DNA from: Companilactobacillus heilongjiangensis
Lineage (GTDB): Bacteria > Bacillota > Bacilli > Lactobacillales > Lactobacillaceae
Length of the DNA stretch: 64,000 nt
Direction of reading: 5' to 3'
Assembly: GCF_000831645.3 (NCBI RefSeq)
Contig: NZ_CP012559.1
Coordinates: 2,542,001 to 2,606,000 of the forward strand
Shown: one piece after another, positions 1-64,000 of the stretch
How the letters are laid out: each line of letters starts with the position of its first letter
How positions within the stretch are numbered: the first letter of the stretch is position 1
The notes under the pieces: generated by a model
The model's input: the letters and a program-made list of their open reading frames with translations, nothing else
Told to the model about the DNA's origin: nothing
The model's database searches: none
Translations under genes and position numbers: made by a program

Positions 1-1
1 C

Positions 2-469
2 GATACAACACGTATCATTACAAGAAGAAATATAAATAACTTAGTTCCCCAAGAACTTTCCGAATTCAGAGAGCAATTCTATGGCTATTTTGAAGGCCGC
101 AGTATTGATGAATCCTGGTTTGCCATCGGAAAACCACATCAAGCCAGAACATTTACCGACATTGTTAAAAAATATGGCTTTGACGCCACCATGGATTTTG
201 TAAAAGAAGCTGATCCACTTCACGATGCCGAAAGTGCCCAAGAATATTGGAGCCGAATCGACCGTGGATTTAAGAAAATTGATCAGATTGCTCACGACGG
301 AGATAAAATTCTCTTAGTAACACACAGCATCACTATTTTGGGCCTAGCAGTCCGTTATAAGACACCCGAATTAGAGATAAATGATATTCCAGCAAATGCC
401 AGTTTGACACTCATGGAGCGTGATAATGGCGTTAACAAGTTAACTAAATATAATCAGTCACTAATTTAG
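2..469 (+). CDS. Histidine phosphatase family protein (5' truncated by window edge)
   Basis: The open frame enters from the left edge and runs to a TAG at 467-469, so the N-terminal RHG motif lies outside the window. The visible part matches, residue for residue over long stretches, the C-terminal two thirds of the complete paralog at 606-1265 (both have EFRE.FYGY.EG, DFxKEADPxHDAE and a LLVxHSxTI-type second histidine motif). This is the phosphoglycerate-mutase-like fold, which uses histidines to hydrolyse phosphate esters; the substrate cannot be read from sequence. The two genes are tandem duplicates separated only by a decayed repeat, with no obvious terminator between them. Confidence 0.85.
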   Translation, partial: DTTRIITRRNINNLVPQELSEFREQFYGYFEGRSIDESWFAIGKPHQARTFTDIVKKYGFDATMDFVKEADPLHDAESAQEYWSRIDRGFKKIDQIAHDGDKILLVTHSITILGLAVRYKTPELEINDIPANASLTLMERDNGVNKLTKYNQSLI

Positions 470-482
470 TCCCACCTACAGG

Positions 483-560
483 GTCGAGAGGTGAAAGATA
501 GCCTGCTGTTGGACCAGTGTTCCCATAGCAGACGAAAATCACTTGTAACCGGAGGCGGCA
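483..560 (+). repeat. Cloverleaf repeat copy 1, internally deleted
   Basis: The right arm (CCCATAGCAGACGAAAATCA, then a GGAGGCGGCA end) is that of the full repeats, and a decayed left arm (GCCTGCTGTTGGACC) is present, but the three internal hairpins are missing. It sits between the two phosphatase paralogs and looks like a deletion derivative. Confidence 0.6.
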
Positions 561-605
561 GTAGTAAACTAGAACCACAAACATTGAGGAGGATATTTTT
601 TTATA

Positions 606-1265
606 ATGGCAAAATATCAAATTTACCTAGTTCGTCACGGACGTACTTGGTTTAACAAATACAATAAAATGCAAGGTTGGTCCGATACTCCCCTTGCCCC
701 AGAAGGAGTCGAAGTCGCTAAGAAAGCAGCACATGCTTTGAAAGACGTCGACTTTGCGGCCGCATTTTCTTCAGATGCCAGACGAGCAATCGATACTTGC
801 AAATTAATTGTGGATGAAAATATCAACCACGATAAAATCACACCTCAAAAATTAATGGAGTTTCGTGAAGAATTCTACGGTTATTACGAGGGTATGAATT
901 CTCCCGAAGCTTGGTTCATGGTCGGTGAACCCCACGGAGCCAAGAGTTTCGCAGAAATTATTGCAAAGTATGGTATGGACGCCACAAAAGACTTCATGAA
1001 AGAAGCCGATCCATTCCACGATGCCGAAAACGCTGAAGAATATTGGAACCGTGTTAACAAAGGCTTCGAAAAACTCGATGAAATTGCCAAAGATGGCGAC
1101 AAAATTCTCTTAGTTTCACACGGAACAACAATTCGTTCAATCACAGACCGTTATAACGATGGTAACTTTGACGTAACGGTAAGTCCTAGAAATTCTAGTT
1201 TAACAATGATGACACGTGATAACGGTGAAAACAAGGTAACAAGTTACAATCAATTATTAGATTAA
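606..1265 (+). CDS. Histidine phosphatase family protein (phosphoglycerate mutase-like)
   Basis: A complete 219-residue cytosolic protein. It starts with the family signature LVRHGRTWFNK (residues 8-18; phospho-accepting His in RHG) and has the second catalytic histidine in LLVSHGTTI near residue 176. A GAGGAGG-type Shine-Dalgarno lies 9-12 bases before the ATG. The family hydrolyses or transfers phosphate on small metabolites; members of this size in lactobacilli are usually annotated only at family level, and I cannot assign a substrate. It is the downstream member of a tandem pair. A rho-independent terminator and a cloverleaf repeat follow. Confidence 0.9.
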   Translation: MAKYQIYLVRHGRTWFNKYNKMQGWSDTPLAPEGVEVAKKAAHALKDVDFAAAFSSDARRAIDTCKLIVDENINHDKITPQKLMEFREEFYGYYEGMNSPEAWFMVGEPHGAKSFAEIIAKYGMDATKDFMKEADPFHDAENAEEYWNRVNKGFEKLDEIAKDGDKILLVSHGTTIRSITDRYNDGNFDVTVSPRNSSLTMMTRDNGENKVTSYNQLLD

Positions 1266-1273
1266 ATAAAACT

Positions 1274-1308
1274 GGACTCAAATCATAAACGATTTGGGCT
1301 CTTTTTTT
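1274..1308 (+). terminator. Rho-independent terminator after the phosphatase pair
   Basis: Stem GACTCAAATC / GATTTGGGCTC around a short loop, followed by a run of seven T. It begins within 10 bases of the stop codon. Confidence 0.8.
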
Positions 1309-1378
1309 ACGAATTTTATCCCAGATTTTGGGCTTGAATTCGGATTTAAAAATACCAAACATCCGATTCCACCCATTA

Positions 1379-1556
1379 GCCGGAGGTTGGCAGTGATTTT
1401 TGCCCGCTGTGGAGGTGGCGTTATGGCTTTAGCCATTACACCACAGGGCGACTTTGGAGACTTACCGGGTTTTGGTAAGGCTTCAAAGCGAGACTTGAGA
1501 CCTTGGCTCAAGTCGGTCCTCATAGCGGGCAAAAAATCACTGCCGACCTCCGGCGG
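1379..1556 (+). repeat. Cloverleaf repeat copy 2, forward
   Basis: Outer arms GGAGGTTGGCAGTGATTTTT and its complement close three hairpins: GGCGTTATGGC / GCCATTACACC, CTTACC / GGTAAG, and GACTTGAG / CTCAAGTC. The third stem differs in sequence from most copies yet still pairs perfectly. The rest of the 1557-1758 intergenic stretch is AT-rich with no gene seen. Confidence 0.9.
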
Positions 1557-1758
1557 CCCCTTTCTTAGATTACAATTAATTTAATAAAAAATTTTTTATT
1601 TTGAAATTTTTAAAATATATTTGTGAAAGCTGAATATTACGGCAATAAAGCATTTCAAAGATTCTAAAAATTAAATTAATTCTAATTTTTACTACCCATT
1701 TACCGAAAAATGCTATAAACTGTCATTAATCTCATTTTTGAAAGGGGAACTTTAACAT

Positions 1759-3453
1759 ATGTCTAATTCATTACAAGCTATCGAATCAAAGGCCTTTTAT
1801 ATTAATCCTAATCGATCAGTTGCCGTAATTAATTACAACGAAGAATACGTCCAAGATATTTTTCAGTTAATCAACAGCAAAGGTTTTCACAATTTAGTTG
1901 ACCTATACCTAGAAGAGAGTCAACTGGCTGTAACCAATAAAGTGGAAGGTTTACAAGCTGATACTTACATCGGCATCCTGAAAGCTGTCTTAATCGACGA
2001 TAAACCTACATATGAAAAATACGGTAATGAACAAATCTTAAAGAGTATTGAAGATTTCTACTCATATTACCGTTCATACTTTAGAGTTTCTCTCATCAAT
2101 AAGCACAGCAGTGCCATTGTTAAAGGCAATTTCATGAACATTGACAACCGTTTCAATGAAGTCGTGCTTCACCTTTATCGTGCTATTGAAGAAAAAATTC
2201 AAGGATTTTCTAATCGTACTTACCGTCAAATCAACGCTGGTACTAATGCCTGCGTCCTAACTCAATCAGTCAAATGGGCTGCTCCCCAAAATTACCAAGC
2301 TCTAGAAAGCATTCGTTTCTTGGATACAATCATGTTGCGTCCACCAATGATGATGCACACTAAGAGTAATAAACGTGAAGGTGTTTTCAGCGCTGTTAAA
2401 GACAATCCTATCGATAAATTCGATGGCGACCAAAAAGACTGGTACTGTTTCCCTGCTAAAATCGGTGAAAGTTTAGCATTTATCTACTTCCATCGCGACT
2501 ACTTTGTCAGTGGTATTGCTTTGGCCAACTTGTTTGAAGTCGCTGACGCTGACAGTATTGCCGGACAAAAACCTGATGAAATTATTCTCTTCGGTCTCAA
2601 AAAGACTGAGGGTGACGTCAGCCATTATTATCACGATGAAGAAAACGACATCTGGGTCGGTGAAGTTCCTTATAACGACAAGACAACTTACTTCGGTTAT
2701 ATGAAGAAGATGTGTCTAACCGTTCACAACTTACACATGATTTATGAAAGCCGTTTGCCAATCCACGGTTCAATGGTTAATATCAGTTTCTCAAATGGTA
2801 AAACTAAGTCAGTTGTCTTCTTCGGTGATTCTGGTGCCGGAAAGTCTGAATCAATTGAAGCATTACAAGAAGTCGCTGATGATAAAATCATCAACATTGA
2901 AACTATTTTCGACGATATGGGTAGCTTTGCTTTCGATGAAAAAGGCAATGTTTACGCCCAAGGTACTGAAACAGGTGCATTCGTTCGTTTGGATGACTTG
3001 AGCAGTTCCGTCGCCTTTAACAATATGGATCGTGGTATCTACTTGAACCCTGAGCTCAAGAATGCCCGTGTTATCTTGCCTGCCAACACTTACAAACATG
3101 TGGTCGAACATCATTCAATCGACATGTGGGTTTACGCAAATAACTACGATTCAGAGATTGGTTTACATCAATTCCCTGACGAAGATCACGCTAAGGCAAC
3201 ATTTATTGCTGGTAAACGTAAAGCCCTTGGGACAACTGATGAAGTTGGTATGAGTACAACATTCTTCGCTAACCCATTCGGCCCTGTTCAAGAAGAAGAA
3301 AAAACTCGTCCTATCATTGATAAAGTCTTCAACAAGCTCTATCAAGATAAGGTTTATGTTGGCGAAATTTATACTCACCTTGGGTATGACAAGTCAAAAG
3401 ACAGTCTTCAAGAATCAGCTAAAGAACTACTATCTGAATTAATGAATAATTAA
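1759..3453 (+). CDS. PEPCK/HPr-kinase-like P-loop protein
   Basis: A 564-residue protein with a clear P-loop, FFGDSGAGKSES (about residues 355-366), of the form shared by HPr kinase (GDSGxGKSE) and, more loosely, PEP carboxykinase. A downstream acidic segment, ETIFDDMG, and a late RPIID/VGEIYTHLG region resemble the PEPCK-like C-terminal kinase domain. Lactobacilli often carry a protein of this size annotated as phosphoenolpyruvate carboxykinase. The N-terminal half (residues 1-330) is not one I can name. I therefore call it PEPCK-like and leave the reaction open: it could be a true decarboxylating kinase or a kinase of unknown substrate. An AAAGGGGAA Shine-Dalgarno precedes the ATG. The gene stands alone and ends at a hairpin repeat. 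Confidence 0.75.
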   Translation: MSNSLQAIESKAFYINPNRSVAVINYNEEYVQDIFQLINSKGFHNLVDLYLEESQLAVTNKVEGLQADTYIGILKAVLIDDKPTYEKYGNEQILKSIEDFYSYYRSYFRVSLINKHSSAIVKGNFMNIDNRFNEVVLHLYRAIEEKIQGFSNRTYRQINAGTNACVLTQSVKWAAPQNYQALESIRFLDTIMLRPPMMMHTKSNKREGVFSAVKDNPIDKFDGDQKDWYCFPAKIGESLAFIYFHRDYFVSGIALANLFEVADADSIAGQKPDEIILFGLKKTEGDVSHYYHDEENDIWVGEVPYNDKTTYFGYMKKMCLTVHNLHMIYESRLPIHGSMVNISFSNGKTKSVVFFGDSGAGKSESIEALQEVADDKIINIETIFDDMGSFAFDEKGNVYAQGTETGAFVRLDDLSSSVAFNNMDRGIYLNPELKNARVILPANTYKHVVEHHSIDMWVYANNYDSEIGLHQFPDEDHAKATFIAGKRKALGTTDEVGMSTTFFANPFGPVQEEEKTRPIIDKVFNKLYQDKVYVGEIYTHLGYDKSKDSLQESAKELLSELMNN

Positions 3454-3458
3454 AAAAA

Positions 3459-3545
3459 TAAGAGAGTTTGACAAAACATGGTCAGCTTTCGAGCATTAAA
3501 ACAAAAAATACTAGTAATCCGATTTTGGATTGCTAGTATTTTTTG
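3459..3545 (+). repeat. Hairpin repeat family 2, truncated copy (serves as terminator)
   Basis: It shares TTTGACAAAACATGGTCAGC and the core GTAATCCGATTTTGGATTGC with copies at 22943-23103 and 62125-62285. The stem AAAAAATACTAGTAATCC / GGATTGCTAGTATTTTTT ends in a T-run, so it can terminate the gene at 1759-3453. The distal half of the element is missing. Its stem also supplies the stop codon and last residues of the converging gene. Confidence 0.8.
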
Positions 3546-4297
3546 TTGTATTTCTGATTAATTTGTTGAGTTAGTTTTTGTAAATCTTGAGTTTGTTGGG
3601 CATTAGTTTGCCGACGCATCTTCGGATTGTTTAACTGATACTTTGATGAATCTGGAGCTTTGACCCAGACGTTATAACGTGGATTTTCGATTGCATAAGA
3701 ATTGTTGATTGTAAAACCGCTTCGTTTCAAAGCGACATTATACTCAGTTGGTTCGTCTAAATGATTTGGAATCAAGCCAACAATTATCTTAGAACCAATC
3801 TTTGGCAATGGAAATTCATCATTTTTAATAAGCATCTCACGGTTCTGATCTTTTGGCCTACCACTATGCGAATACCAACGATCAAAAGACACTAAGCCGC
3901 CATCAAGAGCTAAATAAATCTGTTTATCCTTCAATGACGTATCGCCACTGATGACTCGATTGACGTAAATTGTTGCTTTGGTATAAGACATTTCTTCAGG
4001 ACTACTCATCTTTTGAAGATTATAAACAGTCCCCTCAATCACTGTCTGACTGTGGTTCTGCAACTGTTCGAGTGATGTGCTAATAAATGCCTTGCGCGTG
4101 CTAAATTCATCGCTATGAATAACATCAGCTTTAGCAATATGTTTCTGCCAAATTTTCTGATTACGACTGATCAATCTTGCAGATTCTTCCCGTTTGATTT
4201 CTTGAGCATTCGAACTATTCAAGGCATTAACGCTATACGCTGACAAAGGTAAAACAAATACTAATAAGGATACAATAATCATTAGTGTTTTTTTCAT
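3533..4297 (-). CDS. Secreted protein of unknown function
   Basis: A 254-residue protein with an N-terminal signal peptide: MKKT followed by a hydrophobic stretch and an A-Y-S-V-N-A cleavage-like region near residue 25. No lipobox cysteine is present. The body is polar with basic residues and no motif I recognise. I chose the ATG at 4297 because GGGGAGA lies eight bases upstream and the signal peptide starts there; an in-frame upstream start would add seven residues. The C-terminus (NKKY and stop) is encoded inside the stem of the hairpin repeat, so the repeat insertion probably redefined the end of the protein. It converges with the P-loop gene. Confidence 0.7.
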   Translation of the reverse strand: MKKTLMIIVSLLVFVLPLSAYSVNALNSSNAQEIKREESARLISRNQKIWQKHIAKADVIHSDEFSTRKAFISTSLEQLQNHSQTVIEGTVYNLQKMSSPEEMSYTKATIYVNRVISGDTSLKDKQIYLALDGGLVSFDRWYSHSGRPKDQNREMLIKNDEFPLPKIGSKIIVGLIPNHLDEPTEYNVALKRSGFTINNSYAIENPRYNVWVKAPDSSKYQLNNPKMRRQTNAQQTQDLQKLTQQINQKYNKKY

Positions 4298-4395
4298 CGC
4301 AATTCTCCCCACCGTCATTATCGCACGTAGCGGAATACTGTTGTACCGCGATTATTTTATATAAAACACTAAAATTTTTGTCTTATTTTTATCAA

Positions 4396-6087
4396 TTAAT
4401 AATTGGTCAAAATCGACTTTCTGTCGGTTGTTTGGTCCTTGAAATATTCATATTGCTTCAGCTCTAAAAATGACCCTGAAATATTCGTAACGTTGGTATA
4501 ACCGAGATTATTCAACGCCCGAACCATGTTGTAACTGCGTTGACTTGACTGACAGTGAATATAAACGGGTTTGTCAGTTGGAATCTCATCCAAGCGCTGA
4601 CGGAATTGACTCAACGGAATATTGATAGAGGTCGTAATATGGCCTGCGGCGTACTCATTAGGTTCTCTGGCATCAATAATGAAGGCACCACTTTCAACTA
4701 ATCCACGCACCTTACTAATTGAGACTTGTTGATACTCTCCATTGAGAATATTTTCTGCAACTAAAGCCGCAATATTGACCGCATTTTTAGCCGTACTGAA
4801 CCAAGGTGAATAGGCTAATTCCAAGTGAGTTAGATTTGAAATATTACCATGCATTGAAATCATCGTCGCTATAACGTCAATTTGCTTATCGACTCCCGAT
4901 TTACCAATTGCTTGCGCACCAAGGACTTCACCACCTGGATAACTGAACACTAGCTTTAAAAATATTGGTGATGTATCAGGCATAACGCCGACACGGTTTT
5001 GAGGTATAACGGTAACAGAACGGTGGTCAAACCCATTTTGCTTGCAGGCCGCTTCCGTTAATCCAGTCGAAGCAACGTTCAAATCGAATAAATGGATCAC
5101 TTGTGAACCAATCACACCTTGATTTTGAACTGGACGTCCATACATGTGATCAACTGCATCACGTGCTTCCATTTGTGCTGGAAAAGCCAATGCCAAACGG
5201 GTTTTTTGACGCGTAATCATATTGGTAACTTCAATCGCATCGCCGACCGCATAGATATCTGGTATTGAAGTTTCAAATTGTTGATTAACTTCAATACCAC
5301 CTGTAACGCCAATCCTGCAGCCAGCATTCTTTGCCAAAGTCGTATCAGGACTGACACCAATTGCCATAACGACCGCTTGAGCCTTGATTTCTTTACCAGA
5401 AGTCAGCGTAATATGTTGGTCGCTTATTTCAGCCAAACCATCATTCAAAATAACTTGAACACCATTGTCATAAAGATTCTTGTGTACCAATTGGGCGAAG
5501 TCATCATCAATCGTTCCTAAAACATGATCCGCTGCTTCAACTAGCGTTAATTTTTTACCAGTTTGGGCAATATTTTCGACAACTTCCAAGCCGATAAAGC
5601 CACCACCGATAACTGCGACATCACTGACTTGATTATCGGTCAAATACGCTTGTAGTGCCTTAATATCGACTACATTTCGAACTGAAAAGACATTTGATTT
5701 ATCGATACCTTTAATAGATTTCGGCATGATGGGATTAGCTCCTGGCGACAATACCAATTCATCATAAGCAGAAGTTCTAATTTCACCAGTGTTAACATCC
5801 TTAACCTGAACCGTCTTTTGTTGAGCATCAACATCAATCACTTCTGAATTAACTTCTGCGTTGATATTATATTGCTTATGAAATTGCTCCGGAGTCTTCA
5901 TAACGATACTATCCGCATCAGGAATCAATCCGCTCAAATGATATGGCAAAGAACAGTTAGAAAACGAAACATTAGGTCCCTTTTCATACATCGTAATCTC
6001 AGCCGATTCATCTAAACGACGAGCTCTGGCAGCAGCTGAGGCACCGCCGCCGACACCACCAACAATCACAATTTTCTTATTAGCCAT
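4396..6087 (-). CDS. CoA-disulfide reductase with C-terminal rhodanese domain
   Basis: A 563-residue FAD/NAD(P) pyridine nucleotide-disulfide oxidoreductase. The N-terminal FAD motif is GGVGGGASAAARARR, and the single active cysteine is Cys45 in SFSNCSLPY, the form typical of CoA-disulfide and persulfide reductases. The second dinucleotide fold is AVIGGGFIGLE. After the dimerisation domain a rhodanese module follows, with its cysteine near residue 512 (HCQSSQRS). This fusion (CoADR-Rhd) reduces CoA disulfide, polysulfide or CoA persulfide with NAD(P)H and handles sulfane sulfur. The start is the ATG at 6087, preceded by AGGGGGA; a longer frame upstream is only repeat sequence read in frame. 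Length matches the family. Confidence 0.9.
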   Translation of the reverse strand: MANKKIVIVGGVGGGASAAARARRLDESAEITMYEKGPNVSFSNCSLPYHLSGLIPDADSIVMKTPEQFHKQYNINAEVNSEVIDVDAQQKTVQVKDVNTGEIRTSAYDELVLSPGANPIMPKSIKGIDKSNVFSVRNVVDIKALQAYLTDNQVSDVAVIGGGFIGLEVVENIAQTGKKLTLVEAADHVLGTIDDDFAQLVHKNLYDNGVQVILNDGLAEISDQHITLTSGKEIKAQAVVMAIGVSPDTTLAKNAGCRIGVTGGIEVNQQFETSIPDIYAVGDAIEVTNMITRQKTRLALAFPAQMEARDAVDHMYGRPVQNQGVIGSQVIHLFDLNVASTGLTEAACKQNGFDHRSVTVIPQNRVGVMPDTSPIFLKLVFSYPGGEVLGAQAIGKSGVDKQIDVIATMISMHGNISNLTHLELAYSPWFSTAKNAVNIAALVAENILNGEYQQVSISKVRGLVESGAFIIDAREPNEYAAGHITTSINIPLSQFRQRLDEIPTDKPVYIHCQSSQRSYNMVRALNNLGYTNVTNISGSFLELKQYEYFKDQTTDRKSILTNY

Positions 6088-6130
6088 TCGCTTTAATCCC
6101 CCTATTTTATTTAATTTATCATAACATTTT

Positions 6131-6312
6131 GCCGCTTCCGGTTGCGAGAGATTCCACCTAATGTGGGACCGGTGCGAGCCAAGGTCTCGCGCCTCGATTT
6201 TGAGCTTCGCAAAAAACGCGAATCTCAAAATACGTCCGTGCTGTAAGAACGGAAAACCACCGTTCTAACACCACATCCACAACGGGTAGAATCTCTCGAA
6301 ACCTCCAGCTAA
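6131..6312 (-). repeat. Cloverleaf repeat copy 3, reverse
   Basis: Begins with GCCGCTTCCGG and ends with CCTCCAGCTA. Its first hairpin has an exchanged stem (TAAGAACGG / CCGTTCTAA). It lies just upstream of the CoA-disulfide reductase. Together with copy 4 it brackets the deacylase gene. Confidence 0.85.
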
Positions 6313-6375
6313 TATTATTGATATTTCATAAATAGACGGTTAAATCTCTTTATTTGGCGACTAAACTTCGTATAT

Positions 6376-6420
6376 TAAAAAAGGCCTTTCTTGAACTGCA
6401 ATTTCCAGCTCAAGAAAAGT
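6376..6420 (-). terminator. Terminator of the deacylase gene
   Basis: On the minus strand a stem of about 11 pairs (CTTTTCTTGA / TCAAGAAAGG) is followed by a T-run (AAAAAA at 6377-6382 on the plus strand), immediately after the stop at 6423. Confidence 0.8.
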
Positions 6421-6422
6421 CT

Positions 6423-6911
6423 CTATAATTCAATTACGTTATATTCAAATCCTAAATCATTTAAAAATTTAACCAAATCGTCCATTTTAACAAAAATCGT
6501 TTTAGTATTGTCATTCGGATGGAACGTTAGCGGAATATCACCAACTATATCTTTCTCAAAATAAACTTGGACATCTTTTTCCTTGTTATTCAACAAACCA
6601 AAGATCGAAACAACTCCTGGTTTCAAGCCAAGTTTTTCCATCAAACTAGCTTCTGAAGCAAATTTGATATGCTTTTCACCAACAATTTCAGCAAAGTGAT
6701 TCATATCCAAACGCTTATCGTCATCCATAAAAACCAAATAAAAAGCTTTTTTCTTCTTATTAGTTAAAAACAGCGACTTAGTCCGAACGCCTACTTTACC
6801 TTTGATATATTCATCAGCAACATCAGTGGTAAAAACAGCTGGATGCTCAACAATATCATAAGAAATATTCAGTTTAGCTAGTTCAGCTTTAACCTGCTCA
6901 AATGGACTCAT
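6423..6911 (-). CDS. YbaK/ProX-type aminoacyl-tRNA deacylase
   Basis: A 162-residue single-domain protein of the prolyl-tRNA synthetase editing-domain family (YbaK/EbsC, ProX/PrdX). Features seen are EHPAVFTTDVADEYIKGK near the N-terminus, the conserved KSLFLTNKKKKAFYLV strand, and the late GVVSIFGLLNNKEKDVQVYFE segment typical of the ProX branch. These free-standing enzymes clear mischarged Ala-tRNA(Pro) in the cytosol. Length fits the family. The gene is monocistronic, with its own terminator, and lies between two cloverleaf repeats of opposite orientation. Confidence 0.88.
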   Translation of the reverse strand: MSPFEQVKAELAKLNISYDIVEHPAVFTTDVADEYIKGKVGVRTKSLFLTNKKKKAFYLVFMDDDKRLDMNHFAEIVGEKHIKFASEASLMEKLGLKPGVVSIFGLLNNKEKDVQVYFEKDIVGDIPLTFHPNDNTKTIFVKMDDLVKFLNDLGFEYNVIEL

Positions 6912-7050
6912 AACATTTCCCCAAGGAACCTTTTAGACCCATTCTATCAGAGAAGTGAACGTTATTTGGACAATTTTTTAAACTATGTAGGCTTTATGAA
7001 ACCTATTCAATATTAATCAAGTTTTAAATCGTCAACAAAATATTAATGAA

Positions 7051-7231
7051 CTAGCCGGAGGGTGACAGTGATTTTCACCAGCAGTGAAAGTGTTGTAATG
7101 GCTTTAGCCATTACAACACAGGACGACTTTTGAGACGCGGTTTTCGGCTCAAAAGCGAGGTTCGAGACCGCACTTTGGCTCGAACCGGTCCTCACAGCAG
7201 GCGAAAAATCACTGTCACTCGGAGGCGGCAT
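7051..7231 (+). repeat. Cloverleaf repeat copy 4, forward
   Basis: Outer arms GGGTGACAGTGATTTTC / GAAAAATCACTGTCACTC. The first hairpin is TTGTAATGGC / GCCATTACAA, where both sides changed together relative to the usual GTGG form. The right end abuts the stop codon of the next gene at 7233. Confidence 0.92.
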
Positions 7232-7232
7232 C

Positions 7233-7685
7233 TTAGAATAATGTCAAAATAAACCAAATTGCAGTTAAAACACTGATTTTAATCTTATCTGACTGTGATA
7301 CTTCCAAAAACTTCCAGTTCAAACCAGCCATGCTACCAAAACCAATAACACCAACAATTCCCTTGATCCAAATATTAGTTTTGCCAGCAATCAAAAATAC
7401 GATAATCATCAAGCAAGCTTCAATTGTTAAACCAATTGCCATATTAATAATCAATTTGGCTTTGTAATTATCATTATTCTTCAATAATAAGTTGAACAAC
7501 CAATAAGCAATCGCAAAGGCAAGTACGGCACCAATTACATAGATAAGCAACTTCAACCATTTACCCATTTGTGGCATTTCTGAAACGTTAGGATCAGTTA
7601 AAATCATTTGAATAACTTGTATCAAAATACTGATCAAGACTGTCCCCAAAACAGAAAGTCTATCTAATTTATATAAATTCTTCAT
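7233..7685 (-). CDS. Small polytopic membrane protein of the MacB-like operon
   Basis: A 150-residue protein with about four or five hydrophobic helices (around 13-30, 45-70, 80-102, 106-122 and 133-150). I recognise no family motif. It starts eight bases after the permease gene ends, so it is almost certainly the last gene of the adaptor-ATPase-permease operon read leftward. It may be an accessory subunit or a protein exported with the system. No terminator separates it from the repeat that follows directly. Confidence 0.7.
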   Translation of the reverse strand: MKNLYKLDRLSVLGTVLISILIQVIQMILTDPNVSEMPQMGKWLKLLIYVIGAVLAFAIAYWLFNLLLKNNDNYKAKLIINMAIGLTIEACLMIIVFLIAGKTNIWIKGIVGVIGFGSMAGLNWKFLEVSQSDKIKISVLTAIWFILTLF

Positions 7686-7693
7686 ATTTTCCC

Positions 7694-8845
7694 CTACTCT
7701 TCTTTCAATAATCCAACTAGTTCTGATTTAGCCGCTTTGTTTGATGGAATAAATCCGAATATCAAACCAACTGCAGTTGAAACTGACAACGACAGGATTA
7801 TTGCGTATACCGTTATAACGGCTTTGAATGGTAAGAACGCATTTATTATTGAAACAAAAATATATCCAAAAATAATTCCAATGATTCCACCGATGACACA
7901 GAGAACAACACTTTCAATCAAAAATTGATTTCTAATATCACTAGATGTAGCACCGAATGCCCGACGAATCCCGATTTCCTTGCGACGTTCGGAAACTGTG
8001 ATATACATAACGTTCATAACGCCAATACCCGCAATTAATAGAGAAATTCCGGCGATAAACGCAATAAAGTACGTAATATCATTTAAGACACGCGTGAATT
8101 GTTTACTGATAGCGTCTGGATTGGAAACGGAATAGTCACCTGTATGCTTCTGTTCACCCATTTTCTTCATACGTTTAACGGCCGTCTTACCAACTTGCTT
8201 CTTGTTAGCATCTGGTTGAACGTACAATTTAGCCTGATCTTTAGAAATTTGATTAGCAAACAAATCTTTGAAAATTTGTTTAGAAACATATGCATCTGGG
8301 CGATAATTCATATCGCTGATATGATAAATTCCTTGGACAACGAAAACTGTTCCATCAATTGAGATTAACCGGTTGATGGCATTCTCTTTGAATAATCTGT
8401 GCGCTAAATCTTCAGAAATATAAACACCGTTTGAAGCACCTGTCATATTGAAATAAGTCCCCTTGACCAATTTCAAATGTTTAGGCTGCTTATTCAAACC
8501 GATTGAAATATTCTTCGTCTTATATTGAACTTTGGCACCAGCTTCAACAATGCTACTAGTCAATTTCACATGGTCAACGCCCGGAACTTTGCTCAAAACT
8601 GAAGCGTCATTTGGTGTGAAACCACCGTCAGTATTGTAATCAGACGTTGATTGCCACTGTAAAGTAACTTTATTACGAGTATCGTGGCTGCCCATACCTT
8701 TGGTAACTGTATGTGTAAAGCCATCCCCAATTGCCAAAATACAAATAACACTGGCGATACCAATAATAATTCCCAACATTGTTAGAAAGTTACGGTTTTT
8801 ATTCTTACCGATTGATTTGAGAGCAATCATAATTTTATCAGTCAT
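7694..8845 (-). CDS. MacB-like ABC transporter permease
   Basis: A 383-residue permease: one N-terminal transmembrane helix (about 20-42), an extracellular MacB-type periplasmic core domain (about 50-240), then an FtsX domain with three helices and the hallmark GVMNVMYITVSERRKEIGIRRA. Such permeases work with an ATPase and a membrane-fusion-like adaptor to export peptides or lipid-soluble compounds from the membrane. It overlaps the ATPase gene by eight bases, which indicates translational coupling. Confidence 0.92.
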   Translation of the reverse strand: MTDKIMIALKSIGKNKNRNFLTMLGIIIGIASVICILAIGDGFTHTVTKGMGSHDTRNKVTLQWQSTSDYNTDGGFTPNDASVLSKVPGVDHVKLTSSIVEAGAKVQYKTKNISIGLNKQPKHLKLVKGTYFNMTGASNGVYISEDLAHRLFKENAINRLISIDGTVFVVQGIYHISDMNYRPDAYVSKQIFKDLFANQISKDQAKLYVQPDANKKQVGKTAVKRMKKMGEQKHTGDYSVSNPDAISKQFTRVLNDITYFIAFIAGISLLIAGIGVMNVMYITVSERRKEIGIRRAFGATSSDIRNQFLIESVVLCVIGGIIGIIFGYIFVSIINAFLPFKAVITVYAIILSLSVSTAVGLIFGFIPSNKAAKSELVGLLKEE

Positions 8846-9518
8846 GATTTTTCACACTCTTTTCATCATTATATAGTCGGCCATCACGAATATAGACTGT
8901 ACGCATCGCATAATCAGACACTTCGCTATCATGAGTAACCATGATAATAGTTGTTCCAGCTTGATTCAATTTCGTAAAAATCCCCATGATTTCTTTACTA
9001 GTCTTAGAATCCAAAGCACCAGTTGGTTCATCAGCAATAATCAACTTAGGACGGTTAACGATAGCTCGAGCAATCGCAACACGTTGTTGTTGACCACCAG
9101 ATAGTTCAGCTGGACGATTTTTCTCTTTCCCAGTCAAACCAACCTTTTTGATGACATCTTCAACCATCTCATGTTTTTTACTTTGTTCTTTCTTACTATA
9201 AATAAGTGGAATTTCAATATTTTCATAAACGTTATATGTCGTCAACAATTTGAAGTTTTGGAAAACAAACCCCAATTGATCGCCACGGATTTGTGACAAC
9301 TCATTATCGTTAACTTCTTTGTAGCTTTTATTTTCAAGCAGATATTCACCAGTATAGCTTTGATCTAATAATCCCAAGATATTGATCAAAGTCGACTTAC
9401 CTGATCCAGAAGGTCCCATAATTGCTAAAAATTCCCCATCAGCAACCTCTAAATCGATATTCTGTAACACAGTGAATTTGCCATAAGTTTTACCTACATC
9501 AGTAACTTTAAGCATCAT
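8838..9518 (-). CDS. MacB/LolD-type ABC transporter ATPase
   Basis: A 226-residue nucleotide-binding subunit with Walker A GPSGSGKST, Q-loop region FVFQNFKLL, signature LSGGQQQRVAIARA, Walker B LIIADEPTGALD and the switch histidine in MVTHDS. It belongs to the o228/LolD class that pairs with FtsX-type permeases. It sits between the adaptor gene (9 bases away) and the permease gene (overlapping), so the three form one transport complex. Confidence 0.95.
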   Translation of the reverse strand: MMLKVTDVGKTYGKFTVLQNIDLEVADGEFLAIMGPSGSGKSTLINILGLLDQSYTGEYLLENKSYKEVNDNELSQIRGDQLGFVFQNFKLLTTYNVYENIEIPLIYSKKEQSKKHEMVEDVIKKVGLTGKEKNRPAELSGGQQQRVAIARAIVNRPKLIIADEPTGALDSKTSKEIMGIFTKLNQAGTTIIMVTHDSEVSDYAMRTVYIRDGRLYNDEKSVKNHD

Positions 9519-9527
9519 TTCACCGCC

Positions 9528-10439
9528 TTATTTTAAGACTAGCTTGTCGCCAGCCTTAAGCCCATCGATCACGTAGTAATCTTGATCTTTTTTCATCATC
9601 GTTACATGTTTCTTATGCTTCTTGTCATTCTTCAAAAGATAGACTGTGTTCTTACTCCAAACGGCTTTAGAAGGGATCTTGTAACCATCAGATTCAGTCT
9701 TGATTTGGACGTGCATACCGTATGGGAGCTTGTCTTCAGTCGCAACACGGAAGTGATAGTAAGAAACGTTGTGAGTACTGTAAGGAATAGCATCCTTTTG
9801 TTCATAATTACCGGAAATCTTTGTACCATCGTTCTTGATGATTGTAACGTCGGCACCTAGTTTGATTTTATCAAGACTGTACTCGTTCACATTACCTTGG
9901 ATAACTGGAGCGCCATAAATATAACTTCTACCAGCATCATCCTTGTAGTAAACACCACTGATTGGTGCCAAAACGGTTCTATTTTGAGCCTTAGTAATCT
10001 TGTTAATTTTAGCTTGAGTTTCAGCTAAGACTTCTTGATTCTTACTCAATTCAATCTTGTCAGCAGTAGTTTTGTCGGTTGAATTATATGCTTGGATTGC
10101 AAGTTGGGCTTGTTGAATCTCAGCGTTGGCACTGGCCAAGTCACTGCTCATATCACGATAAAAGCTGAATAATACTTGTCCTTTAGTAACTTTTTGACCA
10201 TTAATAACGTGAGTTGAAGTCAAAGTTTCATCTTCACTCTTGGGTTGGTCACTGACCGCTTGCTTATCTGTTTCTTGAACAATACCGTTGAAATAATTAG
10301 TATTGTCGCGCTGCACAGTATAAGTTTTGTAATCTATTTTATTAGTATCATTCTTAAAGCCGTTTCCTAAAACTAAAAACAAAATAACGGCAATTAGGAC
10401 AACATTAATACCCCAAATAGCAATCTTGATTTTCTTCAT
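9528..10439 (-). CDS. Membrane-fusion-like adaptor of a MacB-type exporter
   Basis: A 303-residue protein with an N-terminal anchor helix (residues 5-25) and an extracytoplasmic body. Residues 115-155 are helical and rich in A, Q, E and K, followed by the lipoyl/barrel-like segment VLAPISGVYYKDD. The conserved C-terminal KAVWSKNTVYLLKN strand of HlyD/YknX-type adaptors is present. In Gram-positives such proteins (as in YknXYZ) assist an FtsX-type permease in exporting toxic peptides. It is the first gene of the operon, which suggests a role in self-protection or peptide release. Confidence 0.85.
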   Translation of the reverse strand: MKKIKIAIWGINVVLIAVILFLVLGNGFKNDTNKIDYKTYTVQRDNTNYFNGIVQETDKQAVSDQPKSEDETLTSTHVINGQKVTKGQVLFSFYRDMSSDLASANAEIQQAQLAIQAYNSTDKTTADKIELSKNQEVLAETQAKINKITKAQNRTVLAPISGVYYKDDAGRSYIYGAPVIQGNVNEYSLDKIKLGADVTIIKNDGTKISGNYEQKDAIPYSTHNVSYYHFRVATEDKLPYGMHVQIKTESDGYKIPSKAVWSKNTVYLLKNDKKHKKHVTMMKKDQDYYVIDGLKAGDKLVLK

Positions 10440-10485
10440 AAATAATCTCCCTAAATTTGCTTATCTTAAATAGCATAACAGTCTT

Positions 10486-10514
10486 AAACTAGACAAAAAT
10501 TGGCGTACTGTCAA
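10486..10514 (-). promoter_or_regulatory. Candidate promoter of the MacB-like operon
   Basis: On the minus strand a perfect TTGACA (10509-10514) is followed after 17 bases by TAGTTT (10486-10491). The -10 is poor, so this is tentative. Confidence 0.35.
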
Positions 10515-10644
10515 TGTTTGTTGGCAAAAAAATAGAGCATTGCTGCCCTGATTTTTTATAAAGTTTAATGATACCAACAAAGTTAGCGGTTACAATTTTC
10601 TGAAATTTTTTACTCTAATTATCGCTTAAAGATTTTTTAAATAT

Positions 10645-10825
10645 GCCGTTTCCAGAGCTGAGAGTATTCATCTGCTGCGCGGCACGGCTCGAGCCAAGGT
10701 ACGGTCTCGATCCTCGGTTGAAGCCTTTCCAAAAACCGGAAAGTCTCCAACACGTCCGGTGGTGTAATCGCTAAAGCGATAACGCCACTTTCGCTGCTGA
10801 TGAATACTCTCAGCTCTTCCAACTA
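10645..10825 (-). repeat. Cloverleaf repeat copy 5, reverse (pairs with copy 6)
   Basis: Starts GCCGTTTCCAGAGCTGAGAG and ends CTCTTCCAACTAG. The first hairpin is GTAATCGC / GCGATAAC, a compensatory change from GTAATGGC / GCCATTAC. The spacer to copy 6 is 178 bp of AT-rich sequence with no gene seen. Confidence 0.92.
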
Positions 10826-11003
10826 GTTTGTTTGATAATTTGACGATTGATTAAAAACTTCAGATTTAACCCTTAATTTATTTCTACAAAAGTTAAACGA
10901 CTCCAATCAGAGCTCCAATCTATTTAATACATTTCAATTTATATTGTGTCCTAAAAACTACCATCAAACAAAATATCAGAATATATATATTCCAAAACAA
11001 AAA

Positions 11004-11178
11004 GCCGGAGGGTGTCGATAATGTAGTCCGCTGTGCAGGTGGTGTAATGGCTTTAGCCATTACACCACGGGGCGACTTTGGAGACTTACCGAACTTTGGT
11101 AAGGCTTCAAAGCGAGACTTGAGACCTTGGCTCAAGTCGGTCCCCATAGCGGAACTACATTATTGACGCCCTCCGGCG
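11004..11178 (+). repeat. Cloverleaf repeat copy 6, forward
   Basis: Outer arms GCCGGAGGGTGTCGATAATG and CATTATTGACGCCCTCCGGC pair perfectly, though the arm sequence differs from other copies. Internal hairpins are as in copy 2. The right end is 12 bp from the stop codon of the NhaC gene. Confidence 0.92.
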
Positions 11179-11189
11179 TCCAGAGACAC

Positions 11190-12593
11190 CTAAGCAGTCA
11201 CAACTTTTTTAGATGTCTTATCCTGACGTTTTAAACCAATTCCGGTAAATCCACTAATAATGGAAAGAACTGGTGATAATAGACTGAAGAAACAGAATGG
11301 TAAGAAGGTTAATGTTGGTACTCCTAAGGTATTGGCAGCGAAAGCTCCGGCAACGCCCCATGGAATCAAGTAGTTGATTACTGTACCACCATCTTCAAGT
11401 ACACGACTCAAGGCCAAGTTATCCAAACCATGTTCATTGAATGTTTGTTTGAATGCTTTACCAGGTAAAATAACTGATAAGTATTGTTCACCAACAAAGA
11501 TGTTAACGCCGATTCCTGAAAGGATTGTTGCTGTAACGACGGCACCTGGTGTTTTAAGTTTCTTGGCAAGTGGTGTCATGGCTGTTTGAATGACGTTAAA
11601 CTTCATTAACAAGCCACCTAACGAAAGAGTTAGGAAAATCAATGAGACTGTACCCATCATGGAAGAAATCCCACCACGAGTTAACAAAGCGTCAACACTA
11701 GCATTGCCAGTTTTTGAAACAAATCCACTTTCGATAAATCCAGCGATATCTTTTACTGGTGTGCCAGGTTTTTCAACAAAAATCATTCCGACTGTTACGG
11801 TAATATTTAAAATCAAAGTTGCAATAGCGGGAATTTTCATAATCGAACAAGCGAACAATAAAGCAATTGGTAAAATTGACCACCATGTGATGATGAAATT
11901 AGAATTCAAAACGTTTAAAGTTGTATCGATTTTAGATAAACTAGCACCTGATCCAGCGTTGCCGAGAATTGTGTAAAGAATCAATGAAATGATAAATGCG
12001 GGAATCGTTGTCCACATCAAGTTTTTAATGTGATCGAACAAGTCATCTTCGGCAATCGCTGAAGCCAAGTTAGTTGAATCTGAAAGTGGTGAAGTCTTAT
12101 CACCAAAAATGGCACCTGAGATAATTGCACCAGCAACCAAAGCTGGATTCATTCCTAAAGTTTGGCCCATTCCGAACAAGGCGATTCCGATTGTTGAAAC
12201 AATAGTAAAGGCACTACCGATTGATGTACCAATCAAAGCACAAACTAGGAAAACTGATGGCACGAACCATTGCGCTGAAATCAAGTGGAATCCGGCAACC
12301 ATCATTGATGGAATAATTCCGGCCGCAATCCAAGTACCAATCAAAGCTCCGATTAAAATAAAAATGAAGATGGGAATAATTCCGTTTTTAACACCATCAG
12401 TAATACCGTCAAAAATTTCATCCCATTCAGTGCCACGAACTTTAGCCCATAAAATCAATAGACCGATGACTACTAAAACTGGTGTTTGAGGTGACAAGCC
12501 AAACTTGATAACTCCAAATCCTAAAACAATCAGCATCATTACTAAAATTACGATTGCTTCTCTAAAACTGACATTCTTTTTACTCTTATTCAT
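11190..12593 (-). CDS. NhaC-family antiporter / candidate amino acid transporter
   Basis: A 467-residue integral membrane protein with about 11-12 helices. The NhaC-family segments SGAIFGDKTSPLSDSTNLAS (about 165-185) and GVAGAFAANTLGVPT near the C-terminus are visible. The family exchanges Na+ for protons or organic substrates. The leader of this gene is a T-box riboswitch, which ties expression to an uncharged tRNA; this fits an amino acid transporter better than a housekeeping sodium pump. The best-looking specifier triplet is TAC (Tyr). As I recall, comparative genomics has linked Tyr T-boxes to NhaC-type genes in Lactobacillales. The gene is monocistronic. Confidence 0.85.
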   Translation of the reverse strand: MNKSKKNVSFREAIVILVMMLIVLGFGVIKFGLSPQTPVLVVIGLLILWAKVRGTEWDEIFDGITDGVKNGIIPIFIFILIGALIGTWIAAGIIPSMMVAGFHLISAQWFVPSVFLVCALIGTSIGSAFTIVSTIGIALFGMGQTLGMNPALVAGAIISGAIFGDKTSPLSDSTNLASAIAEDDLFDHIKNLMWTTIPAFIISLILYTILGNAGSGASLSKIDTTLNVLNSNFIITWWSILPIALLFACSIMKIPAIATLILNITVTVGMIFVEKPGTPVKDIAGFIESGFVSKTGNASVDALLTRGGISSMMGTVSLIFLTLSLGGLLMKFNVIQTAMTPLAKKLKTPGAVVTATILSGIGVNIFVGEQYLSVILPGKAFKQTFNEHGLDNLALSRVLEDGGTVINYLIPWGVAGAFAANTLGVPTLTFLPFCFFSLLSPVLSIISGFTGIGLKRQDKTSKKVVTA

Positions 12594-12693
12594 TTTGAAT
12601 CCTCCAAATTGTTTTTTACCTGCGAATGCTAGAAAAAACTAATATCGAGGATTACCACCACATGTATTGATCATCATTTTCCGTACCCCTTTG

Positions 12694-12733
12694 TATAAAA
12701 AAAGTCCCCGCTGCAAAAATATGCAACAGGGAC
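12694..12733 (-). terminator. T-box-controlled intrinsic terminator
   Basis: On the minus strand GTCCCTGTTGCA / TGCAGCGGGGAC closes a short loop and is followed by seven T. It overlaps the 3' part of the T-box antiterminator region. Confidence 0.9.
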
Positions 12734-12950
12734 GATTTACCGTGGTACCACCCAGCTTGAGCATAGTTCAAAAAAACTATTGCTCCACTCTTGAGAATAA
12801 CGGCTCTCTTATTCCGCTTGGCAAAACCAAGTCATGTCTGGTATTTCATAACTGCACCCTGACCGGTTCGCATCAACCACCGGCTTTCTTACGCCCAGAT
12901 ACATTACTAATTAATTCAGACACTTATATGTGTTTATTTGATTGCCTTAA
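12695..12950 (-). promoter_or_regulatory. T-box riboswitch (probable Tyr specifier) upstream of NhaC
   Basis: Read leftward: the Stem I base helix GTGTCTG pairs with CAGACAT, an AGTA/GAA loop-E-like pair frames the specifier loop, then comes the T-box core GGGTGGTACCACGG, and last a strong terminator. The 3' side of the specifier loop reads GAAATAC before the closing helix, so TAC (Tyr) is the best triplet; AAT and ATA are less likely registers. Uncharged tRNA would stabilise the antiterminator and allow transcription of the transporter. Confidence 0.88.
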
Positions 12951-12979
12951 ACAATAACAGGCTGATTCATTTCTGTCAA
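12951..12979 (-). promoter_or_regulatory. Promoter of the T-box leader
   Basis: On the minus strand TTGACA (12974-12979), a 17-base spacer, then TATTGT (12951-12956). The position fits a transcript starting just before Stem I. Confidence 0.75.
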
Positions 12980-13006
12980 CTTTAAATTCGGTGCTAGTTA
13001 AATATT

Positions 13007-13200
13007 CCGTCTCCAGAGCTGGGAAATATTCTCTAGCTGTGCGGAACGGCCCGAGCCAAAATGCGGTCTCGAACCTCGGTTTGAAGCCTTGACACAGTCC
13101 GTCAAGTCTCCAAACACGCCCGGTGGTATAAGGACGGGAGGTTCTCCCGTCCTTATACCACTACCACAGCACACAAATATTTCCCAGCTCTTCCGACTAA
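13007..13200 (-). repeat. Cloverleaf repeat copy 7, reverse
   Basis: Outer arms GAGCTGGGAAATATT / AATATTTCCCAGCTC. The first hairpin is long: GGTATAAGGACGGGA / TCCCGTCCTTATACC. Nearly identical to copy 9 in inverted orientation on the other side of the gln operon. Confidence 0.93.
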
Positions 13201-13283
13201 TTCGTTAGTAATAATTGAATGCAAAGTATCAACATTCACGATATTTAAACGATGTAATATCAACTAGCACCATGCATATCTTT

Positions 13284-13937
13284 TTATGCCATACGACGAT
13301 CAATAAATTTTGACAACAGTGACAAAGCGTAACAAACGATAAAGTACATAACCGCCATAGCCACGAAGACTGGAATGATGAAGTTAGGGTCTTGTCCATA
13401 AACAACTTGACCGTGTTGCATCAATTCTGGCACAACAATGATTGTTGCCAAAGATGTATCCTTGATCAATGAAATAAATTGGCTAACCATTGCTGGAATC
13501 ATCTTTTTATATGCTTGTGGTAGAACAATATGCCACATTGCTTGCGACATCTTCATCCCCATTGCCCGTGATGCTTCCATTTGTCCGGGATCAACTGCCA
13601 AAATACCTGAACGGATAATCTCGGCAATCATCATCGATTCGAAGACTGTCATCGCTAAAATGGCTGCGGGAATCGTATCCGGTTTGAAACCAAATGCTGG
13701 CAAGCCAAAGTAAACGAAGAAGATAATTAGTAGCAGTGGTAAATTACGAATAACATCGATTATAAAACCAACAATTTTTGATAAATAAGGAACCTTATCA
13801 TAACGAATGATTCCTAAAATTGATCCAATAATAAAACTTAAAATCACCGATATAACGGAGATCAAAATCGTGATCCATAAGCCTTGGAGAAGGAATCTGA
13901 TATTGATCCATGAATAAGCGTCAATCCAATTTTGCAT
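13284..13937 (-). CDS. glnP: Polar amino acid ABC transporter permease, GlnP-like
   Basis: A 217-residue permease with about five helices and the HisM/GlnP cytoplasmic loop EASRAMGMKMSQAMWHIVLPQA (about 123-144; the EAA-type contact with the ATPase). It is the last gene of a four-gene operon read leftward (ATPase, binding protein, two permeases), the order of glnQHMP in Bacillus subtilis. With its partner permease it forms the membrane channel for glutamine or related amino acids. The ligand is assigned by operon resemblance only. Confidence 0.87.
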   Translation of the reverse strand: MQNWIDAYSWINIRFLLQGLWITILISVISVILSFIIGSILGIIRYDKVPYLSKIVGFIIDVIRNLPLLLIIFFVYFGLPAFGFKPDTIPAAILAMTVFESMMIAEIIRSGILAVDPGQMEASRAMGMKMSQAMWHIVLPQAYKKMIPAMVSQFISLIKDTSLATIIVVPELMQHGQVVYGQDPNFIIPVFVAMAVMYFIVCYALSLLSKFIDRRMA

Positions 13938-13950
13938 TATTTTTCTCCTC

Positions 13951-14589
13951 CTAAGCTAATTTTCTTTCTAGATGTTGCATGTAATAACTAATTGGCAACG
14001 TTATGATCAAGTAGAAAACACCAACGATAATGTAAGTATTAACTGTATCAAACGTTTGTGAAGCAATGGCGTTACCTTGGTACATCAAATCAAATCCAGC
14101 AACGAAAGCTAGAACTGAAGAGTTTTTGACCAAGTTAACGAATTGGTTACCCAATGGTGGGATAACGTACTTGAAAGCTTGTGGTAAAACGATATAACGC
14201 ATCGCTTGACTGAAAGTCATCCCTTGTCCACGAGCTGCTTCCATTTGTCCGGGGTCAACTGAATTGATACCGGCACGAACAGTTTCAGCGATAAAAGCAG
14301 ACGTATAAATCGTCAAACCAATTGTTCCTGCTGTGAATCCGTTGATTTTGACAACGTACAACGGAATTACCAAGTAGAAAAACATTGTAATAACTAGTAG
14401 CGGAATATTACGGAAAACTTCTACATAAATATTACCGATGATACGTAAGAACTTATTTGGTACTACTTCGAGAATTGCGAACAGTGATCCGATAATTAAA
14501 CTAAAGAACAGTGCCAGAACACTTGATAGCAACGTCCAACCAAATCCACTGATAAATGCACTCCAGTTACTTGTTAGTAGATGAATCAT
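13951..14589 (-). CDS. glnM: Polar amino acid ABC transporter permease, GlnM-like
   Basis: A 212-residue paralog of the neighbouring permease with about five helices and the loop MEAARGQGMTFSQAMRYIVL (about residues 121-140). It overlaps the binding-protein gene by four bases (ATGA) and is followed 13 bases later by the second permease, so the operon is tightly coupled. Permease pairs of this type form a heterodimer in HisM/GlnM families. Confidence 0.87.
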   Translation of the reverse strand: MIHLLTSNWSAFISGFGWTLLSSVLALFFSLIIGSLFAILEVVPNKFLRIIGNIYVEVFRNIPLLVITMFFYLVIPLYVVKINGFTAGTIGLTIYTSAFIAETVRAGINSVDPGQMEAARGQGMTFSQAMRYIVLPQAFKYVIPPLGNQFVNLVKNSSVLAFVAGFDLMYQGNAIASQTFDTVNTYIIVGVFYLIITLPISYYMQHLERKLA

Positions 14590-15413
14590 TTGCGTAGCAC
14601 CTCCTTGTAGTTAAATCCAGGTACATTACCAAACCACTTAAGGATTAATTTATTGTATGTACCGTCAGCCTCAACTTCACCTAAAGCCTTGTTGATACCT
14701 GCTTTTAAGTCAGTCTGGCCCTTGTTGATACCAATACCATAAGGTTCAGTTGTAAAGGCTTCACCTTGTAGTTTGTAGCCAGGGTTCTTAACTGCCATAC
14801 CAGCTAAAATAACGTTATCAGTTGTCAAAGCATCACCCTGACCTGACTTCAAAGCTGTTAGAGCTTGAGCATAATCAGGCAATTGGAGAACCCGAGCTTT
14901 TGGAGCAAATTTCTTAACATTTTGAACTGAGTTAGAGCCGACAACCCCAATGATTGTCTTGTTGTTAAGATCTTGAACTTTCTTAATTGGCGAACCGTCT
15001 TTAACTAAAATTGATTGACCCGCATCAAAGTATGACTTGGAAAAATCAATCGTCTTTTGACGTTCCGGCGTTATGGTCATTGTAGCGATGATAGCATCGA
15101 TATTACCATTCTTTAACAAAGGGATACGTGACTGCGATGTAACGGTAACGAATTTAGCTTTGGCATCTTTACCATACATTTTCTTAGTAATAGCTTTGGC
15201 TAAATCAATTTCAAATCCCTTTTCTTGTCCGTCTTTAACATCCACCAAACCAAGCAACTTAGTATCGGCTTTAACACCCCAAGTTACTGTTTTGGATTTC
15301 TTGTTATTTTCATAAAGATTTTGTGACGACAGTGATTGTGAACCACAGCCGGCTAATGTAAAGACTAGAAGTAAAGAAGTGATAATTACTGCAAAATATT
15401 TCCAGCGTTTCAT
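14586..15413 (-). CDS. glnH: Amino acid ABC transporter substrate-binding lipoprotein, GlnH-like
   Basis: A 275-residue SBP_bac_3 protein. The N-terminal signal ends in a lipobox (FTLAGCGS, Cys about residue 23), so it is membrane-anchored by lipid. The ligand-fold signature GFEIDLAKAI, the repeated NGNIDAIIATMTITPERQ segment and the DALTTDNVILAG hinge region follow. It binds a polar amino acid outside the cell and delivers it to the two permeases encoded downstream. Glutamine or glutamate is likely by operon type, not proven by residues. Confidence 0.9.
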   Translation of the reverse strand: MKRWKYFAVIITSLLLVFTLAGCGSQSLSSQNLYENNKKSKTVTWGVKADTKLLGLVDVKDGQEKGFEIDLAKAITKKMYGKDAKAKFVTVTSQSRIPLLKNGNIDAIIATMTITPERQKTIDFSKSYFDAGQSILVKDGSPIKKVQDLNNKTIIGVVGSNSVQNVKKFAPKARVLQLPDYAQALTALKSGQGDALTTDNVILAGMAVKNPGYKLQGEAFTTEPYGIGINKGQTDLKAGINKALGEVEADGTYNKLILKWFGNVPGFNYKEVLRK

Positions 15414-15424
15414 ATTCTTACCCC

Positions 15425-16165
15425 CTAGTGTTTAATAATCTTGCTCAAAAACTGTGTAGCACGTTCGTTCGTTGGATGATTGAAGAAAGTATCCTTGTCG
15501 TCATCTTCCAAAATTTCACCGTCAGCCATAAAGATAACTCGGTTAGCAACTTCTTGAGCAAAGCCCATTTCGTGAGTAACGATTAGAGAAGTCATATCGC
15601 TTTGGCTAGTAACATACTTGATAACCTTCAAAACATCGTCGATCATTTCTGGATCCAAAGCACTGGTAGGTTCGTCAAAGAGCATGCAACGAGGTTTCAT
15701 AGCTAAAGATCTAGCAATGGCGACACGTTGTTTTTGTCCACCAGAGATTTGTGAAGGCATATTATGGGCTTTATCAGCTAAGCCGACTTGATCAAGCAAA
15801 GCCATAGCCTGCTTTTTATTTTCTTCTTCATTCATTTTTAAAACGATTCTAGGTGCTAACATGATATTCTCAAGAACATCCTTGTTGGCGTACAAGTTAA
15901 AGTGTTGGAAAACCATTCCGACATCACGTCTAATACGGTTGATATCAGTTGATCTATCAGCAATATCACGTCCGTTGACAATTAATTGCCCTTCTTGAAT
16001 CGTTTCCAAACCATTGACAGTTCTGGATAAAGTACTCTTACCTGATCCAGATGGTCCGATTAAAACAACTGTTTCACCCTTGTCAATTTCCAAGTTAATA
16101 TCCTTTAAAGCATGGAAATCTCCGTAATACTTTTGCACATTGCGGAATTCAATCATTGATGACAT
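15425..16165 (-). CDS. glnQ: Amino acid ABC transporter ATPase, GlnQ-like
   Basis: A 246-residue ATPase: Walker A GPSGSGKSTL, Q-loop MVFQHFNLYANKDVLENI, signature ISGGQKQRVAIARS, Walker B CMLFDEPTSALDPE, H-loop IVTHEMGFA. The HFNL(Y/F) segment is typical of polar amino acid importers. First gene of the operon; AAGGGAG lies before the chosen ATG. Upstream is a good promoter and, further up, a bidirectional terminator. Confidence 0.93.
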   Translation of the reverse strand: MSSMIEFRNVQKYYGDFHALKDINLEIDKGETVVLIGPSGSGKSTLSRTVNGLETIQEGQLIVNGRDIADRSTDINRIRRDVGMVFQHFNLYANKDVLENIMLAPRIVLKMNEEENKKQAMALLDQVGLADKAHNMPSQISGGQKQRVAIARSLAMKPRCMLFDEPTSALDPEMIDDVLKVIKYVTSQSDMTSLIVTHEMGFAQEVANRVIFMADGEILEDDDKDTFFNHPTNERATQFLSKIIKH

Positions 16166-16223
16166 AGCTAAATGCTCCCTTCTTACTTCGTGAAAAATAA
16201 TTCTAAAAAATTATATTAAGAAA

Positions 16224-16252
16224 ATTTTAATGTTTAAATTATGTTTTGGCAA
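16224..16252 (-). promoter_or_regulatory. Promoter of glnQHMP
   Basis: On the minus strand TTGCCA (16247-16252), exactly 17 bases, then TAAAAT (16224-16229), about 60 bases before the glnQ start codon. Confidence 0.6.
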
Positions 16253-16315
16253 CAAAAAAACATTTTGTGAAAGAAATGTTCGTCTTTTTAACGAATGACC
16301 ATTGACCCAGAAAAA

Positions 16316-16335
16316 CTATAACACCAATGTTATAG
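16316..16335. promoter_or_regulatory. Perfect 8-bp inverted repeat upstream of the gln promoter
   Basis: CTATAACA-CCAA-TGTTATAG is a perfect dyad about 65 bases upstream of the -35 box. It could be an operator or a small hairpin. No known site matches it clearly. Confidence 0.4.
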
Positions 16336-16384
16336 GGATTATAATCTTAACGCTTTTTAAATTAAAAAAATTTTTACGAACAAA

Positions 16385-16425
16385 TAAAAAAGTTCACTTT
16401 ATTAAAACAAAAGTGAACTTTTTTA
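16385..16425. terminator. Bidirectional terminator
   Basis: AAAAAAGTTCACTTT / AAAGTGAACTTTTTT hairpin with A-run before and T-run after. It probably ends leftward transcripts of the BceAB genes before the gln operon. Confidence 0.75.
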
Positions 16426-16495
16426 ATGTTTTCGAAAAATTGTTGAGGATTTCGAAATCTATATAGATTAATTATTAAGGGGGGAAGTGCTTCTC

Positions 16496-16582
16496 GTTTC
16501 CGAGAAGCTGCGCACAAAAGGTTTTTCGTATTCTGTCTCCAGAGCTGAGAGTACCCGTTGTGCGCAGTTTCTCGGAAGAAAC
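16496..16582. repeat. Inverted repeat enclosing a cloverleaf-repeat fragment (copy 8 remnant)
   Basis: Arms GTTTCCGAGAAGCTGCGCAC (16496-16515) and TTGTGCGCAGTTTCTCGGAA (16558-16577) are nearly complementary. The roughly 40-base interior contains CTGTCTCCAGAGCTGAGAGT, the left end of a reverse cloverleaf repeat. It looks like a rearranged, mostly deleted copy. Confidence 0.55.
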
Positions 16583-16653
16583 TGCTGGAACTTGTTACTT
16601 TATGCATGGTACTTATTGATAACCTATTTCAAATTCAACTAACAACGATTAAT

Positions 16654-16850
16654 TAGTCGGAAGAGCTGGGAAATATTTGTGTGCCGTGGTAGTGGTATAA
16701 GTACGGAAGGAATTTTCCGTACTTATACCACCGGACGTGTTTGGAGACTTGACGAACTGTGTCAAGGCTTCAAACCGAGGTTCGAGACCGCATTTTGGCT
16801 CGGACCGTTCCGCACAGCTTGAGAATATTTCCCAGCTCTGGAGACGGCAG
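16654..16850 (+). repeat. Cloverleaf repeat copy 9, forward
   Basis: The reverse complement of copy 7 with few differences. Those in the first hairpin are mostly compensatory (GGTATAAGTACGGAA / TTCCGTACTTATACC). Its right end is 10 bp from the stop codon of the BceB-type permease. Confidence 0.93.
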
Positions 16851-16859
16851 CACTACATG

Positions 16860-18650
16860 TTACTTTAGAACAATCTTCTTGTACAAATATCTAGTTAAGA
16901 AGTAATAACCAAGGTATAGAACGATGAAGATTGCGAATGGAATTTCAATATGGGCATATGGTTTATAAAGAATTGCGCTGAACATTTGTAATCCAATTAA
17001 TACGTGAACCACTCCAAGGATTGCGGGAACTGAGAATAATACGGCAATTTCCTTGTTAATTGTTGAACGTAAAACTTTTGATCTCGTACCAATCTTGTAG
17101 AGCATGTTATAACGCTTAACATCCCCATTGGCACCGGACAAAATCTTGAACATTAAACAACTAGCTAACATGGCTAGAAAGGCAATTCCCAGGAAGAATC
17201 CCATGAATTCTAATCCAGAGAAGAAACCATTGATCATTGTATAGGCACTGTATTTATCGCCACCAGCATTTTTCAAAACTGGATAACGTTTAACTTCAGC
17301 TTTTGAGATAGCCTTAATTTCAGATAGATTATCCTTGAATGAGTTAGTTTTAACCAAGACAGTTGTTGTTTCGGGAGCATTAATTGCCTTATATTCTTGG
17401 TCGCTGACAAATTTAGCAACATGACCACGTTGATCAGGCATTCTTGTATTCATCAATTCATATTTGGCATTATCATTTTTACTTGGATTGGTTGAAGTCC
17501 GAAGTTTTGAAACCATTGTCTTCGTATCAATTTGTGAATAACCGATTGGTTGTTTTTCGAATTCACTTGCTTGATAGTAGACATTTGTCTTATCAGATTT
17601 AAAGTTATAAGTATTTTTCTTATCAATATTCAAACTCTTCAAACGTTTTTGTTGCGCAGCATCTGGGTTGGTTAATTGAACATCATAATAGTTCTGACCG
17701 TTAACTACATTGTCGATTTGGTTATTGAAACCTAGTCCAACTGTAATAGCACCAAGGGCTAAAGCGAACATGATCGATACCATTGAGAGAATCTTAGTGT
17801 AGTCGTTCATTCTAAAACTCAATTGTGACAAGGTGAAATTGTTCAAACCTTTTTGAGAATACTTCGTGTTGCGTTTCAACATTCCGATAATTGTTGTAAC
17901 GAATGAATTGATCATGAAGTACGTTCCACCAACGATTGTTACCAAAGCAATTGGAATCCCAATCATGATGAAACCGGCGTTTTGACCGATATACCACATT
18001 GATAAATAACCAATAATTAGTAAAATCAAACCAAGAACAGCTTGGACAGCTTTTAAAACGCCGTTACGCTTAATTTTAACTGGTTGACTGTCACGGTTTA
18101 ATAGTGTTAAAACCTTGCTACGACGGAGTGAAATTGAATTTCTAATCGCTGAGAACATGAAGATAATGATGAAGAATGCGAACGTCCACAATAAAGCAGG
18201 TAGATAGAAACTGTTGAAATGTTTAACTTGCATATCTAGGGCGTTGATAATCCACTTGCTGACAAAGCCAGTTGCTAGAATACCAATGGCTGAGCCAATC
18301 AATGTTGAAATAGCACCAATAGCGAATGTTTCAACAAATATCATGCGGGAAATCTTGCTGCTCTTGGCACCGAGCATCATGAACATCCCATATTCCTTTT
18401 GACGCATGCTCAACAGAAAAGTGTTGGCATAATTGACGTAAACTATCGTTATGATAGCTAACAGTACAATCCCGAATCCGAAGATAAAACTAGTTGCTGC
18501 GGCCGGAGAATTGGACTTTAGAAAATTTTGATTAGTTGCCAGTGACATAAACATGTAGAAAATGGCTGAAGCAATCGTCAAGCCAGAAAACAGCACGCTG
18601 TAATCACGTATTCGATGTTTAATGCCACTCAAGGCTAATTTGTTTAACAT
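16860..18650 (-). CDS. BceB-type ABC transporter permease
   Basis: A 596-residue protein with about ten helices: one near residues 20-37, three around 52-165, further pairs around 200-255 and 285-305, a large extracellular loop of about 200 residues (about 306-500), and three C-terminal helices. The N-terminal MLNKLALSGIKHRIRDYSV and the loop position match the BceB/VraE family, which confers resistance to bacitracin and other cell-wall-active peptides and, in characterised systems, acts as the sensor for a BceRS two-component system. The partner ATPase gene ends 14 bases upstream. No BceRS pair is adjacent, so sensing would involve a regulator encoded elsewhere. Confidence 0.9.
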   Translation of the reverse strand: MLNKLALSGIKHRIRDYSVLFSGLTIASAIFYMFMSLATNQNFLKSNSPAAATSFIFGFGIVLLAIITIVYVNYANTFLLSMRQKEYGMFMMLGAKSSKISRMIFVETFAIGAISTLIGSAIGILATGFVSKWIINALDMQVKHFNSFYLPALLWTFAFFIIIFMFSAIRNSISLRRSKVLTLLNRDSQPVKIKRNGVLKAVQAVLGLILLIIGYLSMWYIGQNAGFIMIGIPIALVTIVGGTYFMINSFVTTIIGMLKRNTKYSQKGLNNFTLSQLSFRMNDYTKILSMVSIMFALALGAITVGLGFNNQIDNVVNGQNYYDVQLTNPDAAQQKRLKSLNIDKKNTYNFKSDKTNVYYQASEFEKQPIGYSQIDTKTMVSKLRTSTNPSKNDNAKYELMNTRMPDQRGHVAKFVSDQEYKAINAPETTTVLVKTNSFKDNLSEIKAISKAEVKRYPVLKNAGGDKYSAYTMINGFFSGLEFMGFFLGIAFLAMLASCLMFKILSGANGDVKRYNMLYKIGTRSKVLRSTINKEIAVLFSVPAILGVVHVLIGLQMFSAILYKPYAHIEIPFAIFIVLYLGYYFLTRYLYKKIVLK

Positions 18651-18664
18651 AATGTCCTCCCCTC

Positions 18665-19417
18665 CTATTCAGCGAATGTTCCTAGTGAATCCAAGATTTC
18701 TTGATAGTATTCAGCACGACTGTCGTCTTCTTTCTTCAACTCTTGGCCGATTTCACCATCTTTGATGAATAAAATACGGTCACAGAAACTGGCTGAGAAT
18801 GGATCATGCGTTACAAGTAAAATTGAAACGTTATCTTCACGATTGATTTTTGTCAGTGTGTCCATCAAAGCACGAGCACTCTTAGAATCAAGCGCACCAG
18901 TCGGTTCATCACCAAAGACAATTGATGGTTCGTGGACTAAGGCACGAGCAGCCGCAACACGTTGTTTTTGACCACCAGATAATTCAGTTGGATAGTGATT
19001 TAAAATTTCAGTTAAACCAAGTTTTTCAGCAATACTCATAACGGCTGGTTTGATTGATTTAGCAGGTTTATTTTGTAATGCCAAAGGCAAAGCAATATTT
19101 TCGTAAGCAGTTAAATTTTCTAGTAAGTTGAAATCTTGGAAAATGAAACCAATTTTATTAGCTCGGAAATTAGCCATTTGATTATTCTTTAATTTAGTAA
19201 TATCTTGGCCAGCAATTTCAACACGACCACTAGTTGGTGTATCTAAGGTAGATAGAATATTTAGTAGCGTTGTCTTACCTGAACCTGAAGCACCCATAAT
19301 TCCTACGAATTCGCCGGGTTTTACTTCAAAATTAACGTCTGACAAAGCCTTAAATTGTTTCTCACCAGCCTTACCATAAATTTTTTCAATATTTTGTACA
19401 TCGACGATTTTTTGCAT
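18665..19417 (-). CDS. BceA-type ABC transporter ATPase
   Basis: A 250-residue ATPase with Walker A GASGSGKTTL, Q-loop FIFQDFNLLENLTAYENI, signature LSGGQKQRVAAARA, Walker B IVFGDEPTGALD and H-loop LVTHDP. The insertion pattern and partner identify the peptide-antibiotic BceA class. A BceR-type operator stands about 75 bp upstream of its start, which supports antibiotic-peptide induction of this operon. Confidence 0.93.
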   Translation of the reverse strand: MQKIVDVQNIEKIYGKAGEKQFKALSDVNFEVKPGEFVGIMGASGSGKTTLLNILSTLDTPTSGRVEIAGQDITKLKNNQMANFRANKIGFIFQDFNLLENLTAYENIALPLALQNKPAKSIKPAVMSIAEKLGLTEILNHYPTELSGGQKQRVAAARALVHEPSIVFGDEPTGALDSKSARALMDTLTKINREDNVSILLVTHDPFSASFCDRILFIKDGEIGQELKKEDDSRAEYYQEILDSLGTFAE

Positions 19418-19444
19418 TTGTACTTCCCTCCATTTGATATATCT

Positions 19445-19450
19445 ATCATA
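19445..19450 (-). promoter_or_regulatory. Candidate -10 box of the BceAB operon
   Basis: TATGAT on the minus strand, about 27 bases before the start codon and about 43 bases downstream of the BceR-type site. No good -35 is evident, as expected for an activator-dependent promoter. Confidence 0.4.
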
Positions 19451-19493
19451 ACTGGATAGCCATTTTGGGTCGTGCGATTCTTCTTACATTTCC

Positions 19494-19507
19494 TTACATT
19501 TTTGTAA
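19494..19507 (-). promoter_or_regulatory. BceR-type operator
   Basis: TTACA-AAAA-TGTAA on the minus strand matches exactly the TNACA-N4-TGTAA consensus known for BceR-like response regulators. It lies upstream of the BceA/BceB-type genes, where such a site is expected. Confidence 0.75.
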
Positions 19508-19591
19508 GTCAATCTTTCATTGTGATATATAATATTTTTGGACTATCAATTCGCAAAGATGGCCTAAAAAAAAATTAACGTGTTGTAATAT

Positions 19592-19780
19592 GCCGTCTCC
19601 AGAGCCGGAGAATATTCACTGGCTGTGCGGACCGGGCCGAGCCAAGGTCTCGTCCCTCGGTTTGAAGCCTTACCATAAACCGGTAAGTCTCCAAACACGC
19701 CCGGTGGTGTAAGAGCGGGAAAACCACCCGCCCTAACACCACTTCCACTGCCCACAAATATTCTCCGGCTCTTACGACTA
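19592..19780 (-). repeat. Cloverleaf repeat copy 10, reverse (pairs with copy 11)
   Basis: Starts GCCGTCTCCAGAGCCGGAGA. The first hairpin is GTAAGAGCGGG / CCCGCCCTAAC; the second is CTTACC / GGTAAG. The 172 bp spacer to copy 11 is AT-rich with no gene seen. Confidence 0.92.
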
Positions 19781-19952
19781 TTTTTCCGATATTAAATTAG
19801 TTATAAAAGTATTCTGAATTTTTATAATTTGCTTACTTTGACGTTGGAATGTCGCTGAATACCTCTAACTATGGATTAAGTGACAAATCCAGTGACAATT
19901 TATTTAAGTAACTAGAAAATTCCAGTTTAATTATTCAGCATATAAAGATAAA

Positions 19953-20135
19953 TTAGTTGGAAGAGCTGAGAGTATTCATATGCCGCGAAAGTGGCGTTAT
20001 GGCTTTAGCCATTACACCACCGGGCGTGTTGGAGACTTTCTGGTCTTTGGAAAGGCTTCAACCGAGGTTCGAGACCGCTCTTTGGCTCGGGCCGTTCCGC
20101 GCAGCATTATGAATACTCTCAGCTCTGGAAACGGC
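19953..20135 (+). repeat. Cloverleaf repeat copy 11, forward
   Basis: TTAGTTGGAAGAGCTGAGAG left end and TCTGGAAACGGCA right end. It ends 39 bp before the permease start codon, so it would lie in or next to that gene's 5' leader. Confidence 0.93.
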
Positions 20136-20174
20136 ACATAATACGTTAAATCTACACAAAGGGGTGTATTTCCG

Positions 20175-21632
20175 ATGGGGAAAAATTTGCCAAATATCGA
20201 CTCCGGTTCTAAGAAGTCGTTTATTAGTTGGCCTGTCGTTGCTTTAATGGATTTCGTTACCGTTATTGGCTTCGATGATATTGTCTACAATTTCCATAAC
20301 CAAGGTTTGGGAATCGTATTTACTTGGATTATTATGCTATTCGTATTCGTTGTACCTTATGAGATGATGGTTGGTCATCTTGGTTCAACATTTGATGAAG
20401 AAGGTGGTGGCGTTACTTCTTGGGTACGTGCCACTGGCGGTAATGTCTGGGGCTATATTTGTGCTTGGACTGTTTGGGTTTCTAGTTTGCCTTATATTGT
20501 CGATGTCGCTAACTCAACGTTGGTGTCATTTGGCTGGTTGATCAACGGTAACAGTTCAATGTCAGATAAGATGAGCAACTCAATGTTTGCCCTTTTGACA
20601 GCCGTAATTTTTACAGTCTTTATTTTCATCCAACATTATTTGAGAAACTCACTACAAATTTTGAGTATTCTCGGTGGTGGTGCGATGTTTATCATCTCAA
20701 TTTTGTATGTCATCATGACTTTTGTTTATTTGAGCAAAGGTAACATGCCACATACCCAACCATTTACTATAAAATCATTTATTCCTAAGTTTGATATGCA
20801 TTACCTTTCAACATTTGGACTCGTCATCTTTGCGATGAACGGATCAGAATTCGCTGCACCATACGTTACAGAAATGAAGAACGGTAAACGTGATTTTCCA
20901 AAAGCTATGTGGATGCTAGCCATTATGACTGGTTTTCTAACAGTGCTTGGTTCATTTGCCTTGGGAGTATTCTTCAATGCCCACCATTTGCCAAATGACT
21001 TGAAGATGAACGGTTCTTACTATGCTTTCCAATACATGGGACAAGAATTCGGCATGGGTCGTTTCTTCCTATACTTATTCGCTATAACGCAGGCACTATA
21101 CATGATGGCGCAATTGGCTGTCCTCTTGGATGCCGGAACGAGAATGTTCCTATCTGATACCGCGAAAGAATATTTACCAAAAGGTCTTACTAAAACTGAT
21201 AAGCGTGGCCTACCAATCAACGGTTACTGGCTAACGACTGGTATTTGTACCCTTATCATGGTCATGAGTGCAACGTTGCCAAATATGAATTCAATCTTCA
21301 ATCAACTCTTGAATCTAAATGGTATCGTTTCACCATATACAACCTGTTTCCTATTCAGTTCCTTTATCCTAGTTAGATTACACGATGATAAATTCAAATC
21401 TGACTTCGTTTATATTAAAAATAAATATTTTGCTATTTTAGTTGGTATTTGGTGTTTTGCAATCACCTTCGGAGCTGCCACATTAGGTATCTTTCCAACT
21501 GATGAAACACCTGGTACTTCCGCATGGACACACGTTTTGACATTGAATATTTTGGAACCTGTTTTGATGATTTTAATTGGGATTATTTTGCCTTTGATTG
21601 CTTACTATCAAAGATCACATGAAACTAACTAA
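20175..21632 (+). CDS. APC-superfamily amino acid permease (glutamate/GABA antiporter-like)
   Basis: A 485-residue protein with about 12 transmembrane helices. The first helix carries VVALMDFVTVIGFDD, and EEGGGVTSWVRATGG is the helix-2/3 loop shared by APC antiporters of the GadC/YjeM type. FAMNGSEFAAPYVTEMKNGKRDFPKA is the helix-6 substrate region. These exchange or import amino acids at the cell membrane. The exact substrate is not readable. AAGGGGTG precedes the ATG. Monocistronic, with a very long terminator hairpin. Confidence 0.85.
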   Translation: MGKNLPNIDSGSKKSFISWPVVALMDFVTVIGFDDIVYNFHNQGLGIVFTWIIMLFVFVVPYEMMVGHLGSTFDEEGGGVTSWVRATGGNVWGYICAWTVWVSSLPYIVDVANSTLVSFGWLINGNSSMSDKMSNSMFALLTAVIFTVFIFIQHYLRNSLQILSILGGGAMFIISILYVIMTFVYLSKGNMPHTQPFTIKSFIPKFDMHYLSTFGLVIFAMNGSEFAAPYVTEMKNGKRDFPKAMWMLAIMTGFLTVLGSFALGVFFNAHHLPNDLKMNGSYYAFQYMGQEFGMGRFFLYLFAITQALYMMAQLAVLLDAGTRMFLSDTAKEYLPKGLTKTDKRGLPINGYWLTTGICTLIMVMSATLPNMNSIFNQLLNLNGIVSPYTTCFLFSSFILVRLHDDKFKSDFVYIKNKYFAILVGIWCFAITFGAATLGIFPTDETPGTSAWTHVLTLNILEPVLMILIGIILPLIAYYQRSHETN

Positions 21633-21689
21633 CTGCCTTGTTGTCATTTAATGTTAAGCTAATTAAAGATTATTATTAATATAATTAGT

Positions 21690-21744
21690 TTCGTTTAACT
21701 AAAAAAGATTATATTTACATAGCCATCTTTTTTAGTTAAACGAA
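21690..21744 (+). terminator. Long perfect hairpin after the permease gene
   Basis: Two perfect 20-base complementary arms (21690-21709 and 21725-21744; TTCGTTTAACTAAAAAAGAT and its complement) with a 15-base loop. Being A/T-run based it could act on both strands. Confidence 0.8.
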
Positions 21745-21745
21745 T

Positions 21746-21929
21746 TCGTCGGAAGAACTGGGAAATATTTACCGGCTGTGGGTGTGGCGTTAGAGCTTTA
21801 GCTCTTACACCACCGGGCGAGTTTGGAGACTCGCGGGTTGTGCGAGGCTTCAAACCGAGGTTCGAGACCGCTCTTTGGCTCGGACCGGTCCGCATAGCAG
21901 GTGAATATTTTCCAGCTCTGGAGACAGCA
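21746..21929 (+). repeat. Cloverleaf repeat copy 12, forward, solo
   Basis: The first hairpin is GTTAGAGC / GCTCTTAC; the second is CTCGC / GCGAG, a compensatory variant of CTTTCC / GGAAAG. Ends 58 bp before the DHH phosphoesterase start codon. Confidence 0.92.
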
Positions 21930-21987
21930 AAAAATCCGAATTTCTAGTAATATATAAATAAACCAATAAAAGCTGAGGGGTCTTCAT

Positions 21988-22920
21988 ATGATTGATGAAA
22001 TTTTAAAAGACATTGAACAGTACCAAAAAATTATTATTCTCAGACATCAAAATCCTGATCCTGATGCCATTGGTTCACAAATTGGTTTGAAAACCATCTT
22101 GCAAGAATCTTTTCCAACCAAGGATATTTATGTAACGGGAATCGACTTAACCGTGCTCGATTGGATTGGCAAGATGGACCAAATTTCTAGTGACGTTTAT
22201 CAAGATGCCCTAGTTATTGCAGTCGATACTGCCAATTCTCCACGGCTCGACAATGATGGAGCTTATCAAAAGGCAGCCAAAGTTATTAAAATTGACCACC
22301 ATCCCAATGTTGATCCATTCGGCGATATTAATTGGGTTGATGAATCATATTCAAGTTGTGCCGAAATGATTTACACATTGACTGACGAATTGGAGCCACT
22401 CAAGGTTTCGAAAAAATCAGCGTTCAGCCTCTATTCTGGTATCGTCGGTGATACTAACCGTTTCTTATATGGAGAAACCGACTATCGGACGTTGAGAATT
22501 TCCGCTGAATTAGCTAAAACTGGAATCGATATTTCTCAGATTGCCTTGCACGAAGATGAGATGTCATTGCAAGTAGCCCGTTTGGAAGCCTATATTCTGG
22601 ATAACTTTCAGATTACCGATTCTGGATTTGGCTACATCATTATCCGAAAACCTACATTTGATAAATTCAATTTAAATGATGGCGAGTTGGATCACGCTGT
22701 TCCTTTGATTGGCCGCATTAATACCATCAATAATTGGATTGTGGTCAGTGAGAAGGAACCGAACCATTTCCGTGTTAACTTACGTTCGAAGAATGTCGCT
22801 ATCAATGGTGTTGCTGAAAAATTCGGCGGCGGTGGTCATCCCTTAGCTAGTGGCGTTTACGTTGGTAGTATGGATGAAGTCGAAGCTTTAATTAAAGATA
22901 TGGATAATTTAAACAAATAA
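21988..22920 (+). CDS. nrnA: DHH-family phosphoesterase, NrnA-like
   Basis: A 310-residue protein with the DHH domain first: RHQNPDPDAIGS (about 19-30), AVDTAN, and the DHH signature KIDHHPN (about 109-115). The DHHA1 domain ends in the glycine-rich FGGGGHPLASG (about 284-294). This is the layout of NrnA, which degrades nanoRNA and dephosphorylates pAp with Mn2+ in the cytosol. GAGGGG lies upstream of the ATG. Monocistronic. Confidence 0.88.
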   Translation: MIDEILKDIEQYQKIIILRHQNPDPDAIGSQIGLKTILQESFPTKDIYVTGIDLTVLDWIGKMDQISSDVYQDALVIAVDTANSPRLDNDGAYQKAAKVIKIDHHPNVDPFGDINWVDESYSSCAEMIYTLTDELEPLKVSKKSAFSLYSGIVGDTNRFLYGETDYRTLRISAELAKTGIDISQIALHEDEMSLQVARLEAYILDNFQITDSGFGYIIIRKPTFDKFNLNDGELDHAVPLIGRINTINNWIVVSEKEPNHFRVNLRSKNVAINGVAEKFGGGGHPLASGVYVGSMDEVEALIKDMDNLNK

Positions 22921-22942
22921 AAAATTTGGAACTCAAAAGAAA

Positions 22943-23103
22943 AGTTTGGGACATAACTGTCGTATTCATTAAACATGCAGCGTAAACGTGCGACCAAACA
23001 TAACTTTTTCCGCTTAAACCAAATAGGGACAGTAATCCAAAATCGGATTACAGTCCCTATTTGCCTTAGTGCTCGAAAGTTGAACATGTTTTGTCCCACT
23101 CTA
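22943..23103 (-). repeat. Hairpin repeat family 2, full copy
   Basis: Core stem AATAGGGACAGTAATCC / GGATTACAGTCCCTATT with a six-base loop. Outer ends TTTGGGACATAAC and TTTTGTCCCA are also complementary. Same family as 62125-62285 but with compensatory changes in the stem. It sits between two converging genes and may serve as their terminator. Confidence 0.85.
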
Positions 23104-23655
23104 TTATTTTTCAATTAATCTAACAGTTATCCCAGCTGATGAATCAAGCATTTGTAACATCTGTTCAATTTTAGATTTATCAGTCTCATCAAAGGACAAA
23201 TCCAAATCGACTTCTCGATTATCTTTCAACTTAAAACTTAAGTAATAGGCACTGGGATAGTAATAAACCATATATGCGCTGACTGCTGCAGCTGTAATAT
23301 TTGCTGGAACCTGCATTTTTTTACCGATTACCACATTAGCATCAGCTACCCGATCCAGAGTAACTGACATTTGATTGCCACCAAAAGGAAGAAAAATTGC
23401 TTTTAACCTCTTGCCGGCAGTGCTGTAATCGTAATATTCAACGTGCTGAGAATCAATTTGCCAATATCCATACGCATCCGATAAATTGATAACGTATAGA
23501 GCTAACGCCACGATGAAACACAGCAGACCAAATATAATGCTGACTGCTATCTGGTTTGACAAGGTGTAGAAAAATATACTCACTATCAAGCCGACAATTA
23601 AACTGATTAACAAAGGTACATAACTAATTTTGCGTCCAAACGTAAACTTCCTCAT
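23104..23655 (-). CDS. Two-helix membrane protein with conserved cytosolic tail (paralog family)
   Basis: A 183-residue protein: a basic N-terminus (MRKFTFGRKISYVPLLIS), two helices (about 12-30 and 36-56), then a soluble tail with a YW.......Y.D start, a basic middle and a late KDNREVDLDLSF strand followed by a helix. The same pattern recurs in three proteins at 30979-31575, 35981-36583 and 36653-37240 and in the C-terminal part of the two XRE proteins next door. The tail resembles a small beta-plus-helix (PH-like) domain, by pattern only. It lies 14 bases downstream of the XRE gene and is probably cotranscribed. Function unknown. Confidence 0.75.
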   Translation of the reverse strand: MRKFTFGRKISYVPLLISLIVGLIVSIFFYTLSNQIAVSIIFGLLCFIVALALYVINLSDAYGYWQIDSQHVEYYDYSTAGKRLKAIFLPFGGNQMSVTLDRVADANVVIGKKMQVPANITAAAVSAYMVYYYPSAYYLSFKLKDNREVDLDLSFDETDKSKIEQMLQMLDSSAGITVRLIEK

Positions 23656-23669
23656 GACGACCCCCTGCT

Positions 23670-24521
23670 TTATTTATCTCGCAATTCGTAGAGCTCTTTA
23701 GTCAAACTGATACTTCTATCTCGCACCATTTCAGCAATGTTTTGCTTATCAACAAATTCAATATTCTTCCGTCTCAAGAAAGAAATAATCGTCGATAACA
23801 TTTGGCGTTCCTTTGACTGGAGCCAATAATACTGCCGCAAGTCTAAATAGATAGTTTGATCATCCTTAGTTGTAATAATAAAATAGAAATTTTCACGTAT
23901 ATACTGACCTAAATTGGGCGTATAGAATCCAAATATTATAACTGTTGATTTGGGATTAAACTCAAACAAACCTAGTTTTATTTCAATACTCTTTATCTGT
24001 TGATAAGTAACGTATTTAGTTTTTCTAGTATGAGATAAAACTTTTAGTGGAATTGTTATTTCATCCCAACTATTATATTTATCCTTAAAATCGTCAGTAT
24101 AAGTAATCCCTTTTTTACCCAGAGACCAGTAAGTATAATAACGTTTAAAATCAAAAGGTGTCAGGAAAACCAGCATAAAATACGCTACTGTGAATCCAAG
24201 AATAGCCATACAAAAATTTTGGGATTCCGTGTATATCAGTACCCCAAGGATAAACGTGAACCATAAAAATAACAACGGCCAACGATTTTTGGGTTTTCCA
24301 TAGTCAAACGGAAAATGTAAATACGGTTCACCTGTAATCAACTCATCCAGTGAAATATCCAATAGTCCACTCAAGGAAATCAAGTTATTGATACTTGGCA
24401 AATTTTCGCCAGTTTCCCATTTTGAAATTGATTGCCGAGAAATACTTAATGCTTCAGCCAATTGCAGCTGCGACAATTCATTTCTCTTCCGATATTTAAC
24501 AATATTATCTGATAATGACAT
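23670..24521 (-). CDS. XRE-type HTH regulator fused to membrane and PH-like tail (1)
   Basis: A 283-residue protein. Residues 1-60 are a Cro/C1 helix-turn-helix (LSQLQLAEALSISRQSISKW), followed by the linker SLDELITGEPYLHF, two transmembrane helices (about 85-120), and a soluble tail with YWSLGKKGITYTDD and TKDDQTIYLDLRQYYW. The tail matches the two-helix proteins of this region. A membrane-tethered repressor that senses the envelope is a reasonable inference. I chose the ATG at 24521, which has GGGGGAA upstream. Near-duplicate of the next upstream gene; the last 45 residues are almost identical, suggesting gene conversion. Confidence 0.82.
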   Translation of the reverse strand: MSLSDNIVKYRKRNELSQLQLAEALSISRQSISKWETGENLPSINNLISLSGLLDISLDELITGEPYLHFPFDYGKPKNRWPLLFLWFTFILGVLIYTESQNFCMAILGFTVAYFMLVFLTPFDFKRYYTYWSLGKKGITYTDDFKDKYNSWDEITIPLKVLSHTRKTKYVTYQQIKSIEIKLGLFEFNPKSTVIIFGFYTPNLGQYIRENFYFIITTKDDQTIYLDLRQYYWLQSKERQMLSTIISFLRRKNIEFVDKQNIAEMVRDRSISLTKELYELRDK

Positions 24522-24579
24522 CCCGTTCACTTCCCCCACACCTAAATTAAGGAAAACACGCTCACTCTCAATATATTAT

Positions 24580-25437
24580 TTACTCTGCTTTATCTCGCAA
24601 CTCATAGAGCTCTTTAGTCAGACTGATACTTCTATCTCGCACCATTTCAGCAATGTTTTGCTTATCAACAAATTCAATATTCTTCCGTCTCAAGAAAGAA
24701 ATAATTGTCGATAACATTTGACGTTCCTTTGACCGTGGCCAATAATACTGTCGCAAGTCTAAATAGATGGTTTGATCATCTTTAGTTGTAATAATCAGAT
24801 GAAAAGCCTCATGCATATACTGTCCTTCAGTTGGTGCATAACCACCTTTAGGCGCAATCGCCGAGTTAGGGCTGACCTTGAATAGGTCCAATTTAACTTC
24901 AATCTTCTTTATTTGTTGATAGGAAACATACTTAGTTTTACGTGCATGAAATAACGTTTTAATGGGAATAATTATTTCGTCTAAGCTGTTATAAACATCT
25001 TTATCATTAGCCACATAGGTAATTCCCGACTTATCCAATGTCCAATACGTGTAGTAGCGTTTGAAATCATACGGATAAAACAGAATTGCCATCACATAGG
25101 CTGCAAACGCTCCAAAAAAGGGCGCATAAAAGCGATGAAATCCTGAGAAAACCAATCCTCCCAAAATAACCACCACTACTAAAAAGAAAACCGGCCAACG
25201 ATTCCTGGGCTTACCATAATTGAATGGAAAATGTAGATATGGCTCACCTGTTATTAGCTCATCCAAAGAAATATCCAACAATCCACTCAACGAAATCAAA
25301 TTATCAATACTAGGTAGATTTTCCCCAGTCTCCCACTTTGAAATCGATTGTCGGGAGATACTCAATGCTTCAGCTAATTGTTCTTGTGACAATTGATTTT
25401 TATTTCGATATTTAACAATATTATCTGCTAATGACAT
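24580..25437 (-). CDS. XRE-type HTH regulator fused to membrane and PH-like tail (2)
   Basis: A 285-residue tandem paralog of the previous protein, with the same HTH (SRQSISKWETGENLPS), two central helices and the same C-terminal domain. The middle has diverged, while HTH and C-terminus remain close to identical. The ATG at 25437 has GAGGGAG upstream; the longer open frame reads into the promoter. A TATAAT -10 lies at 25462-25467 on the minus strand. It probably controls itself and the downstream genes; targets are unknown. Confidence 0.82.
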   Translation of the reverse strand: MSLADNIVKYRNKNQLSQEQLAEALSISRQSISKWETGENLPSIDNLISLSGLLDISLDELITGEPYLHFPFNYGKPRNRWPVFFLVVVVILGGLVFSGFHRFYAPFFGAFAAYVMAILFYPYDFKRYYTYWTLDKSGITYVANDKDVYNSLDEIIIPIKTLFHARKTKYVSYQQIKKIEVKLDLFKVSPNSAIAPKGGYAPTEGQYMHEAFHLIITTKDDQTIYLDLRQYYWPRSKERQMLSTIISFLRRKNIEFVDKQNIAEMVRDRSISLTKELYELRDKAE

Positions 25438-25461
25438 CGTTTTCACTCCCTCTATGACTAA

Positions 25462-25467
25462 ATTATA
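25462..25467 (-). promoter_or_regulatory. -10 box of the XRE operon
   Basis: Perfect TATAAT on the minus strand, 25 bases before the start codon. The -35 is weak (GCAATT-like at 17 bases), fitting an autoregulated promoter. Confidence 0.5.
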
Positions 25468-25507
25468 CGTTCTAAGCTCAGAAAATTGCACGCACTTTCT
25501 GCTTGCG

Positions 25508-25521
25508 GCGTTATATAACGC
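25508..25521. promoter_or_regulatory. 14-bp perfect palindrome between divergent functions
   Basis: GCGTTATATAACGC lies immediately after the stop of the small membrane gene and about 45 bases upstream of the XRE promoter. A candidate operator for the XRE regulators; no experimental analogue known to me. Confidence 0.4.
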
Positions 25522-25710
25522 TTATTTAATCATAAAAGCACCCACAACTAGACAGATGACCCCAATGATCAGTGACGAGTAGACACCCATAAACACATAT
25601 GGTTGAGGATTCTTAACGTTCTTTTTGATGTTGAAATACATTTTGCGACCGACATATATTTGATAGATTCCCATTAAAATAACGACAATCCCAATTAACT
25701 CAATTCCCAT
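25522..25710 (-). CDS. Small two-helix membrane protein (1)
   Basis: A 62-residue protein with two hydrophobic helices (about 4-20 and 40-60) joined by a basic loop (GRKMYFNIKKNVKN). It shares the pattern G-hydrophobic-MG.YQ near the N-terminus with small proteins at 26050-26247 and 32123-32335, so these are a small paralog family limited to this region. A GGGGGA-type Shine-Dalgarno precedes the ATG. Possible immunity or accessory peptide; nothing proves it. Confidence 0.65.
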   Translation of the reverse strand: MGIELIGIVVILMGIYQIYVGRKMYFNIKKNVKNPQPYVFMGVYSSLIIGVICLVVGAFMIK

Positions 25711-25837
25711 GAAATCATCCCCCTTTTTCTTAATTGCTTTAATAATTGATTAATTCTAAAAAATCACAACCCAAACATATCCTTAATTACAAATTCAATC
25801 TTTAAATACCTCAAATTATTCATCATAAAAAAATTAA

Positions 25838-26019
25838 TTAGTTGGAAGAGCTGAGAGTATTCATCAGCAGCGAAAGTGGCGTTATGGCTTTAGCCATTAC
25901 ACCACCGGGCGTGTTGGAGACTTGCTGATTTTGCAAGGCTTCAACCGAGGTTCGAGATCGCACTATGGCTCGGACCGTACCGCGCAGCAGATGAATACTC
26001 TCAGCTCTGGAAACGGCAT
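25838..26019 (+). repeat. Cloverleaf repeat copy 13, forward, solo
   Basis: TTAGTTGGAAGAGCTGAGAG left end; the right end GGAAACGGCATACTTCAAT is shared with copy 16 beyond the usual boundary. The second hairpin is CTTGC / GCAAG. Ends 30 bp from the stop of the next minus-strand gene. The 25711-25837 stretch before it is AT-rich with no gene seen. Confidence 0.92.
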
Positions 26020-26049
26020 ACTTCAATCATAAGCCACTTCGGAACAGGA

Positions 26050-26247
26050 TTAAATCCATTTGAAGATAATATCAAAGCTAAGAAATATTAAAACCATTCC
26101 AAAAGTAGATCCAAACACCAATAGCAATCGTTCAATTTTAGGGAACTTGTTTTTGGGCTCTCTTCTAATTTGGTTAAACGATTTTATTACTAGAAAAATT
26201 TGTGTACCACCCATAATCAAGGCAACTAAAGCAATTAGATCAGACAT
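26050..26247 (-). CDS. Small two-helix membrane protein (2)
   Basis: A 65-residue protein with two helices (about 3-22 and 42-62) around a basic loop (RREPKNKFPKIER). A paralog of the protein at 25522-25710 by pattern (LIALVALIMGGTQI). The start at 26247 has AGGAAAGAAG upstream; an earlier frame start would add 15 residues without a better ribosome site. Followed by a cloverleaf repeat. Confidence 0.65.
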   Translation of the reverse strand: MSDLIALVALIMGGTQIFLVIKSFNQIRREPKNKFPKIERLLLVFGSTFGMVLIFLSFDIIFKWI

Positions 26248-26295
26248 TTTGGTCACTTCTTTCCTATAAGTTACCCATATGATAAGGTCCAACTC

Positions 26296-26356
26296 AAAAA
26301 AAGGAGGATTTCAGTGCTAGACAAACTGTCTAGTACTGAAATCCTCCTTTTATTTT
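26296..26356. terminator. Strong bidirectional terminator
   Basis: Arms AGGAGGATTTCAGT and ACTGAAATCCTCCT, extended by CTAGACA / TGTCTAG around a three-base loop, with A- and T-runs at the ends. It ends the gene at 26355-26543. Confidence 0.85.
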
Positions 26357-26543
26357 ATGAAAAATACTTCGAAAAGTTAAAAATTGAACCAATCAATGAA
26401 ACCGTACCAACAACAACCATCGTCAGGGAAAGAATTCCTTGAACTGTACAGATGCTATTCCACGGGAAATCAACTAAAAATAGTAATCCCACAATGCCTA
26501 TCCAAAAGTATTTTCCTTTATAAAAATCACTATTGAATCTCAC
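26355..26543 (-). CDS. 62-residue membrane protein under a LytTR-type box
   Basis: A GTG start at 26543 with AAGAAGGGA upstream encodes 62 residues with two hydrophobic segments (about 12-26 and 33-55) and an aromatic N-terminus (NSDFYKGKYFW). There is no double-glycine leader, so it is not an ordinary class II bacteriocin precursor. Immunity peptide, membrane sensor or inducer are all open. The important clue is its promoter: two TACGTTNAT repeats 12 bp apart, then a -10 32 bp further, exactly the layout of plantaricin-type quorum-sensing promoters. It therefore probably answers to the LytTR regulator at 35118-35867. Confidence 0.65.
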   Translation of the reverse strand: MRFNSDFYKGKYFWIGIVGLLFLVDFPWNSICTVQGILSLTMVVVGTVSLIGSIFNFSKYFS

Positions 26544-26595
26544 AACGGTTCCCTTCTTTGCTTAGTTTTTAACCAATAAAATAACCTTTAGGTAG

Positions 26596-26601
26596 ATAAT
26601 A
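26596..26601 (-). promoter_or_regulatory. -10 box of the LytTR-type promoter
   Basis: TATTAT on the minus strand, 32 bases downstream of the second direct repeat, the spacing expected for PlnC/D-type regulated promoters. Confidence 0.55.
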
Positions 26602-26633
26602 CTCTCTATTAATAATTTTGTGCCAAGTTCATC

Positions 26634-26663
26634 ATCAACGTACGTTTTTCAATCATGAACGTA
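26634..26663 (-). promoter_or_regulatory. LytTR-type direct repeats (plantaricin-box-like)
   Basis: On the minus strand TACGTTCAT, 12 bases, TACGTTGAT. The plantaricin regulon of Lactiplantibacillus uses TACGTTAAT repeats separated by 12 bp, bound by LytTR response regulators. Both half-sites match at eight of nine positions and the spacing is exact. Confidence 0.8.
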
Positions 26664-26666
26664 AAA

Positions 26667-27416
26667 TTATCTGTCTGTTTCGGCTTGATTTTTCAAAAGA
26701 TATAGACCAACAACGATTGAAATTAATATTCCGACAATATCTATCGTGCTTACTATCAAAAATTCATTATTGTGCACGCCAGTATAGCGATACATCCCCA
26801 AAACTGACATACGCGTTAGGGTCCAGTAAATATTTGCACCAACCAAAGTTAAAATCAAAACATAAAATGTCAAAGGTATAATTCCTTGATTTTTCATTGG
26901 TAAGAAGTTGCCAAAATAGTCCATAGACAAGTGAATCAGCGTGCTTCCAGTTAAAATCAACAGCACTGCCAATATCCCAACGGCTAAGTCTTTGATCAAC
27001 AATTCCAGCCGCATATCGCTGACAACAATTAGATGATGAATAACGTCTTGTTTCATAAAATAGTACAGTGATCCGATAAAAATAATTGATTCTATCAATC
27101 CAAAATACAAATAAATCAGACACGTCGTTAGTAAATTACTAAAGTACAATTTATTATCTGATATCGGTACTAACCGATAACGATTACTCGATAATACATT
27201 CTCATTAGCTCGAACCAATAAGACAATACTGACCACACAAACTGCAGCGGCGACCATAACCATCAACCCAACTGGATATTGTGAATTCAAATGAACGTCC
27301 ATCTTATCCATGCCGATGAGAACCAAAACTCCAATAACATCAACGAGCAAAATCAAATTGATGAGTTTGAATTTGCTCCAAATTAAATCTTTACTTACAC
27401 CCAGTAAGCTACCCAT
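26667..27416 (-). CDS. ABC-2-like permease subunit (third of operon)
   Basis: A 249-residue protein with about six helices. It is a paralog of the permeases at 27456-28229 and 28952-29704: it shares SNRYRLVPISDNKLYFSNLLTT with their YRLLPVSETKLYFSN and YRLIPISDATLYSSN segments, and the KNQAETDR-type end. It is the last gene of the GntR-controlled operon and has no ATPase of its own. The start is uncertain: I prefer the ATG at 27416, with GGGATGG upstream, over the one at 27434. Confidence 0.78.
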   Translation of the reverse strand: MGSLLGVSKDLIWSKFKLINLILLVDVIGVLVLIGMDKMDVHLNSQYPVGLMVMVAAAVCVVSIVLLVRANENVLSSNRYRLVPISDNKLYFSNLLTTCLIYLYFGLIESIIFIGSLYYFMKQDVIHHLIVVSDMRLELLIKDLAVGILAVLLILTGSTLIHLSMDYFGNFLPMKNQGIIPLTFYVLILTLVGANIYWTLTRMSVLGMYRYTGVHNNEFLIVSTIDIVGILISIVVGLYLLKNQAETDR

Positions 27417-27455
27417 AATAACGGACCATCCCATAGTCTTTATTTTGTAGTTTTT

Positions 27456-28229
27456 TTAACGATCTGTTTCGGTCCATCTCTTCAAGAGATAGATGTTTAT
27501 TGCTGAAAAAATTACACCCCAAATCACAACAATTCCGATTCCAAGCCAGATAACATTGTTGACTTGGCCTAATGTTGTAATTCCTTGTGATCCATTGTAA
27601 ATGACTCTAAACACATTGCCTGATGTATAGTTAAAAATCATCATTCCAACTACCGTTACAACGATATATAGAATGAAATTAACAAATTTCTGACGAGAAA
27701 ATGGTAAGAATCCGCTGATCCAATTAATTAAGAAATGAACAGAAGTAATACCCATCCAAATCAAAATCATCGTTAAAGTCATTAACAGCCACATTAATGC
27801 AGCTGTTCCGACTGAGCCCTTTATTTCACCCGCTGCTAGATTGAAGTCGCTCTGACCGCTTATAAAGTAAAAAATAGTTCCAAGCACAACCTCCAGAACT
27901 TGAAGATACATTAATCCTAAAAAGGTTGTTAAAAGATTACTGAAATATAATTTAGTCTCTGAAACAGGAAGCAGACGGTAATTATTGCTTGTATAAACTC
28001 TTTCATTTTTACGTGCCAGCAAGATAAATCCCACAAAGTTAGCAAAACTCAAACTAATCATAAATGTCGCAAAGAAATAATCTGGAAAAATTTGTCCATC
28101 CCAACCGCCTGTGAAGATTCTCAACACATCAACAGCCACTAGAAAAATTAGATCAATAATAATGATCCAATTCATCATCCGCCATTTTTCGCTCATTAAA
28201 TTACTTGTCAAACCCATAAATTTGGTCAT
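27456..28229 (-). CDS. ABC-2-like permease subunit (second)
   Basis: A 257-residue membrane protein with about six helices and the family segment NNYRLLPVSETKLYFSNLLTT (start of the third helix, after residue 84). It begins with ATGA overlapping the stop of the preceding ATPase gene by four bases, so the two form a coupled ATPase-permease pair. Resembles the permeases of GntR(YtrA)-linked ABC systems that respond to cell-wall-active peptides. Confidence 0.85.
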   Translation of the reverse strand: MTKFMGLTSNLMSEKWRMMNWIIIIDLIFLVAVDVLRIFTGGWDGQIFPDYFFATFMISLSFANFVGFILLARKNERVYTSNNYRLLPVSETKLYFSNLLTTFLGLMYLQVLEVVLGTIFYFISGQSDFNLAAGEIKGSVGTAALMWLLMTLTMILIWMGITSVHFLINWISGFLPFSRQKFVNFILYIVVTVVGMMIFNYTSGNVFRVIYNGSQGITTLGQVNNVIWLGIGIVVIWGVIFSAINIYLLKRWTETDR

Positions 28230-28936
28230 TTTGTAACACTTCCTTCGTAAACCTGTTCATAGTACTCCTCAACACCCAAGTGATATTTCTCTTGAATGTC
28301 CTCAACTGAACTAACTTGATAAATTGTTTCATCCTTAATAATAATCACATCATCCAATAGACTAGCAATCTCTGTGACGTAATGATCACTGATGACAATC
28401 GTTGAATCATCAGTCTTCCAACGGATAATACTACTGATAATTTTCTTACGTGACATACTATCGATACCGCTCAAAGGCTCATCTAATAAGTAGAGTTTAG
28501 TGTCGCGAGATAGTGTCAAAGCAATAATCAGCTTGCCTCTTGTACCAGTTGAAAGTGAAGATATTCGTTTGCCCTCGTCCAATCCTAGATATTCAGCAAT
28601 TTCCAAGTACTTTCCTTGAACAAAATCAGGATAGACGTTCTCGTAAAACTTAACGATATCGCCAATCTTGGTATTCTTAGAAAAACCGCCTAGTTGATCA
28701 CTAAAACTGACATTTTGTTTAATTTCACGTTTCTTACTAGCACCATTGACCGTTATAACGCCTTCAGGCAATGAATTTACCCCAGCAATCAAACGCATCA
28801 AAGTGGTTTTACCAGCACCATTTTCACCAAGTAAGCCAACAATTTTGCCACTGGTTAAGTTCAAATTGACGTCTTTTAAAATGGCTTTATTATTCTTCTT
28901 ATAATTCAAATTCTTAATTCTTAACAAATTTGTCAT
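28226..28936 (-). CDS. ABC transporter ATPase (second of operon)
   Basis: A 236-residue ATPase with Walker A GENGAGKTTL, an atypical signature LSTGTRGKLIIALTLSRD in place of LSGGQ, Walker B LYLLDEPLSGIDSMSR and a switch-region ISDHYVTEI. This signature is common in YtrB-like ATPases. Partner permease immediately downstream. Confidence 0.9.
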   Translation of the reverse strand: MTNLLRIKNLNYKKNNKAILKDVNLNLTSGKIVGLLGENGAGKTTLMRLIAGVNSLPEGVITVNGASKKREIKQNVSFSDQLGGFSKNTKIGDIVKFYENVYPDFVQGKYLEIAEYLGLDEGKRISSLSTGTRGKLIIALTLSRDTKLYLLDEPLSGIDSMSRKKIISSIIRWKTDDSTIVISDHYVTEIASLLDDVIIIKDETIYQVSSVEDIQEKYHLGVEEYYEQVYEGSVTK

Positions 28937-28951
28937 AATGACGCCCCTTTC

Positions 28952-29704
28952 CTAATTAGTTGTTTCTGACTTTTTATTTAATAAATAAAGATCAATAACT
29001 GTGAATATTACAATCCAGATAACCATCATTGCCATGCCCGAGTACAACACTCGTGAAACGGCACCGAAACTGCTGTCTAAATCATTGATTCCCATGATTC
29101 TCAAAACATTACTTGTAATAAAGTTGAAAGGTATCATAAACAACCAGACAATGATTACTGAAACGATAGCTTTGACTAAACTTTGACTTCTAAATGGCAG
29201 AAAATCATTAACCCAATCGCTCAACAAATGTAACGCCGTTATTCCAGTCCAAATGACGATGATTCCTAATATAAATGCCACTACAACTTCTGCTTTGAAA
29301 TAATACTGTTGAACTGAATTGAAACTTCTGACCATAAAGCGATCATAATCGTTAGGAAAAATTGCGACAGAAGCCACATAAACAACAAATTCCCCAACCA
29401 TCAAATATACTAATCCGAAAAATGATGTCATCATATTGCTTGAATAAAGCGTTGCATCACTGATTGGTATCAAACGATACTTATCGTTAACGTAAACCAG
29501 CTCATTTGCTCTTGCCATTGCAAAAATTCCAACGGCCATAGCAATAAAAACACCACCAGTAAAACTAGTTATTCCAGGATTTGTTCGGAAGGAATTCCAG
29601 ATTTGAGTAACTAATATGATAAGTATGTGAATTCCTAAAATCCAGCTGATCATTTTAAATTTGTTTTTAAGTAATCCTTTACTGACACGACCTAAGCTAC
29701 TCAT
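28952..29704 (-). CDS. ABC-2-like permease subunit (first)
   Basis: A 250-residue six-helix protein, paralog of the two permeases downstream (DKYRLIPISDATLYSSNMMTS). The chosen ATG (29702-29704) lies inside the end of the upstream ATPase gene, overlapping it by eight bases, with AAGGGGGT upstream. Pairs with the ATPase at 29697-30425. Confidence 0.85.
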   Translation of the reverse strand: MSSLGRVSKGLLKNKFKMISWILGIHILIILVTQIWNSFRTNPGITSFTGGVFIAMAVGIFAMARANELVYVNDKYRLIPISDATLYSSNMMTSFFGLVYLMVGEFVVYVASVAIFPNDYDRFMVRSFNSVQQYYFKAEVVVAFILGIIVIWTGITALHLLSDWVNDFLPFRSQSLVKAIVSVIIVWLFMIPFNFITSNVLRIMGINDLDSSFGAVSRVLYSGMAMMVIWIVIFTVIDLYLLNKKSETTN

Positions 29705-30425
29705 CGTCCAGACCCCCTTCATAAACTTTTTCATAATAATCTTCAATTCCCAAGTGATATTTAGCTTGAATATCTTCCACAGGACTAACTTGATAAACTG
29801 TTTGGTCCTTTAAAATTACGACATCATCCAAGAGACTCGAAATTTCTTTCACATAGTGCGAACTGATGATGATTGTTGAATCGTCACCCTTCCACTGAAT
29901 AATACTTTTGATGATTTTCTTACGAGCCATAATATCGACTCCATTCAGCGGTTCATCTAATAAATAAAGTGGCACCTGGCGCGCCAAGGTTAAAGCAATC
30001 TCCAGTTTTTCACCCGTACCAGTTGAGAGATTGACTAGCTTGTCATCACAAGGGATTTCTAGAAACTTAGCCATTGCCTGATATTTTTCAAATGAAAAAT
30101 CAGGATAAATGTCGATATAAAATTTCACGACATCTTTAACTTTAGTATTTTTTTCGCCTGCACCTTTGTTAAAACTGGTTAATGAGTAAGTTGCACTGAC
30201 ACATGATTTGCGTGCTGCTTTACTATCGACTCCGGCAACCGCAATCTGACCAGAAGTCTTAGCATTCACACCGGAGATCAAACGCATCAGCGTCGTTTTT
30301 CCGGCTCCATTAGCGCCAAGTAAACCAATAATCTTGCCATTATCAAGACTAAGATTAATGTCTTTTAAAATTAACTTATTATTCTTTTTATAATTTAAAG
30401 AGTTAATTTCCAATACTTTACTCAT
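29697..30425 (-). CDS. ABC transporter ATPase (first of operon)
   Basis: A 242-residue ATPase with Walker A GANGAGKTTL, signature LSTGTGEKLEIALTLARQ, Walker B LYLLDEPLNGVD and ISSHYVKEI. About half identical to the second ATPase, so the operon holds a duplicated ATPase-permease module. It overlaps the regulator gene by eight bases. Confidence 0.9.
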   Translation of the reverse strand: MSKVLEINSLNYKKNNKLILKDINLSLDNGKIIGLLGANGAGKTTLMRLISGVNAKTSGQIAVAGVDSKAARKSCVSATYSLTSFNKGAGEKNTKVKDVVKFYIDIYPDFSFEKYQAMAKFLEIPCDDKLVNLSTGTGEKLEIALTLARQVPLYLLDEPLNGVDIMARKKIIKSIIQWKGDDSTIIISSHYVKEISSLLDDVVILKDQTVYQVSPVEDIQAKYHLGIEDYYEKVYEGGLDDE

Positions 30426-30795
30426 GATTTGCCTCCCGCTTTTTGACGTAGGTATTGAAGCTATTCATAATTTCGGTGTCATCCATATTCAATGAATGCA
30501 ATTTATCGTATGTTGCATCAAACATTTCACTGACGATATGTGCTTTTAATTTTTCCACAATACTGGTGTCTTCAGTCACAAAATTGCCTTTACCACGCTG
30601 CGGTATAATGACTTCTTCTTCAGTCATTTCCTTGAGCGATTTCTGAACGGTATTTGAATTAGCAGAAAATTGGACGGCCAACTGTCTTACTGAAGGCAGT
30701 TGTGATCCTAATTCATACTGATTGCTAATAATTTTGCGATACAAGATATCCTTGATTTGGAGGTAAATAGGTATGTTATCAATATATTCCATCAT
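30418..30795 (-). CDS. GntR-family regulator, YtrA type
   Basis: A 125-residue protein with an N-terminal winged helix (PIYLQIKDILYRKIISNQYELGSQLPSVRQLA, about 9-40, given in parts; NSNTVQKSLKEM recognition helix) and only a short helical dimerisation tail, as in the YtrA subfamily. It is the first gene of its operon, so it most likely represses the operon until a membrane or cell-wall signal is met. Ends overlapping the first ATPase gene. Confidence 0.9.
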   Translation of the reverse strand: MMEYIDNIPIYLQIKDILYRKIISNQYELGSQLPSVRQLAVQFSANSNTVQKSLKEMTEEEVIIPQRGKGNFVTEDTSIVEKLKAHIVSEMFDATYDKLHSLNMDDTEIMNSFNTYVKKREANHE

Positions 30796-30812
30796 TTCAC
30801 CCTCTTACTGTT

Positions 30813-30893
30813 CTAGTACACTAATACAGTACAACGGATATTTAAAAAAAGCAACTGATTAACAACGATTGTTGAATTCTTCTTTGCCAACAT
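30813..30893 (-). CDS. 26-codon leader-like ORF with very strong ribosome site
   Basis: GGGAGGTGAT six bases before an ATG at 30893 is close to a perfect anti-16S match, and the frame (MLAKKNSTIVVN...) closes at 30813. The ORF overlaps the promoter of the GntR gene. It may be a leader peptide of a longer transcript or the remnant of a lost gene. Confidence 0.3.
   Translation of the reverse strand: MLAKKNSTIVVNQLLFLNIRCTVLVY
30826..30854 (-). promoter_or_regulatory. Promoter and possible operator of the GntR-ABC operon
   Basis: On the minus strand TTGCTT (30849-30854), 17 bases, TACTGT (30826-30831). A partial dyad GTAC-N9-GTAC overlaps and follows the -10, where YtrA-type repressors usually bind. 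Confidence 0.5.
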
Positions 30894-30978
30894 GTCAATC
30901 ACCTCCCATCAACCACATTTCTGATGTGATGTTATATTTAGTTCAAAGTTGGGAGCTAATCGAAAGAACTGATGTGTC

Positions 30979-31575
30979 ATGCTAAAATTTGGAAAAAAAG
31001 TCAATTATCGACCGTTTCTAGTCAGTGGCGCCATTGCTACAGCCGTCGGACTAATATTTGGAATTAATATTGCGACTATGTTGGGAATTAAAATTGCCGT
31101 TATACTTTTTCTATTGATGTTCCTTGGACATTACCTATTTGTACTGCCAGTAATCTTCAATTATTGGGATTCCGACAGTAAATTCATCCGTTATAACGAT
31201 ATCAAACCGCTCAATAAACGCTTACTGGCTATTCTTTTGCCAAAATTTTCACCAGTTAACGTCATTGACAGGAAAAATATTCGTCAAATATCAATATTAG
31301 GATTACCTCAGCACGATTTGTCATTTGCATCCGAATTAGTATTATCAGAGGAAGGCGGCTTAATGTACAACTTATTTCTGATGATAAATGAACCTGTCAA
31401 AGTCCGTCTGACCATGAAAAATCGGGAAACCATCAACCTAGATCTATCACGTGATTATGTAAGACGACCGCATGAAACATTGGGCAAACTGCGGATGTTT
31501 CTCGAAAGTTTTAATCCTAAAATTTTAGAATTATCAGATGAAACTGAAAATTTACTACATTTAAGGCAAAAATAA
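30979..31575 (+). CDS. Two-helix membrane protein with conserved tail (paralog 2)
   Basis: A 198-residue member of the MLKFGKKV.Y.P family: the N-terminal motif, two helices (about 13-32 and 38-58), YWDSDSKFIRYNDIKPLNKRL, then a tail with NRETINLDLSRDY and a final helix. No close Shine-Dalgarno is visible, which lowers confidence in the exact start, but the conserved N-terminus supports it. Divergent from the GntR operon. Confidence 0.72.
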   Translation: MLKFGKKVNYRPFLVSGAIATAVGLIFGINIATMLGIKIAVILFLLMFLGHYLFVLPVIFNYWDSDSKFIRYNDIKPLNKRLLAILLPKFSPVNVIDRKNIRQISILGLPQHDLSFASELVLSEEGGLMYNLFLMINEPVKVRLTMKNRETINLDLSRDYVRRPHETLGKLRMFLESFNPKILELSDETENLLHLRQK

Positions 31576-31617
31576 GAAGATTACGATGATATTAATTCAC
31601 CGTAATCTTCTTATTTT
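31573..31617. terminator. Terminator between converging genes
   Basis: AAGAAGATTACG / CGTAATCTTCTT hairpin followed by ATTTTT, directly at the stop of the gene at 30979-31575 and before the stop of the small gene at 31631. Confidence 0.8.
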
Positions 31618-31630
31618 TAGACTCAAATTT

Positions 31631-31777
31631 TTACCTTTGTGGCATTTGTTCAGAGAAACTATAGAATTGTGATTTATCGTTGAAATCACCCATATTCATG
31701 CCATTCCAACTGGAGTCTTTTGACAAGTTGCCTAATTCCATCAAGGCTTTTTCTCTAACCTCAATATCTTTTTTCAT
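31631..31777 (-). CDS. 48-residue peptide of unknown function
   Basis: An AAGGAG site nine bases before the ATG opens a 48-codon frame: MKKDIEVREKALMELG, then a polar, glycine/serine/asparagine-rich half with an FYSFSEQ segment. There is no signal peptide and no double-glycine leader. Codons look ordinary for this genome and the gene is flanked by a terminator, so I think it is real. It sits 0.75 kb upstream of the kinase genes and could be a secreted or signalling peptide of unusual type, or an unrelated small protein. Confidence 0.6.
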   Translation of the reverse strand: MKKDIEVREKALMELGNLSKDSSWNGMNMGDFNDKSQFYSFSEQMPQR

Positions 31778-31827
31778 CGTACTTACTCCTTAAAATAACC
31801 GTATAGTACTAGTTTCGTATGACACTT

Positions 31828-31840
31828 CTTCCGACTAATA
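31828..31840 (-). repeat. Residual end of a deleted cloverleaf repeat
   Basis: CTTCTTCCGACTAAT matches the right end of reverse copies, and the following TATTCTCGTATTAAATTAG resembles the sequence after copy 10. It stands 96 bp before forward copy 14, so copy 14 probably once had a reverse partner. Confidence 0.5.
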
Positions 31841-31936
31841 TTCTCGTATTAAATTAGACACCACCGTTACCGTAATAACTTCAGTAGTAATTTTTCAAAT
31901 ACTCAGAAACTTTACTTTAGTTAAAAGTAAAAATAA

Positions 31937-32121
31937 ATTAGTTGGAAGAGCTGAGCGTATTCATCCGCAGCGAAAGTGGCGTTATGGCTTTAGCCATTAC
32001 ACCACCGGACGTGTTGGAGACTTTCCGGTCTGTGGAAAGGCTTCAACCGAGGTTCGAGACCGCTCTTTGGCTCGGACCGTGCCGCGCAGCAGATAAATAC
32101 GATCAACTCTGGAAACGGCAT
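31937..32121 (+). repeat. Cloverleaf repeat copy 14, forward
   Basis: Typical left end TTAGTTGGAAGAGCTGAG and internal hairpins GTTATGGC / GCCATTAC and CTTTCC / GGAAAG. The right outer arm has drifted (GATAAATACGATCAACTC). The right end touches the stop codon of the next gene. Confidence 0.9.
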
Positions 32122-32122
32122 A

Positions 32123-32335
32123 CTAGAACAATGGACTTTTTACTACAAGCAAAACCACGCCACCAATTATGAAACATGCTCCAAAGAGAAAACTATACCA
32201 AACGGTTAAGGCAGAAAAATTTGATGTCGTCTTATTACCGTGATGCTGAATCACTTTAACGTATTTAATTGAATTTAACATCTGATACATTCCAAATGCG
32301 ATTGCTAAAATACCAAAGACATAATTCCAAATCAT
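32123..32335 (-). CDS. Small two-helix membrane protein (3)
   Basis: A 70-residue protein with two helices (about 3-24 and 45-66) and a polar, histidine-bearing loop (IQHHGNKTTSN). Shares GILAIAFGMYQM with the proteins at 25522 and 26050. Start at 32335 chosen for its AGAAGGGA site. Divergent from the sensor kinase genes. Confidence 0.65.
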   Translation of the reverse strand: MIWNYVFGILAIAFGMYQMLNSIKYVKVIQHHGNKTTSNFSALTVWYSFLFGACFIIGGVVLLVVKSPLF

Positions 32336-32393
32336 TTTAGACGCTTCCCTTCTTGCTTCTTGACTAAAAGATAGCATCTCGTGAATTGCCTTG

Positions 32394-32432
32394 AATCAAA
32401 ACATCTTGAATACCATATATTTCGTTCTTGAA
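32394..32432. promoter_or_regulatory. Candidate regulatory element upstream of the kinase operon
   Basis: TCAAAACATCTTGA followed by a TTCGTTCTTGA block closely resembles 35897-35932 (TCAAGACATCTTAA ... TTCGTTGATGA) with the same internal spacing. The TTCGTTNNTGA part is similar to the LytTR half-sites at 26634-26663. Possibly bound by the regulator encoded here. Confidence 0.45.
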
Positions 32433-32530
32433 CGAATTCAGGAATAAATTTACTTGTTTCACGATATCTTTATTTTTAGTGATTAATTATATGTGATAAT
32501 TAATATATCAATATAGGTAGGGGGCAAACG

Positions 32531-33826
32531 ATGATTTATATAAATCCAACGATTGATGTCATTGGTCGAGCGCTGTCGGGAATAGTCTTTTTCTATGTCT
32601 TTAACAGTTTGTATCGTCAACAAAAAAATTACTTTTTCGTAATTTCAGCTATATCCATCGTTATAACGGCTATTTTTATTCCTGATTATGCCTATTTCAT
32701 CGATGCCATCATCTTGTACCTAGCCTTTTGTTGGCACCAGAAATATAAACTACTGTTGATCAATACAATTCTCTTGAGTTCCCTAATTCAATTACTTGGC
32801 GAAACGTTAGTCAATACGACTGCCTTTTTCTTCAACAGTCAAAATATCTCAACTAAAACAATCTGGGGTAGTATTCTATTCGTATTCATCACACTTTTAA
32901 TTCAAATCATTATTTCCGCAATTTTTATTATTTCATATAGATATTTTAATATCGAAGAGGACTGGAATATCGCTCACTCATCCTTATTTGGCTTATTAAT
33001 TGGCTATTTATTCATCGTTATCTTCTTTTTCATGCGGATAATCCAGCACTATCAAGCTTACTCAGATTTAATGTCTGGCATCATGCTCTTTATTCTGATT
33101 CAATGTTTCTTCATCGTCATTGTCTTTCTAAAGAGCAACCAAACTCAAGCTGAAACTTATACCCGTGAACTTATGAAGGAACAACTGAAGAATCTCAAAA
33201 TGTACACTGACCAATTGGAAACCGACCAAATTAAGCTCCGTGGCTTTGAAAGAAACTATAAGAGCACAATTTCCGGTCTAAGAGACATCGCTAAAACTGG
33301 CGACTACCAAGAAATGAAGCACTCTTTAGGAACTTTGGAAGATTACTCCAACAGCTATTTCGACAATATTTCAATGCAACTATTTAAGGACCTCAATAAC
33401 GTTCAGAATCCTTATTTGAAGAGCCTTTTAATCAGTAAACTCACTTTGATTCATCAAAATAACATCACCTGCCACTTTGAATGTCGTGATACGGTCAATG
33501 ATGTTTTGATAAATATTTTTGACCTCGTGCGACTACTGGGGATTTCGATTGACAACGCAACTGAGGCCACGAAAAATCAAAAGAATGGTGAAATTCAAAT
33601 TGCGATTATTGAGGAAGCAGCACAATTATCCTTTGTCATCAACAACACCACCGCCGAACAAACCGATATTTCTGACATGATGCAAGAAGGCTTTACCACT
33701 AAGCAGCATCACTCGGGATTAGGCATGGTCAATGTTCAAGACATCAAAAAGAAGTATCCTAACCTCTTTGTTCAATATCGGAAAAATAATCAATGGTTTA
33801 ATCTTAGTATTGTAATTATTAAATAA
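32531..33826 (+). CDS. HPK10-type sensor kinase lacking the phospho-acceptor histidine
   Basis: A 431-residue protein with about six or seven N-terminal helices (1-200), a coiled linker (205-235) and a GHKL ATPase domain. The H-box is degenerate: LRGFERNYKS, where the phosphorylated histidine is Arg241 and the usual HDYKN has become RNYKS. The ATP site is intact, with N-box SIDNATEA (Asn342) and G-box EGFTTKQHHSGLGMVNV (about 386-402). The neighbouring kinase has the opposite defect at aligned positions. This family (AgrC, ComD, PlnB) senses peptide pheromones in the membrane. First gene of a three-gene operon. Confidence 0.88.
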   Translation: MIYINPTIDVIGRALSGIVFFYVFNSLYRQQKNYFFVISAISIVITAIFIPDYAYFIDAIILYLAFCWHQKYKLLLINTILLSSLIQLLGETLVNTTAFFFNSQNISTKTIWGSILFVFITLLIQIIISAIFIISYRYFNIEEDWNIAHSSLFGLLIGYLFIVIFFFMRIIQHYQAYSDLMSGIMLFILIQCFFIVIVFLKSNQTQAETYTRELMKEQLKNLKMYTDQLETDQIKLRGFERNYKSTISGLRDIAKTGDYQEMKHSLGTLEDYSNSYFDNISMQLFKDLNNVQNPYLKSLLISKLTLIHQNNITCHFECRDTVNDVLINIFDLVRLLGISIDNATEATKNQKNGEIQIAIIEEAAQLSFVINNTTAEQTDISDMMQEGFTTKQHHSGLGMVNVQDIKKKYPNLFVQYRKNNQWFNLSIVIIK

Positions 33827-33840
33827 TTTAGGGAGTATTT

Positions 33841-35121
33841 ATGACGTTATTTATTACCGGACCGCATCTAATGCGAATCTGCTTTACCTGGGCAATTTTC
33901 TACTACATGTTCAGCTTAATTTATCATTCTAAATTTTCTATTCAACGCAAAACACTCAGTTACTGGGCACTTTGGTTAATTTCGATTACTCTAAATATCT
34001 TCTTATCTGGTTATGCTAACTTGCTTATTGCCATAATTATTTATTTTGTTCTCTGGTCCGACAAGAAAATTGATTATTATCTCATAAATATTATTCTGTT
34101 GAGCTTTCTCGTCAAATTTCTTGCCATCATCATTCCCAGTCCAATTCTGATGCACTTCTTTCCCAGTCCAGACGTTGTCTCATACGGCTTCAATCTAATA
34201 ATCAATCTGATTGAATTTATCTTCTCCATTACATTCGTTTACTTCTATAACTACTTTAAACTAAACGATTTCTTTCAATCACGGGAAAATCCGATGACTA
34301 GTATCGTACTAGGTTACGTCTACATCATTTTTTTCATGTTCCTAAAACTCACCCAACATTTCAAGGCATATGCTGGATTAATTACTGGTATGTTTATTTT
34401 TATCCTCATTCAATGTATTTTTATTATTTTGATCTTCAGTTTTACCAGAAGACGGCAGAGAAAAGTTTATCGCGACCGTTTTTCTGAAGAACAGGTTAAA
34501 AATTTGAAACTTTATACTGACCAATTGGAACACGATCAATTAAAATTACGTCATTTTAAACATGATTATAAGAACCTGCTATTCAGTTTAAAGTCCGTGG
34601 CCGAACAACAAAATTACGAGTTGATGAATCAAGCACTGGATAACCTCGAAAATTATTCTGATGATTATCTAAACAATTTATCAATGGATTTATATCAAGA
34701 CTTAAATAATGTGAAGAACCCTTACCTAAAAAGTCTGCTCATCAGCAAATTAAATACCATCAATCAGAAGAATATCGTCTGTTTTTTCAATTGTACCGAT
34801 GAGTTGAATAATTTACCGATTAATATTTTTGACCTCATACGCCTGTTAGACCGGGCTATCGACAACGCAATTCATTTCACCGAGCGTCAAGAACATGGCA
34901 AAATTCAATTGGCTATCACTCAGGAGAATAATCAGCTGGCATTTTTGATCAATAATACTTTGGCCAATTTACCCACCACTGAGCGAGAACAAGATTACTT
35001 GGAACTGCTTCATATCAAGGAATTAAAGAAAAAATATTCCAATATATTTATTCAGCATAGTAAAAATGCCAAGTGGTTCCGATTCCACATCACATTAATC
35101 ACCAAGGAGGACAAAAAATGA
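33841..35121 (+). CDS. HPK10-type sensor kinase lacking the G-box
   Basis: A 426-residue paralog of the upstream kinase, alignable without gaps from the linker to about residue 380. It keeps the canonical H-box LRHFKHDYKNLLFSL with His241, and Asn342 in the N-box (AIDNAIHF). The G-box region is lost: where the partner has EGFTTKQHHSGLGMV, this protein has only EREQDYLELL, about ten residues shorter. It can probably be phosphorylated but should bind ATP poorly. The gene follows 14 bases after the first kinase and overlaps the regulator gene by four bases. Confidence 0.88.
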   Translation: MTLFITGPHLMRICFTWAIFYYMFSLIYHSKFSIQRKTLSYWALWLISITLNIFLSGYANLLIAIIIYFVLWSDKKIDYYLINIILLSFLVKFLAIIIPSPILMHFFPSPDVVSYGFNLIINLIEFIFSITFVYFYNYFKLNDFFQSRENPMTSIVLGYVYIIFFMFLKLTQHFKAYAGLITGMFIFILIQCIFIILIFSFTRRRQRKVYRDRFSEEQVKNLKLYTDQLEHDQLKLRHFKHDYKNLLFSLKSVAEQQNYELMNQALDNLENYSDDYLNNLSMDLYQDLNNVKNPYLKSLLISKLNTINQKNIVCFFNCTDELNNLPINIFDLIRLLDRAIDNAIHFTERQEHGKIQLAITQENNQLAFLINNTLANLPTTEREQDYLELLHIKELKKKYSNIFIQHSKNAKWFRFHITLITKEDKK

Positions 35122-35867
35122 GTTACCCAATTATCATGTGTGAGGATAATCAAATTCAATTACAACAATTAGATACGTTGGTCGAGAATTATATTCTATT
35201 TCACAGTGACCTCTTCAAAGTTGAACTAACAGCCTCTAAGCCGCAACAAGTCATCGATTATTTGGACCAATCTGAGCCCCAAAATGGTATCTATTTTCTC
35301 GATATCGACCTCAAAGCTGAAATTGACGGCATTCAATTAGCAGCCATCATTCGTAAAAAGGACGTCCAAGCTGAGATTATTTTCGTTACAACTCACGACG
35401 AACTTGCGCCTTTGACTTTGAAACGTAAAGTTGCCGCCTTAGACTTCATCGAAAAAGACCAGCCTTTAGAAGACTATCGTCAAGAAATCTACGATACGCT
35501 CGACTACGCCAAACAAATTATTGATGAAACTCGAACTGTTCAAAAGAAAGGTTTCTCCTTTGAAGTTGGCAGCCAAGTTTACAATTTGGATAAGTCTGAG
35601 GTTATTTTCCTCGAAGCCTCAGATATTCCACACCGTTTGAACCTCGACTCAACTAACGGCAAGTTTGAATTTTACGGCAAGCTAACCGAATTGGAGAAGA
35701 AGTATCCCTTCCTATTCAGAATTAGCCGTTCTTGTCTGATCAACCCTGAGAACATTCATCACGTTGATTTTTCAATTCGGGAAATCGGTTTTAGTGACGG
35801 CACAACACAGAAATTTTCTATCGGAAAATCTAAGAAGCTCAAAAATATCATTCAAGAAACGCTCTAA
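35118..35867 (+). CDS. LytTR-type response regulator (AgrA/PlnC-like)
   Basis: A 249-residue protein: a receiver domain with acidic pocket CEDN (residues 8-11) and phospho-accepting Asp in YFLDIDL (about residue 62), then a LytTR DNA-binding domain (about 145-245) with RISRSCLINPENI. An AAGGAGG site selects the ATG at 35118, and an ATGA overlap couples it to kinase 2. Such regulators bind direct repeats near promoters; one strong candidate is at 26634-26663. Confidence 0.93.
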   Translation: MSYPIIMCEDNQIQLQQLDTLVENYILFHSDLFKVELTASKPQQVIDYLDQSEPQNGIYFLDIDLKAEIDGIQLAAIIRKKDVQAEIIFVTTHDELAPLTLKRKVAALDFIEKDQPLEDYRQEIYDTLDYAKQIIDETRTVQKKGFSFEVGSQVYNLDKSEVIFLEASDIPHRLNLDSTNGKFEFYGKLTELEKKYPFLFRISRSCLINPENIHHVDFSIREIGFSDGTTQKFSIGKSKKLKNIIQETL

Positions 35868-35896
35868 TTTGATTCAGGAACAAATCTACCCTATTT

Positions 35897-35932
35897 CAAG
35901 ACATCTTAATTCCAATAATTTTCGTTGATGAT
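35897..35932. promoter_or_regulatory. Second copy of the kinase-operon upstream element
   Basis: TCAAGACATCTTAA and TTCGTTGATGA in the same spacing as at 32394-32432, about 50 bp before the next gene. Confidence 0.45.
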
Positions 35933-35980
35933 AAATTGAGGGTGTAATAAGAACAATTCAATTTAAAGAAGGTCATTATT

Positions 35981-36583
35981 ATGTTGAAATTTGGTAAAAA
36001 AATAACATACAGAGCACTCTTGATTAGTTTGTTAGTTGGTTTTCTACCGGGAAGTGCGGCTGGAGACATTCTCAACTCATTACCAATAGGCTTACTAGTC
36101 GGACTAGCATTTTTCTTGTATGTCTTCTTCGCTTATTATTTTCCCAACGTGCCAACGCTATTTGTTTATTGGACGGCAGATTCTGACGAAATCAGATATT
36201 GTGATATTAAATCTTGGAAAAATCGTCTTTTAGGTATGGTGGCTCCTTTCGCTGCCAAAATGGTGACAATTAAAAAGAGTGATATTAAGTCGGCTACAGT
36301 CGTTGGTGATTTGAGTGGCAACTTCGCTATGCCAATGGCAATTCCATTCAGCCCTGGAGTAGCGGTTCTTTCACCAGTCCTTTCAATGATCCATCATCCA
36401 GATCTTGTTGTTTTAACTATCAAAGATGGCTCGACAGTTGACTTGGATGTTTCCCGTGACTACGCATACAGTCGTGATAATACCCTCGACAAACTGGATG
36501 CTTTCTTCAAAGGATTAGGAAGCATTCCTATCAAAACTGACATCCCTAAAGATAGAAAGCATACTTCCACAAAAACAGTTTAG
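35981..36583 (+). CDS. Two-helix membrane protein with conserved tail (paralog 3)
   Basis: A 200-residue protein with MLKFGKKITYRALLIS at the start, two helices (about 11-30 and 35-57), YWTADSDEIRYCDIKSWKNRL, a KKSDIKSATVVG strand, and IKDGSTVDLDVSRDYAYS before a final helix. GAAGGTC precedes the ATG. It lies just downstream of the LytTR regulator and carries the shared upstream element, so it may be a regulon member. Function unknown. Confidence 0.75.
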   Translation: MLKFGKKITYRALLISLLVGFLPGSAAGDILNSLPIGLLVGLAFFLYVFFAYYFPNVPTLFVYWTADSDEIRYCDIKSWKNRLLGMVAPFAAKMVTIKKSDIKSATVVGDLSGNFAMPMAIPFSPGVAVLSPVLSMIHHPDLVVLTIKDGSTVDLDVSRDYAYSRDNTLDKLDAFFKGLGSIPIKTDIPKDRKHTSTKTV

Positions 36584-36652
36584 TTTTTACCGTTATAACG
36601 ATGGTAAAAGGAATCGTTCATGAATAAATATTTTCAAAGGAAGGTAATTATC

Positions 36653-37240
36653 ATGTTAAAATTCGGTAAAAAAGTTACATATAGACCATTAATTATTAGT
36701 ATATTGTTTACTTTAATTCCGCTAATCCCAGCAATTAAGTTTAATTGGCCACTCGCCTACTTGCTCAGTTTGGTAGTCTTCAGTATTATTTTCTTCGTTT
36801 ATTACCTATTTAACTTACCTACGACTTTCAATTATTGGGAAGCCGATGTCAATGTGATTCGTTATAACGACATGAAAAAAATATCTAGTCGTTTGGTAAT
36901 GATGCTTGCACCTTTCAAGAATCAATTAACCACTATCAAAAAACAAGATATTCAATCCATCACAGTCAACGGCAAACTTGCTAATCCTGATGAAGTTGCC
37001 GTTCCTCTTCAAGTGACAGCTTACTATGCTGTTTTAACGCCAATCCTATCCATGATTAAGAACCCAGTCACTTTGGAACTCACTATGAAGGATGGCCAGA
37101 CGATTAGTTTGAGCGTCGCACGTGATTATGCTTACAGTAATAAAAAGACCATCGAAAAATTAAATCAATTCTTCGACAGTCTCGATGATGCTCAGATTAA
37201 AATTATCAATTATTCCAATCACAAAATCAGCTTTAATTAA
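36653..37240 (+). CDS. Two-helix membrane protein with conserved tail (paralog 4)
   Basis: A 195-residue protein, the closest relative of the preceding gene: MLKFGKKVTYRPLIIS, YWEADVNVIRYNDMKK, KKQDIQSITVNG, MKDGQTISLSVARDYAYS. The ATG at 36653 follows AAGGAAGG; an in-frame earlier start lacks support. Tandem duplication of a membrane-plus-tail protein next to a sensing operon suggests a role in envelope protection, by inference only. Confidence 0.75.
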   Translation: MLKFGKKVTYRPLIISILFTLIPLIPAIKFNWPLAYLLSLVVFSIIFFVYYLFNLPTTFNYWEADVNVIRYNDMKKISSRLVMMLAPFKNQLTTIKKQDIQSITVNGKLANPDEVAVPLQVTAYYAVLTPILSMIKNPVTLELTMKDGQTISLSVARDYAYSNKKTIEKLNQFFDSLDDAQIKIINYSNHKISFN

Positions 37241-37278
37241 AAAAATGCATCTCTTATAATTTAAGAGATGCATTTTTT
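37240..37278. terminator. Bidirectional terminator inside a gene end
   Basis: AAAAAATGCATCTCTTA / TAAGAGATGCATTTTTT with a four-base loop. It serves both converging genes; the last codons and stop of the minus-strand gene lie within the hairpin. Confidence 0.85.
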
Positions 37279-37604
37279 GTACTTAGGATATCTATCAAAG
37301 AATAAGCAGTTTCAAAGCTAGTTGTCCGTTGTTTTATTTGTAAAATTTGGTCCCATAAACGACCAGTATAATCATTGAAAACCAATTTATTCGCATTACG
37401 TTCATGATTGACCTTACTAATGAGTTGATCAATTTTCTTATCAAAAAGTGAACCGCGATATTGTTTCTCTGAGAGTTCTTGGACAGATAGCTTAATAAAT
37501 TGCCCCATCTCTTGATTAACCGCTGATTCATTAATCTGATTGTTAAATGATTCATCGAAATTCATCAATATCGAAAGCAATAACTTCTGTTTAGAATATT
37601 CCAT
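37254..37604 (-). CDS. Helical 116-residue protein of unknown function
   Basis: A soluble, probably all-helical protein (MEYSKQKLLLSILMNFDESF, later FDKKIDQLISKVNHERN and LWDQILQIKQR). No transmembrane helix. Its size, charge and helical pattern are compatible with a bacteriocin immunity-type bundle, but I see no decisive motif. ATG at 37604 chosen because GGGTGA lies nine bases before; a GTG four codons earlier is the alternative. Confidence 0.6.
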   Translation of the reverse strand: MEYSKQKLLLSILMNFDESFNNQINESAVNQEMGQFIKLSVQELSEKQYRGSLFDKKIDQLISKVNHERNANKLVFNDYTGRLWDQILQIKQRTTSFETAYSLIDILSTKNASLKL

Positions 37605-37692
37605 TTGTCTTTTCACCCGTATATAAATATAACTGATTTCCTTAATAATAGATATGCTTTAGCTCATTTTTCTATTTAAACTTGTTAAACCT

Positions 37693-37872
37693 GCCGCCTC
37701 CGGTTGCGAGAAAAAATTCACCTGCTATGAGGACCGACTTGAGCCAAGGTCTCAAGTCTCGATTTTGAACTTCGCAAAGACCGCGAATTTCAAAACTCGC
37801 CCTGTGGTGTAATGGCTAAAGCCATAACGCCACCTCCATAGCATGTGAATTTTTCTCGCTACCTCCGGCTAG
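37693..37872 (-). repeat. Cloverleaf repeat copy 15, reverse (pairs with copy 16)
   Basis: Outer arms GCCTCCGGTTGCGAGAAAAA / TTTTTCTCGCTACCTCCGGC. The third hairpin is GACTTGAG / CTCAAGTC, as in copies 2 and 6. The 188 bp spacer to copy 16 is AT-rich with no gene seen. Confidence 0.92.
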
Positions 37873-38060
37873 TATCTTTTAATGACTGAATATATTATCT
37901 CTTTACAAATACCCTTGTAGAATATAACTATTGAACCCGAATTTGCATTTATTCGTATAAATAAAAATTTAACGATGAATTTCTGATACGAACAATCGCT
38001 GTAATAGATTCCGGTGGAGCTTATTTAAATAGTCAAAAATCATCATTTCAAAAAAATACA

Positions 38061-38243
38061 TTAGTTGGAAGAGCTGAGAGTATTCATCTGCAGCGAAAGT
38101 GGCGTTATGGCTTTAGCCATTACACCACCGGGCGAGTTGGAGACTTTCCGGTCTTTGGAAAGGCTTCAACCGAGGTTCGAGACCGCTCTTTGGCTCGGGC
38201 CGTTCCGCGCAGCAGATGAATACTCTCAGCTCTGGAAACGGCA
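38061..38243 (+). repeat. Cloverleaf repeat copy 16, forward
   Basis: Same subfamily as copies 5, 11, 13, 14 and 24. The right end GGAAACGGCATACTTCAATA runs into the presumed promoter of the next small gene (TATAAT at 38273-38278). Confidence 0.93.
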
Positions 38244-38272
38244 TACTTCAATAAACCTTCAATCTTTAGGTG

Positions 38273-38278
38273 TATAAT
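38273..38278 (+). promoter_or_regulatory. -10 box of the small membrane gene
   Basis: Perfect TATAAT, 38 bases before the ATG at 38316. A weak -35 (TTCAAT, 19 bases upstream) lies in the shared extension of the repeat end. Confidence 0.45.
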
Positions 38279-38315
38279 AAAACGTATACATTTTCACTAC
38301 TTGGAGATATTACAT

Positions 38316-38522
38316 ATGAATAAATTGTTTTATAAGACCATCAATTTTTGGTATGCCGTCGCTATGTTCGTTGTCGGCATCATATTTACAGCCCACTCAA
38401 CTGAATCAACTTGGATATTAGTTGATGCCATTTTCTTCATTTCAGCCATTGTTTTCTTACTACTTAGTCTTTTCCGAAAGCCTAAGCCTAAAAAAGATGA
38501 CGATCAGAATCCTATTTTATAG
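38316..38522 (+). CDS. Small two-helix membrane protein (4)
   Basis: A 68-residue protein with two helices (about 8-26 and 32-53) and a basic/acidic tail (RKPKPKKDDDQNP). TTGGAG precedes the ATG. Its stop overlaps the stop of the converging MFS gene by six bases, and a terminator hairpin with T-run lies within that gene's end (38498-38540). Confidence 0.6.
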   Translation: MNKLFYKTINFWYAVAMFVVGIIFTAHSTESTWILVDAIFFISAIVFLLLSLFRKPKPKKDDDQNPIL

Positions 38523-38540
38523 GGCTTTGATCGTTTTTTT
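38498..38540 (+). terminator. Terminator overlapping the end of the MFS gene
   Basis: CGATCAGAATCC / GGGCTTTGATCG imperfect stem followed by seven T. Confidence 0.6.
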
Positions 38541-39767
38541 ATTTGGCACATCAATGGTAAGCATGAAAATTGATAATATCAATATAATCACACCCGTGAT
38601 TCCAAACAGTATAATTGGTGAAACTTTGTCGAATAGTAACCCAAATACTGCTGTTCCGACTGGTGTCAGTACACTTACAGCTGAATTGAAAAAGGCATTT
38701 ACTCGTCCTTGAATCTCAAATGGAATTTTAGTTCTGATATATATCGAGACCGGCATATTTACCGAAGTGACCGATAATCCTAAAATCAACATTGAAATTG
38801 CATATACAACAAACATATTTAATTTTGTAAATAGCGGTAAACAGAATAGGACGAAACTGAAAGTCGTCAGTAAGCCAAAGAGCCCAGTCATTTTAGTTAA
38901 GCTGGCTTTGATATGTTTTACACTCCATAAAATACTTGCTGTTAACATCCCCACCGCTATCACAGCTTGAATTATCCCAAAAAGTGTCGACTTCATTTTG
39001 TACAATGTTACTAAAACATAAGGTATACCAACGTTAATTGCAGCTAAACTGAAATTAGCGATGATTCCGAAAACAGCCATTGATGCCAATATTTTGTCAC
39101 TTTTAATAAATGACAAAGCTTCTTTAGAATCCAAAAGTATTGATTGTTCCTTAGGCTTCTCGTTAGTCTTAACAACCTCCGCAAAATTAAAGTTGAGAAA
39201 TAATATCAAAATCAAAGCTACGATTTCTCCAGCAATATCTAGAACAAAGAATGAAATTACGGGAATTACCGCGAACAATCCTCCACCAAGAATTGGACTA
39301 AACAAACTGGCAATAATATTTACACCTTGTTCTAGAGAAATCAATTTCTGCTGATCAGCTGTTGGTACGACTCCAGTAGTAGAAGCCTTATACGCCGTGG
39401 ATTGAAACGCATCACATAGTTCTAGTAGACCAGAGAGAACAACGATAATCGCTGGAAAATATGTTTTATTCCCAACAATAAACAAGAAATACGTCGCAAT
39501 CGAAAGCACTAAAGTACTGGCAATCTGCGCAATAATAACAATTCTTTTGTGATCGAAGTGGTCGACTAAGTGTCCAATAAAAGGACTAAAAATAAATGAC
39601 AAAAATGGCCCAATAAAAATTATCAATGAAAATAAAATACTCGATTTATAAACTTTGAGCACATACATCCCCAACGCAAATGTAAATAGCTCACTGACAA
39701 AGGATCCTATAAGTAAACTACTAGTAGCTAAAGATATCTGAACCCCAGACTTCCTTTTTCTTTCCAT
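38517..39767 (-). CDS. MFS transporter (multidrug/macrolide efflux-like)
   Basis: A 416-residue protein with 12 predicted helices. The loop GHLVDHFDHKRIVIIAQ (about residues 66-82) is the MFS helix 2-3 signature, and SIYIRTKIPFEIQGRVNAFFNS is the typical helix 10-11 segment of the MefA/enterobactin-exporter-like branch. These proton-driven pumps export drugs or siderophore-like compounds. ATG at 39767 with AAAAGGGA upstream; a start six codons earlier is possible. Confidence 0.85.
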   Translation of the reverse strand: MERKRKSGVQISLATSSLLIGSFVSELFTFALGMYVLKVYKSSILFSLIIFIGPFLSFIFSPFIGHLVDHFDHKRIVIIAQIASTLVLSIATYFLFIVGNKTYFPAIIVVLSGLLELCDAFQSTAYKASTTGVVPTADQQKLISLEQGVNIIASLFSPILGGGLFAVIPVISFFVLDIAGEIVALILILFLNFNFAEVVKTNEKPKEQSILLDSKEALSFIKSDKILASMAVFGIIANFSLAAINVGIPYVLVTLYKMKSTLFGIIQAVIAVGMLTASILWSVKHIKASLTKMTGLFGLLTTFSFVLFCLPLFTKLNMFVVYAISMLILGLSVTSVNMPVSIYIRTKIPFEIQGRVNAFFNSAVSVLTPVGTAVFGLLFDKVSPIILFGITGVIILILSIFMLTIDVPNKKTIKAL

Positions 39768-40053
39768 AATAAGATCCCTTTTCATTTAAATTTGGTTCTA
39801 TTCCATCAAGAAATATCGGTAGATAGTATAAATCTCTAATTTTTTTCTAATCTTATATTTCAACTTGAATTCCTAATAAACTAGCATCAAGCACAAATTT
39901 AGATATGGTAGAATTATAATACAGTGAATAAAAAAAACAATTTTTTAATTAAATTAGAATGTTAATAATATTAAAAACCTTTTAGATACACGTTTCAAGG
40001 CACATTGTTATTTCAAAACGTATTTCAGACATTAAGCCCTCTAATTTTAGCCA
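39768..40053. other. Gene-free AT-rich stretch
   Basis: Between the MFS start and the immunity gene terminator. There is a plus-strand TAGAATTATAAT promoter-like motif near 39910, but no credible frame follows it. No repeat copy seen. Confidence 0.6.
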
Positions 40054-40101
40054 AGAAAAAAGCAGCTAATCTAGAATAATCCCCAGATTAACTGCTCTTC
40101 T
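40054..40101 (-). terminator. Terminator of the immunity-type gene
   Basis: Minus strand: GCAGTTAATCT / AGATTAGCTGC stem followed by TTTTTTC, two bases after the stop codon. Confidence 0.85.
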
Positions 40102-40102
40102 T

Positions 40103-40384
40103 TTACCAAAATAAATGACTAATTCCAGTACCCTTCCAAAACTTCTGATCATCCGCCTGTACAGCTTTCGCCAATACCATAAGATCATTAGGAGCCTTGT
40201 ATTGATGCGTCATAAGATAAGTAGAGATAACCCCACCCAACTTTCGAACGACATCTCGAAATTCCTTACCATCATCCAAATTCTTGTAAGCTAACAATAA
40301 AGCAGAAAACAAACCTTGATCATTCTTAACATTTTCATCCTGAGCCGCATTATCAATCAATTTCATTAATTCATTTTTATCCAT
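40103..40384 (-). CDS. Bacteriocin immunity protein, enterocin A immunity type
   Basis: A 93-residue soluble helical protein. The segment LFSALLLAYKNLDDGKEF, followed by VVRKLGGVISTYLMTHQYKAP and ending in a short hydrophobic tail, matches the four-helix immunity proteins of class IIa bacteriocins (EntA_Im family) in pattern and size. Such proteins protect the cell by binding the bacteriocin-locked mannose PTS complex. No bacteriocin structural gene is seen nearby, so it may be an orphan immunity gene. Monocistronic with its own terminator. Confidence 0.75.
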   Translation of the reverse strand: MDKNELMKLIDNAAQDENVKNDQGLFSALLLAYKNLDDGKEFRDVVRKLGGVISTYLMTHQYKAPNDLMVLAKAVQADDQKFWKGTGISHLFW

Positions 40385-40521
40385 ATTAAAATTGCCTCAT
40401 ATCATTTATTGACTCAATACTACTAAAAACCACTCTTAAACGAAACAAATTGTCTTGAACACACTATTTTTAGGTCCTGAATCTATATATATTAAAGAAA
40501 TAATTTAATAAGAAGGATGAA

Positions 40522-40702
40522 CTAGCCTCCGACTGGGAGTGATTTTCACCCGCTATGGAAGTGGCGTTATGGCTTTAGCCATTACACCACAGGACGTATT
40601 TTGAGACGCGGGTTTCGGCTCAAAATCGAGGGTCGAGACCGCACTGTGGCTCGAGCCGGTCCCATAGCAGGGCGAAAAATCACTCCCAGTCGGAGGCGGC
40701 AT
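40522..40702 (+). repeat. Cloverleaf repeat copy 17, forward, solo
   Basis: Outer arms CTCCGACTGGGAGTGATTTT / AAAATCACTCCCAGTCGGAG pair perfectly. The right end GGCATATTTCAATA has the extended form seen in copies 13, 16 and 23. Confidence 0.93.
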
Positions 40703-40762
40703 ATTTCAATACAAATCCAAGAAACCGTTTTCTACCTATTATATAGCGCGAAAAGGACATCC

Positions 40763-40846
40763 ATGGTATTATTTATACAGCTTATCGAAAGGATGGTATT
40801 CGCAATCATGCGCTTAAAGACTGATATCATTTCAACCAATAAATAA
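40763..40846 (+). CDS. 27-codon upstream ORF of the hflX leader
   Basis: AAAAGGA six bases before an ATG opens a 27-codon frame (MVLFIQLIERMVF...) that ends with TAA six bases before the leader hairpin at 40852-40882. Position and size are those of an attenuation-type uORF. Ribosome-mediated control of an hflX homolog has been reported in Listeria; whether that applies here is inference. Confidence 0.45.
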   Translation: MVLFIQLIERMVFAIMRLKTDIISTNK

Positions 40847-40851
40847 TAAAT

Positions 40852-40882
40852 TGGCATTGTTACCCTGGGGTAATTAGTGCCA
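40852..40882 (+). promoter_or_regulatory. Leader hairpin next to the hflX ribosome-binding site
   Basis: TGGCA / TGCCA outside and TTACC / GGTAA inside form a two-part stem with loop CTGG. CCTGG (40864-40868) can alternatively pair with CCAGG (40883-40887), which overlaps the AGGAGG Shine-Dalgarno. It can therefore sequester or expose the ribosome site. Confidence 0.6.
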
Positions 40883-40894
40883 CCAGGAGGATTT

Positions 40895-42187
40895 ATGACT
40901 GAATCTAAATTAACATATGAAAAAACACGCGTAATCGTTGCCGGAGTTAGCCACCTACAGCCTGACTTTGAATATACGATGCAAGAATTAGCAGCTTTAG
41001 TTGAAGCTAATAACATGGAAGTAGCTGATACAATCGTTCAAAACGTTAACAGTGTCAGTGGTAAAACTTACTTTGGTGCTGGTAAAGTTACCGAAATCAA
41101 AGAAATTGCCAACGCTGATGATGTTCAAATTATCGTTTTAAATGATGAATTGACACCTTCACAAATCAGAAACTTGGAAAAAGAAACTAAATTGAGTTTC
41201 ATGGATCGAACAGAATTGATTCTCCAAGTTTTCTCAAACCGTGCTCAAACTAAACAAGCTAAATTACAAGTCGAAATTGCTAAAATGCAATATCAACTAC
41301 CAAGAATTCACCCATCTGGGAATCCACTTGACCAACAATCAGCTTCAGGTGGTCTCGCTAACCGTGGTGCCGGTGAATCAAAATTGGAATTGGATAGACG
41401 TGTAATTAGAAAACGTATCACCGCTTTACGTAACGAACTCAAAACGGTCGACCGTACAATTGATGTTCAAAGCAGACGTCGGACTAATACATCCCTTCCA
41501 CTAGTTTCATTAGTCGGCTATACCAACGCTGGTAAGTCAACGACAATGAACGGTATCTTGAATTTTAACAAGGATAACTCGCAAGACCGTAAGGTTTTTG
41601 AAAAGGATATGCTCTTCGCTACCCTAGATACCAGCGTTCGTCGCATCGATCTTGAAGACAACTCAAGTTTCTTACTTTCCGATACAGTTGGGTTTGTTAG
41701 CAAACTACCACATAACTTAGTCGAATCATTTAAGACAACGTTACAGGAAGCAGAAAACGCCGATCTGTTAATCCAAGTCATCGATGTTTCAGATGAACAT
41801 TGGCGCAACATGATTGAAGTTACTGAGAAGACTTTGAAAGAGGTTGGTGTCGTTGATAAACCAATGATTTATGCTTTCAACAAAGCCGACCTCAAACCGG
41901 GTCAACAATTCCCTGTTATCGAAGGCGATAATATCTATTATTCAGCCATTGATAAGGAATCGATCGAAAAATTAGTTGATCTGATTAAAATAAAAGTTTT
42001 CAACCACTACAAGCAAGCTGAATTACTGGTTCCCTACAGTGATCAGAAAGTTGCGGAAGAAATATTGAAAAACTCCCAAGTAATCAAAAAAGAGTTTACT
42101 AATGACGGTTCTTTGATCAGTGCTAATTTAAGCCCTGAAGAATTAGAAAGATTTAATAAATACATCCAAACAGAGGTATCTGATTAA
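40895..42187 (+). CDS. hflX: GTPase HflX
   Basis: A 430-residue protein with the HflX N-terminal subdomain, the glycine-rich linker SASGGLANRGAGESKLELDRR and the G domain: G1 GYTNAGKST, G3 DTVGF (followed by VSKLPHNLVESF), G4 NKAD. It acts on the ribosome; HflX splits stalled 70S or 100S particles under heat or antibiotic stress. ATG at 40895 with a perfect AGGAGG; an earlier start in the leader hairpin is not credible. Regulation probably runs through the uORF and hairpin upstream. A terminator overlaps its last codons. Confidence 0.93.
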   Translation: MTESKLTYEKTRVIVAGVSHLQPDFEYTMQELAALVEANNMEVADTIVQNVNSVSGKTYFGAGKVTEIKEIANADDVQIIVLNDELTPSQIRNLEKETKLSFMDRTELILQVFSNRAQTKQAKLQVEIAKMQYQLPRIHPSGNPLDQQSASGGLANRGAGESKLELDRRVIRKRITALRNELKTVDRTIDVQSRRRTNTSLPLVSLVGYTNAGKSTTMNGILNFNKDNSQDRKVFEKDMLFATLDTSVRRIDLEDNSSFLLSDTVGFVSKLPHNLVESFKTTLQEAENADLLIQVIDVSDEHWRNMIEVTEKTLKEVGVVDKPMIYAFNKADLKPGQQFPVIEGDNIYYSAIDKESIEKLVDLIKIKVFNHYKQAELLVPYSDQKVAEEILKNSQVIKKEFTNDGSLISANLSPEELERFNKYIQTEVSD

Positions 42188-42207
42188 GCAGATATCTCTG
42201 TTTTTCT
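42170..42207 (+). terminator. Terminator of hflX
   Basis: ACAGAGGTATCTG / CAGATATCTCTGT stem followed by TTTTTC; its first arm lies within the last hflX codons. Confidence 0.85.
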
Positions 42208-42328
42208 TTGCAATTTAGTCCATATTGTATTATTATTTTATAAACATTAGAATTTTTCTAATTAAGGGTATTCACTTTTAATATTCATTAGTGTATTCTA
42301 AGAATAATTATTTTAGGGAGGATGAACA

Positions 42329-43966
42329 ATGAATTTCAAGAAGAAGTATTTCCTTGCATTGTTACCGATATTTCTATTTGCATTAGTTCTGAGCGGGTGT
42401 GGTAACTCGACAGAAAAAGATAATAAAAATACACTTTCAATCAGTTCCAGTGATGTTATCGCAACAATGGATTCATCAATGAACACTGATGTTATCGGTG
42501 CTCAAGGCTTAACAGACACTATGGAGGGGCTATATCGTTTCGATGGTGGTACATTAAAACCTGCTATTGCTAAGAGTATTGTTAAACCAACTAACAATGG
42601 TAAAACTTACACTTATCATTTGAAGAAAACTGTTTGGTCAAACGGCAAACCTGTCCGTGCTCAAGATTTCGTTTACGCATGGCGCAGAACCGTTGATCCA
42701 AAGACAGCCTCACAATATGCTTATATTTACTCAGGTATCAAAAATGCCGATGCTATCAACTCTGGTAAGAAACCAGTTAATACTTTAGGTATTAAGGCAT
42801 TGGACGATTATACATTACAAATTACGCTAGAAAACGCAATTCCATACTTCAATACATTGATGGCTAGTTCAACATTCTTCCCACAATACAAACCGGCAGT
42901 TGAGAAAGCTGGTAAGCAATATGGTTTGAAGAGTAAAGGTATGGTCTTCAACGGACCATTCAAGCTAGTTAACTGGACTGTTTCAAACAACAGTTGGACT
43001 GAAGTTAAGAACGACAAGTATTGGAATGCTAAGATTGTTAAACTTGATAAAGTTAAATACTACGTTGTTAAGGATAACAATACTGGTTTGAACTTATACG
43101 ATGCTAACCGTATCAACCGTCTACAAAAGATCAGTGGTGATACAGCTCGTCAAGTTTCAAATTACAAGACTTTCTCCAACGATAAACTTGCTGCAACGTT
43201 CTACTTCGAATTGAATCAAAAGAAATATCCTTTCTTTAGAAACAAAAAGATTAGACAAGCTATTTCAATGTCAATTAACCGTAAACAATTAACTGATAAC
43301 GTTCTTGGTAAGACTGCTGGTGTTGATAATACCGTTGTCCCAGCTGGAATGTCATTTAACCCAGAAACTAAGAAAGACTTTACTAAAGAAGCAGCTTTGA
43401 AAGCTCCCGGTAAATATTCAGAATACAATCCTAAACTTGCTAGAAAACTCTGGAAAGAAGGATTGAAAGAAACTGGTCAAAAGAACCTTAACTTCACTAT
43501 TTTAGGTGACGATACTGATGGTGCTAAGAAACAAAACGAGTATCTACAAGGTCAACTTGAAAAGAACTTGCCTGGATTAAACATTTCCTTACAAAACGTT
43601 CCATTCAAATCACGTCTTAACAAATCTATGACTGGTGACTTCGATATCGTTGTTACAGCCTGGAATGCCGATTTCCCAGACCCTGTTACATTCCTTGACT
43701 TGTTTACAACAAATAACCCTCAAAATGATGGTAAGTATTCAAACAAAGAATACGATGCTTTAATCAAGAAGAGTAAGACAACTGACGCTACTGATCCTGA
43801 AGCTAGATGGCAAGACTTGTTACAAGCAGCTGCACTTTTGACTGAAGATCAAGGCGCTGTTCCGCTATACCAAACTTACCAAGCTAACTTAACTAGAGAA
43901 AACGTTAAGAACTACAGAATTACACCAAACGGTAGTTACAACCTTGCCACTGTTTACAAAAAATAA
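42329..43966 (+). CDS. oppA: Oligopeptide ABC transporter substrate-binding lipoprotein
   Basis: A 545-residue SBP_bac_5 protein. The signal ends in lipobox LVLSGCGNS (Cys about residue 24). The family motif WSNGKPVRAQDFVYAWRR and the repeated aromatic/Asp ligand-loop segments (DIVVTAWNADFPDPVTFLD) are visible. It binds peptides outside the cell and feeds the OppBC channel. GGGAGGATG precedes the start. First gene of the oppABCDF operon, with translocator genes close behind. Confidence 0.93.
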   Translation: MNFKKKYFLALLPIFLFALVLSGCGNSTEKDNKNTLSISSSDVIATMDSSMNTDVIGAQGLTDTMEGLYRFDGGTLKPAIAKSIVKPTNNGKTYTYHLKKTVWSNGKPVRAQDFVYAWRRTVDPKTASQYAYIYSGIKNADAINSGKKPVNTLGIKALDDYTLQITLENAIPYFNTLMASSTFFPQYKPAVEKAGKQYGLKSKGMVFNGPFKLVNWTVSNNSWTEVKNDKYWNAKIVKLDKVKYYVVKDNNTGLNLYDANRINRLQKISGDTARQVSNYKTFSNDKLAATFYFELNQKKYPFFRNKKIRQAISMSINRKQLTDNVLGKTAGVDNTVVPAGMSFNPETKKDFTKEAALKAPGKYSEYNPKLARKLWKEGLKETGQKNLNFTILGDDTDGAKKQNEYLQGQLEKNLPGLNISLQNVPFKSRLNKSMTGDFDIVVTAWNADFPDPVTFLDLFTTNNPQNDGKYSNKEYDALIKKSKTTDATDPEARWQDLLQAAALLTEDQGAVPLYQTYQANLTRENVKNYRITPNGSYNLATVYKK

Positions 43967-43988
43967 TTAGGAGTTAGGGAGATTAAAG

Positions 43989-44921
43989 ATGGCTAAATAT
44001 ATTCTCAAAAGAATTTTCTACCTGTTTTTGACCCTTTTCATTATTGCAACTTTGACATTCTTCTTAATGAAGATGCTTCCTGGTACACCGTTCTCTAACC
44101 AGAACCGTATGTCGCCGGATCAGCTGAAAATTGTTAAAGCTCAATATGGTTTGGATCAATCAGTCTTTGTCCAATATCTACGTTATATGGGTGGTTTGCT
44201 TCAAGGTAACCTTGGAACATCATTCCAATTCAACAATGAACCTGTTACAGCTTTAATCGGTCAACGTCTTGCTCCATCAATGCAAATTGGTGCACAAGCT
44301 ATGATCGTTGGTACAGTCCTTGGTATTTTACTAGGTGCTGTTGCCGCTATTCGTAAAAACACATGGGTTGATACACTTGCTACATTCATTTCAATCTTAG
44401 GTCTATCAATTCCATCATTCGTTTTAGCCGTACTACTACAATTCTACTTAGCCTACAAATGGCACATCTACCCAGTTGCTCTTTGGGACAACTTCCAATC
44501 AAGTGTGTTGCCAACACTAGCTCTAGCAGCCTTACCATTAGGTAACGTTGCCAGATTTATGAGAACTGAAATGGTCGATGTTATGAGTAGTGATTATATT
44601 GAATTAGCCAAATCAAAAGGTAATTCAGCTTGGAAAGTTGTTACAAAGCATGCGCTTCGTAATTCTTTAATCCCAGTTGTTACAATCATCGGACCTATGG
44701 CCGTATCTGTTATGACTGGTTCAATGGTTGTTGAGAACATCTTCTCAATCCCTGGTATCGGTGAACAATTCGTTAAATCAATTACAACAAATGACTACCC
44801 TACAATCATGGGACTTACAATTTTCTATTCATTCCTATTGGTTGTTATCATCTTGATTGTCGATATTCTTTACGGATTTATCGATCCAAGAATTAGATTA
44901 GGAAACGGAGGTAAAGAATAA
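43989..44921 (+). CDS. oppB: Oligopeptide ABC transporter permease OppB
   Basis: A 310-residue permease with six helices. The N-terminal KYILKRIFYLFLTLFIIATL, the PGTPF loop, and the cytoplasmic EAA-type loop YIELAKSKGNSAWKVVTKHALRNSLIPV (about 201-228) are the DppB/OppB signature. One-base gap to oppC. Confidence 0.94.
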   Translation: MAKYILKRIFYLFLTLFIIATLTFFLMKMLPGTPFSNQNRMSPDQLKIVKAQYGLDQSVFVQYLRYMGGLLQGNLGTSFQFNNEPVTALIGQRLAPSMQIGAQAMIVGTVLGILLGAVAAIRKNTWVDTLATFISILGLSIPSFVLAVLLQFYLAYKWHIYPVALWDNFQSSVLPTLALAALPLGNVARFMRTEMVDVMSSDYIELAKSKGNSAWKVVTKHALRNSLIPVVTIIGPMAVSVMTGSMVVENIFSIPGIGEQFVKSITTNDYPTIMGLTIFYSFLLVVIILIVDILYGFIDPRIRLGNGGKE

Positions 44922-44922
44922 T

Positions 44923-45948
44923 ATGGAACAAATTCCAGACATTCCAAAGGAAAAATTCAAATTAGTTCATGACGAGAATAATAATGAACAAGAAAAGATT
45001 GGTACACCTTCTCTAACATACTTACAAGATGTTCGTCGTCGCTTGTTCTCAAATAAAGTCGCTGTTGTTTGTTTAACACTACTTTCAATTATCGTCTTGA
45101 TTTCAATCTTTGCCCCATTAGTTGCACCTCACAATCCTAATGCTCAAGAAGTTACCTTATCTAACTTGCCTCCTAAACTAGGAAACTTAAACATCCCTGG
45201 ATTCAATGGTTACCAAAACATGGGTGGTAAGATGGTCGATGCTTACAAACAAGCTGGCGCACCTAAGAACGCTTTCTATCTATTAGGTACTGACTATCTT
45301 GGTCGTGACCTATTATCAAGAATCATTTATGGTACTCGTCTTTCACTTGTTGTTGCTATCTTGGCTACACTAGTTGATTTAATCATCGGTGTTCCTTACG
45401 GTATCGTTTCAGGTTGGAAAGGCGGCAGAACTGATACAATTATGCAACGTATCGTTGAAATCGTATCTTCTGTTCCTAACTTGATTGTTGTTATCTTGAT
45501 GATGATCATCTTAAAACCAGGTCTAGGTTCAATCGTTATTGCTATTGCCATCACTGGTTGGGTTACAATGGCGCGTCTGATTCGTGCTCAAACCTTCCAA
45601 TTGAAGGAACAAGAATATATCTTAGCTGCCAGAACGCTTGGCGAGTCATCAACTAAGATTGCTACAAAGCACTTGATTCCTAACTTGTCTTCAACAATTA
45701 TTATTCAAACAATGTTTACAATTCCGAATGCCATTTTCTTCGAAGCTTTCCTAAGTTTCATTGGTATTGGTATTCCCGCACCAAACGCATCATTAGGTAC
45801 ACTTTTATCAGATGGTCAAAAAGCCTTCAGATTCTTGCCATACCAAATGTGGGCTCCTGCTATTATCTTGAGTATTATCATGATTGCCACTAACCTACTT
45901 GGTGATGGTCTACGTGATGCCTTTGACCCACAATCATCTGATCATTAA
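44923..45948 (+). CDS. oppC: Oligopeptide ABC transporter permease OppC
   Basis: A 341-residue permease with the N-terminal OppC domain (RRRLFSNKVAVVCL), the large external loop after helix 1 carrying LGTDYLGRDLLSRIIYGTR, and the ATPase-contact loop QEYILAARTLGESSTKIATKHLIPN. Pairs with OppB. Followed 16 bases later by oppD with a GGAG site. Confidence 0.94.
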   Translation: MEQIPDIPKEKFKLVHDENNNEQEKIGTPSLTYLQDVRRRLFSNKVAVVCLTLLSIIVLISIFAPLVAPHNPNAQEVTLSNLPPKLGNLNIPGFNGYQNMGGKMVDAYKQAGAPKNAFYLLGTDYLGRDLLSRIIYGTRLSLVVAILATLVDLIIGVPYGIVSGWKGGRTDTIMQRIVEIVSSVPNLIVVILMMIILKPGLGSIVIAIAITGWVTMARLIRAQTFQLKEQEYILAARTLGESSTKIATKHLIPNLSSTIIIQTMFTIPNAIFFEAFLSFIGIGIPAPNASLGTLLSDGQKAFRFLPYQMWAPAIILSIIMIATNLLGDGLRDAFDPQSSDH

Positions 45949-45964
45949 CTAAGGAGAAATCGAA

Positions 45965-47011
45965 ATGGATAAAATTCTAGAAGTAAAAGATTTACATGTC
46001 GACTTTGATACCTATAACGGTACCGTCCATGCAATTCGTGGTGTTAACTTCCATTTAAACGCCGGTGAAACCTTAGCTATTGTTGGTGAATCTGGTTCTG
46101 GTAAGTCCATCACAGTTCGTTCAATCTTACAATTGTTGGCTTCAAATGCCACTATTTCTAAAGGTGAAATCCTCTATCATGGGGACGACCTTTTACAAAA
46201 AAGTGAAAAGGAAATGGATAAACTTCGTGGAAACAAAATTTCCATGATTTTCCAAGATCCTATGACTTCACTCGATCCTACAATGACAATTGGGAAACAA
46301 GTTGCTGAACCACTTTTGATTCACAACAACGTTTCTAAAAAGGATGCCATGAAGCGTGCTGAAGAAGTACTTCGTTTAGTTGGTATTCCTAATCCAGCTG
46401 CCAGAATGAAAGACTACCCTCACCAATTCTCTGGTGGTCAACGTCAACGTATCGTTATTGCGATTGCTATCGTTGATTACCCAGAAATTCTAATCGCCGA
46501 TGAACCTACAACTGCTTTGGATGTTACTGTTCAAGCTGAAATCATTGACCTTTTGAGAGAATTACAACAAAAAATTGGTACTGCCATCATCTTCATCACC
46601 CATGATTTAGGTGTTGTTGCTGGTATTGCTGACCGTGTAGCTGTTATGTACGCTGGTCGTTTCGTTGAATATGGTTCTGTTGAAGATATTTTCTACAATC
46701 CTCAACATCCATACACATGGGGACTATTAGATTCAATGCCTACCCTTGATACCAACGAAAATGCCCGTTTGAACTCAATTCCTGGTACACCACCAAACTT
46801 ATTGAATCCACCAAAGGGTGATGCTTTTGCACCACGTAACACATACGCTATGCAAATTGATGAAGAACAACAACCACCATTCTTTAAAGTTTCAAAGAAC
46901 CACTACGCCGCTACTTGGTTGCTTCACCCCAATGCACCAAAGGTGACACCACCTGCAGCAATTCTCAATCGTTACAAAAAATTTGAACAGTTAGGAGGCA
47001 ATGCTAAATAA
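45965..47011 (+). CDS. oppD: Oligopeptide ABC transporter ATPase OppD
   Basis: A 348-residue ATPase: Walker A GESGSGKSI, Q-loop MIFQDPMTSLDP, signature FSGGQRQRIVIAIA, Walker B ILIADEPTTALD, and the C-terminal oligopeptide-type extension (HPYTWGLLDSMPTLD and later). An expected zinc/iron-sulfur cysteine motif is not seen in the C-terminal region. Overlaps oppF by one base. Confidence 0.94.
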   Translation: MDKILEVKDLHVDFDTYNGTVHAIRGVNFHLNAGETLAIVGESGSGKSITVRSILQLLASNATISKGEILYHGDDLLQKSEKEMDKLRGNKISMIFQDPMTSLDPTMTIGKQVAEPLLIHNNVSKKDAMKRAEEVLRLVGIPNPAARMKDYPHQFSGGQRQRIVIAIAIVDYPEILIADEPTTALDVTVQAEIIDLLRELQQKIGTAIIFITHDLGVVAGIADRVAVMYAGRFVEYGSVEDIFYNPQHPYTWGLLDSMPTLDTNENARLNSIPGTPPNLLNPPKGDAFAPRNTYAMQIDEEQQPPFFKVSKNHYAATWLLHPNAPKVTPPAAILNRYKKFEQLGGNAK

Positions 47012-47937
47012 TGGCAGATGAAAGAGAAGTAATCGTATCCGTAAAAAATCTCAAACAATATTTCAACATTGGCAAACCTAACGAAGTCAAAGCTGTCGAT
47101 GATGTTTCCTTCGATATTTATAAAGGTGAAACCTTTGGACTAGTTGGTGAATCTGGTTCTGGTAAGAGTACTACTGGACGTAGTATTATCAGACTTTACA
47201 ATCCAACCGATGGTCACATCTTCTTCAATGGCCAAGATATTAGTAAAATCAAAGCGCATGGACCTAAGATGAAAGAATTCCGTCGTGAAATGCAGATGAT
47301 TTTCCAAGATCCATATGCTTCATTGAATCCCAGAATGAAAGTTAAGGATATTATCGCTGAAGGCCTTGATGTCCACGGTTTGGTTAAGAATGAACAAGAA
47401 CGTGATGCTAGAGTCCGTGAATTGCTCGACATGGTTAACTTGAACCCTGAACATATGACACGTTACCCTTATGAGTTCTCTGGTGGTCAACGCCAACGTA
47501 TCGGTATTGCCCGTGCTTTGGCAGTTGATCCACAATTTATTATCGCCGATGAACCTATCTCAGCTCTTGATGTTTCTATCCAAGCGCAAGTTGTCAACTT
47601 GATGCAAGATATTCAAAAGAAACAAGGTTTGACTTACCTATTCATCGCCCATGACCTTTCCATGGTTAAATATATCAGTGACCGTATCGCTGTTATGTAT
47701 CGTGGTAAGATCGTTGAGTTGGCAGATTCCAATGAGATTTACAACAATCCATTGCATGCCTACACTCAAAGTCTCCTATCTGCTATTCCAGTCCCTGATC
47801 CAGAGATTGAAAAGCAACGGACAAGAATTGACTTTGATCACAAGAGTCCTTTTAAGGATGATCAAAGATTACAAGAAGTACTACCTGGCCACTTCCTTTA
47901 TTGCAGCAATGAAGAAGCAGCCACATATAAGAAATAG
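47011..47937 (+). CDS. oppF: Oligopeptide ABC transporter ATPase OppF
   Basis: A 308-residue ATPase with Walker A GESGSGKST, MIFQDPYASLNPRMKV, signature FSGGQRQRIGIARA, Walker B IIADEPISALDVS and the extension HAYTQSLLSAIPVPDPE. Works as a heterodimer with OppD to drive peptide import. Last gene of the operon; the terminator follows about 90 bp later. Confidence 0.94.
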   Translation: MADEREVIVSVKNLKQYFNIGKPNEVKAVDDVSFDIYKGETFGLVGESGSGKSTTGRSIIRLYNPTDGHIFFNGQDISKIKAHGPKMKEFRREMQMIFQDPYASLNPRMKVKDIIAEGLDVHGLVKNEQERDARVRELLDMVNLNPEHMTRYPYEFSGGQRQRIGIARALAVDPQFIIADEPISALDVSIQAQVVNLMQDIQKKQGLTYLFIAHDLSMVKYISDRIAVMYRGKIVELADSNEIYNNPLHAYTQSLLSAIPVPDPEIEKQRTRIDFDHKSPFKDDQRLQEVLPGHFLYCSNEEAATYKK

Positions 47938-48025
47938 AACCGTGGCGATGCGTGCAGACATTGCCTGATTCTATTACGTCTGACAAAATCCAAATCCTAT
48001 ACCAAACAAATATTATTTTACATAA

Positions 48026-48055
48026 GAAAAGAGCTAGCCTTGCGGCTAGCTCTTT
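48026..48055. terminator. Terminator after oppF (also facing the C-loop RNA)
   Basis: AAAAGAGCTAGCC / GGCTAGCTCTTTT hairpin with a T-run on either side, so it can end both the opp transcript and the minus-strand RNA at 48056-48255. Confidence 0.85.
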
Positions 48056-48255
48056 TTGTATTTGTCTCTTTCATAAGCTTTTCTTCCTTTTATTTTCATT
48101 TTGAAATTCTTCTATATATCGGGGGGGAGGGGATATATTTTGAAAAAATCGATTGGTTTTTAAATTTTAATTATCCTTTTAAAATGGTGCCTTCATAGTC
48201 ATTTGAGTCACCTCTTCGTTTCTTGACTATGGTTATATAATAGCTGGAAAATATG
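48056..48255 (-). ncRNA. C-rich-loop RNA family, unit A
   Basis: Minus-strand unit starting with the conserved TATTATATAACCATAGTCAA, then an AGAGGTGA ribosome-like site before a tiny ORF (48179-48202, MTMKAPF). A hairpin of seven pairs (48114-48120 / 48132-48138) then carries an 11-base loop of almost only C. The shared terminator ends it. The same order recurs at 48828-49255 and 54030-54345. Confidence 0.55.
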
Positions 48256-48327
48256 AAGTAATCGTTTGGAAAGTTAGAAAGAAATAGTAAATAAATGTGA
48301 AGAAAGAATGTTGTTCTGATTGTTCAC

Positions 48328-48512
48328 TGCCGCCAAGGGTTTAGAGGGAAATAAGCCTGCTGTGGGACCGGCTCGAGCCGAAGTGCGGTCTCGACCCTCG
48401 ATTTTGAACTTCGAGAAGACCACTCGAATTTCAAAATACGTCCCGTGGAGTAAGAGCTAAAGCTCTAACTCCACTTTCACTGCTGGCTTTTTCCCTCTAA
48501 ACCTTTGGCTAT
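48328..48512 (-). repeat. Cloverleaf repeat copy 18, reverse (pairs with copy 19)
   Basis: Outer arms GGTTTAGAGGGAAA / TTTCCCTCTAAACC are unlike other copies but pair well. The first hairpin is GTAAGAGC / GCTCTAAC. Confidence 0.88.
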
Positions 48513-48680
48513 ATTATTTTTTTGAAATTGATACTTTTGCTATATGTATTGAACTCACTTTTAATTCTTAGTTTAAAGATCAAAAGATTAGAACGTGGAT
48601 ACTCTGATTCCAGATTGAACCAGTCCATAATTCCGTATTTAATAATGAACTGATAAAAAATGACAATCCAGTAAAAATAA

Positions 48681-48818
48681 CCTAGCTTTCTGGTGCATTT
48701 GATTTCACCCGTTGTGAAAGTGGATTTGAGACTTTAGTTCTTACCCCACTGGACGAGCTTTGAGACGCAATTTTTGGCTCAAACTGGTCCCAGAACGGTC
48801 GAAAATGGCGGCTAGCTC
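48681..48818 (+). repeat. Cloverleaf repeat copy 19, forward, degenerate
   Basis: Keeps GATTTCACCC, the GAGCTTTGAGACGC hairpin and CTGGTCCCAGAACGG, but the third hairpin is deleted and the outer arms no longer match. Confidence 0.7.
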
Positions 48819-48827
48819 AAATAAAAA

Positions 48828-48860
48828 AAGCCTACATCCAGTAGACTTTTTATTTTTTGG
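48828..48860. terminator. Terminator of C-loop RNA units B/C
   Basis: Minus strand: AGTCTAC / GTAGGCT around a five-base loop, then TTTTTTT. An A/T-run on both sides makes it bidirectional. Confidence 0.75.
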
Positions 48861-49255
48861 ATATTTACGGGGAATAAATATCGAATTGTTTTTAGGAAAT
48901 TAACTTTATATCTATAGGGGGGAGATATTAAAGTTTCATTTATATGTTTTATAAGGGGATTAAACTTTTTAAAAATAGATTATTTATATAGGGGTTTATT
49001 TCTATTCATGTTGTGTGAGTTATTTAAGAAATTAATTTTTACGGGGTTTTTCCAATTTCATCAGGTCACTTCTTTCAAAGTAGATTCTTCTATATCTTTT
49101 TAAGGGGGGAGATATAATTTTTAATTTTTGTTTATAAGGGATTTCAATATTTTAAGGGGATTAAATTAATTCATGTTATTCATTTTGGAAATCGATTGTT
49201 TGTACATCCGGTCACCTCTTTGTTCCTTTGTTATTTGACTATGGTTATATAATAA
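48828..49255 (-). ncRNA. C-rich-loop RNA family, units B and C
   Basis: Minus strand. The conserved start TTATTATATAACCATAGTCAA is followed by AGAGGTGA and a 13-codon ORF (49166-49207). Then come hairpins whose loops carry CCCC or CCCCCC: TTTAA/TTAAA at 49151-49165, TATATCT/AGATATA at 49091-49116. A second AAGTGACC-preceded ORF (49032-49061) follows, then ATATCT/AGATAT at 48908-48928 and the perfect 8-bp GATATTTA/TAAATATC at 48860-48882 with loop TTCCCCG. A terminator ends it. Confidence 0.6.
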
Positions 49256-49327
49256 CGGGAAATTATGAATATATAGTTGCCAAAGTACGAAGGAATTGAT
49301 AACAATGTATGAAGAATTTATGACTTT

Positions 49328-49513
49328 GCCGTCTCCAGAGAGGCGTAAGTATTCACCTGCTATGCGGACCGGGCCGAGCCACAGTGCGGTCTCGACCCTC
49401 GGTTTGAAGCCTTACCAAAGCCCGGTAAGTCTCCAAACTCGCCCGGTGGTGTAATGGCTAAAGCCATAACGCCACACCCACAGCGGGTGAATACTTACGC
49501 CTCTCTTCCAACT
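49328..49513 (-). repeat. Cloverleaf repeat copy 20, reverse (pairs with copy 21)
   Basis: Outer arms GAGAGGCGTAAGTATTCACC / GGTGAATACTTACGCCTCTC pair perfectly. The spacer of 257 bp to copy 21 is AT-rich, with C-runs on the plus strand near 49640-49660; no gene seen. Confidence 0.93.
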
Positions 49514-49770
49514 CTTTTTTTATCTGTTACCTTACTGGCTATATTCAAATTATTTGGAGCTTCCATCAACCATCTTTAATTCCTAACTAAAAAGCAATTA
49601 TTTTATGCCCTTAAAAATTACTGTCCATTTGAATCTATCTCCCACAATATCCCCCCTTTCTTCTTTCAAAATCACTAACCTCAAATATCCCTTACATATC
49701 AAGGGCTTCGTCTCTTCTCGGGAATTACTAACTATTGAAATATCATCTATTTTTATCACCAAAAATAAAC

Positions 49771-49952
49771 TAGCCTCCGCTTGCCAGTGATTTCAACCGC
49801 TGTGAAAGTGGAGTTAGAGCTTTAGCTCTAACTCCACAGGACGACTTTTGAGATTCGCGTACCTTGCGAAGCTCAAAATCGAGGGTCGAGACCGCCCTTT
49901 GGCTCGAGCCGGTCCCAGAGCGGTTGAAAATCACTGGCAAGCGGAGGCGGCA
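49771..49952 (+). repeat. Cloverleaf repeat copy 21, forward
   Basis: Outer arms CCTCCGCTTGCCAGTGATTT / AAATCACTGGCAAGCGGAGG. The second hairpin is the variant TTCGC / GCGAA. Confidence 0.93.
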
Positions 49953-50055
49953 TATATCCAACCAACCACCCCAAGACGTATTACCTGAATTACATTTAAT
50001 TCTGATTTATACTTTAATTAATAAATTTGATAAAAAAGAATGAGGGGATTTGTTT

Positions 50056-50568
50056 ATGAAATTAACTAAAGATCAAAAGGTCGATCTTAAAGCTGCTATT
50101 ATCGCTGGAACGGCCGCTGGTATTATCTCTGGCTTTGTTAAATTGGGCTGGGAGAATGTCTTGCCTCCACGTACTCCTGAACGTGATGCTGTTAACCCTC
50201 CACAGACTTTGATGGAACAAGCGGGGATTCCTACCAAAATTACTCGTGGAACTTACACTTACTCTGATCACCAAATGCCTTGGGCTAGTTTTTTGATGCA
50301 CTTTGGCTTTTCAACTTCATTTGCAATCATTTATGAAGTACTCTCAGAATACTCACCATTTATCAGAAAAGGCTCTGGTGCCATCTTTGGCCTTGCTATC
50401 TGGGTAGCTTTCCATATTGGAATTATGCCTATGATGAAGACTGTCCCTTCAGCAAAGGATCAACCTACTGAAGAACATATTTCTGAAGCTCTCGGTCATA
50501 TCGCTTGGATGTGGACAAACGATATTGTTGGACGTGAACTTTATCGTCGTTTAACTACGCAAAAATAG
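50056..50568 (+). CDS. YagU family membrane protein
   Basis: A 170-residue protein of the YagU/DUF1440 type: helix AAIIAGTAAGIISGFVKLGWE, the loop PPRTPERDAVNPPQTLMEQAGI, and later helices around 75-95, 106-125 and 137-155, ending in AWMWTNDIVGRELYRRL. The E. coli relative is an inner-membrane protein linked to acid tolerance; biochemical role unknown. ATG at 50056 with GAGGGGA upstream. Confidence 0.85.
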   Translation: MKLTKDQKVDLKAAIIAGTAAGIISGFVKLGWENVLPPRTPERDAVNPPQTLMEQAGIPTKITRGTYTYSDHQMPWASFLMHFGFSTSFAIIYEVLSEYSPFIRKGSGAIFGLAIWVAFHIGIMPMMKTVPSAKDQPTEEHISEALGHIAWMWTNDIVGRELYRRLTTQK

Positions 50569-50583
50569 ATCTGTTCATAAAAT

Positions 50584-51897
50584 ATGAATAGATGGAAAAC
50601 ATCTTTAACTGAACGAATCAGTTATGGATTAAGCGATGCGGCAGACAATCTAGTCTTCCAAATGATGACTACTTATCTGCTTTTTTTCTACACTGACGTT
50701 TTCGGACTGACCGCTAATGAAGTGGCAATTCTCTTCGTTGTAGCCCGTACAGCTGACGTTTTTGAAAGTTTACTTATTGGAGTTATGATCGACAACACTC
50801 ACTCTAAATGGGGTAAAAGTCGACCATTTTTCTTGTGGTATTCATTCCCTTACGTTATCTTCGCTATCCTAACTTTCGTTACTCCTAATTTCCTACCACA
50901 CTCCGGGAAATTAATCTGGGCCTACGTCACTTACTTGGGTCTAGGCTTCTTCTACACTGCAGTTAACTTACCAATCACATCAATCTTGCCAACTATGACT
51001 GACAACGAGCAGGAAACCACCCTATTAGGCGTTATCAGACAGTTCTTCGGTAGCTCTGTCCAAATTATCGTGGCAGTCTTTACCATCCCTCTAGTAAGCT
51101 TATTTGGTAAGGGTGATCAACAAAAAGGTTTCTTAGGAACGATTATTCTCTTCGGATTCATTTCACTATTTTTGATTCTTAATACTTTCTTCCATGTTCG
51201 TGAACGTTATACGAATAAAGAAATCAGTCATCAGCCGCTTTCTTCCGTTTGGAAAATGTTACGGGCAAATAAACCTTGGATCGTTATTTCCATTGTTATC
51301 TTCCTGTATTGGCTCACCACTTCTATTAAGAATCAGACAACTATCTACTATTTCAAATATATTATTCACAATGAAGCACTCGTTTCACTAGCAAATAGTT
51401 TCACGCTGACGGCTTTAATCGGTGTGGTCGCAATCTATTTTGTTTCCGCTAAACTTGGTAAAAAGAATACGATGCTACTAGGCATTATCGTTGCTTTTAT
51501 TGGCCAATTAATCATCACCTTCGCAGCTTATACAGAAAACTTACCTATTCTATTTACTGGTATCTTTATCAACTGTATCGGTGGCGGATTTATCATTGGA
51601 CTCGTTTCCATCATGATTGCGGACACGATTCGCTACGGTACTGCCATGGGTATTCAAGCTGAAGGTGTCCTTGCTTCAACCGACGACTTCGGCGTTAACT
51701 TAGGACTGGGATTAGGTGGTTTAATTACCGCTGAATCTCTCCAAATATCCGGCTATGTTTCGAATAAAACTCAGACAGCACAAACTATTGCCGCTATTAA
51801 TTTAAATTACGCATTAATTCCTTTAGTTTTATACGTCATCATGTTTTTAATTCTTTTGGGATATAATGAGACTAAGATTCAACAAGCCATTTCTTAA
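50584..51897 (+). CDS. GPH-family sugar:cation symporter
   Basis: A 437-residue, 12-helix protein. The N-terminal ERISYGLSDAADNLVFQMM and the loop IDNTHSKWGKSRPFFLW are the glycoside-pentoside-hexuronide (MelB/XylP) signature. It imports a glycoside or pentoside with Na+ or H+. No C-terminal IIA-like domain, unlike LacS. It starts 15 bases after the YagU gene and ends 12 bases before rarA. The adjacent RpiA-like gene on the other strand hints at pentose use, weakly. Confidence 0.87.
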   Translation: MNRWKTSLTERISYGLSDAADNLVFQMMTTYLLFFYTDVFGLTANEVAILFVVARTADVFESLLIGVMIDNTHSKWGKSRPFFLWYSFPYVIFAILTFVTPNFLPHSGKLIWAYVTYLGLGFFYTAVNLPITSILPTMTDNEQETTLLGVIRQFFGSSVQIIVAVFTIPLVSLFGKGDQQKGFLGTIILFGFISLFLILNTFFHVRERYTNKEISHQPLSSVWKMLRANKPWIVISIVIFLYWLTTSIKNQTTIYYFKYIIHNEALVSLANSFTLTALIGVVAIYFVSAKLGKKNTMLLGIIVAFIGQLIITFAAYTENLPILFTGIFINCIGGGFIIGLVSIMIADTIRYGTAMGIQAEGVLASTDDFGVNLGLGLGGLITAESLQISGYVSNKTQTAQTIAAINLNYALIPLVLYVIMFLILLGYNETKIQQAIS

Positions 51898-51909
51898 AGA
51901 AGGTTAAAA

Positions 51910-53241
51910 ATGCAACAAGAATCACTTTTCGCAAGTCAAAATAAAGACGACAATTCACCTCTAGCCAATCGGGTTCGTCCCAAAACGCTAGAGGATTTTG
52001 TCGGTCAGCAACATTTAATCGGTGACAATAAAATTCTCCGTGACATCATTGATCAGGATAATATCCCCTCATTAATTTTTTGGGGACCTCCCGGGGTTGG
52101 TAAAACTACTCTCGCAGAAATTATTGCCAAGAAAACTGAAGCCAATTTCATCACCTTTAGTGCTGTCACTAGCGGTATCAATGATATTAAAAAAGTCATG
52201 AAAGAAGCTGAAATGAATCGTGAAATGGGACAAAAGACAATTGTCTTCATTGATGAAATCCATCGGTTCAATAAAGCCCAACAGGACGCTTTTTTGCCAT
52301 TCGTTGAAAAAGGCAGCATCACCTTAATTGGAGCAACTACAGAGAATCCATCATTTGAAATCAATTCCGCTCTGTTATCACGTTGTAAAGTCTTTGTACT
52401 CAAATCTTTAACCACTGCCGACTTAGTCCAGTTACTACAAAATACGTTAAAGAATCCCAAAGTCTTTCCAAAATTAAAAGTTGAACTCGATTCCGATACT
52501 TTGGAATTAATCGCTGCTTATGCCAATGGTGATGCTCGAGTAGCCTTGAATACGCTAGAAATGGCCGTTATCAACTCTGAAACCAAGGACAAAGTTGCTT
52601 CAGTTAAAGCTGACGACGTCCGCCAATTGTTGAATACTAAGTCGCTTCGTTACGATAAAAATGGTGAAGAACATTACAACATCATCTCGGCTTTACACAA
52701 ATCCATGCGTAACAGTGATACCGATTCAGCTATCTATTGGGTTATGCGTATGCTCGATGGCGGTGAAGATCCACTCTATATCGCCCGTCGGCTAGTCAGA
52801 TTTGCCAGTGAAGACATCGGTTTGGCAGACACTAACGCTTTAAACGTGGCCATCAATGCCTTCCAAGCTTGCCAATTCCTAGGAATGCCTGAATGTAACG
52901 TTCATTTGGTAGAAACTGTGATCTATTTATCAGTCGCACCTAAATCAAATGCCGTTTATAAATCAGTTTTAGCCGCTGAAAAAGATATTAAGAAATATGG
53001 TAACTTGCCAGTTCCATTGCAGATTAGAAATGTACCAACTAAGCTAATGAAGAATCTCGGTTATGGTAAAGATTATGAATTAGCCCACAACTATCAAGAC
53101 AAATTAACAACCATGCAAACTGTTCCTGATGAAATCAAGGATAGTCAATATTACCACCCTACCGAACAAGGTAAGGAGCGACTATTCAAGCAACGTTTGG
53201 AATATGTCAAACAATGGCACCAAGAACACGATGATAAATAA
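51910..53241 (+). CDS. rarA: Replication-associated recombination protein A
   Basis: A 443-residue AAA+ clamp-loader-like ATPase: N-terminal PLANRVRPKTLEDFVGQQHL, Walker A GPPGVGKTTL, Walker B FIDEIHRFNKAQQDAFLP, sensor 1 GATTENPSFE, and the C-terminal MgsA domain with SIYW/AIYWVMRMLDGGEDPLYIARR. It acts at stalled replication forks. AAGAAGG precedes the ATG. Length is as usual. Confidence 0.94.
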   Translation: MQQESLFASQNKDDNSPLANRVRPKTLEDFVGQQHLIGDNKILRDIIDQDNIPSLIFWGPPGVGKTTLAEIIAKKTEANFITFSAVTSGINDIKKVMKEAEMNREMGQKTIVFIDEIHRFNKAQQDAFLPFVEKGSITLIGATTENPSFEINSALLSRCKVFVLKSLTTADLVQLLQNTLKNPKVFPKLKVELDSDTLELIAAYANGDARVALNTLEMAVINSETKDKVASVKADDVRQLLNTKSLRYDKNGEEHYNIISALHKSMRNSDTDSAIYWVMRMLDGGEDPLYIARRLVRFASEDIGLADTNALNVAINAFQACQFLGMPECNVHLVETVIYLSVAPKSNAVYKSVLAAEKDIKKYGNLPVPLQIRNVPTKLMKNLGYGKDYELAHNYQDKLTTMQTVPDEIKDSQYYHPTEQGKERLFKQRLEYVKQWHQEHDDK

Positions 53242-53243
53242 CA

Positions 53244-53291
53244 AAAAACGACCAAGTAATCAAATTTACAGATTACTTGGTCGTTTTTTGT
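53244..53291. terminator. Bidirectional terminator rarA / rpiA
   Basis: AAAAAACGACCAAGTAATC / GATTACTTGGTCGTTTTTT with a nine-base loop between the converging genes. Confidence 0.9.
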
Positions 53292-53296
53292 TCAAA

Positions 53297-53956
53297 TTAT
53301 AAATCTTCTTTTTTAATATGTTTTACATTATCGCCGCTTGCTAAAAGAGCATCAGTCACAACATCTTTAAAATATGATGTTCCCAAAACTCCTGCCATTA
53401 CTGCTAATTTACTATTAATCGAGTCAATTTCGGACCAATCTTTAAAATGACAGTCAACTAAGCCATTGCCATTAGGTGTTCGTACCATTCCAGCCATATC
53501 TTGAGATTGACGAACTTCTGCTTCTCCACCCAACTGAGAAACTGTATCTATAACTTGTGGGATAGCCATTTCTAGCACTTCCAACGTCAATTGCACATCA
53601 GGATTCAATGCTTCAGCAAATCGCTCCTGTGGCGCCATAATAACGTATCGGTCAGCCAAATTAGCATATAAGCGTTCCAAAGTATGGATGCCACCGCCAC
53701 TTTTCAAAACATTCAGGTTTTGGTCGATACTATCGCAACCGTCAAAGGCTAAATCAAATTTCGTTACTTGTTCCAAAGGTACAACCGGAATATTCAATTC
53801 CAGACAAAGCTTTCGAGTTTGTTCTGAAGGACTAGCCACTTTAATTGTTGATGCATCCAAAGCGTGAATCAAGCGTCCTACCGTGCGACCGCCACCAAAA
53901 CTAACAGTCATACCAGGCTTGATCATTGTTAAAGCCGATTCGATTAATTTTTCCAT
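53297..53956 (-). CDS. rpiA: Ribose-5-phosphate isomerase A-like protein
   Basis: A 219-residue protein. The phosphate loop is VSFGGGRTVGRLI (GxGSTA in typical RpiA), the active-site segment FDGCDSID keeps both aspartates where FDGADE is usual, and LKSGGGIHTLE keeps the catalytic Lys and Glu of the KGGGG...E motif. It should interconvert ribose-5-P and ribulose-5-P, but several motif residues deviate, so it may be a divergent paralog. Start at 53956 with GAGGA upstream. A GPH sugar symporter lies nearby on the opposite strand. Confidence 0.83.
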   Translation of the reverse strand: MEKLIESALTMIKPGMTVSFGGGRTVGRLIHALDASTIKVASPSEQTRKLCLELNIPVVPLEQVTKFDLAFDGCDSIDQNLNVLKSGGGIHTLERLYANLADRYVIMAPQERFAEALNPDVQLTLEVLEMAIPQVIDTVSQLGGEAEVRQSQDMAGMVRTPNGNGLVDCHFKDWSEIDSINSKLAVMAGVLGTSYFKDVVTDALLASGDNVKHIKKEDL

Positions 53957-54029
53957 GTTTACATCCTCGTAAGAAATATATTTTGCATGCATTTAATTCA
54001 ACACTTATTCTATCAAAAATTCTGCAGCA

Positions 54030-54052
54030 AAAAAGCCTGCTAATAAGCAGGC
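54030..54052 (-). terminator. Terminator of C-loop RNA unit D
   Basis: Minus strand: GCCTGC / GCAGGC around TTATTA, then TTTTTT. The T-run exists only in the minus direction, which fixes the direction of this RNA family. Confidence 0.8.
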
Positions 54053-54345
54053 CATCATGATATTCAATAGTAGGATAAATATCAACTTCTTTCTTTTGAA
54101 GATTAACTACGGGGGAATAGTAATCTTGAATTTAACTTCTTTATCTATTAGGGGGAGATATCTGAAGTTTAAGTTTATTTATAGGAGATTAAATTTTTAT
54201 TCGTATATATATGTTTTAAGGGGGTTATTTCTATTCATTAATTGTTTTCAATAATTGTTTTTTAAAGGGTTTGTTCTATTTGAAGCTTTATCTAATCATC
54301 CGTTCACCTCTTCCTCTATTTGACTATGTTTAAATAATAACGTTT
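54030..54345 (-). ncRNA. C-rich-loop RNA family, unit D
   Basis: Minus strand: ACGTTATTATTTAAACATAG start, AGAGGTGA, a three-codon ORF, then hairpins with CCCCC loops (ATCT/AGAT around 54143-54159; GATTACTA/TAGTTAATC at 54101-54125), then its own terminator. Corresponding blocks are alignable with unit B/C, including TGAATAGAAATAACCCC. Confidence 0.6.
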
Positions 54346-54394
54346 AAATACGAATAAATTTATAACAAAATATGAAGAATTGGTGAATTATTTT

Positions 54395-54571
54395 CCGTCT
54401 CCAGAGCTAAGAAGTATTCATCTGCTATGCGGACCGGGCCGAGCCAAGGTCTCGTCCCTCGGTTTGAAGGCTTTCCAAAGACCGGAAAGTCTCCAAACTC
54501 GCCCGGTGGTGTAAGAGCTAAAGCTCTAACGCCACACCCACAGCGGGTGAATACTTCTTAGCTCTTCCGTC
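54395..54571 (-). repeat. Cloverleaf repeat copy 22, reverse (pairs with copy 23)
   Basis: Outer arms GAGCTAAGAAGTATTCATC / GGTGAATACTTCTTAGCTC. The first hairpin is GTAAGAGC / GCTCTAAC. Confidence 0.93.
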
Positions 54572-54736
54572 TCTTTTGTTACTGCAGTGGATATGAAATA
54601 GTCTGTATATCTTATCAAATTGATTAAATCCTCTGATCTTCCTAGCTTTTATAGGAATTCAAAGATATATAGAAACACCTCTAAATTCCATCATATATAT
54701 CGAAGAAAATAGAAGAGCAAAATTCTTTTTAAAACC

Positions 54737-54922
54737 CTAGCTTCCGGTTTCCAGTTATGGAGGCTGCTGTGGAAGTGGAGTTAGGACGAGCGTTCTTCTC
54801 GTTCTTACTCCACAGGACGACTTTTGAGACGCGGTTTTCGGCTCAAAATCGAGGGTCGAGACCGCACTTCGGCTCGAGCCGGTCCCATAGCTGAACTCCA
54901 TAACTGGAAACCGGAAGTGGCA
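54737..54922 (+). repeat. Cloverleaf repeat copy 23, forward
   Basis: Outer arms CTTCCGGTTTCCAGTTATGG / CCATAACTGGAAACCGGAAG. The first hairpin is lengthened, GTTAGGACGAG / CTCGTTCTTAC. The right end GGCATCCTTCAATA has the extended form. Confidence 0.93.
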
Positions 54923-54937
54923 TCCTTCAATAACATA

Positions 54938-54973
54938 CAAAAAAAGGACTGCCCTTTCTTTCGGACAGTCCAA
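54938..54973 (-). terminator. Terminator of the NlpC/P60 gene
   Basis: Minus strand: GGACTGTCC / GGGCAGTCC stem followed by TTTTTTT. Confidence 0.85.
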
Positions 54974-55001
54974 CGTGAATGATTTTAATTTTGAATGTGT
55001 A

Positions 55002-55715
55002 TTATAGAACTTTAACAGCGAATGAAGGCATGAAGTAGCCTGAGATTGTTGAAATCTTAACTGATTCGCCTGGTTGTGGTGCGGCGATGTATTGGTTGTT
55101 ACCTAAGTAGATACCTACGTGGTAAGTTGAACCTTTGCCACCCCAGAATAATAGATCTCCAGCTGATGCTTGAGAAACTGCTTCTTGTGTACCGGCACTT
55201 TCTTGAGCTACTGTATATGAACCAATGCTCTTACCAGTTGCTTGTTGGTATACGTATGATGTGAAACCTGAACAGTCGAAACCTGAAGGTGTCTTACCAC
55301 CCCATACATATGGTGTACCGATATATTTCTTAGCAGTATTTACAACACTGTCAGAAGTTGAAGCTTTGTCTGATGATGAAGCTGATTCTGTAACAGCAGC
55401 CATATCAGTAACGTCACTAGCGTTAACCCATTCACTTGCGCCTACTAGGTACCATGTGTTTCCTTGATCGTCTTTAACAGCTTGACCAACGGCCCAGGCT
55501 GTATTAGCTTGCAATGCACGGCCAGAACTCTTGCCATTTGATGATGGTGTTGTGTAAAGTGCTGACATTGTCTTTGTACGTACAGCAGAAGGTGCATCAG
55601 ATAGAACTTGTGAAGCAGCCTTTGTTGTAGAAGCATTTGATAGGCCTAAACCTGTAACTGCTAAAGCGGCAGCAGCTGTAAATGAAATAAGACTCTTTTT
55701 AACGTTAGTATTCAA
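55002..55715 (-). CDS. Secreted NlpC/P60 endopeptidase
   Basis: A 237-residue secreted peptidoglycan hydrolase. Signal peptide MNTNVKKSLISF... with cleavage near AAS; a middle SH3-like segment (ALYTTPSSNGKSSGRALQ, NTWYLVGASEWV); a linker rich in Ser/Ala; and the NlpC/P60 domain with catalytic Cys in GFDCSGFTSYVY and His in YHVGIYLG. It cuts D-Glu-diamino acid bonds in stem peptides. I chose the TTG at 55715: GGGGGAT stands seven bases upstream and the signal peptide starts there. A longer frame from a TTG at 55790 adds a lysine-rich stretch without a ribosome site. Confidence 0.85.
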   Translation of the reverse strand: MNTNVKKSLISFTAAAALAVTGLGLSNASTTKAASQVLSDAPSAVRTKTMSALYTTPSSNGKSSGRALQANTAWAVGQAVKDDQGNTWYLVGASEWVNASDVTDMAAVTESASSSDKASTSDSVVNTAKKYIGTPYVWGGKTPSGFDCSGFTSYVYQQATGKSIGSYTVAQESAGTQEAVSQASAGDLLFWGGKGSTYHVGIYLGNNQYIAAPQPGESVKISTISGYFMPSFAVKVL

Positions 55716-55868
55716 AATTGAAATCCCCCGTAATGGTTTGTTTTTTTTATTTTTTAAGTTTTTCTTAATTATTAATTTCTTATCACTCAACGTTGACTAT
55801 AATACGCTCTGAATATTGCAGAAATGTTACAGCAATTGTATAAGAATGTTACACTTTGTTGTTCACAA

Positions 55869-55917
55869 AGTAATAAAGCTGTAACCACATACATATCAGT
55901 GGTTACAGCTTTATTGT
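55869..55917. terminator. Long hairpin after the kinase-like gene
   Basis: AATAAAGCTGTAACCAC / GTGGTTACAGCTTTATT with a ten-base loop, bordered by TTCACAA / TTGTGAA. Probably the terminator of the minus-strand gene at 55929. Confidence 0.7.
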
Positions 55918-55928
55918 GAAAAACTCAT

Positions 55929-56486
55929 TTACTTGATTTTTTCGATATTCAGTATTTTGTTAACGCTTTCCTTAGTTATTTCTATGTTATTATTAGTAAT
56001 TTTATAACATTTACCCCTTAATTCACTCGGAATATTCAAATCTCGATGGAATTCGTCACTATTAATTCGCGCCTTTAATCGATTAATATCATCCCCGCGA
56101 CCAGCCAAACGTTTCGTCACAGTATCCAAATCTACTTCAAGAAAAATGACGACTGCCTGATTGCCATACTTCTCTTTATAGGAAATTGCACCTTTAGTAT
56201 CGACCACAATACTGGCCGCATCATACTTTTCCCAAGTTTTATTGAGACTTTCTTCAGAAGATCCATACCAATTGCCACTAAATTCGACTCTTTCGAGATA
56301 ATGATTCTTCAAAAAGCTATCTTTCGTCTCAAAATGATAGTCTATGCCGTCTTTTTCGCCCACACGTGGTAATCTAGTAGTATGAGTTATGACACTCGGT
56401 ATATGATAGGTATCTTGCAAATATTTACTAATTGTTGTTTTCCCAGTTCCACTTGCTCCAGTGATAACAATAATTTTTTTATCCAT
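55929..56486 (-). CDS. Guanylate kinase-like P-loop kinase
   Basis: A 185-residue protein: Walker A GASGTGKTT (residues 10-18), the GMP-binding-type segment THTTRLPRVGEKDGIDYHF (about 34-52), EFSGNWYG, and a lid region with KRLAGRGDD. The guanylate kinase fold is clear. A separate housekeeping Gmk (usually about 205 residues) is expected elsewhere, so this short form may act on another nucleotide. Monocistronic. Confidence 0.8.
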   Translation of the reverse strand: MDKKIIVITGASGTGKTTISKYLQDTYHIPSVITHTTRLPRVGEKDGIDYHFETKDSFLKNHYLERVEFSGNWYGSSEESLNKTWEKYDAASIVVDTKGAISYKEKYGNQAVVIFLEVDLDTVTKRLAGRGDDINRLKARINSDEFHRDLNIPSELRGKCYKITNNNIEITKESVNKILNIEKIK

Positions 56487-56569
56487 TATAGGACTCCTAT
56501 GTTTGAAATATTTCTTCTACTATATTATTATACTAGTCTGTTAAGTAATTAATCCGAGGAGAATTAGAT

Positions 56570-56779
56570 ATGAAAATAGAAGACTTAAAAGTTGGCACTG
56601 TTTACGATTGCTCCGTTGATGAAGATATGGATTACCCATTCCAAGGAAAAGTTGAGAAAGTTTACGAGCACTCAGCTTTGATGGAGATTGTTAAGAATGA
56701 TCCTAAGGACAATACTAATAAAACGGAATTAAATAACAAGATTGTTGTAAGTATCAAGAAAATCAAAAAAGCTAAATAA
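56570..56779 (+). CDS. DUF2187-like small protein
   Basis: A 69-residue acidic/basic protein with KVGTVYDCSV and GKVEKVYEHSALMEIV, a small beta-barrel (KOW-like) pattern, and a lysine-rich end. Such proteins are common single genes in lactobacilli; function unknown. GAGGAGAA precedes the ATG. A terminator (56791-56831) follows. Confidence 0.75.
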   Translation: MKIEDLKVGTVYDCSVDEDMDYPFQGKVEKVYEHSALMEIVKNDPKDNTNKTELNNKIVVSIKKIKKAK

Positions 56780-56790
56780 TTAATCTCATA

Positions 56791-56831
56791 AAAAGAAGCC
56801 GGTCATTAAGTTGATCAGCTTCTTTTTTTTA
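56791..56831. terminator. Terminator of the DUF2187-like gene
   Basis: AAAAAGAAGC / GCTTCTTTTT with a longer, weakly paired interior and a run of eight T. Confidence 0.75.
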
Positions 56832-56848
56832 CTCTTCGTTATATTAGT

Positions 56849-57033
56849 CTGCCGTTTCCAGAGCTGAGAGTATTCATCTGTTGCGCGGCACGGTCCGAGC
56901 CAAAGTGCGGTCTCGGGCCTCGGTTGAAGACTTTCCAAAAATCGGAAAGTCTCCAACACGTCCGGTGGTGTAATTGCTAAAGCAATAACGCCACTTTCGC
57001 TACGGATAAATACTCTCAGCTCTTCCAACTAAT
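56849..57033 (-). repeat. Cloverleaf repeat copy 24, reverse (pairs with copy 25)
   Basis: GCCGTTTCCAGAGCTGAGAG left end. The first hairpin is GTAATTGC / GCAATAAC, again a paired substitution. The 187 bp spacer is AT-rich with no gene seen. Confidence 0.93.
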
Positions 57034-57220
57034 TTAATTTTTTAATTTAAAAACATCCCTTAATTTGCGGCTAGATTTTTTTGATTATGGTTTAATTATT
57101 TACATCATTGATGTAATGAATAGAGAAGACAATTATCAGACTCTCTGAACCATCCGTATTCAATTAAATATCGAATAATCGGATTCCTACCTTCAATTAC
57201 ACATCAATAAACTAAAACCC

Positions 57221-57402
57221 TAGCCTCCGGTCGTCAGTGATTTTTGCCTGCCATGGAGGTGGCGTTATTGCTTTAGCAATTACACCACGGGACGAGCTTG
57301 GAGACTTGCGGTTTTTGCAAGTCCTCAAATCGAGGTTCGAGACCGCCCTTTGGCTCGGACCGGTCCCCATAGCGGCAAAAAATCACTGACGGCCGGGGCG
57401 GC
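57221..57402 (+). repeat. Cloverleaf repeat copy 25, forward
   Basis: Outer arms CGGTCGTCAGTGATTTTTG / AAAAAATCACTGACGGCCG. The first hairpin is GTTATTGC / GCAATTAC, the same change as in its partner copy 24. The right end is 16 bp from the next stop codon. Confidence 0.92.
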
Positions 57403-57417
57403 CGCCTTTACAAACAT

Positions 57418-58044
57418 CTATTTTTCAACATTAATAAATGAACGTGCAGGAACTCGTAATACTCGATATTCCATTGCATAACGGTTAGCTTTTAGACCTA
57501 AGCCGTTGATGAAGTTGTTCTTATACTTGGCACGAACGGTAATAACGTATGCGTCTTGATACTTACTATCGGCCTTCTTGATTTTCTTCATTGGCCAATC
57601 CAAATGCATGCCTGATACGGTGAATGGCAATGTTGCATCTGAGATTGTGGCATTTCGACTGGAAACTGTGAATGTCGAATTATTGATCCAATATTGGTAG
57701 ACATCTGTTGCGGTATTGGATTCTTTCTTATCGATCTTGACGTAATATCCTTGACCATCATTGGTTGTCTGCACAATCATCGGATCGTACTTATATGAAA
57801 CGGCGACTTCACTTTTATCAGTCAAATCAACTTTTGTAAACAAACTCGTGTACAACATACCACTGACAGCAAAAATAACGACCAGGATTTCAACAAAGTC
57901 CATCAAAATCGTTGCTCCAGTAATTTTTCCCTTTTTAACTACTAAAATTTTTAAATGGCGATTTCTAATATTAAATACTACAAAGATTAATAGCGCGATG
58001 ACAATAATCCATGCAATAATTCCCACAAAATTCCAAGAACTCAT
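57418..58044 (-). CDS. LVIS_2131-type membrane protein
   Basis: A 208-residue protein with two N-terminal helices (about 6-25 and 46-66) and an extracellular body of about 140 residues with a YW-rich strand pattern and a basic C-terminal region (NGLGLKANRYAMEYRVLRVP). Proteins of this layout occur widely in lactobacilli under the name LVIS_2131 family; function unknown. ATG at 58044 with GGGAGAAA upstream. Divergent from the nrd operon. Confidence 0.72.
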   Translation of the reverse strand: MSSWNFVGIIAWIIVIALLIFVVFNIRNRHLKILVVKKGKITGATILMDFVEILVVIFAVSGMLYTSLFTKVDLTDKSEVAVSYKYDPMIVQTTNDGQGYYVKIDKKESNTATDVYQYWINNSTFTVSSRNATISDATLPFTVSGMHLDWPMKKIKKADSKYQDAYVITVRAKYKNNFINGLGLKANRYAMEYRVLRVPARSFINVEK

Positions 58045-58208
58045 AGTTTTCTCCCAACTAAAATTGATTGTTTTACACACTTCATAACTCTATAATAGTC
58101 ATTACGCTAATTTTACCACGAATCGAAAAATTATTTGAAATTGAGATGCGAAACGCTAAAAAATGTGTGGGTACACACGTTTGCCGACTTTTTATAATGG
58201 TAGCATAA

Positions 58209-58257
58209 CCACGCTATATCGTGTGTTCACCGTTATGTCGAATACAATATATTGTGT
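58209..58257 (+). promoter_or_regulatory. Two NrdR boxes
   Basis: Box 1 CCACGCTATATCGTGT (58209-58224) and box 2 ATACAATATATTGTGT (58242-58257). Both match the ACACWATATATWGTGT-type palindrome, and their centres are 33 bp apart (three helical turns), the usual NrdR arrangement. Box 2 overlaps a -35 (TTGTGT 58252-58257) that is 17 bp from TATACT. Confidence 0.85.
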
Positions 58258-58280
58258 TTCGTATTTCAAATGATTATACT
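58252..58280 (+). promoter_or_regulatory. Promoter of nrdHIEF
   Basis: TTGTGT (58252-58257), 17 bases, TATACT (58275-58280), overlapping NrdR box 2. A second -10-like TATAAT (58193-58198) lies upstream with a weak -35. Confidence 0.6.
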
Positions 58281-58313
58281 AATTGAGAATAGCACTTGAG
58301 AGGAAGTAATAAC

Positions 58314-58544
58314 ATGAACAACACAATCGTATATAGTAAAAATAACTGCATGCAATGCAAAATGACTAAGAGATATCTTAAAGAACACAACGTTCCTTTT
58401 GAAGAAAGAAACATCAATCAAGACCCTGAATTTTTAGCCACTCTTAAACAACAGGGATTCCAAAGTGTTCCTGTCGTAATGAACTCAGCTATGGACCCAA
58501 TCGTCGGTTTCCGTCCAGATAGCCTAAAGGAGCTCGTGGACTAA
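58314..58544 (+). CDS. nrdH: Glutaredoxin-like NrdH
   Basis: A 76-residue redoxin with active site CMQCKMTKRYL (CxxC at residues 12-15), FEERNINQDPE and the late FQSVPVV cis-Pro region. It donates electrons to class Ib ribonucleotide reductase. ATG at 58314 with GAGGAAG upstream; a TTG further up is not used in my view. Overlaps nrdI by one base. Confidence 0.93.
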   Translation: MNNTIVYSKNNCMQCKMTKRYLKEHNVPFEERNINQDPEFLATLKQQGFQSVPVVMNSAMDPIVGFRPDSLKELVD

Positions 58545-58918
58545 TGAAAGAGCTAGCTTATTATTCAATTACAGGTCAAACAAAGCGTTTTGTTAATAAG
58601 CTGGGAATAGATGGATATGAAATTACCGATGCCGATCCGTTTTATCAAATGGGTCGGCCATTTATTCTTATTGTGCCTGCTTATGACGACGATATGATGG
58701 ACCCTGTAATCGATTTTCTCCAATATGAAGACAATGCCAAGAACTGTGTCGGTGTCGCCGGTGGTGGCAATCGTAACTTCAATACGCTCTACAATCATAC
58801 GGCTAAGGATATCGCCGCTGGTTTAAATGTGCCCGTTGTCTTCCAATTTGAATTCAATGGTACCCAAAAAGATGTCGAAAACTTTCAGAAAGTAGTGAAT
58901 GAAATTGGGATTAAATAA
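58544..58918 (+). CDS. nrdI: Ribonucleotide reductase flavodoxin NrdI
   Basis: A 124-residue flavodoxin-like protein with YYSITGQTKRFVNKL (FMN phosphate loop), ILIVPAYDDD and GVAGGGNRNFNTLYNH. NrdI supplies the oxidant that assembles the dimanganese-tyrosyl cofactor of NrdF. Overlaps both nrdH and nrdE. Confidence 0.94.
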   Translation: MKELAYYSITGQTKRFVNKLGIDGYEITDADPFYQMGRPFILIVPAYDDDMMDPVIDFLQYEDNAKNCVGVAGGGNRNFNTLYNHTAKDIAAGLNVPVVFQFEFNGTQKDVENFQKVVNEIGIK

Positions 58919-61076
58919 CCTCGATGCAACTAAGCTTAGTTATTTCAAATTAAATAACGAAATCAACATCCCCGTAGATGGCAAAATTCCACTAAACAAG
59001 GATAAAGAAGCTGTTGCAGCCTTCTTTGCCGAAAATGTGAAACCTAATACGATGAAGTTTGATACTTTCCAAGACCACCTAGATTACCTAATCAAAGGTG
59101 ACTTCATCGAAAAATCAGTTATCGATAAGTACTCAGTTGAATTTATCGAAAATCTTTACCAATACTTGTTGGATCAACATTTTGAGTTCCAATCATTTAT
59201 GGCAGCCTATAAGTTTTACAATCAATATGCCCTAAAGACTAACGATGGTAACTATTATCTTGAAAATTATGAGATGAGAATTCTTTTTAATGCCCTTTTA
59301 TATGCCAATGGCGACCAAGATCTCGCAAAGAGTTTGGCAACTGAGATGATTGCTCAGCGTTATCAACCCGCTACACCGTCATTTTTAAATGCTGGTCGTA
59401 AGCGCCGTGGTGAATACGTTTCTTGTTTCTTACTACAAGTTACTGACGATATGAACAGTATCGGTCGAACAATCAACAGTGCCTTACAACTATCACGTAT
59501 CGGTGGTGGTGTTGGTATTACCCTATCGAACTTGCGTGAGTCAGGTTCTCCTATTAAAGGTGTCGACAATTCATCATCCGGTGTTTTGCCCGTTATGAAG
59601 TTATTGGAAGACAGTTTCAGTTACAGTAACCAACTCGGTCAAAGACAAGGTGCTGGTGCCGTTTATTTGAACGTTTTCCATCCTGATATTATTGAGTTTC
59701 TATCTGCTAAAAAAGAAAACGCTGACGAAAAGGTTCGTGTTAAGACTCTTTCACTCGGCGTTATCGTACCTGATAAATATTATGAATTAGTTCGCAACAA
59801 CGAACCGATGTATCTCTTCAGCCCTTATTCAGTTGAGCGCGTCTATGGCAAACCATTCTCATATATCGACATCACTAAAGAATATGACAACCTGGTTAAA
59901 GACGACCGCATTAAGAAATATAAAATTGATGCGCGTGAGCTTGAAGATGAAATTAGTAAACTTCAACAAGAATCTGGTTACCCATACGTCCTAAATATCG
60001 ACACCGTTAACCGTACAAATCCTATCGACGGTAAGATTATCATGAGTAATCTTTGTACTGAAATTCAACAAGTCCAAATCCCTTCTGAATTAAATGATGC
60101 TCAAGAATATACTAAATTGGGAACAGATGTCAGCTGTAACCTTGGTTCAACTAACATCTTGAATATGATGCAAAGTCCTGACTTCGGTCAATCGATTCGT
60201 TCAATGACTAGAGCTTTGACATTTGTCAGTGATGCTTCAAATATCACATCTGTTCCACCAGTTGCTAATGGTAACAAGATGAGCCATGCCATCGGATTGG
60301 GCGCTATGGGATTACATACCTTTTTAGCTTGCCATCATCTCGAATATGGCTCACCAGAAGCAATTGAGTTCATCAACGTTTACTTCATGTTGCTAAATTA
60401 CTGGACTTTAGTTGAAAGTAACAACATTGCTAAAGAACGTCATGAAACTTTCGCTAACTTTGACAAATCTAAATACGCTGACGGAACTTACTTCGATAAA
60501 TATGTCGAAAATAACTACGCTCCAAAATTAGATAACGTTAAAGAACTCTTCGCCGGTATCTTTATTCCTGAAGAAAAAGACTGGGCTGCATTAAAAGACA
60601 GCGTTATGACGGATGGTATCTATAACGCCTACCGTATGGCAGTTGCCCCTACTGGCTCAATTTCTTACATCAATAACACTAGTGCCAGTTTGCAACCCGT
60701 TACACGTCTAGTTGAAGAGAGACAAGAAAAGAAGAACGGTAAGTTATACTTCCCAGCTCCTTTCTTGAGTAACGATACAATCAAATATTACAAGTCAGCC
60801 TATGACACCGATATGCGTAAAGTTATCGATACATACGCTTCAGCCCAAGAACACATCGATCAAGGTATGAGTTTGACCCTATTCATGCGTTCCGAAATCC
60901 CAGCAGGACTATATGAATGGAAAGCTGCTGACGATACTAAACAGACAACACGTGACCTAAGTATTTTGCGTAACTACGCTTACTACAAGGGTATCAAGTC
61001 ACTTTATTATGTGAGAACATTTACCGAGAACAATGATGAAATCGGCAGTAACGAGTGTGAAAGCTGCTCAATCTAG
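58899..61076 (+). CDS. nrdE: Class Ib ribonucleotide reductase alpha subunit NrdE
   Basis: A 725-residue catalytic subunit. Visible: TPSFLNAGRKRRGEYVSCFLL (first active cysteine), NLCTEI radical-cysteine region, CNLGSTNI, the APTGSISYINNTSASLQPV phosphate loop, and the C-terminal redox pair ECESCSI. It reduces NDPs using NrdH. Starts 20 bases inside nrdI. Confidence 0.96.
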   Translation: MKLGLNNLDATKLSYFKLNNEINIPVDGKIPLNKDKEAVAAFFAENVKPNTMKFDTFQDHLDYLIKGDFIEKSVIDKYSVEFIENLYQYLLDQHFEFQSFMAAYKFYNQYALKTNDGNYYLENYEMRILFNALLYANGDQDLAKSLATEMIAQRYQPATPSFLNAGRKRRGEYVSCFLLQVTDDMNSIGRTINSALQLSRIGGGVGITLSNLRESGSPIKGVDNSSSGVLPVMKLLEDSFSYSNQLGQRQGAGAVYLNVFHPDIIEFLSAKKENADEKVRVKTLSLGVIVPDKYYELVRNNEPMYLFSPYSVERVYGKPFSYIDITKEYDNLVKDDRIKKYKIDARELEDEISKLQQESGYPYVLNIDTVNRTNPIDGKIIMSNLCTEIQQVQIPSELNDAQEYTKLGTDVSCNLGSTNILNMMQSPDFGQSIRSMTRALTFVSDASNITSVPPVANGNKMSHAIGLGAMGLHTFLACHHLEYGSPEAIEFINVYFMLLNYWTLVESNNIAKERHETFANFDKSKYADGTYFDKYVENNYAPKLDNVKELFAGIFIPEEKDWAALKDSVMTDGIYNAYRMAVAPTGSISYINNTSASLQPVTRLVEERQEKKNGKLYFPAPFLSNDTIKYYKSAYDTDMRKVIDTYASAQEHIDQGMSLTLFMRSEIPAGLYEWKAADDTKQTTRDLSILRNYAYYKGIKSLYYVRTFTENNDEIGSNECESCSI

Positions 61077-61091
61077 GAGGAATTTTTTATA

Positions 61092-62117
61092 ATGGTTGAT
61101 ACATATTACAAATCAATGAACTGGAATAAACTTGAAGACCAAATCGACAAGGAAACTTGGGAAAAGTTAACTTCTCAATTTTGGTTGGATACTAGAATCC
61201 CTCTTTCAAACGATTTAGACGATTGGCGCACCTTGAATTCCGCTGAACATACCGTTGTCGGACACGTCTTTGGTGGTTTAACACTCTTAGATACATTACA
61301 GTCACAAGATGGTATCCAAGCAATGTTAAAGGACACTCGTACTCAAGCCGAAACTGCCGTTTTCAATAACATTGAATTTATGGAATCAGTTCATGCCAAG
61401 AGTTACTCATCAATCTTCAGTACTTTAAACAGTGCCGAAGAAATTGAGGAAATTTTCGACTGGACTGATCACAACGAATATCTTCAAAAGAAAGCTAAGT
61501 TTATCAACGATATTTATCAAAATGGTGAACCATTGCAGAAAAAAGTTGCCAGTGTCTTTCTAGAAAGCTTCTTATTCTATTCTGGTTTCTACACACCACT
61601 TTACTATCTTGGTAACAACAAATTAGCTAACGTTGCAGAAATCATCAAGTTGATCATTCGTGACGAATCGGTCCACGGAACTTATATCGGTTATAAATTC
61701 CAACTCGGTTTTAACGAATTGAGCGATGATAAAAAGGCTGAATTGAAAGACTGGATGTACGATTTGCTCTATACTCTCTATGATAATGAAGAGAAATATA
61801 CTCGTGAATTGTACAAAGAGGTTGGTTGGGTCGATGAAGTTCTAGTATTCCTTCGTTATAACGCTAACAAAGCATTGATGAACCTCGGTCAAGAGCCACT
61901 ATTTCCAGATGGCAATGCCGAAGATGTCAATCCTATCGTTATGAACGGTATCTCGACTGGTACAAGTAATCATGATTTCTTCTCACAAGTTGGTAATGGT
62001 TATTTGATGGGTAAAGTTGAAGCCATGCGAGATTCTGATTACGATATTGGGCGTACTGGCGACAATAAGACACCTGATGGTAATTCATTGTTTGATAAGG
62101 TTAAAAAATTAAAATAA
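61092..62117 (+). CDS. nrdF: Class Ib ribonucleotide reductase beta subunit NrdF
   Basis: A 341-residue radical-generating subunit. Metal ligands are in NSAEHTVVGHVFGGL, NIEFMESVHAKSYSSIF and IRDESVHGTYIGYKF. It forms the tyrosyl radical with the help of NrdI. AGGAGG precedes the ATG. A hairpin repeat directly downstream probably ends the operon. Confidence 0.96.
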   Translation: MVDTYYKSMNWNKLEDQIDKETWEKLTSQFWLDTRIPLSNDLDDWRTLNSAEHTVVGHVFGGLTLLDTLQSQDGIQAMLKDTRTQAETAVFNNIEFMESVHAKSYSSIFSTLNSAEEIEEIFDWTDHNEYLQKKAKFINDIYQNGEPLQKKVASVFLESFLFYSGFYTPLYYLGNNKLANVAEIIKLIIRDESVHGTYIGYKFQLGFNELSDDKKAELKDWMYDLLYTLYDNEEKYTRELYKEVGWVDEVLVFLRYNANKALMNLGQEPLFPDGNAEDVNPIVMNGISTGTSNHDFFSQVGNGYLMGKVEAMRDSDYDIGRTGDNKTPDGNSLFDKVKKLK

Positions 62118-62124
62118 CAAAAAG

Positions 62125-62285
62125 ATGAGAGTGTGACAAAACATGGTCAGCTTTCGAGCATTAAGGCAAACAAGACTAGTAATCCGATTTTGGATTGCTA
62201 GTCTTGTTTGCCTTAAGCGGAAAAAGCTATGTTTTGTTGCACGTTTATGCTGCATATTTAAGATAAAAATAGTTATGTCACAGAA
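62125..62285 (+). repeat. Hairpin repeat family 2, full copy
   Basis: Core stem CAAACAAGACTAGTAATCC / GGATTGCTAGTCTTGTTTG with six-base loop; ends TGTGACAAAAC and GTTATGTCACA. Same family as 3459-3545 and 22943-23103. Confidence 0.85.
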
Positions 62286-62370
62286 CCATCTTTTTTACCA
62301 ATATGTAAATTGTGCAGTTAAAGATAAATTCGAATATAATGTTGATAAAGAGAAATATTTGTAATAGTTT

Positions 62371-62391
62371 ATCAACTAGCACCATGCATAT
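62371..62391. repeat. 21-base exact repeat with 13259-13279
   Basis: ATCAACTAGCACCATGCATA(T) occurs here, 45 bases before the Fic gene, and at 13259-13279 directly after glnP. The inner AACTAGCACC also occurs inverted at 12990-12999. Confidence 0.6.
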
Positions 62392-62435
62392 TGGACTCAA
62401 TTATTAAAAACTGACTGATTAAGGAGTGACGTTAA

Positions 62436-63221
62436 ATGGACAATACAAAATTAGCACGATTTATAACCTCACTGGGAAGTTTAAATGATTATGGCAGTAC
62501 TGTCGCTCAGACTAAAAAAGCGTTGGATGCAAAATCTAGTGCGCCACTCGAACAGAATAATCATGATGTCGCAATATTTGAGGATGCAATAAGTGGTATT
62601 GAAGCCATTAAAAAGATTGGCTTTAGCGTTGATGGTATTATCGCAGTAAATAAGAATTTTGATTCACCTGATGACGAAGAGCCCAACATTCCAGGACATT
62701 TAAGAAATGCTATGTGGAATGAAGCTGCTCGTATTGTCGTCACGACTGATTCTAGAGCTCGTCAATCCGATAATTATTTTCCACCTGAAATAGTCACTCA
62801 ATCTGATTTGAGTAAAATAGTGGAAGAATACAAAAACTCATTGAAGGCCGAAAAAGATGCTTGGCGGGTATTTGCAAGTATATCTAAGCTACAGCCGTTT
62901 CAAGATGGCAACAAAAGAACAGCCTTAATCTCAGCCAATGCTGCTTATGAAGCATGGGAAAATGAAAATTATTTAGTACTGCCTTTCAGTGATTTAGATC
63001 GAGCAGACTTTACAATCCAATTAATGCGTTATTACAAGGCTGACAGTAAATCAGAAGAAAACAAATATCTTGACCGTATGATAGACATTCTACCTTCTGC
63101 TAAAGAACGTGAAACTAAACTGAGAGCCCCATTATCCCCAGAAGAGATAAACAAAGAAAAGTTGGCAACAACTTATAAAGTTAAACCACAATTTCGAAAC
63201 GAAAATAACAAAAATTTCTAA
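62436..63221 (+). CDS. Fic-domain protein without catalytic histidine
   Basis: A 261-residue protein. The Fic motif at residues 152-163 reads LQPFQDGNKRTA where active enzymes have HPFxDGNxR; Gln153 replaces the catalytic histidine, while the phosphate loop (DGNKR) is intact. An N-terminal helical part and a charged tail (EEINKEKLATTYKVKP) flank it. Active Fic enzymes transfer AMP or phosphate to proteins; this one could bind nucleotide but should be inactive or use another mechanism. No antitoxin-like neighbour is seen. AAGGAGTGA precedes the ATG. Confidence 0.85.
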   Translation: MDNTKLARFITSLGSLNDYGSTVAQTKKALDAKSSAPLEQNNHDVAIFEDAISGIEAIKKIGFSVDGIIAVNKNFDSPDDEEPNIPGHLRNAMWNEAARIVVTTDSRARQSDNYFPPEIVTQSDLSKIVEEYKNSLKAEKDAWRVFASISKLQPFQDGNKRTALISANAAYEAWENENYLVLPFSDLDRADFTIQLMRYYKADSKSEENKYLDRMIDILPSAKERETKLRAPLSPEEINKEKLATTYKVKPQFRNENNKNF

Positions 63222-63254
63222 GACATCCCGATAACGGTTTGAATCTAGGCGCAT

Positions 63255-63300
63255 AAAAAAGCTGTTGAACTTGATTAATTCAAGTCCAACAGCTTTTTTA
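63255..63300. terminator. Bidirectional terminator Fic / OhrR
   Basis: AAAAAAGCTGTTGAACTTGA / TCAAGTCCAACAGCTTTTTT with a short loop. Confidence 0.9.
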
Positions 63301-63309
63301 ATTGATATT

Positions 63310-63750
63310 TTACTTAGTAATATTACCGTACAACTTTTTAGTGAGATCTTCTAAACTGTCCCATTCTTCTTTGGTGAAACCACTTTTACTAACTAATGAT
63401 TGTGGCAAGTCTTTCAATGCTTCACGTTTCTTGAGACCATCTTCAGTCAAATAAACGTTAACAACTCGCTCATCTTCTTTACTTCGCTGACGAACTACTA
63501 AATTTTCATGTTCAAGGCGTTTCAATAATGGTGTTAAGGTACCAGAATCAAGTGACAATAATTCACCCATCTGTTTGACCGATAATTCTTTATACTGATA
63601 CAGCGCTACAAGTACTAGGTATTGTGGATATGTTATGCCATTAGCGCTCAATCCGTCGTGATACAACTTTTGAATGGCACGCGATGTTGCGTAAAGCGAG
63701 AAACACAAATGATCGTCCAAAGGCAGGGGCTGACTCGTATCTACAAACAT
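63310..63750 (-). CDS. ohrR: MarR-family peroxide regulator OhrR
   Basis: A 146-residue winged-helix protein with the OhrR N-terminal pattern LDDHLCFSLYATSRAIQKLY; Cys16 is the redox-sensing cysteine of OhrR. ANGITYPQYLVLVALY and LSLDSGTLTPLLKRLE complete the DNA-binding domain. Organic peroxides oxidise the cysteine and release the DNA. The usual target, an ohr peroxidase gene, is not in the window but could start to the right. AGGAGG precedes the ATG. Confidence 0.9.
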   Translation of the reverse strand: MFVDTSQPLPLDDHLCFSLYATSRAIQKLYHDGLSANGITYPQYLVLVALYQYKELSVKQMGELLSLDSGTLTPLLKRLEHENLVVRQRSKEDERVVNVYLTEDGLKKREALKDLPQSLVSKSGFTKEEWDSLEDLTKKLYGNITK

Positions 63751-63944
63751 ATTGTTGCCTCCTTTAATACCGTATTTACCATGTATTCTATGCTTTTTAA
63801 ACTCAATTGTAAATTATTCTATTTTGCACAACCCAACAATGCCATAGCATCTAATTATAATATTAGTTATTATATGTACTGACATTTTATTATATTAATT
63901 ATATAAAAATACAATGGATTTTTACTCTTATCTTACGTGTACTA

Positions 63945-63965
63945 AGTGTATATATTTGATACACT
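63945..63965. promoter_or_regulatory. Inverted repeat near the right window edge
   Basis: AGTGTAT-N7-ATACACT, upstream of a rightward GGAAGGAA site near 63975. A candidate operator for a gene beyond the window. The rest of 63751-64000 is AT-rich with no gene seen. Confidence 0.4.
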
Positions 63966-64000
63966 CACTTTATGGAAGGAATTTGTGCGCGTAAGGGGAA

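What the first reader, a model, noticed from the sequence alone, without database searches (positions are those of the whole stretch)
483..57402. 25-copy family of about 180-bp cloverleaf-folding intergenic repeats with compensatory stem changes
Seen: 25 intergenic copies (including degenerate ones) share the layout outer stem - hairpin 1 - hairpin 2 - hairpin 3 - outer stem, about 7% of the window. Stem sequences vary while pairing is kept. Hairpin 1: GTAATGGC/GCCATTAC, GTAATCGC/GCGATAAC, GTAATTGC/GCAATAAC, GTAAGAGC/GCTCTAAC. Hairpin 2: CTTACC/GGTAAG, CTTTCC/GGAAAG, CTCGC/GCGAG, CTTGC/GCAAG, CTTGAC/GTCAAG. Hairpin 3: GACTTGAG/CTCAAGTC and TCGAG/CTCGA. The paired substitutions argue for selection on a folded RNA or extruded DNA, not for passive decay. 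I know no described family of this shape. It could be a MITE-like element, an RNA-processing or stability module, or a chromosome-organising site.
Basis: seen in the sequence. Interest (0 to 1): 0.88.

Follow-up and report, generated by a model that had tools for sequence, protein, structure and literature searches.

The report
Paired cloverleaf DNA repeats of lactobacilli
Many lactobacillus genomes, this one included, carry large numbers of a short DNA element that can fold into a cloverleaf, most of them set in facing pairs between genes, and comparison of two species suggests that evolution keeps the fold intact, which points to an undescribed family that spreads like a tiny transposon and may do a structural job for the chromosome.

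Summary
In detail: 23 full or near-full copies in the window plus remnants, covariation far above two controls, no Rfam match at curated scores. The host is a Companilactobacillus. Its genome should hold about 600 copies (86 in 400 sampled kb). Of 40 genera of the family, 12 carry matches, Levilactobacillus, Lactiplantibacillus and Secundilactobacillus among them.

(2) Outside one fixed T-G column, G-U departures do not exceed A-C ones, which speaks for pairing in DNA rather than in one RNA strand. (3) In 14 orthologous copies of two Levilactobacillus genomes, stems differ at 5%, loops at 11%, flanks at 20%: stems look selected in place. (4) One young subfamily is a 295-bp MITE with about 18-bp inverted repeats and 8-10-bp target duplications.

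I found no transposase and no earlier description. A host function is inferred, not shown.

The parts
519..583 (-). fragment of one copy (left part only)
   Evidence: profile match E 4.7e-6
1378..1558 (-). cloverleaf copy, single
   Evidence: 173.3 bits with model R1
6130..6310 (+). cloverleaf copy; faces 7053 across a 742-bp gap that holds a gene with a tRNA-editing domain
   Evidence: 141.4 bits; gap; Pfam PF04073
7053..7230 (-). cloverleaf copy, 3 bp from the end of a gene
   Evidence: 167.4 bits; context
10644..10824 (+). cloverleaf copy, left arm of a facing pair
   Evidence: 189.9 bits
11003..11181 (-). cloverleaf copy, right arm of the pair with 10644
   Evidence: 167.5 bits
13005..13198 (+). 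subfamily B copy (194-nt core); left flank and right end carry the inverted repeat GGTGCTAGTT / AACTAGCACC
   Evidence: 176.6 bits
16519..16563 (+). weak remnant, possibly the decayed partner of 16655
   Evidence: profile E 0.93; sequence read
16655..16849 (-). subfamily B copy; the site lacks it in G002, G006 and G013
   Evidence: 177.6 bits
19591..19779 (+). left arm of a facing pair in a divergent gene gap; the whole pair is absent in G013
   Evidence: 170.8 bits
19955..20136 (-). right arm of the pair with 19591
   Evidence: 188.1 bits
21747..21929 (-). single copy, present at the same site in G006, absent in G002
   Evidence: 185.3 bits
25840..26018 (-). single copy; about 290 bp inserted relative to G002 and G006
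   Evidence: 183.6 bits
31940..32120 (-). single copy
   Evidence: 185.5 bits
37692..37870 (+). left arm of a facing pair; G002 and G006 have only a + copy here, of another subfamily
   Evidence: 173.9 bits
38063..38243 (-). right arm of the pair with 37692, not in G002 or G006
   Evidence: 196.2 bits
40524..40701 (-). single copy; G002 and G006 have a copy at the same position
   Evidence: 160.7 bits
48328..48510 (+). left arm of a facing pair
   Evidence: 173 bits
48684..48850 (-). decayed right arm of the pair with 48328
   Evidence: profile E 1.1e-27; 39.9 bits for 48703-48804
49327..49513 (+). left arm of a facing pair; the pair is absent in G002 and G006
   Evidence: 192.7 bits
49772..49952 (-). 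right arm of the pair with 49327
   Evidence: 171.1 bits
54393..54572 (+). left arm of a facing pair; G006 also has a facing pair here
   Evidence: 185.4 bits
54739..54922 (-). right arm of the pair with 54393
   Evidence: 140 bits
56850..57030 (+). left arm of a facing pair
   Evidence: 185.4 bits
57222..57403 (-). right arm of the pair with 56850
   Evidence: 173.4 bits

Best explanation
This is a family of interspersed, non-coding DNA elements of Lactobacillaceae. Each unit is an about 180-bp sequence whose single strands can fold into a cloverleaf: a long outer stem of fast-changing sequence that closes three hairpins, followed in this genus by an AT-rich tail. SHOWN: high copy number, covariation, facing pairs, wide range, and MITE-type mobility with target duplication in one subfamily. 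SHOWN BY COMPARISON, in limited data: stems change more slowly than their flanks at fixed sites, and departures from pairing show no RNA-type preference for G-U. INFERRED: the element spreads in trans by a transposase that I did not find. A second copy then settles, independently, in facing orientation beside an older one. The folded DNA is afterwards kept because it works as a structural or protein-binding site between genes, in the manner of the BIME pairs of enterobacteria.
For: Copy number: 109 copies in 464 kb; 86 in the 400 kb outside the window, about 600 per genome if the sample is fair. Facing pairs: 32 of 35 neighbours under 600 bp in the own genome and 17 of 18 under 700 bp in other genera (one of the 17 is the orthologue of another). 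Arms independent: identity 0.690 within 30 pairs versus 0.716 between pairs. At the site of window 26263-26362, G002 and G006 share a - copy (86% identical) but carry + copies of different subfamilies, both facing it. DNA-level pairing: without the fixed T-G column, G-T 65 and A-C 95 of 5727 cells (rows); 18 and 40 of 2207, and 44 and 69 of 2870. Constraint in place: over 14 orthologous copies, summed from the per-site rows, stems differ at 85 of 1678 bases (5.1%), loops at 90 of 787 (11.4%), flanking intergenic DNA at 514 of 2530 (20.3%); stems are lower than flanks at 14 of 14 sites and lower than loops at 11 of 14. Mobility: subfamily B units with inverted repeats ACGYRTGGTGCTAGTTRA; 9 of 16 units have a direct repeat outside these ends above the 95% null, e.g. 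ATGAAAAAT, TTCTACTAT, TAGGTTATT. Many presence/absence differences between relatives. Derivatives of 91 to 228 bp lack hairpins, as expected if the hairpins extrude in DNA.
Against: Terminal inverted repeats were recognised only in subfamily B: in a blind test 1 of 120 copies exceeded the 99% null, and pairs taken as units show neither a target duplication (1 of 47 above the 95% null) nor a clear outer inverted repeat (5 of 47). No transposase-like frame lay between subfamily-B repeats in six stretches looked at by eye. Several Companilactobacillus genomes gave no match (G007, G013, G014, G015, G019, with strict filters), so the element is not essential. One column is a fixed T-G pair (66 of 107 copies), which a folded RNA would tolerate better than DNA. 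The constraint test rests on one species pair, on copies that the model found in both genomes, on predicted folds, and on flank windows that overlap between arms of a pair; with three syntenic but undetected sites added, the figures become 9.9%, 15.6% and 20.6%. At that distance changes that break a pair outnumber paired two-sided changes, 61 to 4.
Confidence: 0.5

Rival explanations
1. Purely selfish MITEs. The stems are needed only for transposition, and facing pairs reflect a target preference for the tail of a resident copy. Inserted copies have no host role, and arms are kept complementary by template switching within the hairpin.
For: Subfamily B is a textbook MITE. Copy number varies widely between species. 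Left ends crowd just behind genes (21 of 46 within 15 bp of a gene's 3' end) and keep away from 5' ends (1 of 54), as tolerated insertions would. Paired two-sided changes are common between more distant relatives, 48 versus 29 that break a pair (G002/G006, 6 copies: one cut at a stretch end, one only 67% identical and perhaps not a true orthologue).
Against: Stems change about four times more slowly than flanks, at 14 of 14 fixed sites, which neither neutral decay nor unbiased template switching predicts. Between close relatives paired two-sided changes are few (4 versus 61), so one-step correction is not the rule.
Confidence: 0.27
2. A structured RNA: a 3'-end processing, stability or termination module, with a facing pair serving the two neighbouring transcripts. 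In this genus a T-rich tail follows the stem, as in an intrinsic terminator.
For: In Companilactobacillus the right flank starts mostly A-A/G-T-T-T-A-T-T; left ends often abut the 3' end of a gene; strong folds on either strand; one column is a fixed T-G, a G-U in RNA.
Against: No G-U excess elsewhere although tRNAs show 12 G-U and 0 A-C (7 tRNAs). Direction is not coupled to gene direction, 46 versus 54. The T-rich tail is not conserved in other genera. Pairs also sit between divergent genes, 6 of 28 paired groups with known context.
Confidence: 0.15
3. A REP/BIME family moved by a REP-associated tyrosine transposase (RAYT) acting on single-stranded hairpins.
For: Inverted dimers with variable spacers and high copy number, as reported for REP families (passages of PMC3733652). 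Type I copies have CGTC close to the left foot of the palindrome. The own genome holds two Y1 transposases.
Against: Subfamily B makes 8-10-bp target duplications, which IS200/IS605-type enzymes do not (recalled). The unit is about 180 bp with three inner hairpins, not 20-40 bp.
Confidence: 0.07

Closest known systems
REP elements and BIMEs (PMC3733652, passages seen)
   Same: Interspersed palindromes in high copy, often as inverted dimers with variable spacers.
   Different: Ours are about 180 bp with four stems, have no Y1 transposase in three copy-rich genomes, and occur in Lactobacillaceae; 'lactobacill' and 'firmicutes' do not occur in that paper's main text.
Bacterial MITEs (review PMC10969869; only searched for six terms, none found)
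   Same: Subfamily B has terminal inverted repeats, target duplication and no gene.
   Different: For the other copies I detected no terminal repeats or duplication; the cloverleaf body looks constrained after insertion.
Pneumococcal BOX, RUP and SPRITE repeats (PMC3049150, passages seen)
   Same: Intergenic folded repeats in Lactobacillales.
   Different: [quoted passage not shown] ours is GC-rich relative to its genome (about 0.53, window 0.373), fixed in layout and mostly paired face to face. No sequence comparison was made.

Membership tests
MITE | terminal inverted repeats | tested here: met
   Met for subfamily B only; not detected for the other copies (1 of 120 above the 99% null).
MITE | target site duplication | tested here: met
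   Met for subfamily B: 9 of 16 units above the 95% null, about 0.8 expected, 8-10 bp by eye; for facing pairs as units not met (1 of 47 above the 95% null).
MITE | related autonomous element with the same ends | tested here: inconclusive
   Exact inverted repeats occur in 7 of 36 genomes of the genus. Frames were listed for four of six fetched candidate stretches and two own-genome stretches; none looks like a transposase by eye, no profile scan was made.
REP/BIME | inverted dimers | tested here: met
   49 of 53 close neighbours face each other.
REP/BIME | GTAG or CGTC tag at one foot of the palindrome | tested here: inconclusive
   CGTC lies near the left foot in type I copies; type II copies mostly read CGCC there.
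REP/BIME | cognate Y1 tyrosine transposase (RAYT) | tested here: not met
   PF01797 absent in copy-rich G002, G006 and G009; two matches in G000.
Rfam RNA families | match at curated score | tested here: not met
   0 matches in the window; in three loci at E up to 1, two matches far below their curated scores and outside the copies.
Structured RNA | G-U tolerated more than A-C on the sense strand | tested here: not met
   small tRNA control; exception: one fixed T-G column.
BOX/RUP/SPRITE | sequence match | not tested
   No consensus of these was compared.

The most novel reading that the evidence does not exclude
The facing cloverleaf pairs are a genome-wide, host-maintained DNA-structure system of Lactobacillaceae: mobile in origin, but hundreds of sites per chromosome have become read by a host protein or topoisomerase as extruded four-stem junctions, setting local supercoiling or domain borders between genes.
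Probability: 0.3. Interest if true: 0.9.

Novelty: new variant of a known kind. Interest (0 to 1): 0.72.

Why it matters
The family covers about 4% of this chromosome by extrapolation (600 copies of 183 bp) and is dense in genera used in food, such as Lactiplantibacillus and Levilactobacillus, yet I found no description of it. It offers a case in which covariation, usually read as a sign of RNA, appears to be a matter of DNA folding. With many facing pairs in culturable strains, the old question of what paired palindromes do for a bacterial chromosome becomes testable.

Tried and rejected
Rejected or unsupported ideas. Y1 transposase as resident mobiliser: not correlated. A gene between the facing copies 6130/7053 as transposase: it is a tRNA-editing domain. 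Pairs as one composite unit with its own duplication or outer repeats: no signal. Pairs made of two types by rule: 16 mixed of 29 typed pairs, 13.9 expected, p 0.34. Pairs as inverted duplications: arms not alike. Terminator-like hairpins before the left end: 2 of 103, control 0.021; T-runs in the left flank are enriched, 31 of 103 against 0.150. Autonomous parent between subfamily-B repeats: none seen (of the six stretches, L151 and L152 were not examined). Plasmid or phage carriage: one partial plasmid match in Limosilactobacillus reuteri and no phage match for window copy 38063; two copies from other genera gave no plasmid match. A purely one-step, templated origin of the compensations: not favoured, because pair-breaking changes prevail between close relatives.

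Limits. One search gave no rows and was rerun; the tRNA control was redone. In one search the structure string lost one bracket, so 56 pairs were counted. Counts are means of two directions. I dropped 12 antisense duplicate matches, and 2 rows each of A4 and A5; copies under 60 or 100 bits were left out of some tests as coded. Matches per genome are capped (150, 64, 6 or 106), and the first look of the genome search can miss weak copies: one search reports none for C. kimchii and C. paralimentarius, but one search found one weak copy in a stretch of each. Species of G000 was not confirmed.
Full report
CHECK OF THE OBSERVATION. Four seed copies found 23 full or near-full copies in the window on both strands, and a profile built from them found one further fragment and one weak remnant. 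The covariance model built from 22 of them finds the same 23. Copy 38063 folds at z -9.7 and -9.4 as RNA on its two strands, copy 49772 at -13.1 with DNA parameters. RNAalifold predicts 57 pairs, 35 with two-sided changes; four of five measures are far above shuffles and all are above slid partners, the fifth (further pair types) is reached by 36 of 500 shuffles. The structure is an outer stem of about 19 pairs of mostly variable sequence, a short inner stem, and three hairpins. Rfam has no match at curated scores.

WHO CARRIES IT. The RarA protein of the window is 93% identical to that of Companilactobacillus huachuanensis and C. nantensis. G006 has a contig of the same length as the C. nantensis record, and G010 gives the same match coordinates as the C. 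huachuanensis genome. The model found 150 matches in the own genome, which is the scoring cap. In 20 evenly spaced stretches of 20 kb it found 86 copies, which extrapolates to 600 per genome; counts per stretch ran from 0 to 10. Among relatives, 21 of 41 genomes had matches: 20 of 25 of this genus, the own genome included, and 1 of 16 of other families, with one weak match. Over the family, 103 of 397 genomes and 12 of 40 genera have matches. Named genomes (at most 106 scored each): 100 or more in four Levilactobacillus, three Lactiplantibacillus, C. huachuanensis, C. suantsaicola and Secundilactobacillus odoratitofui; 89 in Furfurilactobacillus milii and 87 in S. similis; 4 to 10 in C. formosensis, two other Secundilactobacillus and two Lacticaseibacillus; none in C. 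kimchii, C. paralimentarius, Paucilactobacillus wasatchensis, Lentilactobacillus diolivorans, Liquorilactobacillus oeni, Fructilactobacillus florum, Lactobacillus sp. ESL0246 and Enterococcus florum. For C. kimchii and C. paralimentarius one search did find one weak copy each in about 21 kb, so 'none' means none scored.

FACING PAIRS. Of 35 neighbouring copies less than 600 bp apart in the own genome, 32 face each other with 84-272 bp between the cores, 2 point apart and 1 is in tandem. In 16 stretches (290 kb) of six other genus groups, five of which had matches, 17 of 18 neighbours under 700 bp face each other; 13 of the stretches were chosen around strong matches, and two are orthologous. 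Arms of one pair are no more alike than arms of different pairs (0.690 and 0.716), so pairs are not duplications. Sites differ between relatives: at window 37692/38063, G002 and G006 have only a + copy, of another subfamily; at 26263-26362 the window has none, while G002 and G006 share a - copy (86% identical) and carry + copies of different subfamilies facing it. Loss is also seen: G387 keeps only the outer stem of a copy that is whole in G395.

DNA OR RNA. If one RNA strand were selected, G-U cells should exceed A-C cells on that strand. In 109 own copies there are 132 G-T or T-G and 96 A-C or C-A of 5834 cells, but one column is a fixed T-G (66 of 107 copies); without it the counts are 65 and 95 of 5727. 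In the relatives' alignment the raw counts are 42 and 40 of 2247, without the fixed column 18 and 40 of 2207; in other genera 59 and 69 of 2924, and 44 and 69 of 2870. Between orthologues, single changes give 16 G-T and 24 A-C. Seven tRNAs from fetched loci gave 12 G-U and no A-C of 157 pairs, a small control found by a program that itself expects tRNA pairing. The fixed T-G column is the one observation that fits RNA better. The direction of copies is independent of the direction of the gene at the left end, 46 to 54. In this genus a T-rich stretch follows the right end; in other genera it does not.

CONSTRAINT IN PLACE. G395 and G387 belong to genus group g29, as does G379, whose match coordinates equal those of a Levilactobacillus wangkuiensis record. 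Flanks of their copies are 83-99% identical. Of 24 copies of G395 in about 158 kb, 14 have an orthologue found by the model in G387. Summed over these 14, stems differ at 85 of 1678 bases, loops at 90 of 787, non-coding flanks at 514 of 2530; stems are lower than flanks at 14 of 14 sites and lower than loops at 11 of 14. Coding DNA and other elements in the same windows differ at 8.0% over all 17 sites. With three syntenic but undetected sites added, stems, loops and flanks stand at 9.9%, 15.6% and 20.6%. At this short distance, changes that break a pair (16 G-T, 24 A-C, 21 other) outnumber paired two-sided ones (4); between the more distant G002 and G006 (6 copies, one cut at a stretch end and one only 67% identical) paired two-sided changes lead, 48 to 29. 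This fits selection against mismatches followed by compensation, rather than one-step copying of one arm onto the other.

MOBILITY. Subfamily B (core about 195 nt) sits in a unit that is most often 295 bp long: inverted repeat ACGYRTGGTGCTAGTTRA, cloverleaf, about 100-bp tail, inverted repeat. Of 16 units, 9 have a direct repeat outside these ends above the 95% null, such as ATGAAAAAT, TTCTACTAT and TAGGTTATT; derivatives of 91-228 bp lack some or all hairpins. Two B copies reach 98.7% identity over 223 bases, so activity looks recent. The site at 16655 is empty in three relatives. For other subfamilies the ends are less clear: no terminal repeats above chance. No transposase was seen between subfamily-B ends (by eye), and Y1 transposases do not track copy number.

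LITERATURE. Ten searches of the open library gave no description of this family; three of them returned no paper at all because the terms were narrow, for the others I saw listings and starts of abstracts. I saw passages of PMC3733652 (REP dimers), PMC3049150 (pneumococcal repeats) and PMC2267715 (a survey of stem-loop families; the only lactobacillus named in its main text is L. johnsonii), and searched PMC10969869 (MITE review) for six terms without a hit. Papers outside that library were not searched.

VERDICT. A real, large set of interspersed DNA elements that reaches across Lactobacillaceae, MITE-like in origin in at least one lineage and BIME-like in arrangement, whose folded stems appear to be conserved in DNA. 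The host role is my inference.

Noticed in passing
L042-L048 (Companilactobacillus genomes G022, G008, G004, G023, G003, G012, G020): A second class of element lacks the first hairpin (motif GCTGGAACG ... GGCTGAG) but shares the ends and also forms facing pairs; in L034 a class-2 copy at 1122-1289 faces a class-1 copy at 1501-1686.
   Followed up: partly
window 1378-1558, 11003-11181, 40524-40701, 49772-49952, 54739-54922, 57222-57403: The tip of the outer stem, GCC-TCC-GGC, occurs in either orientation on the left or the right arm, so some copies pair to the very end and others do not.
   Followed up: no
window 48220-48280, 49232-49292, 54317-54377: A 61-bp promoter-like sequence (TTTGACTATG...TATAAT in two of them) recurs just outside three + copies.
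   Followed up: no
window 23673-25491 and 28242-30428: Two tandem gene duplications, with copies 916 and about 1480 bp apart at 72-89% identity.
   Followed up: no
L157: A contig filed as Furfurilactobacillus milii encodes a RarA 86% identical to that of the window, closer than its genus name suggests; the genome holds 89 model matches.
   Followed up: no
G395/G387 orthologues: L254 12340-12519 and the matching place in L261: G387 has lost all three hairpins of one copy and keeps an outer palindrome, with a T-A to A-T swap relative to G395.
   Followed up: partly
left flanks of copies in the own genome: T-runs (TTTTT) are twice as common in the 35 bases before the left end as in other intergenic DNA, 31 of 103 against 0.150; no A-run excess.
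   Followed up: no
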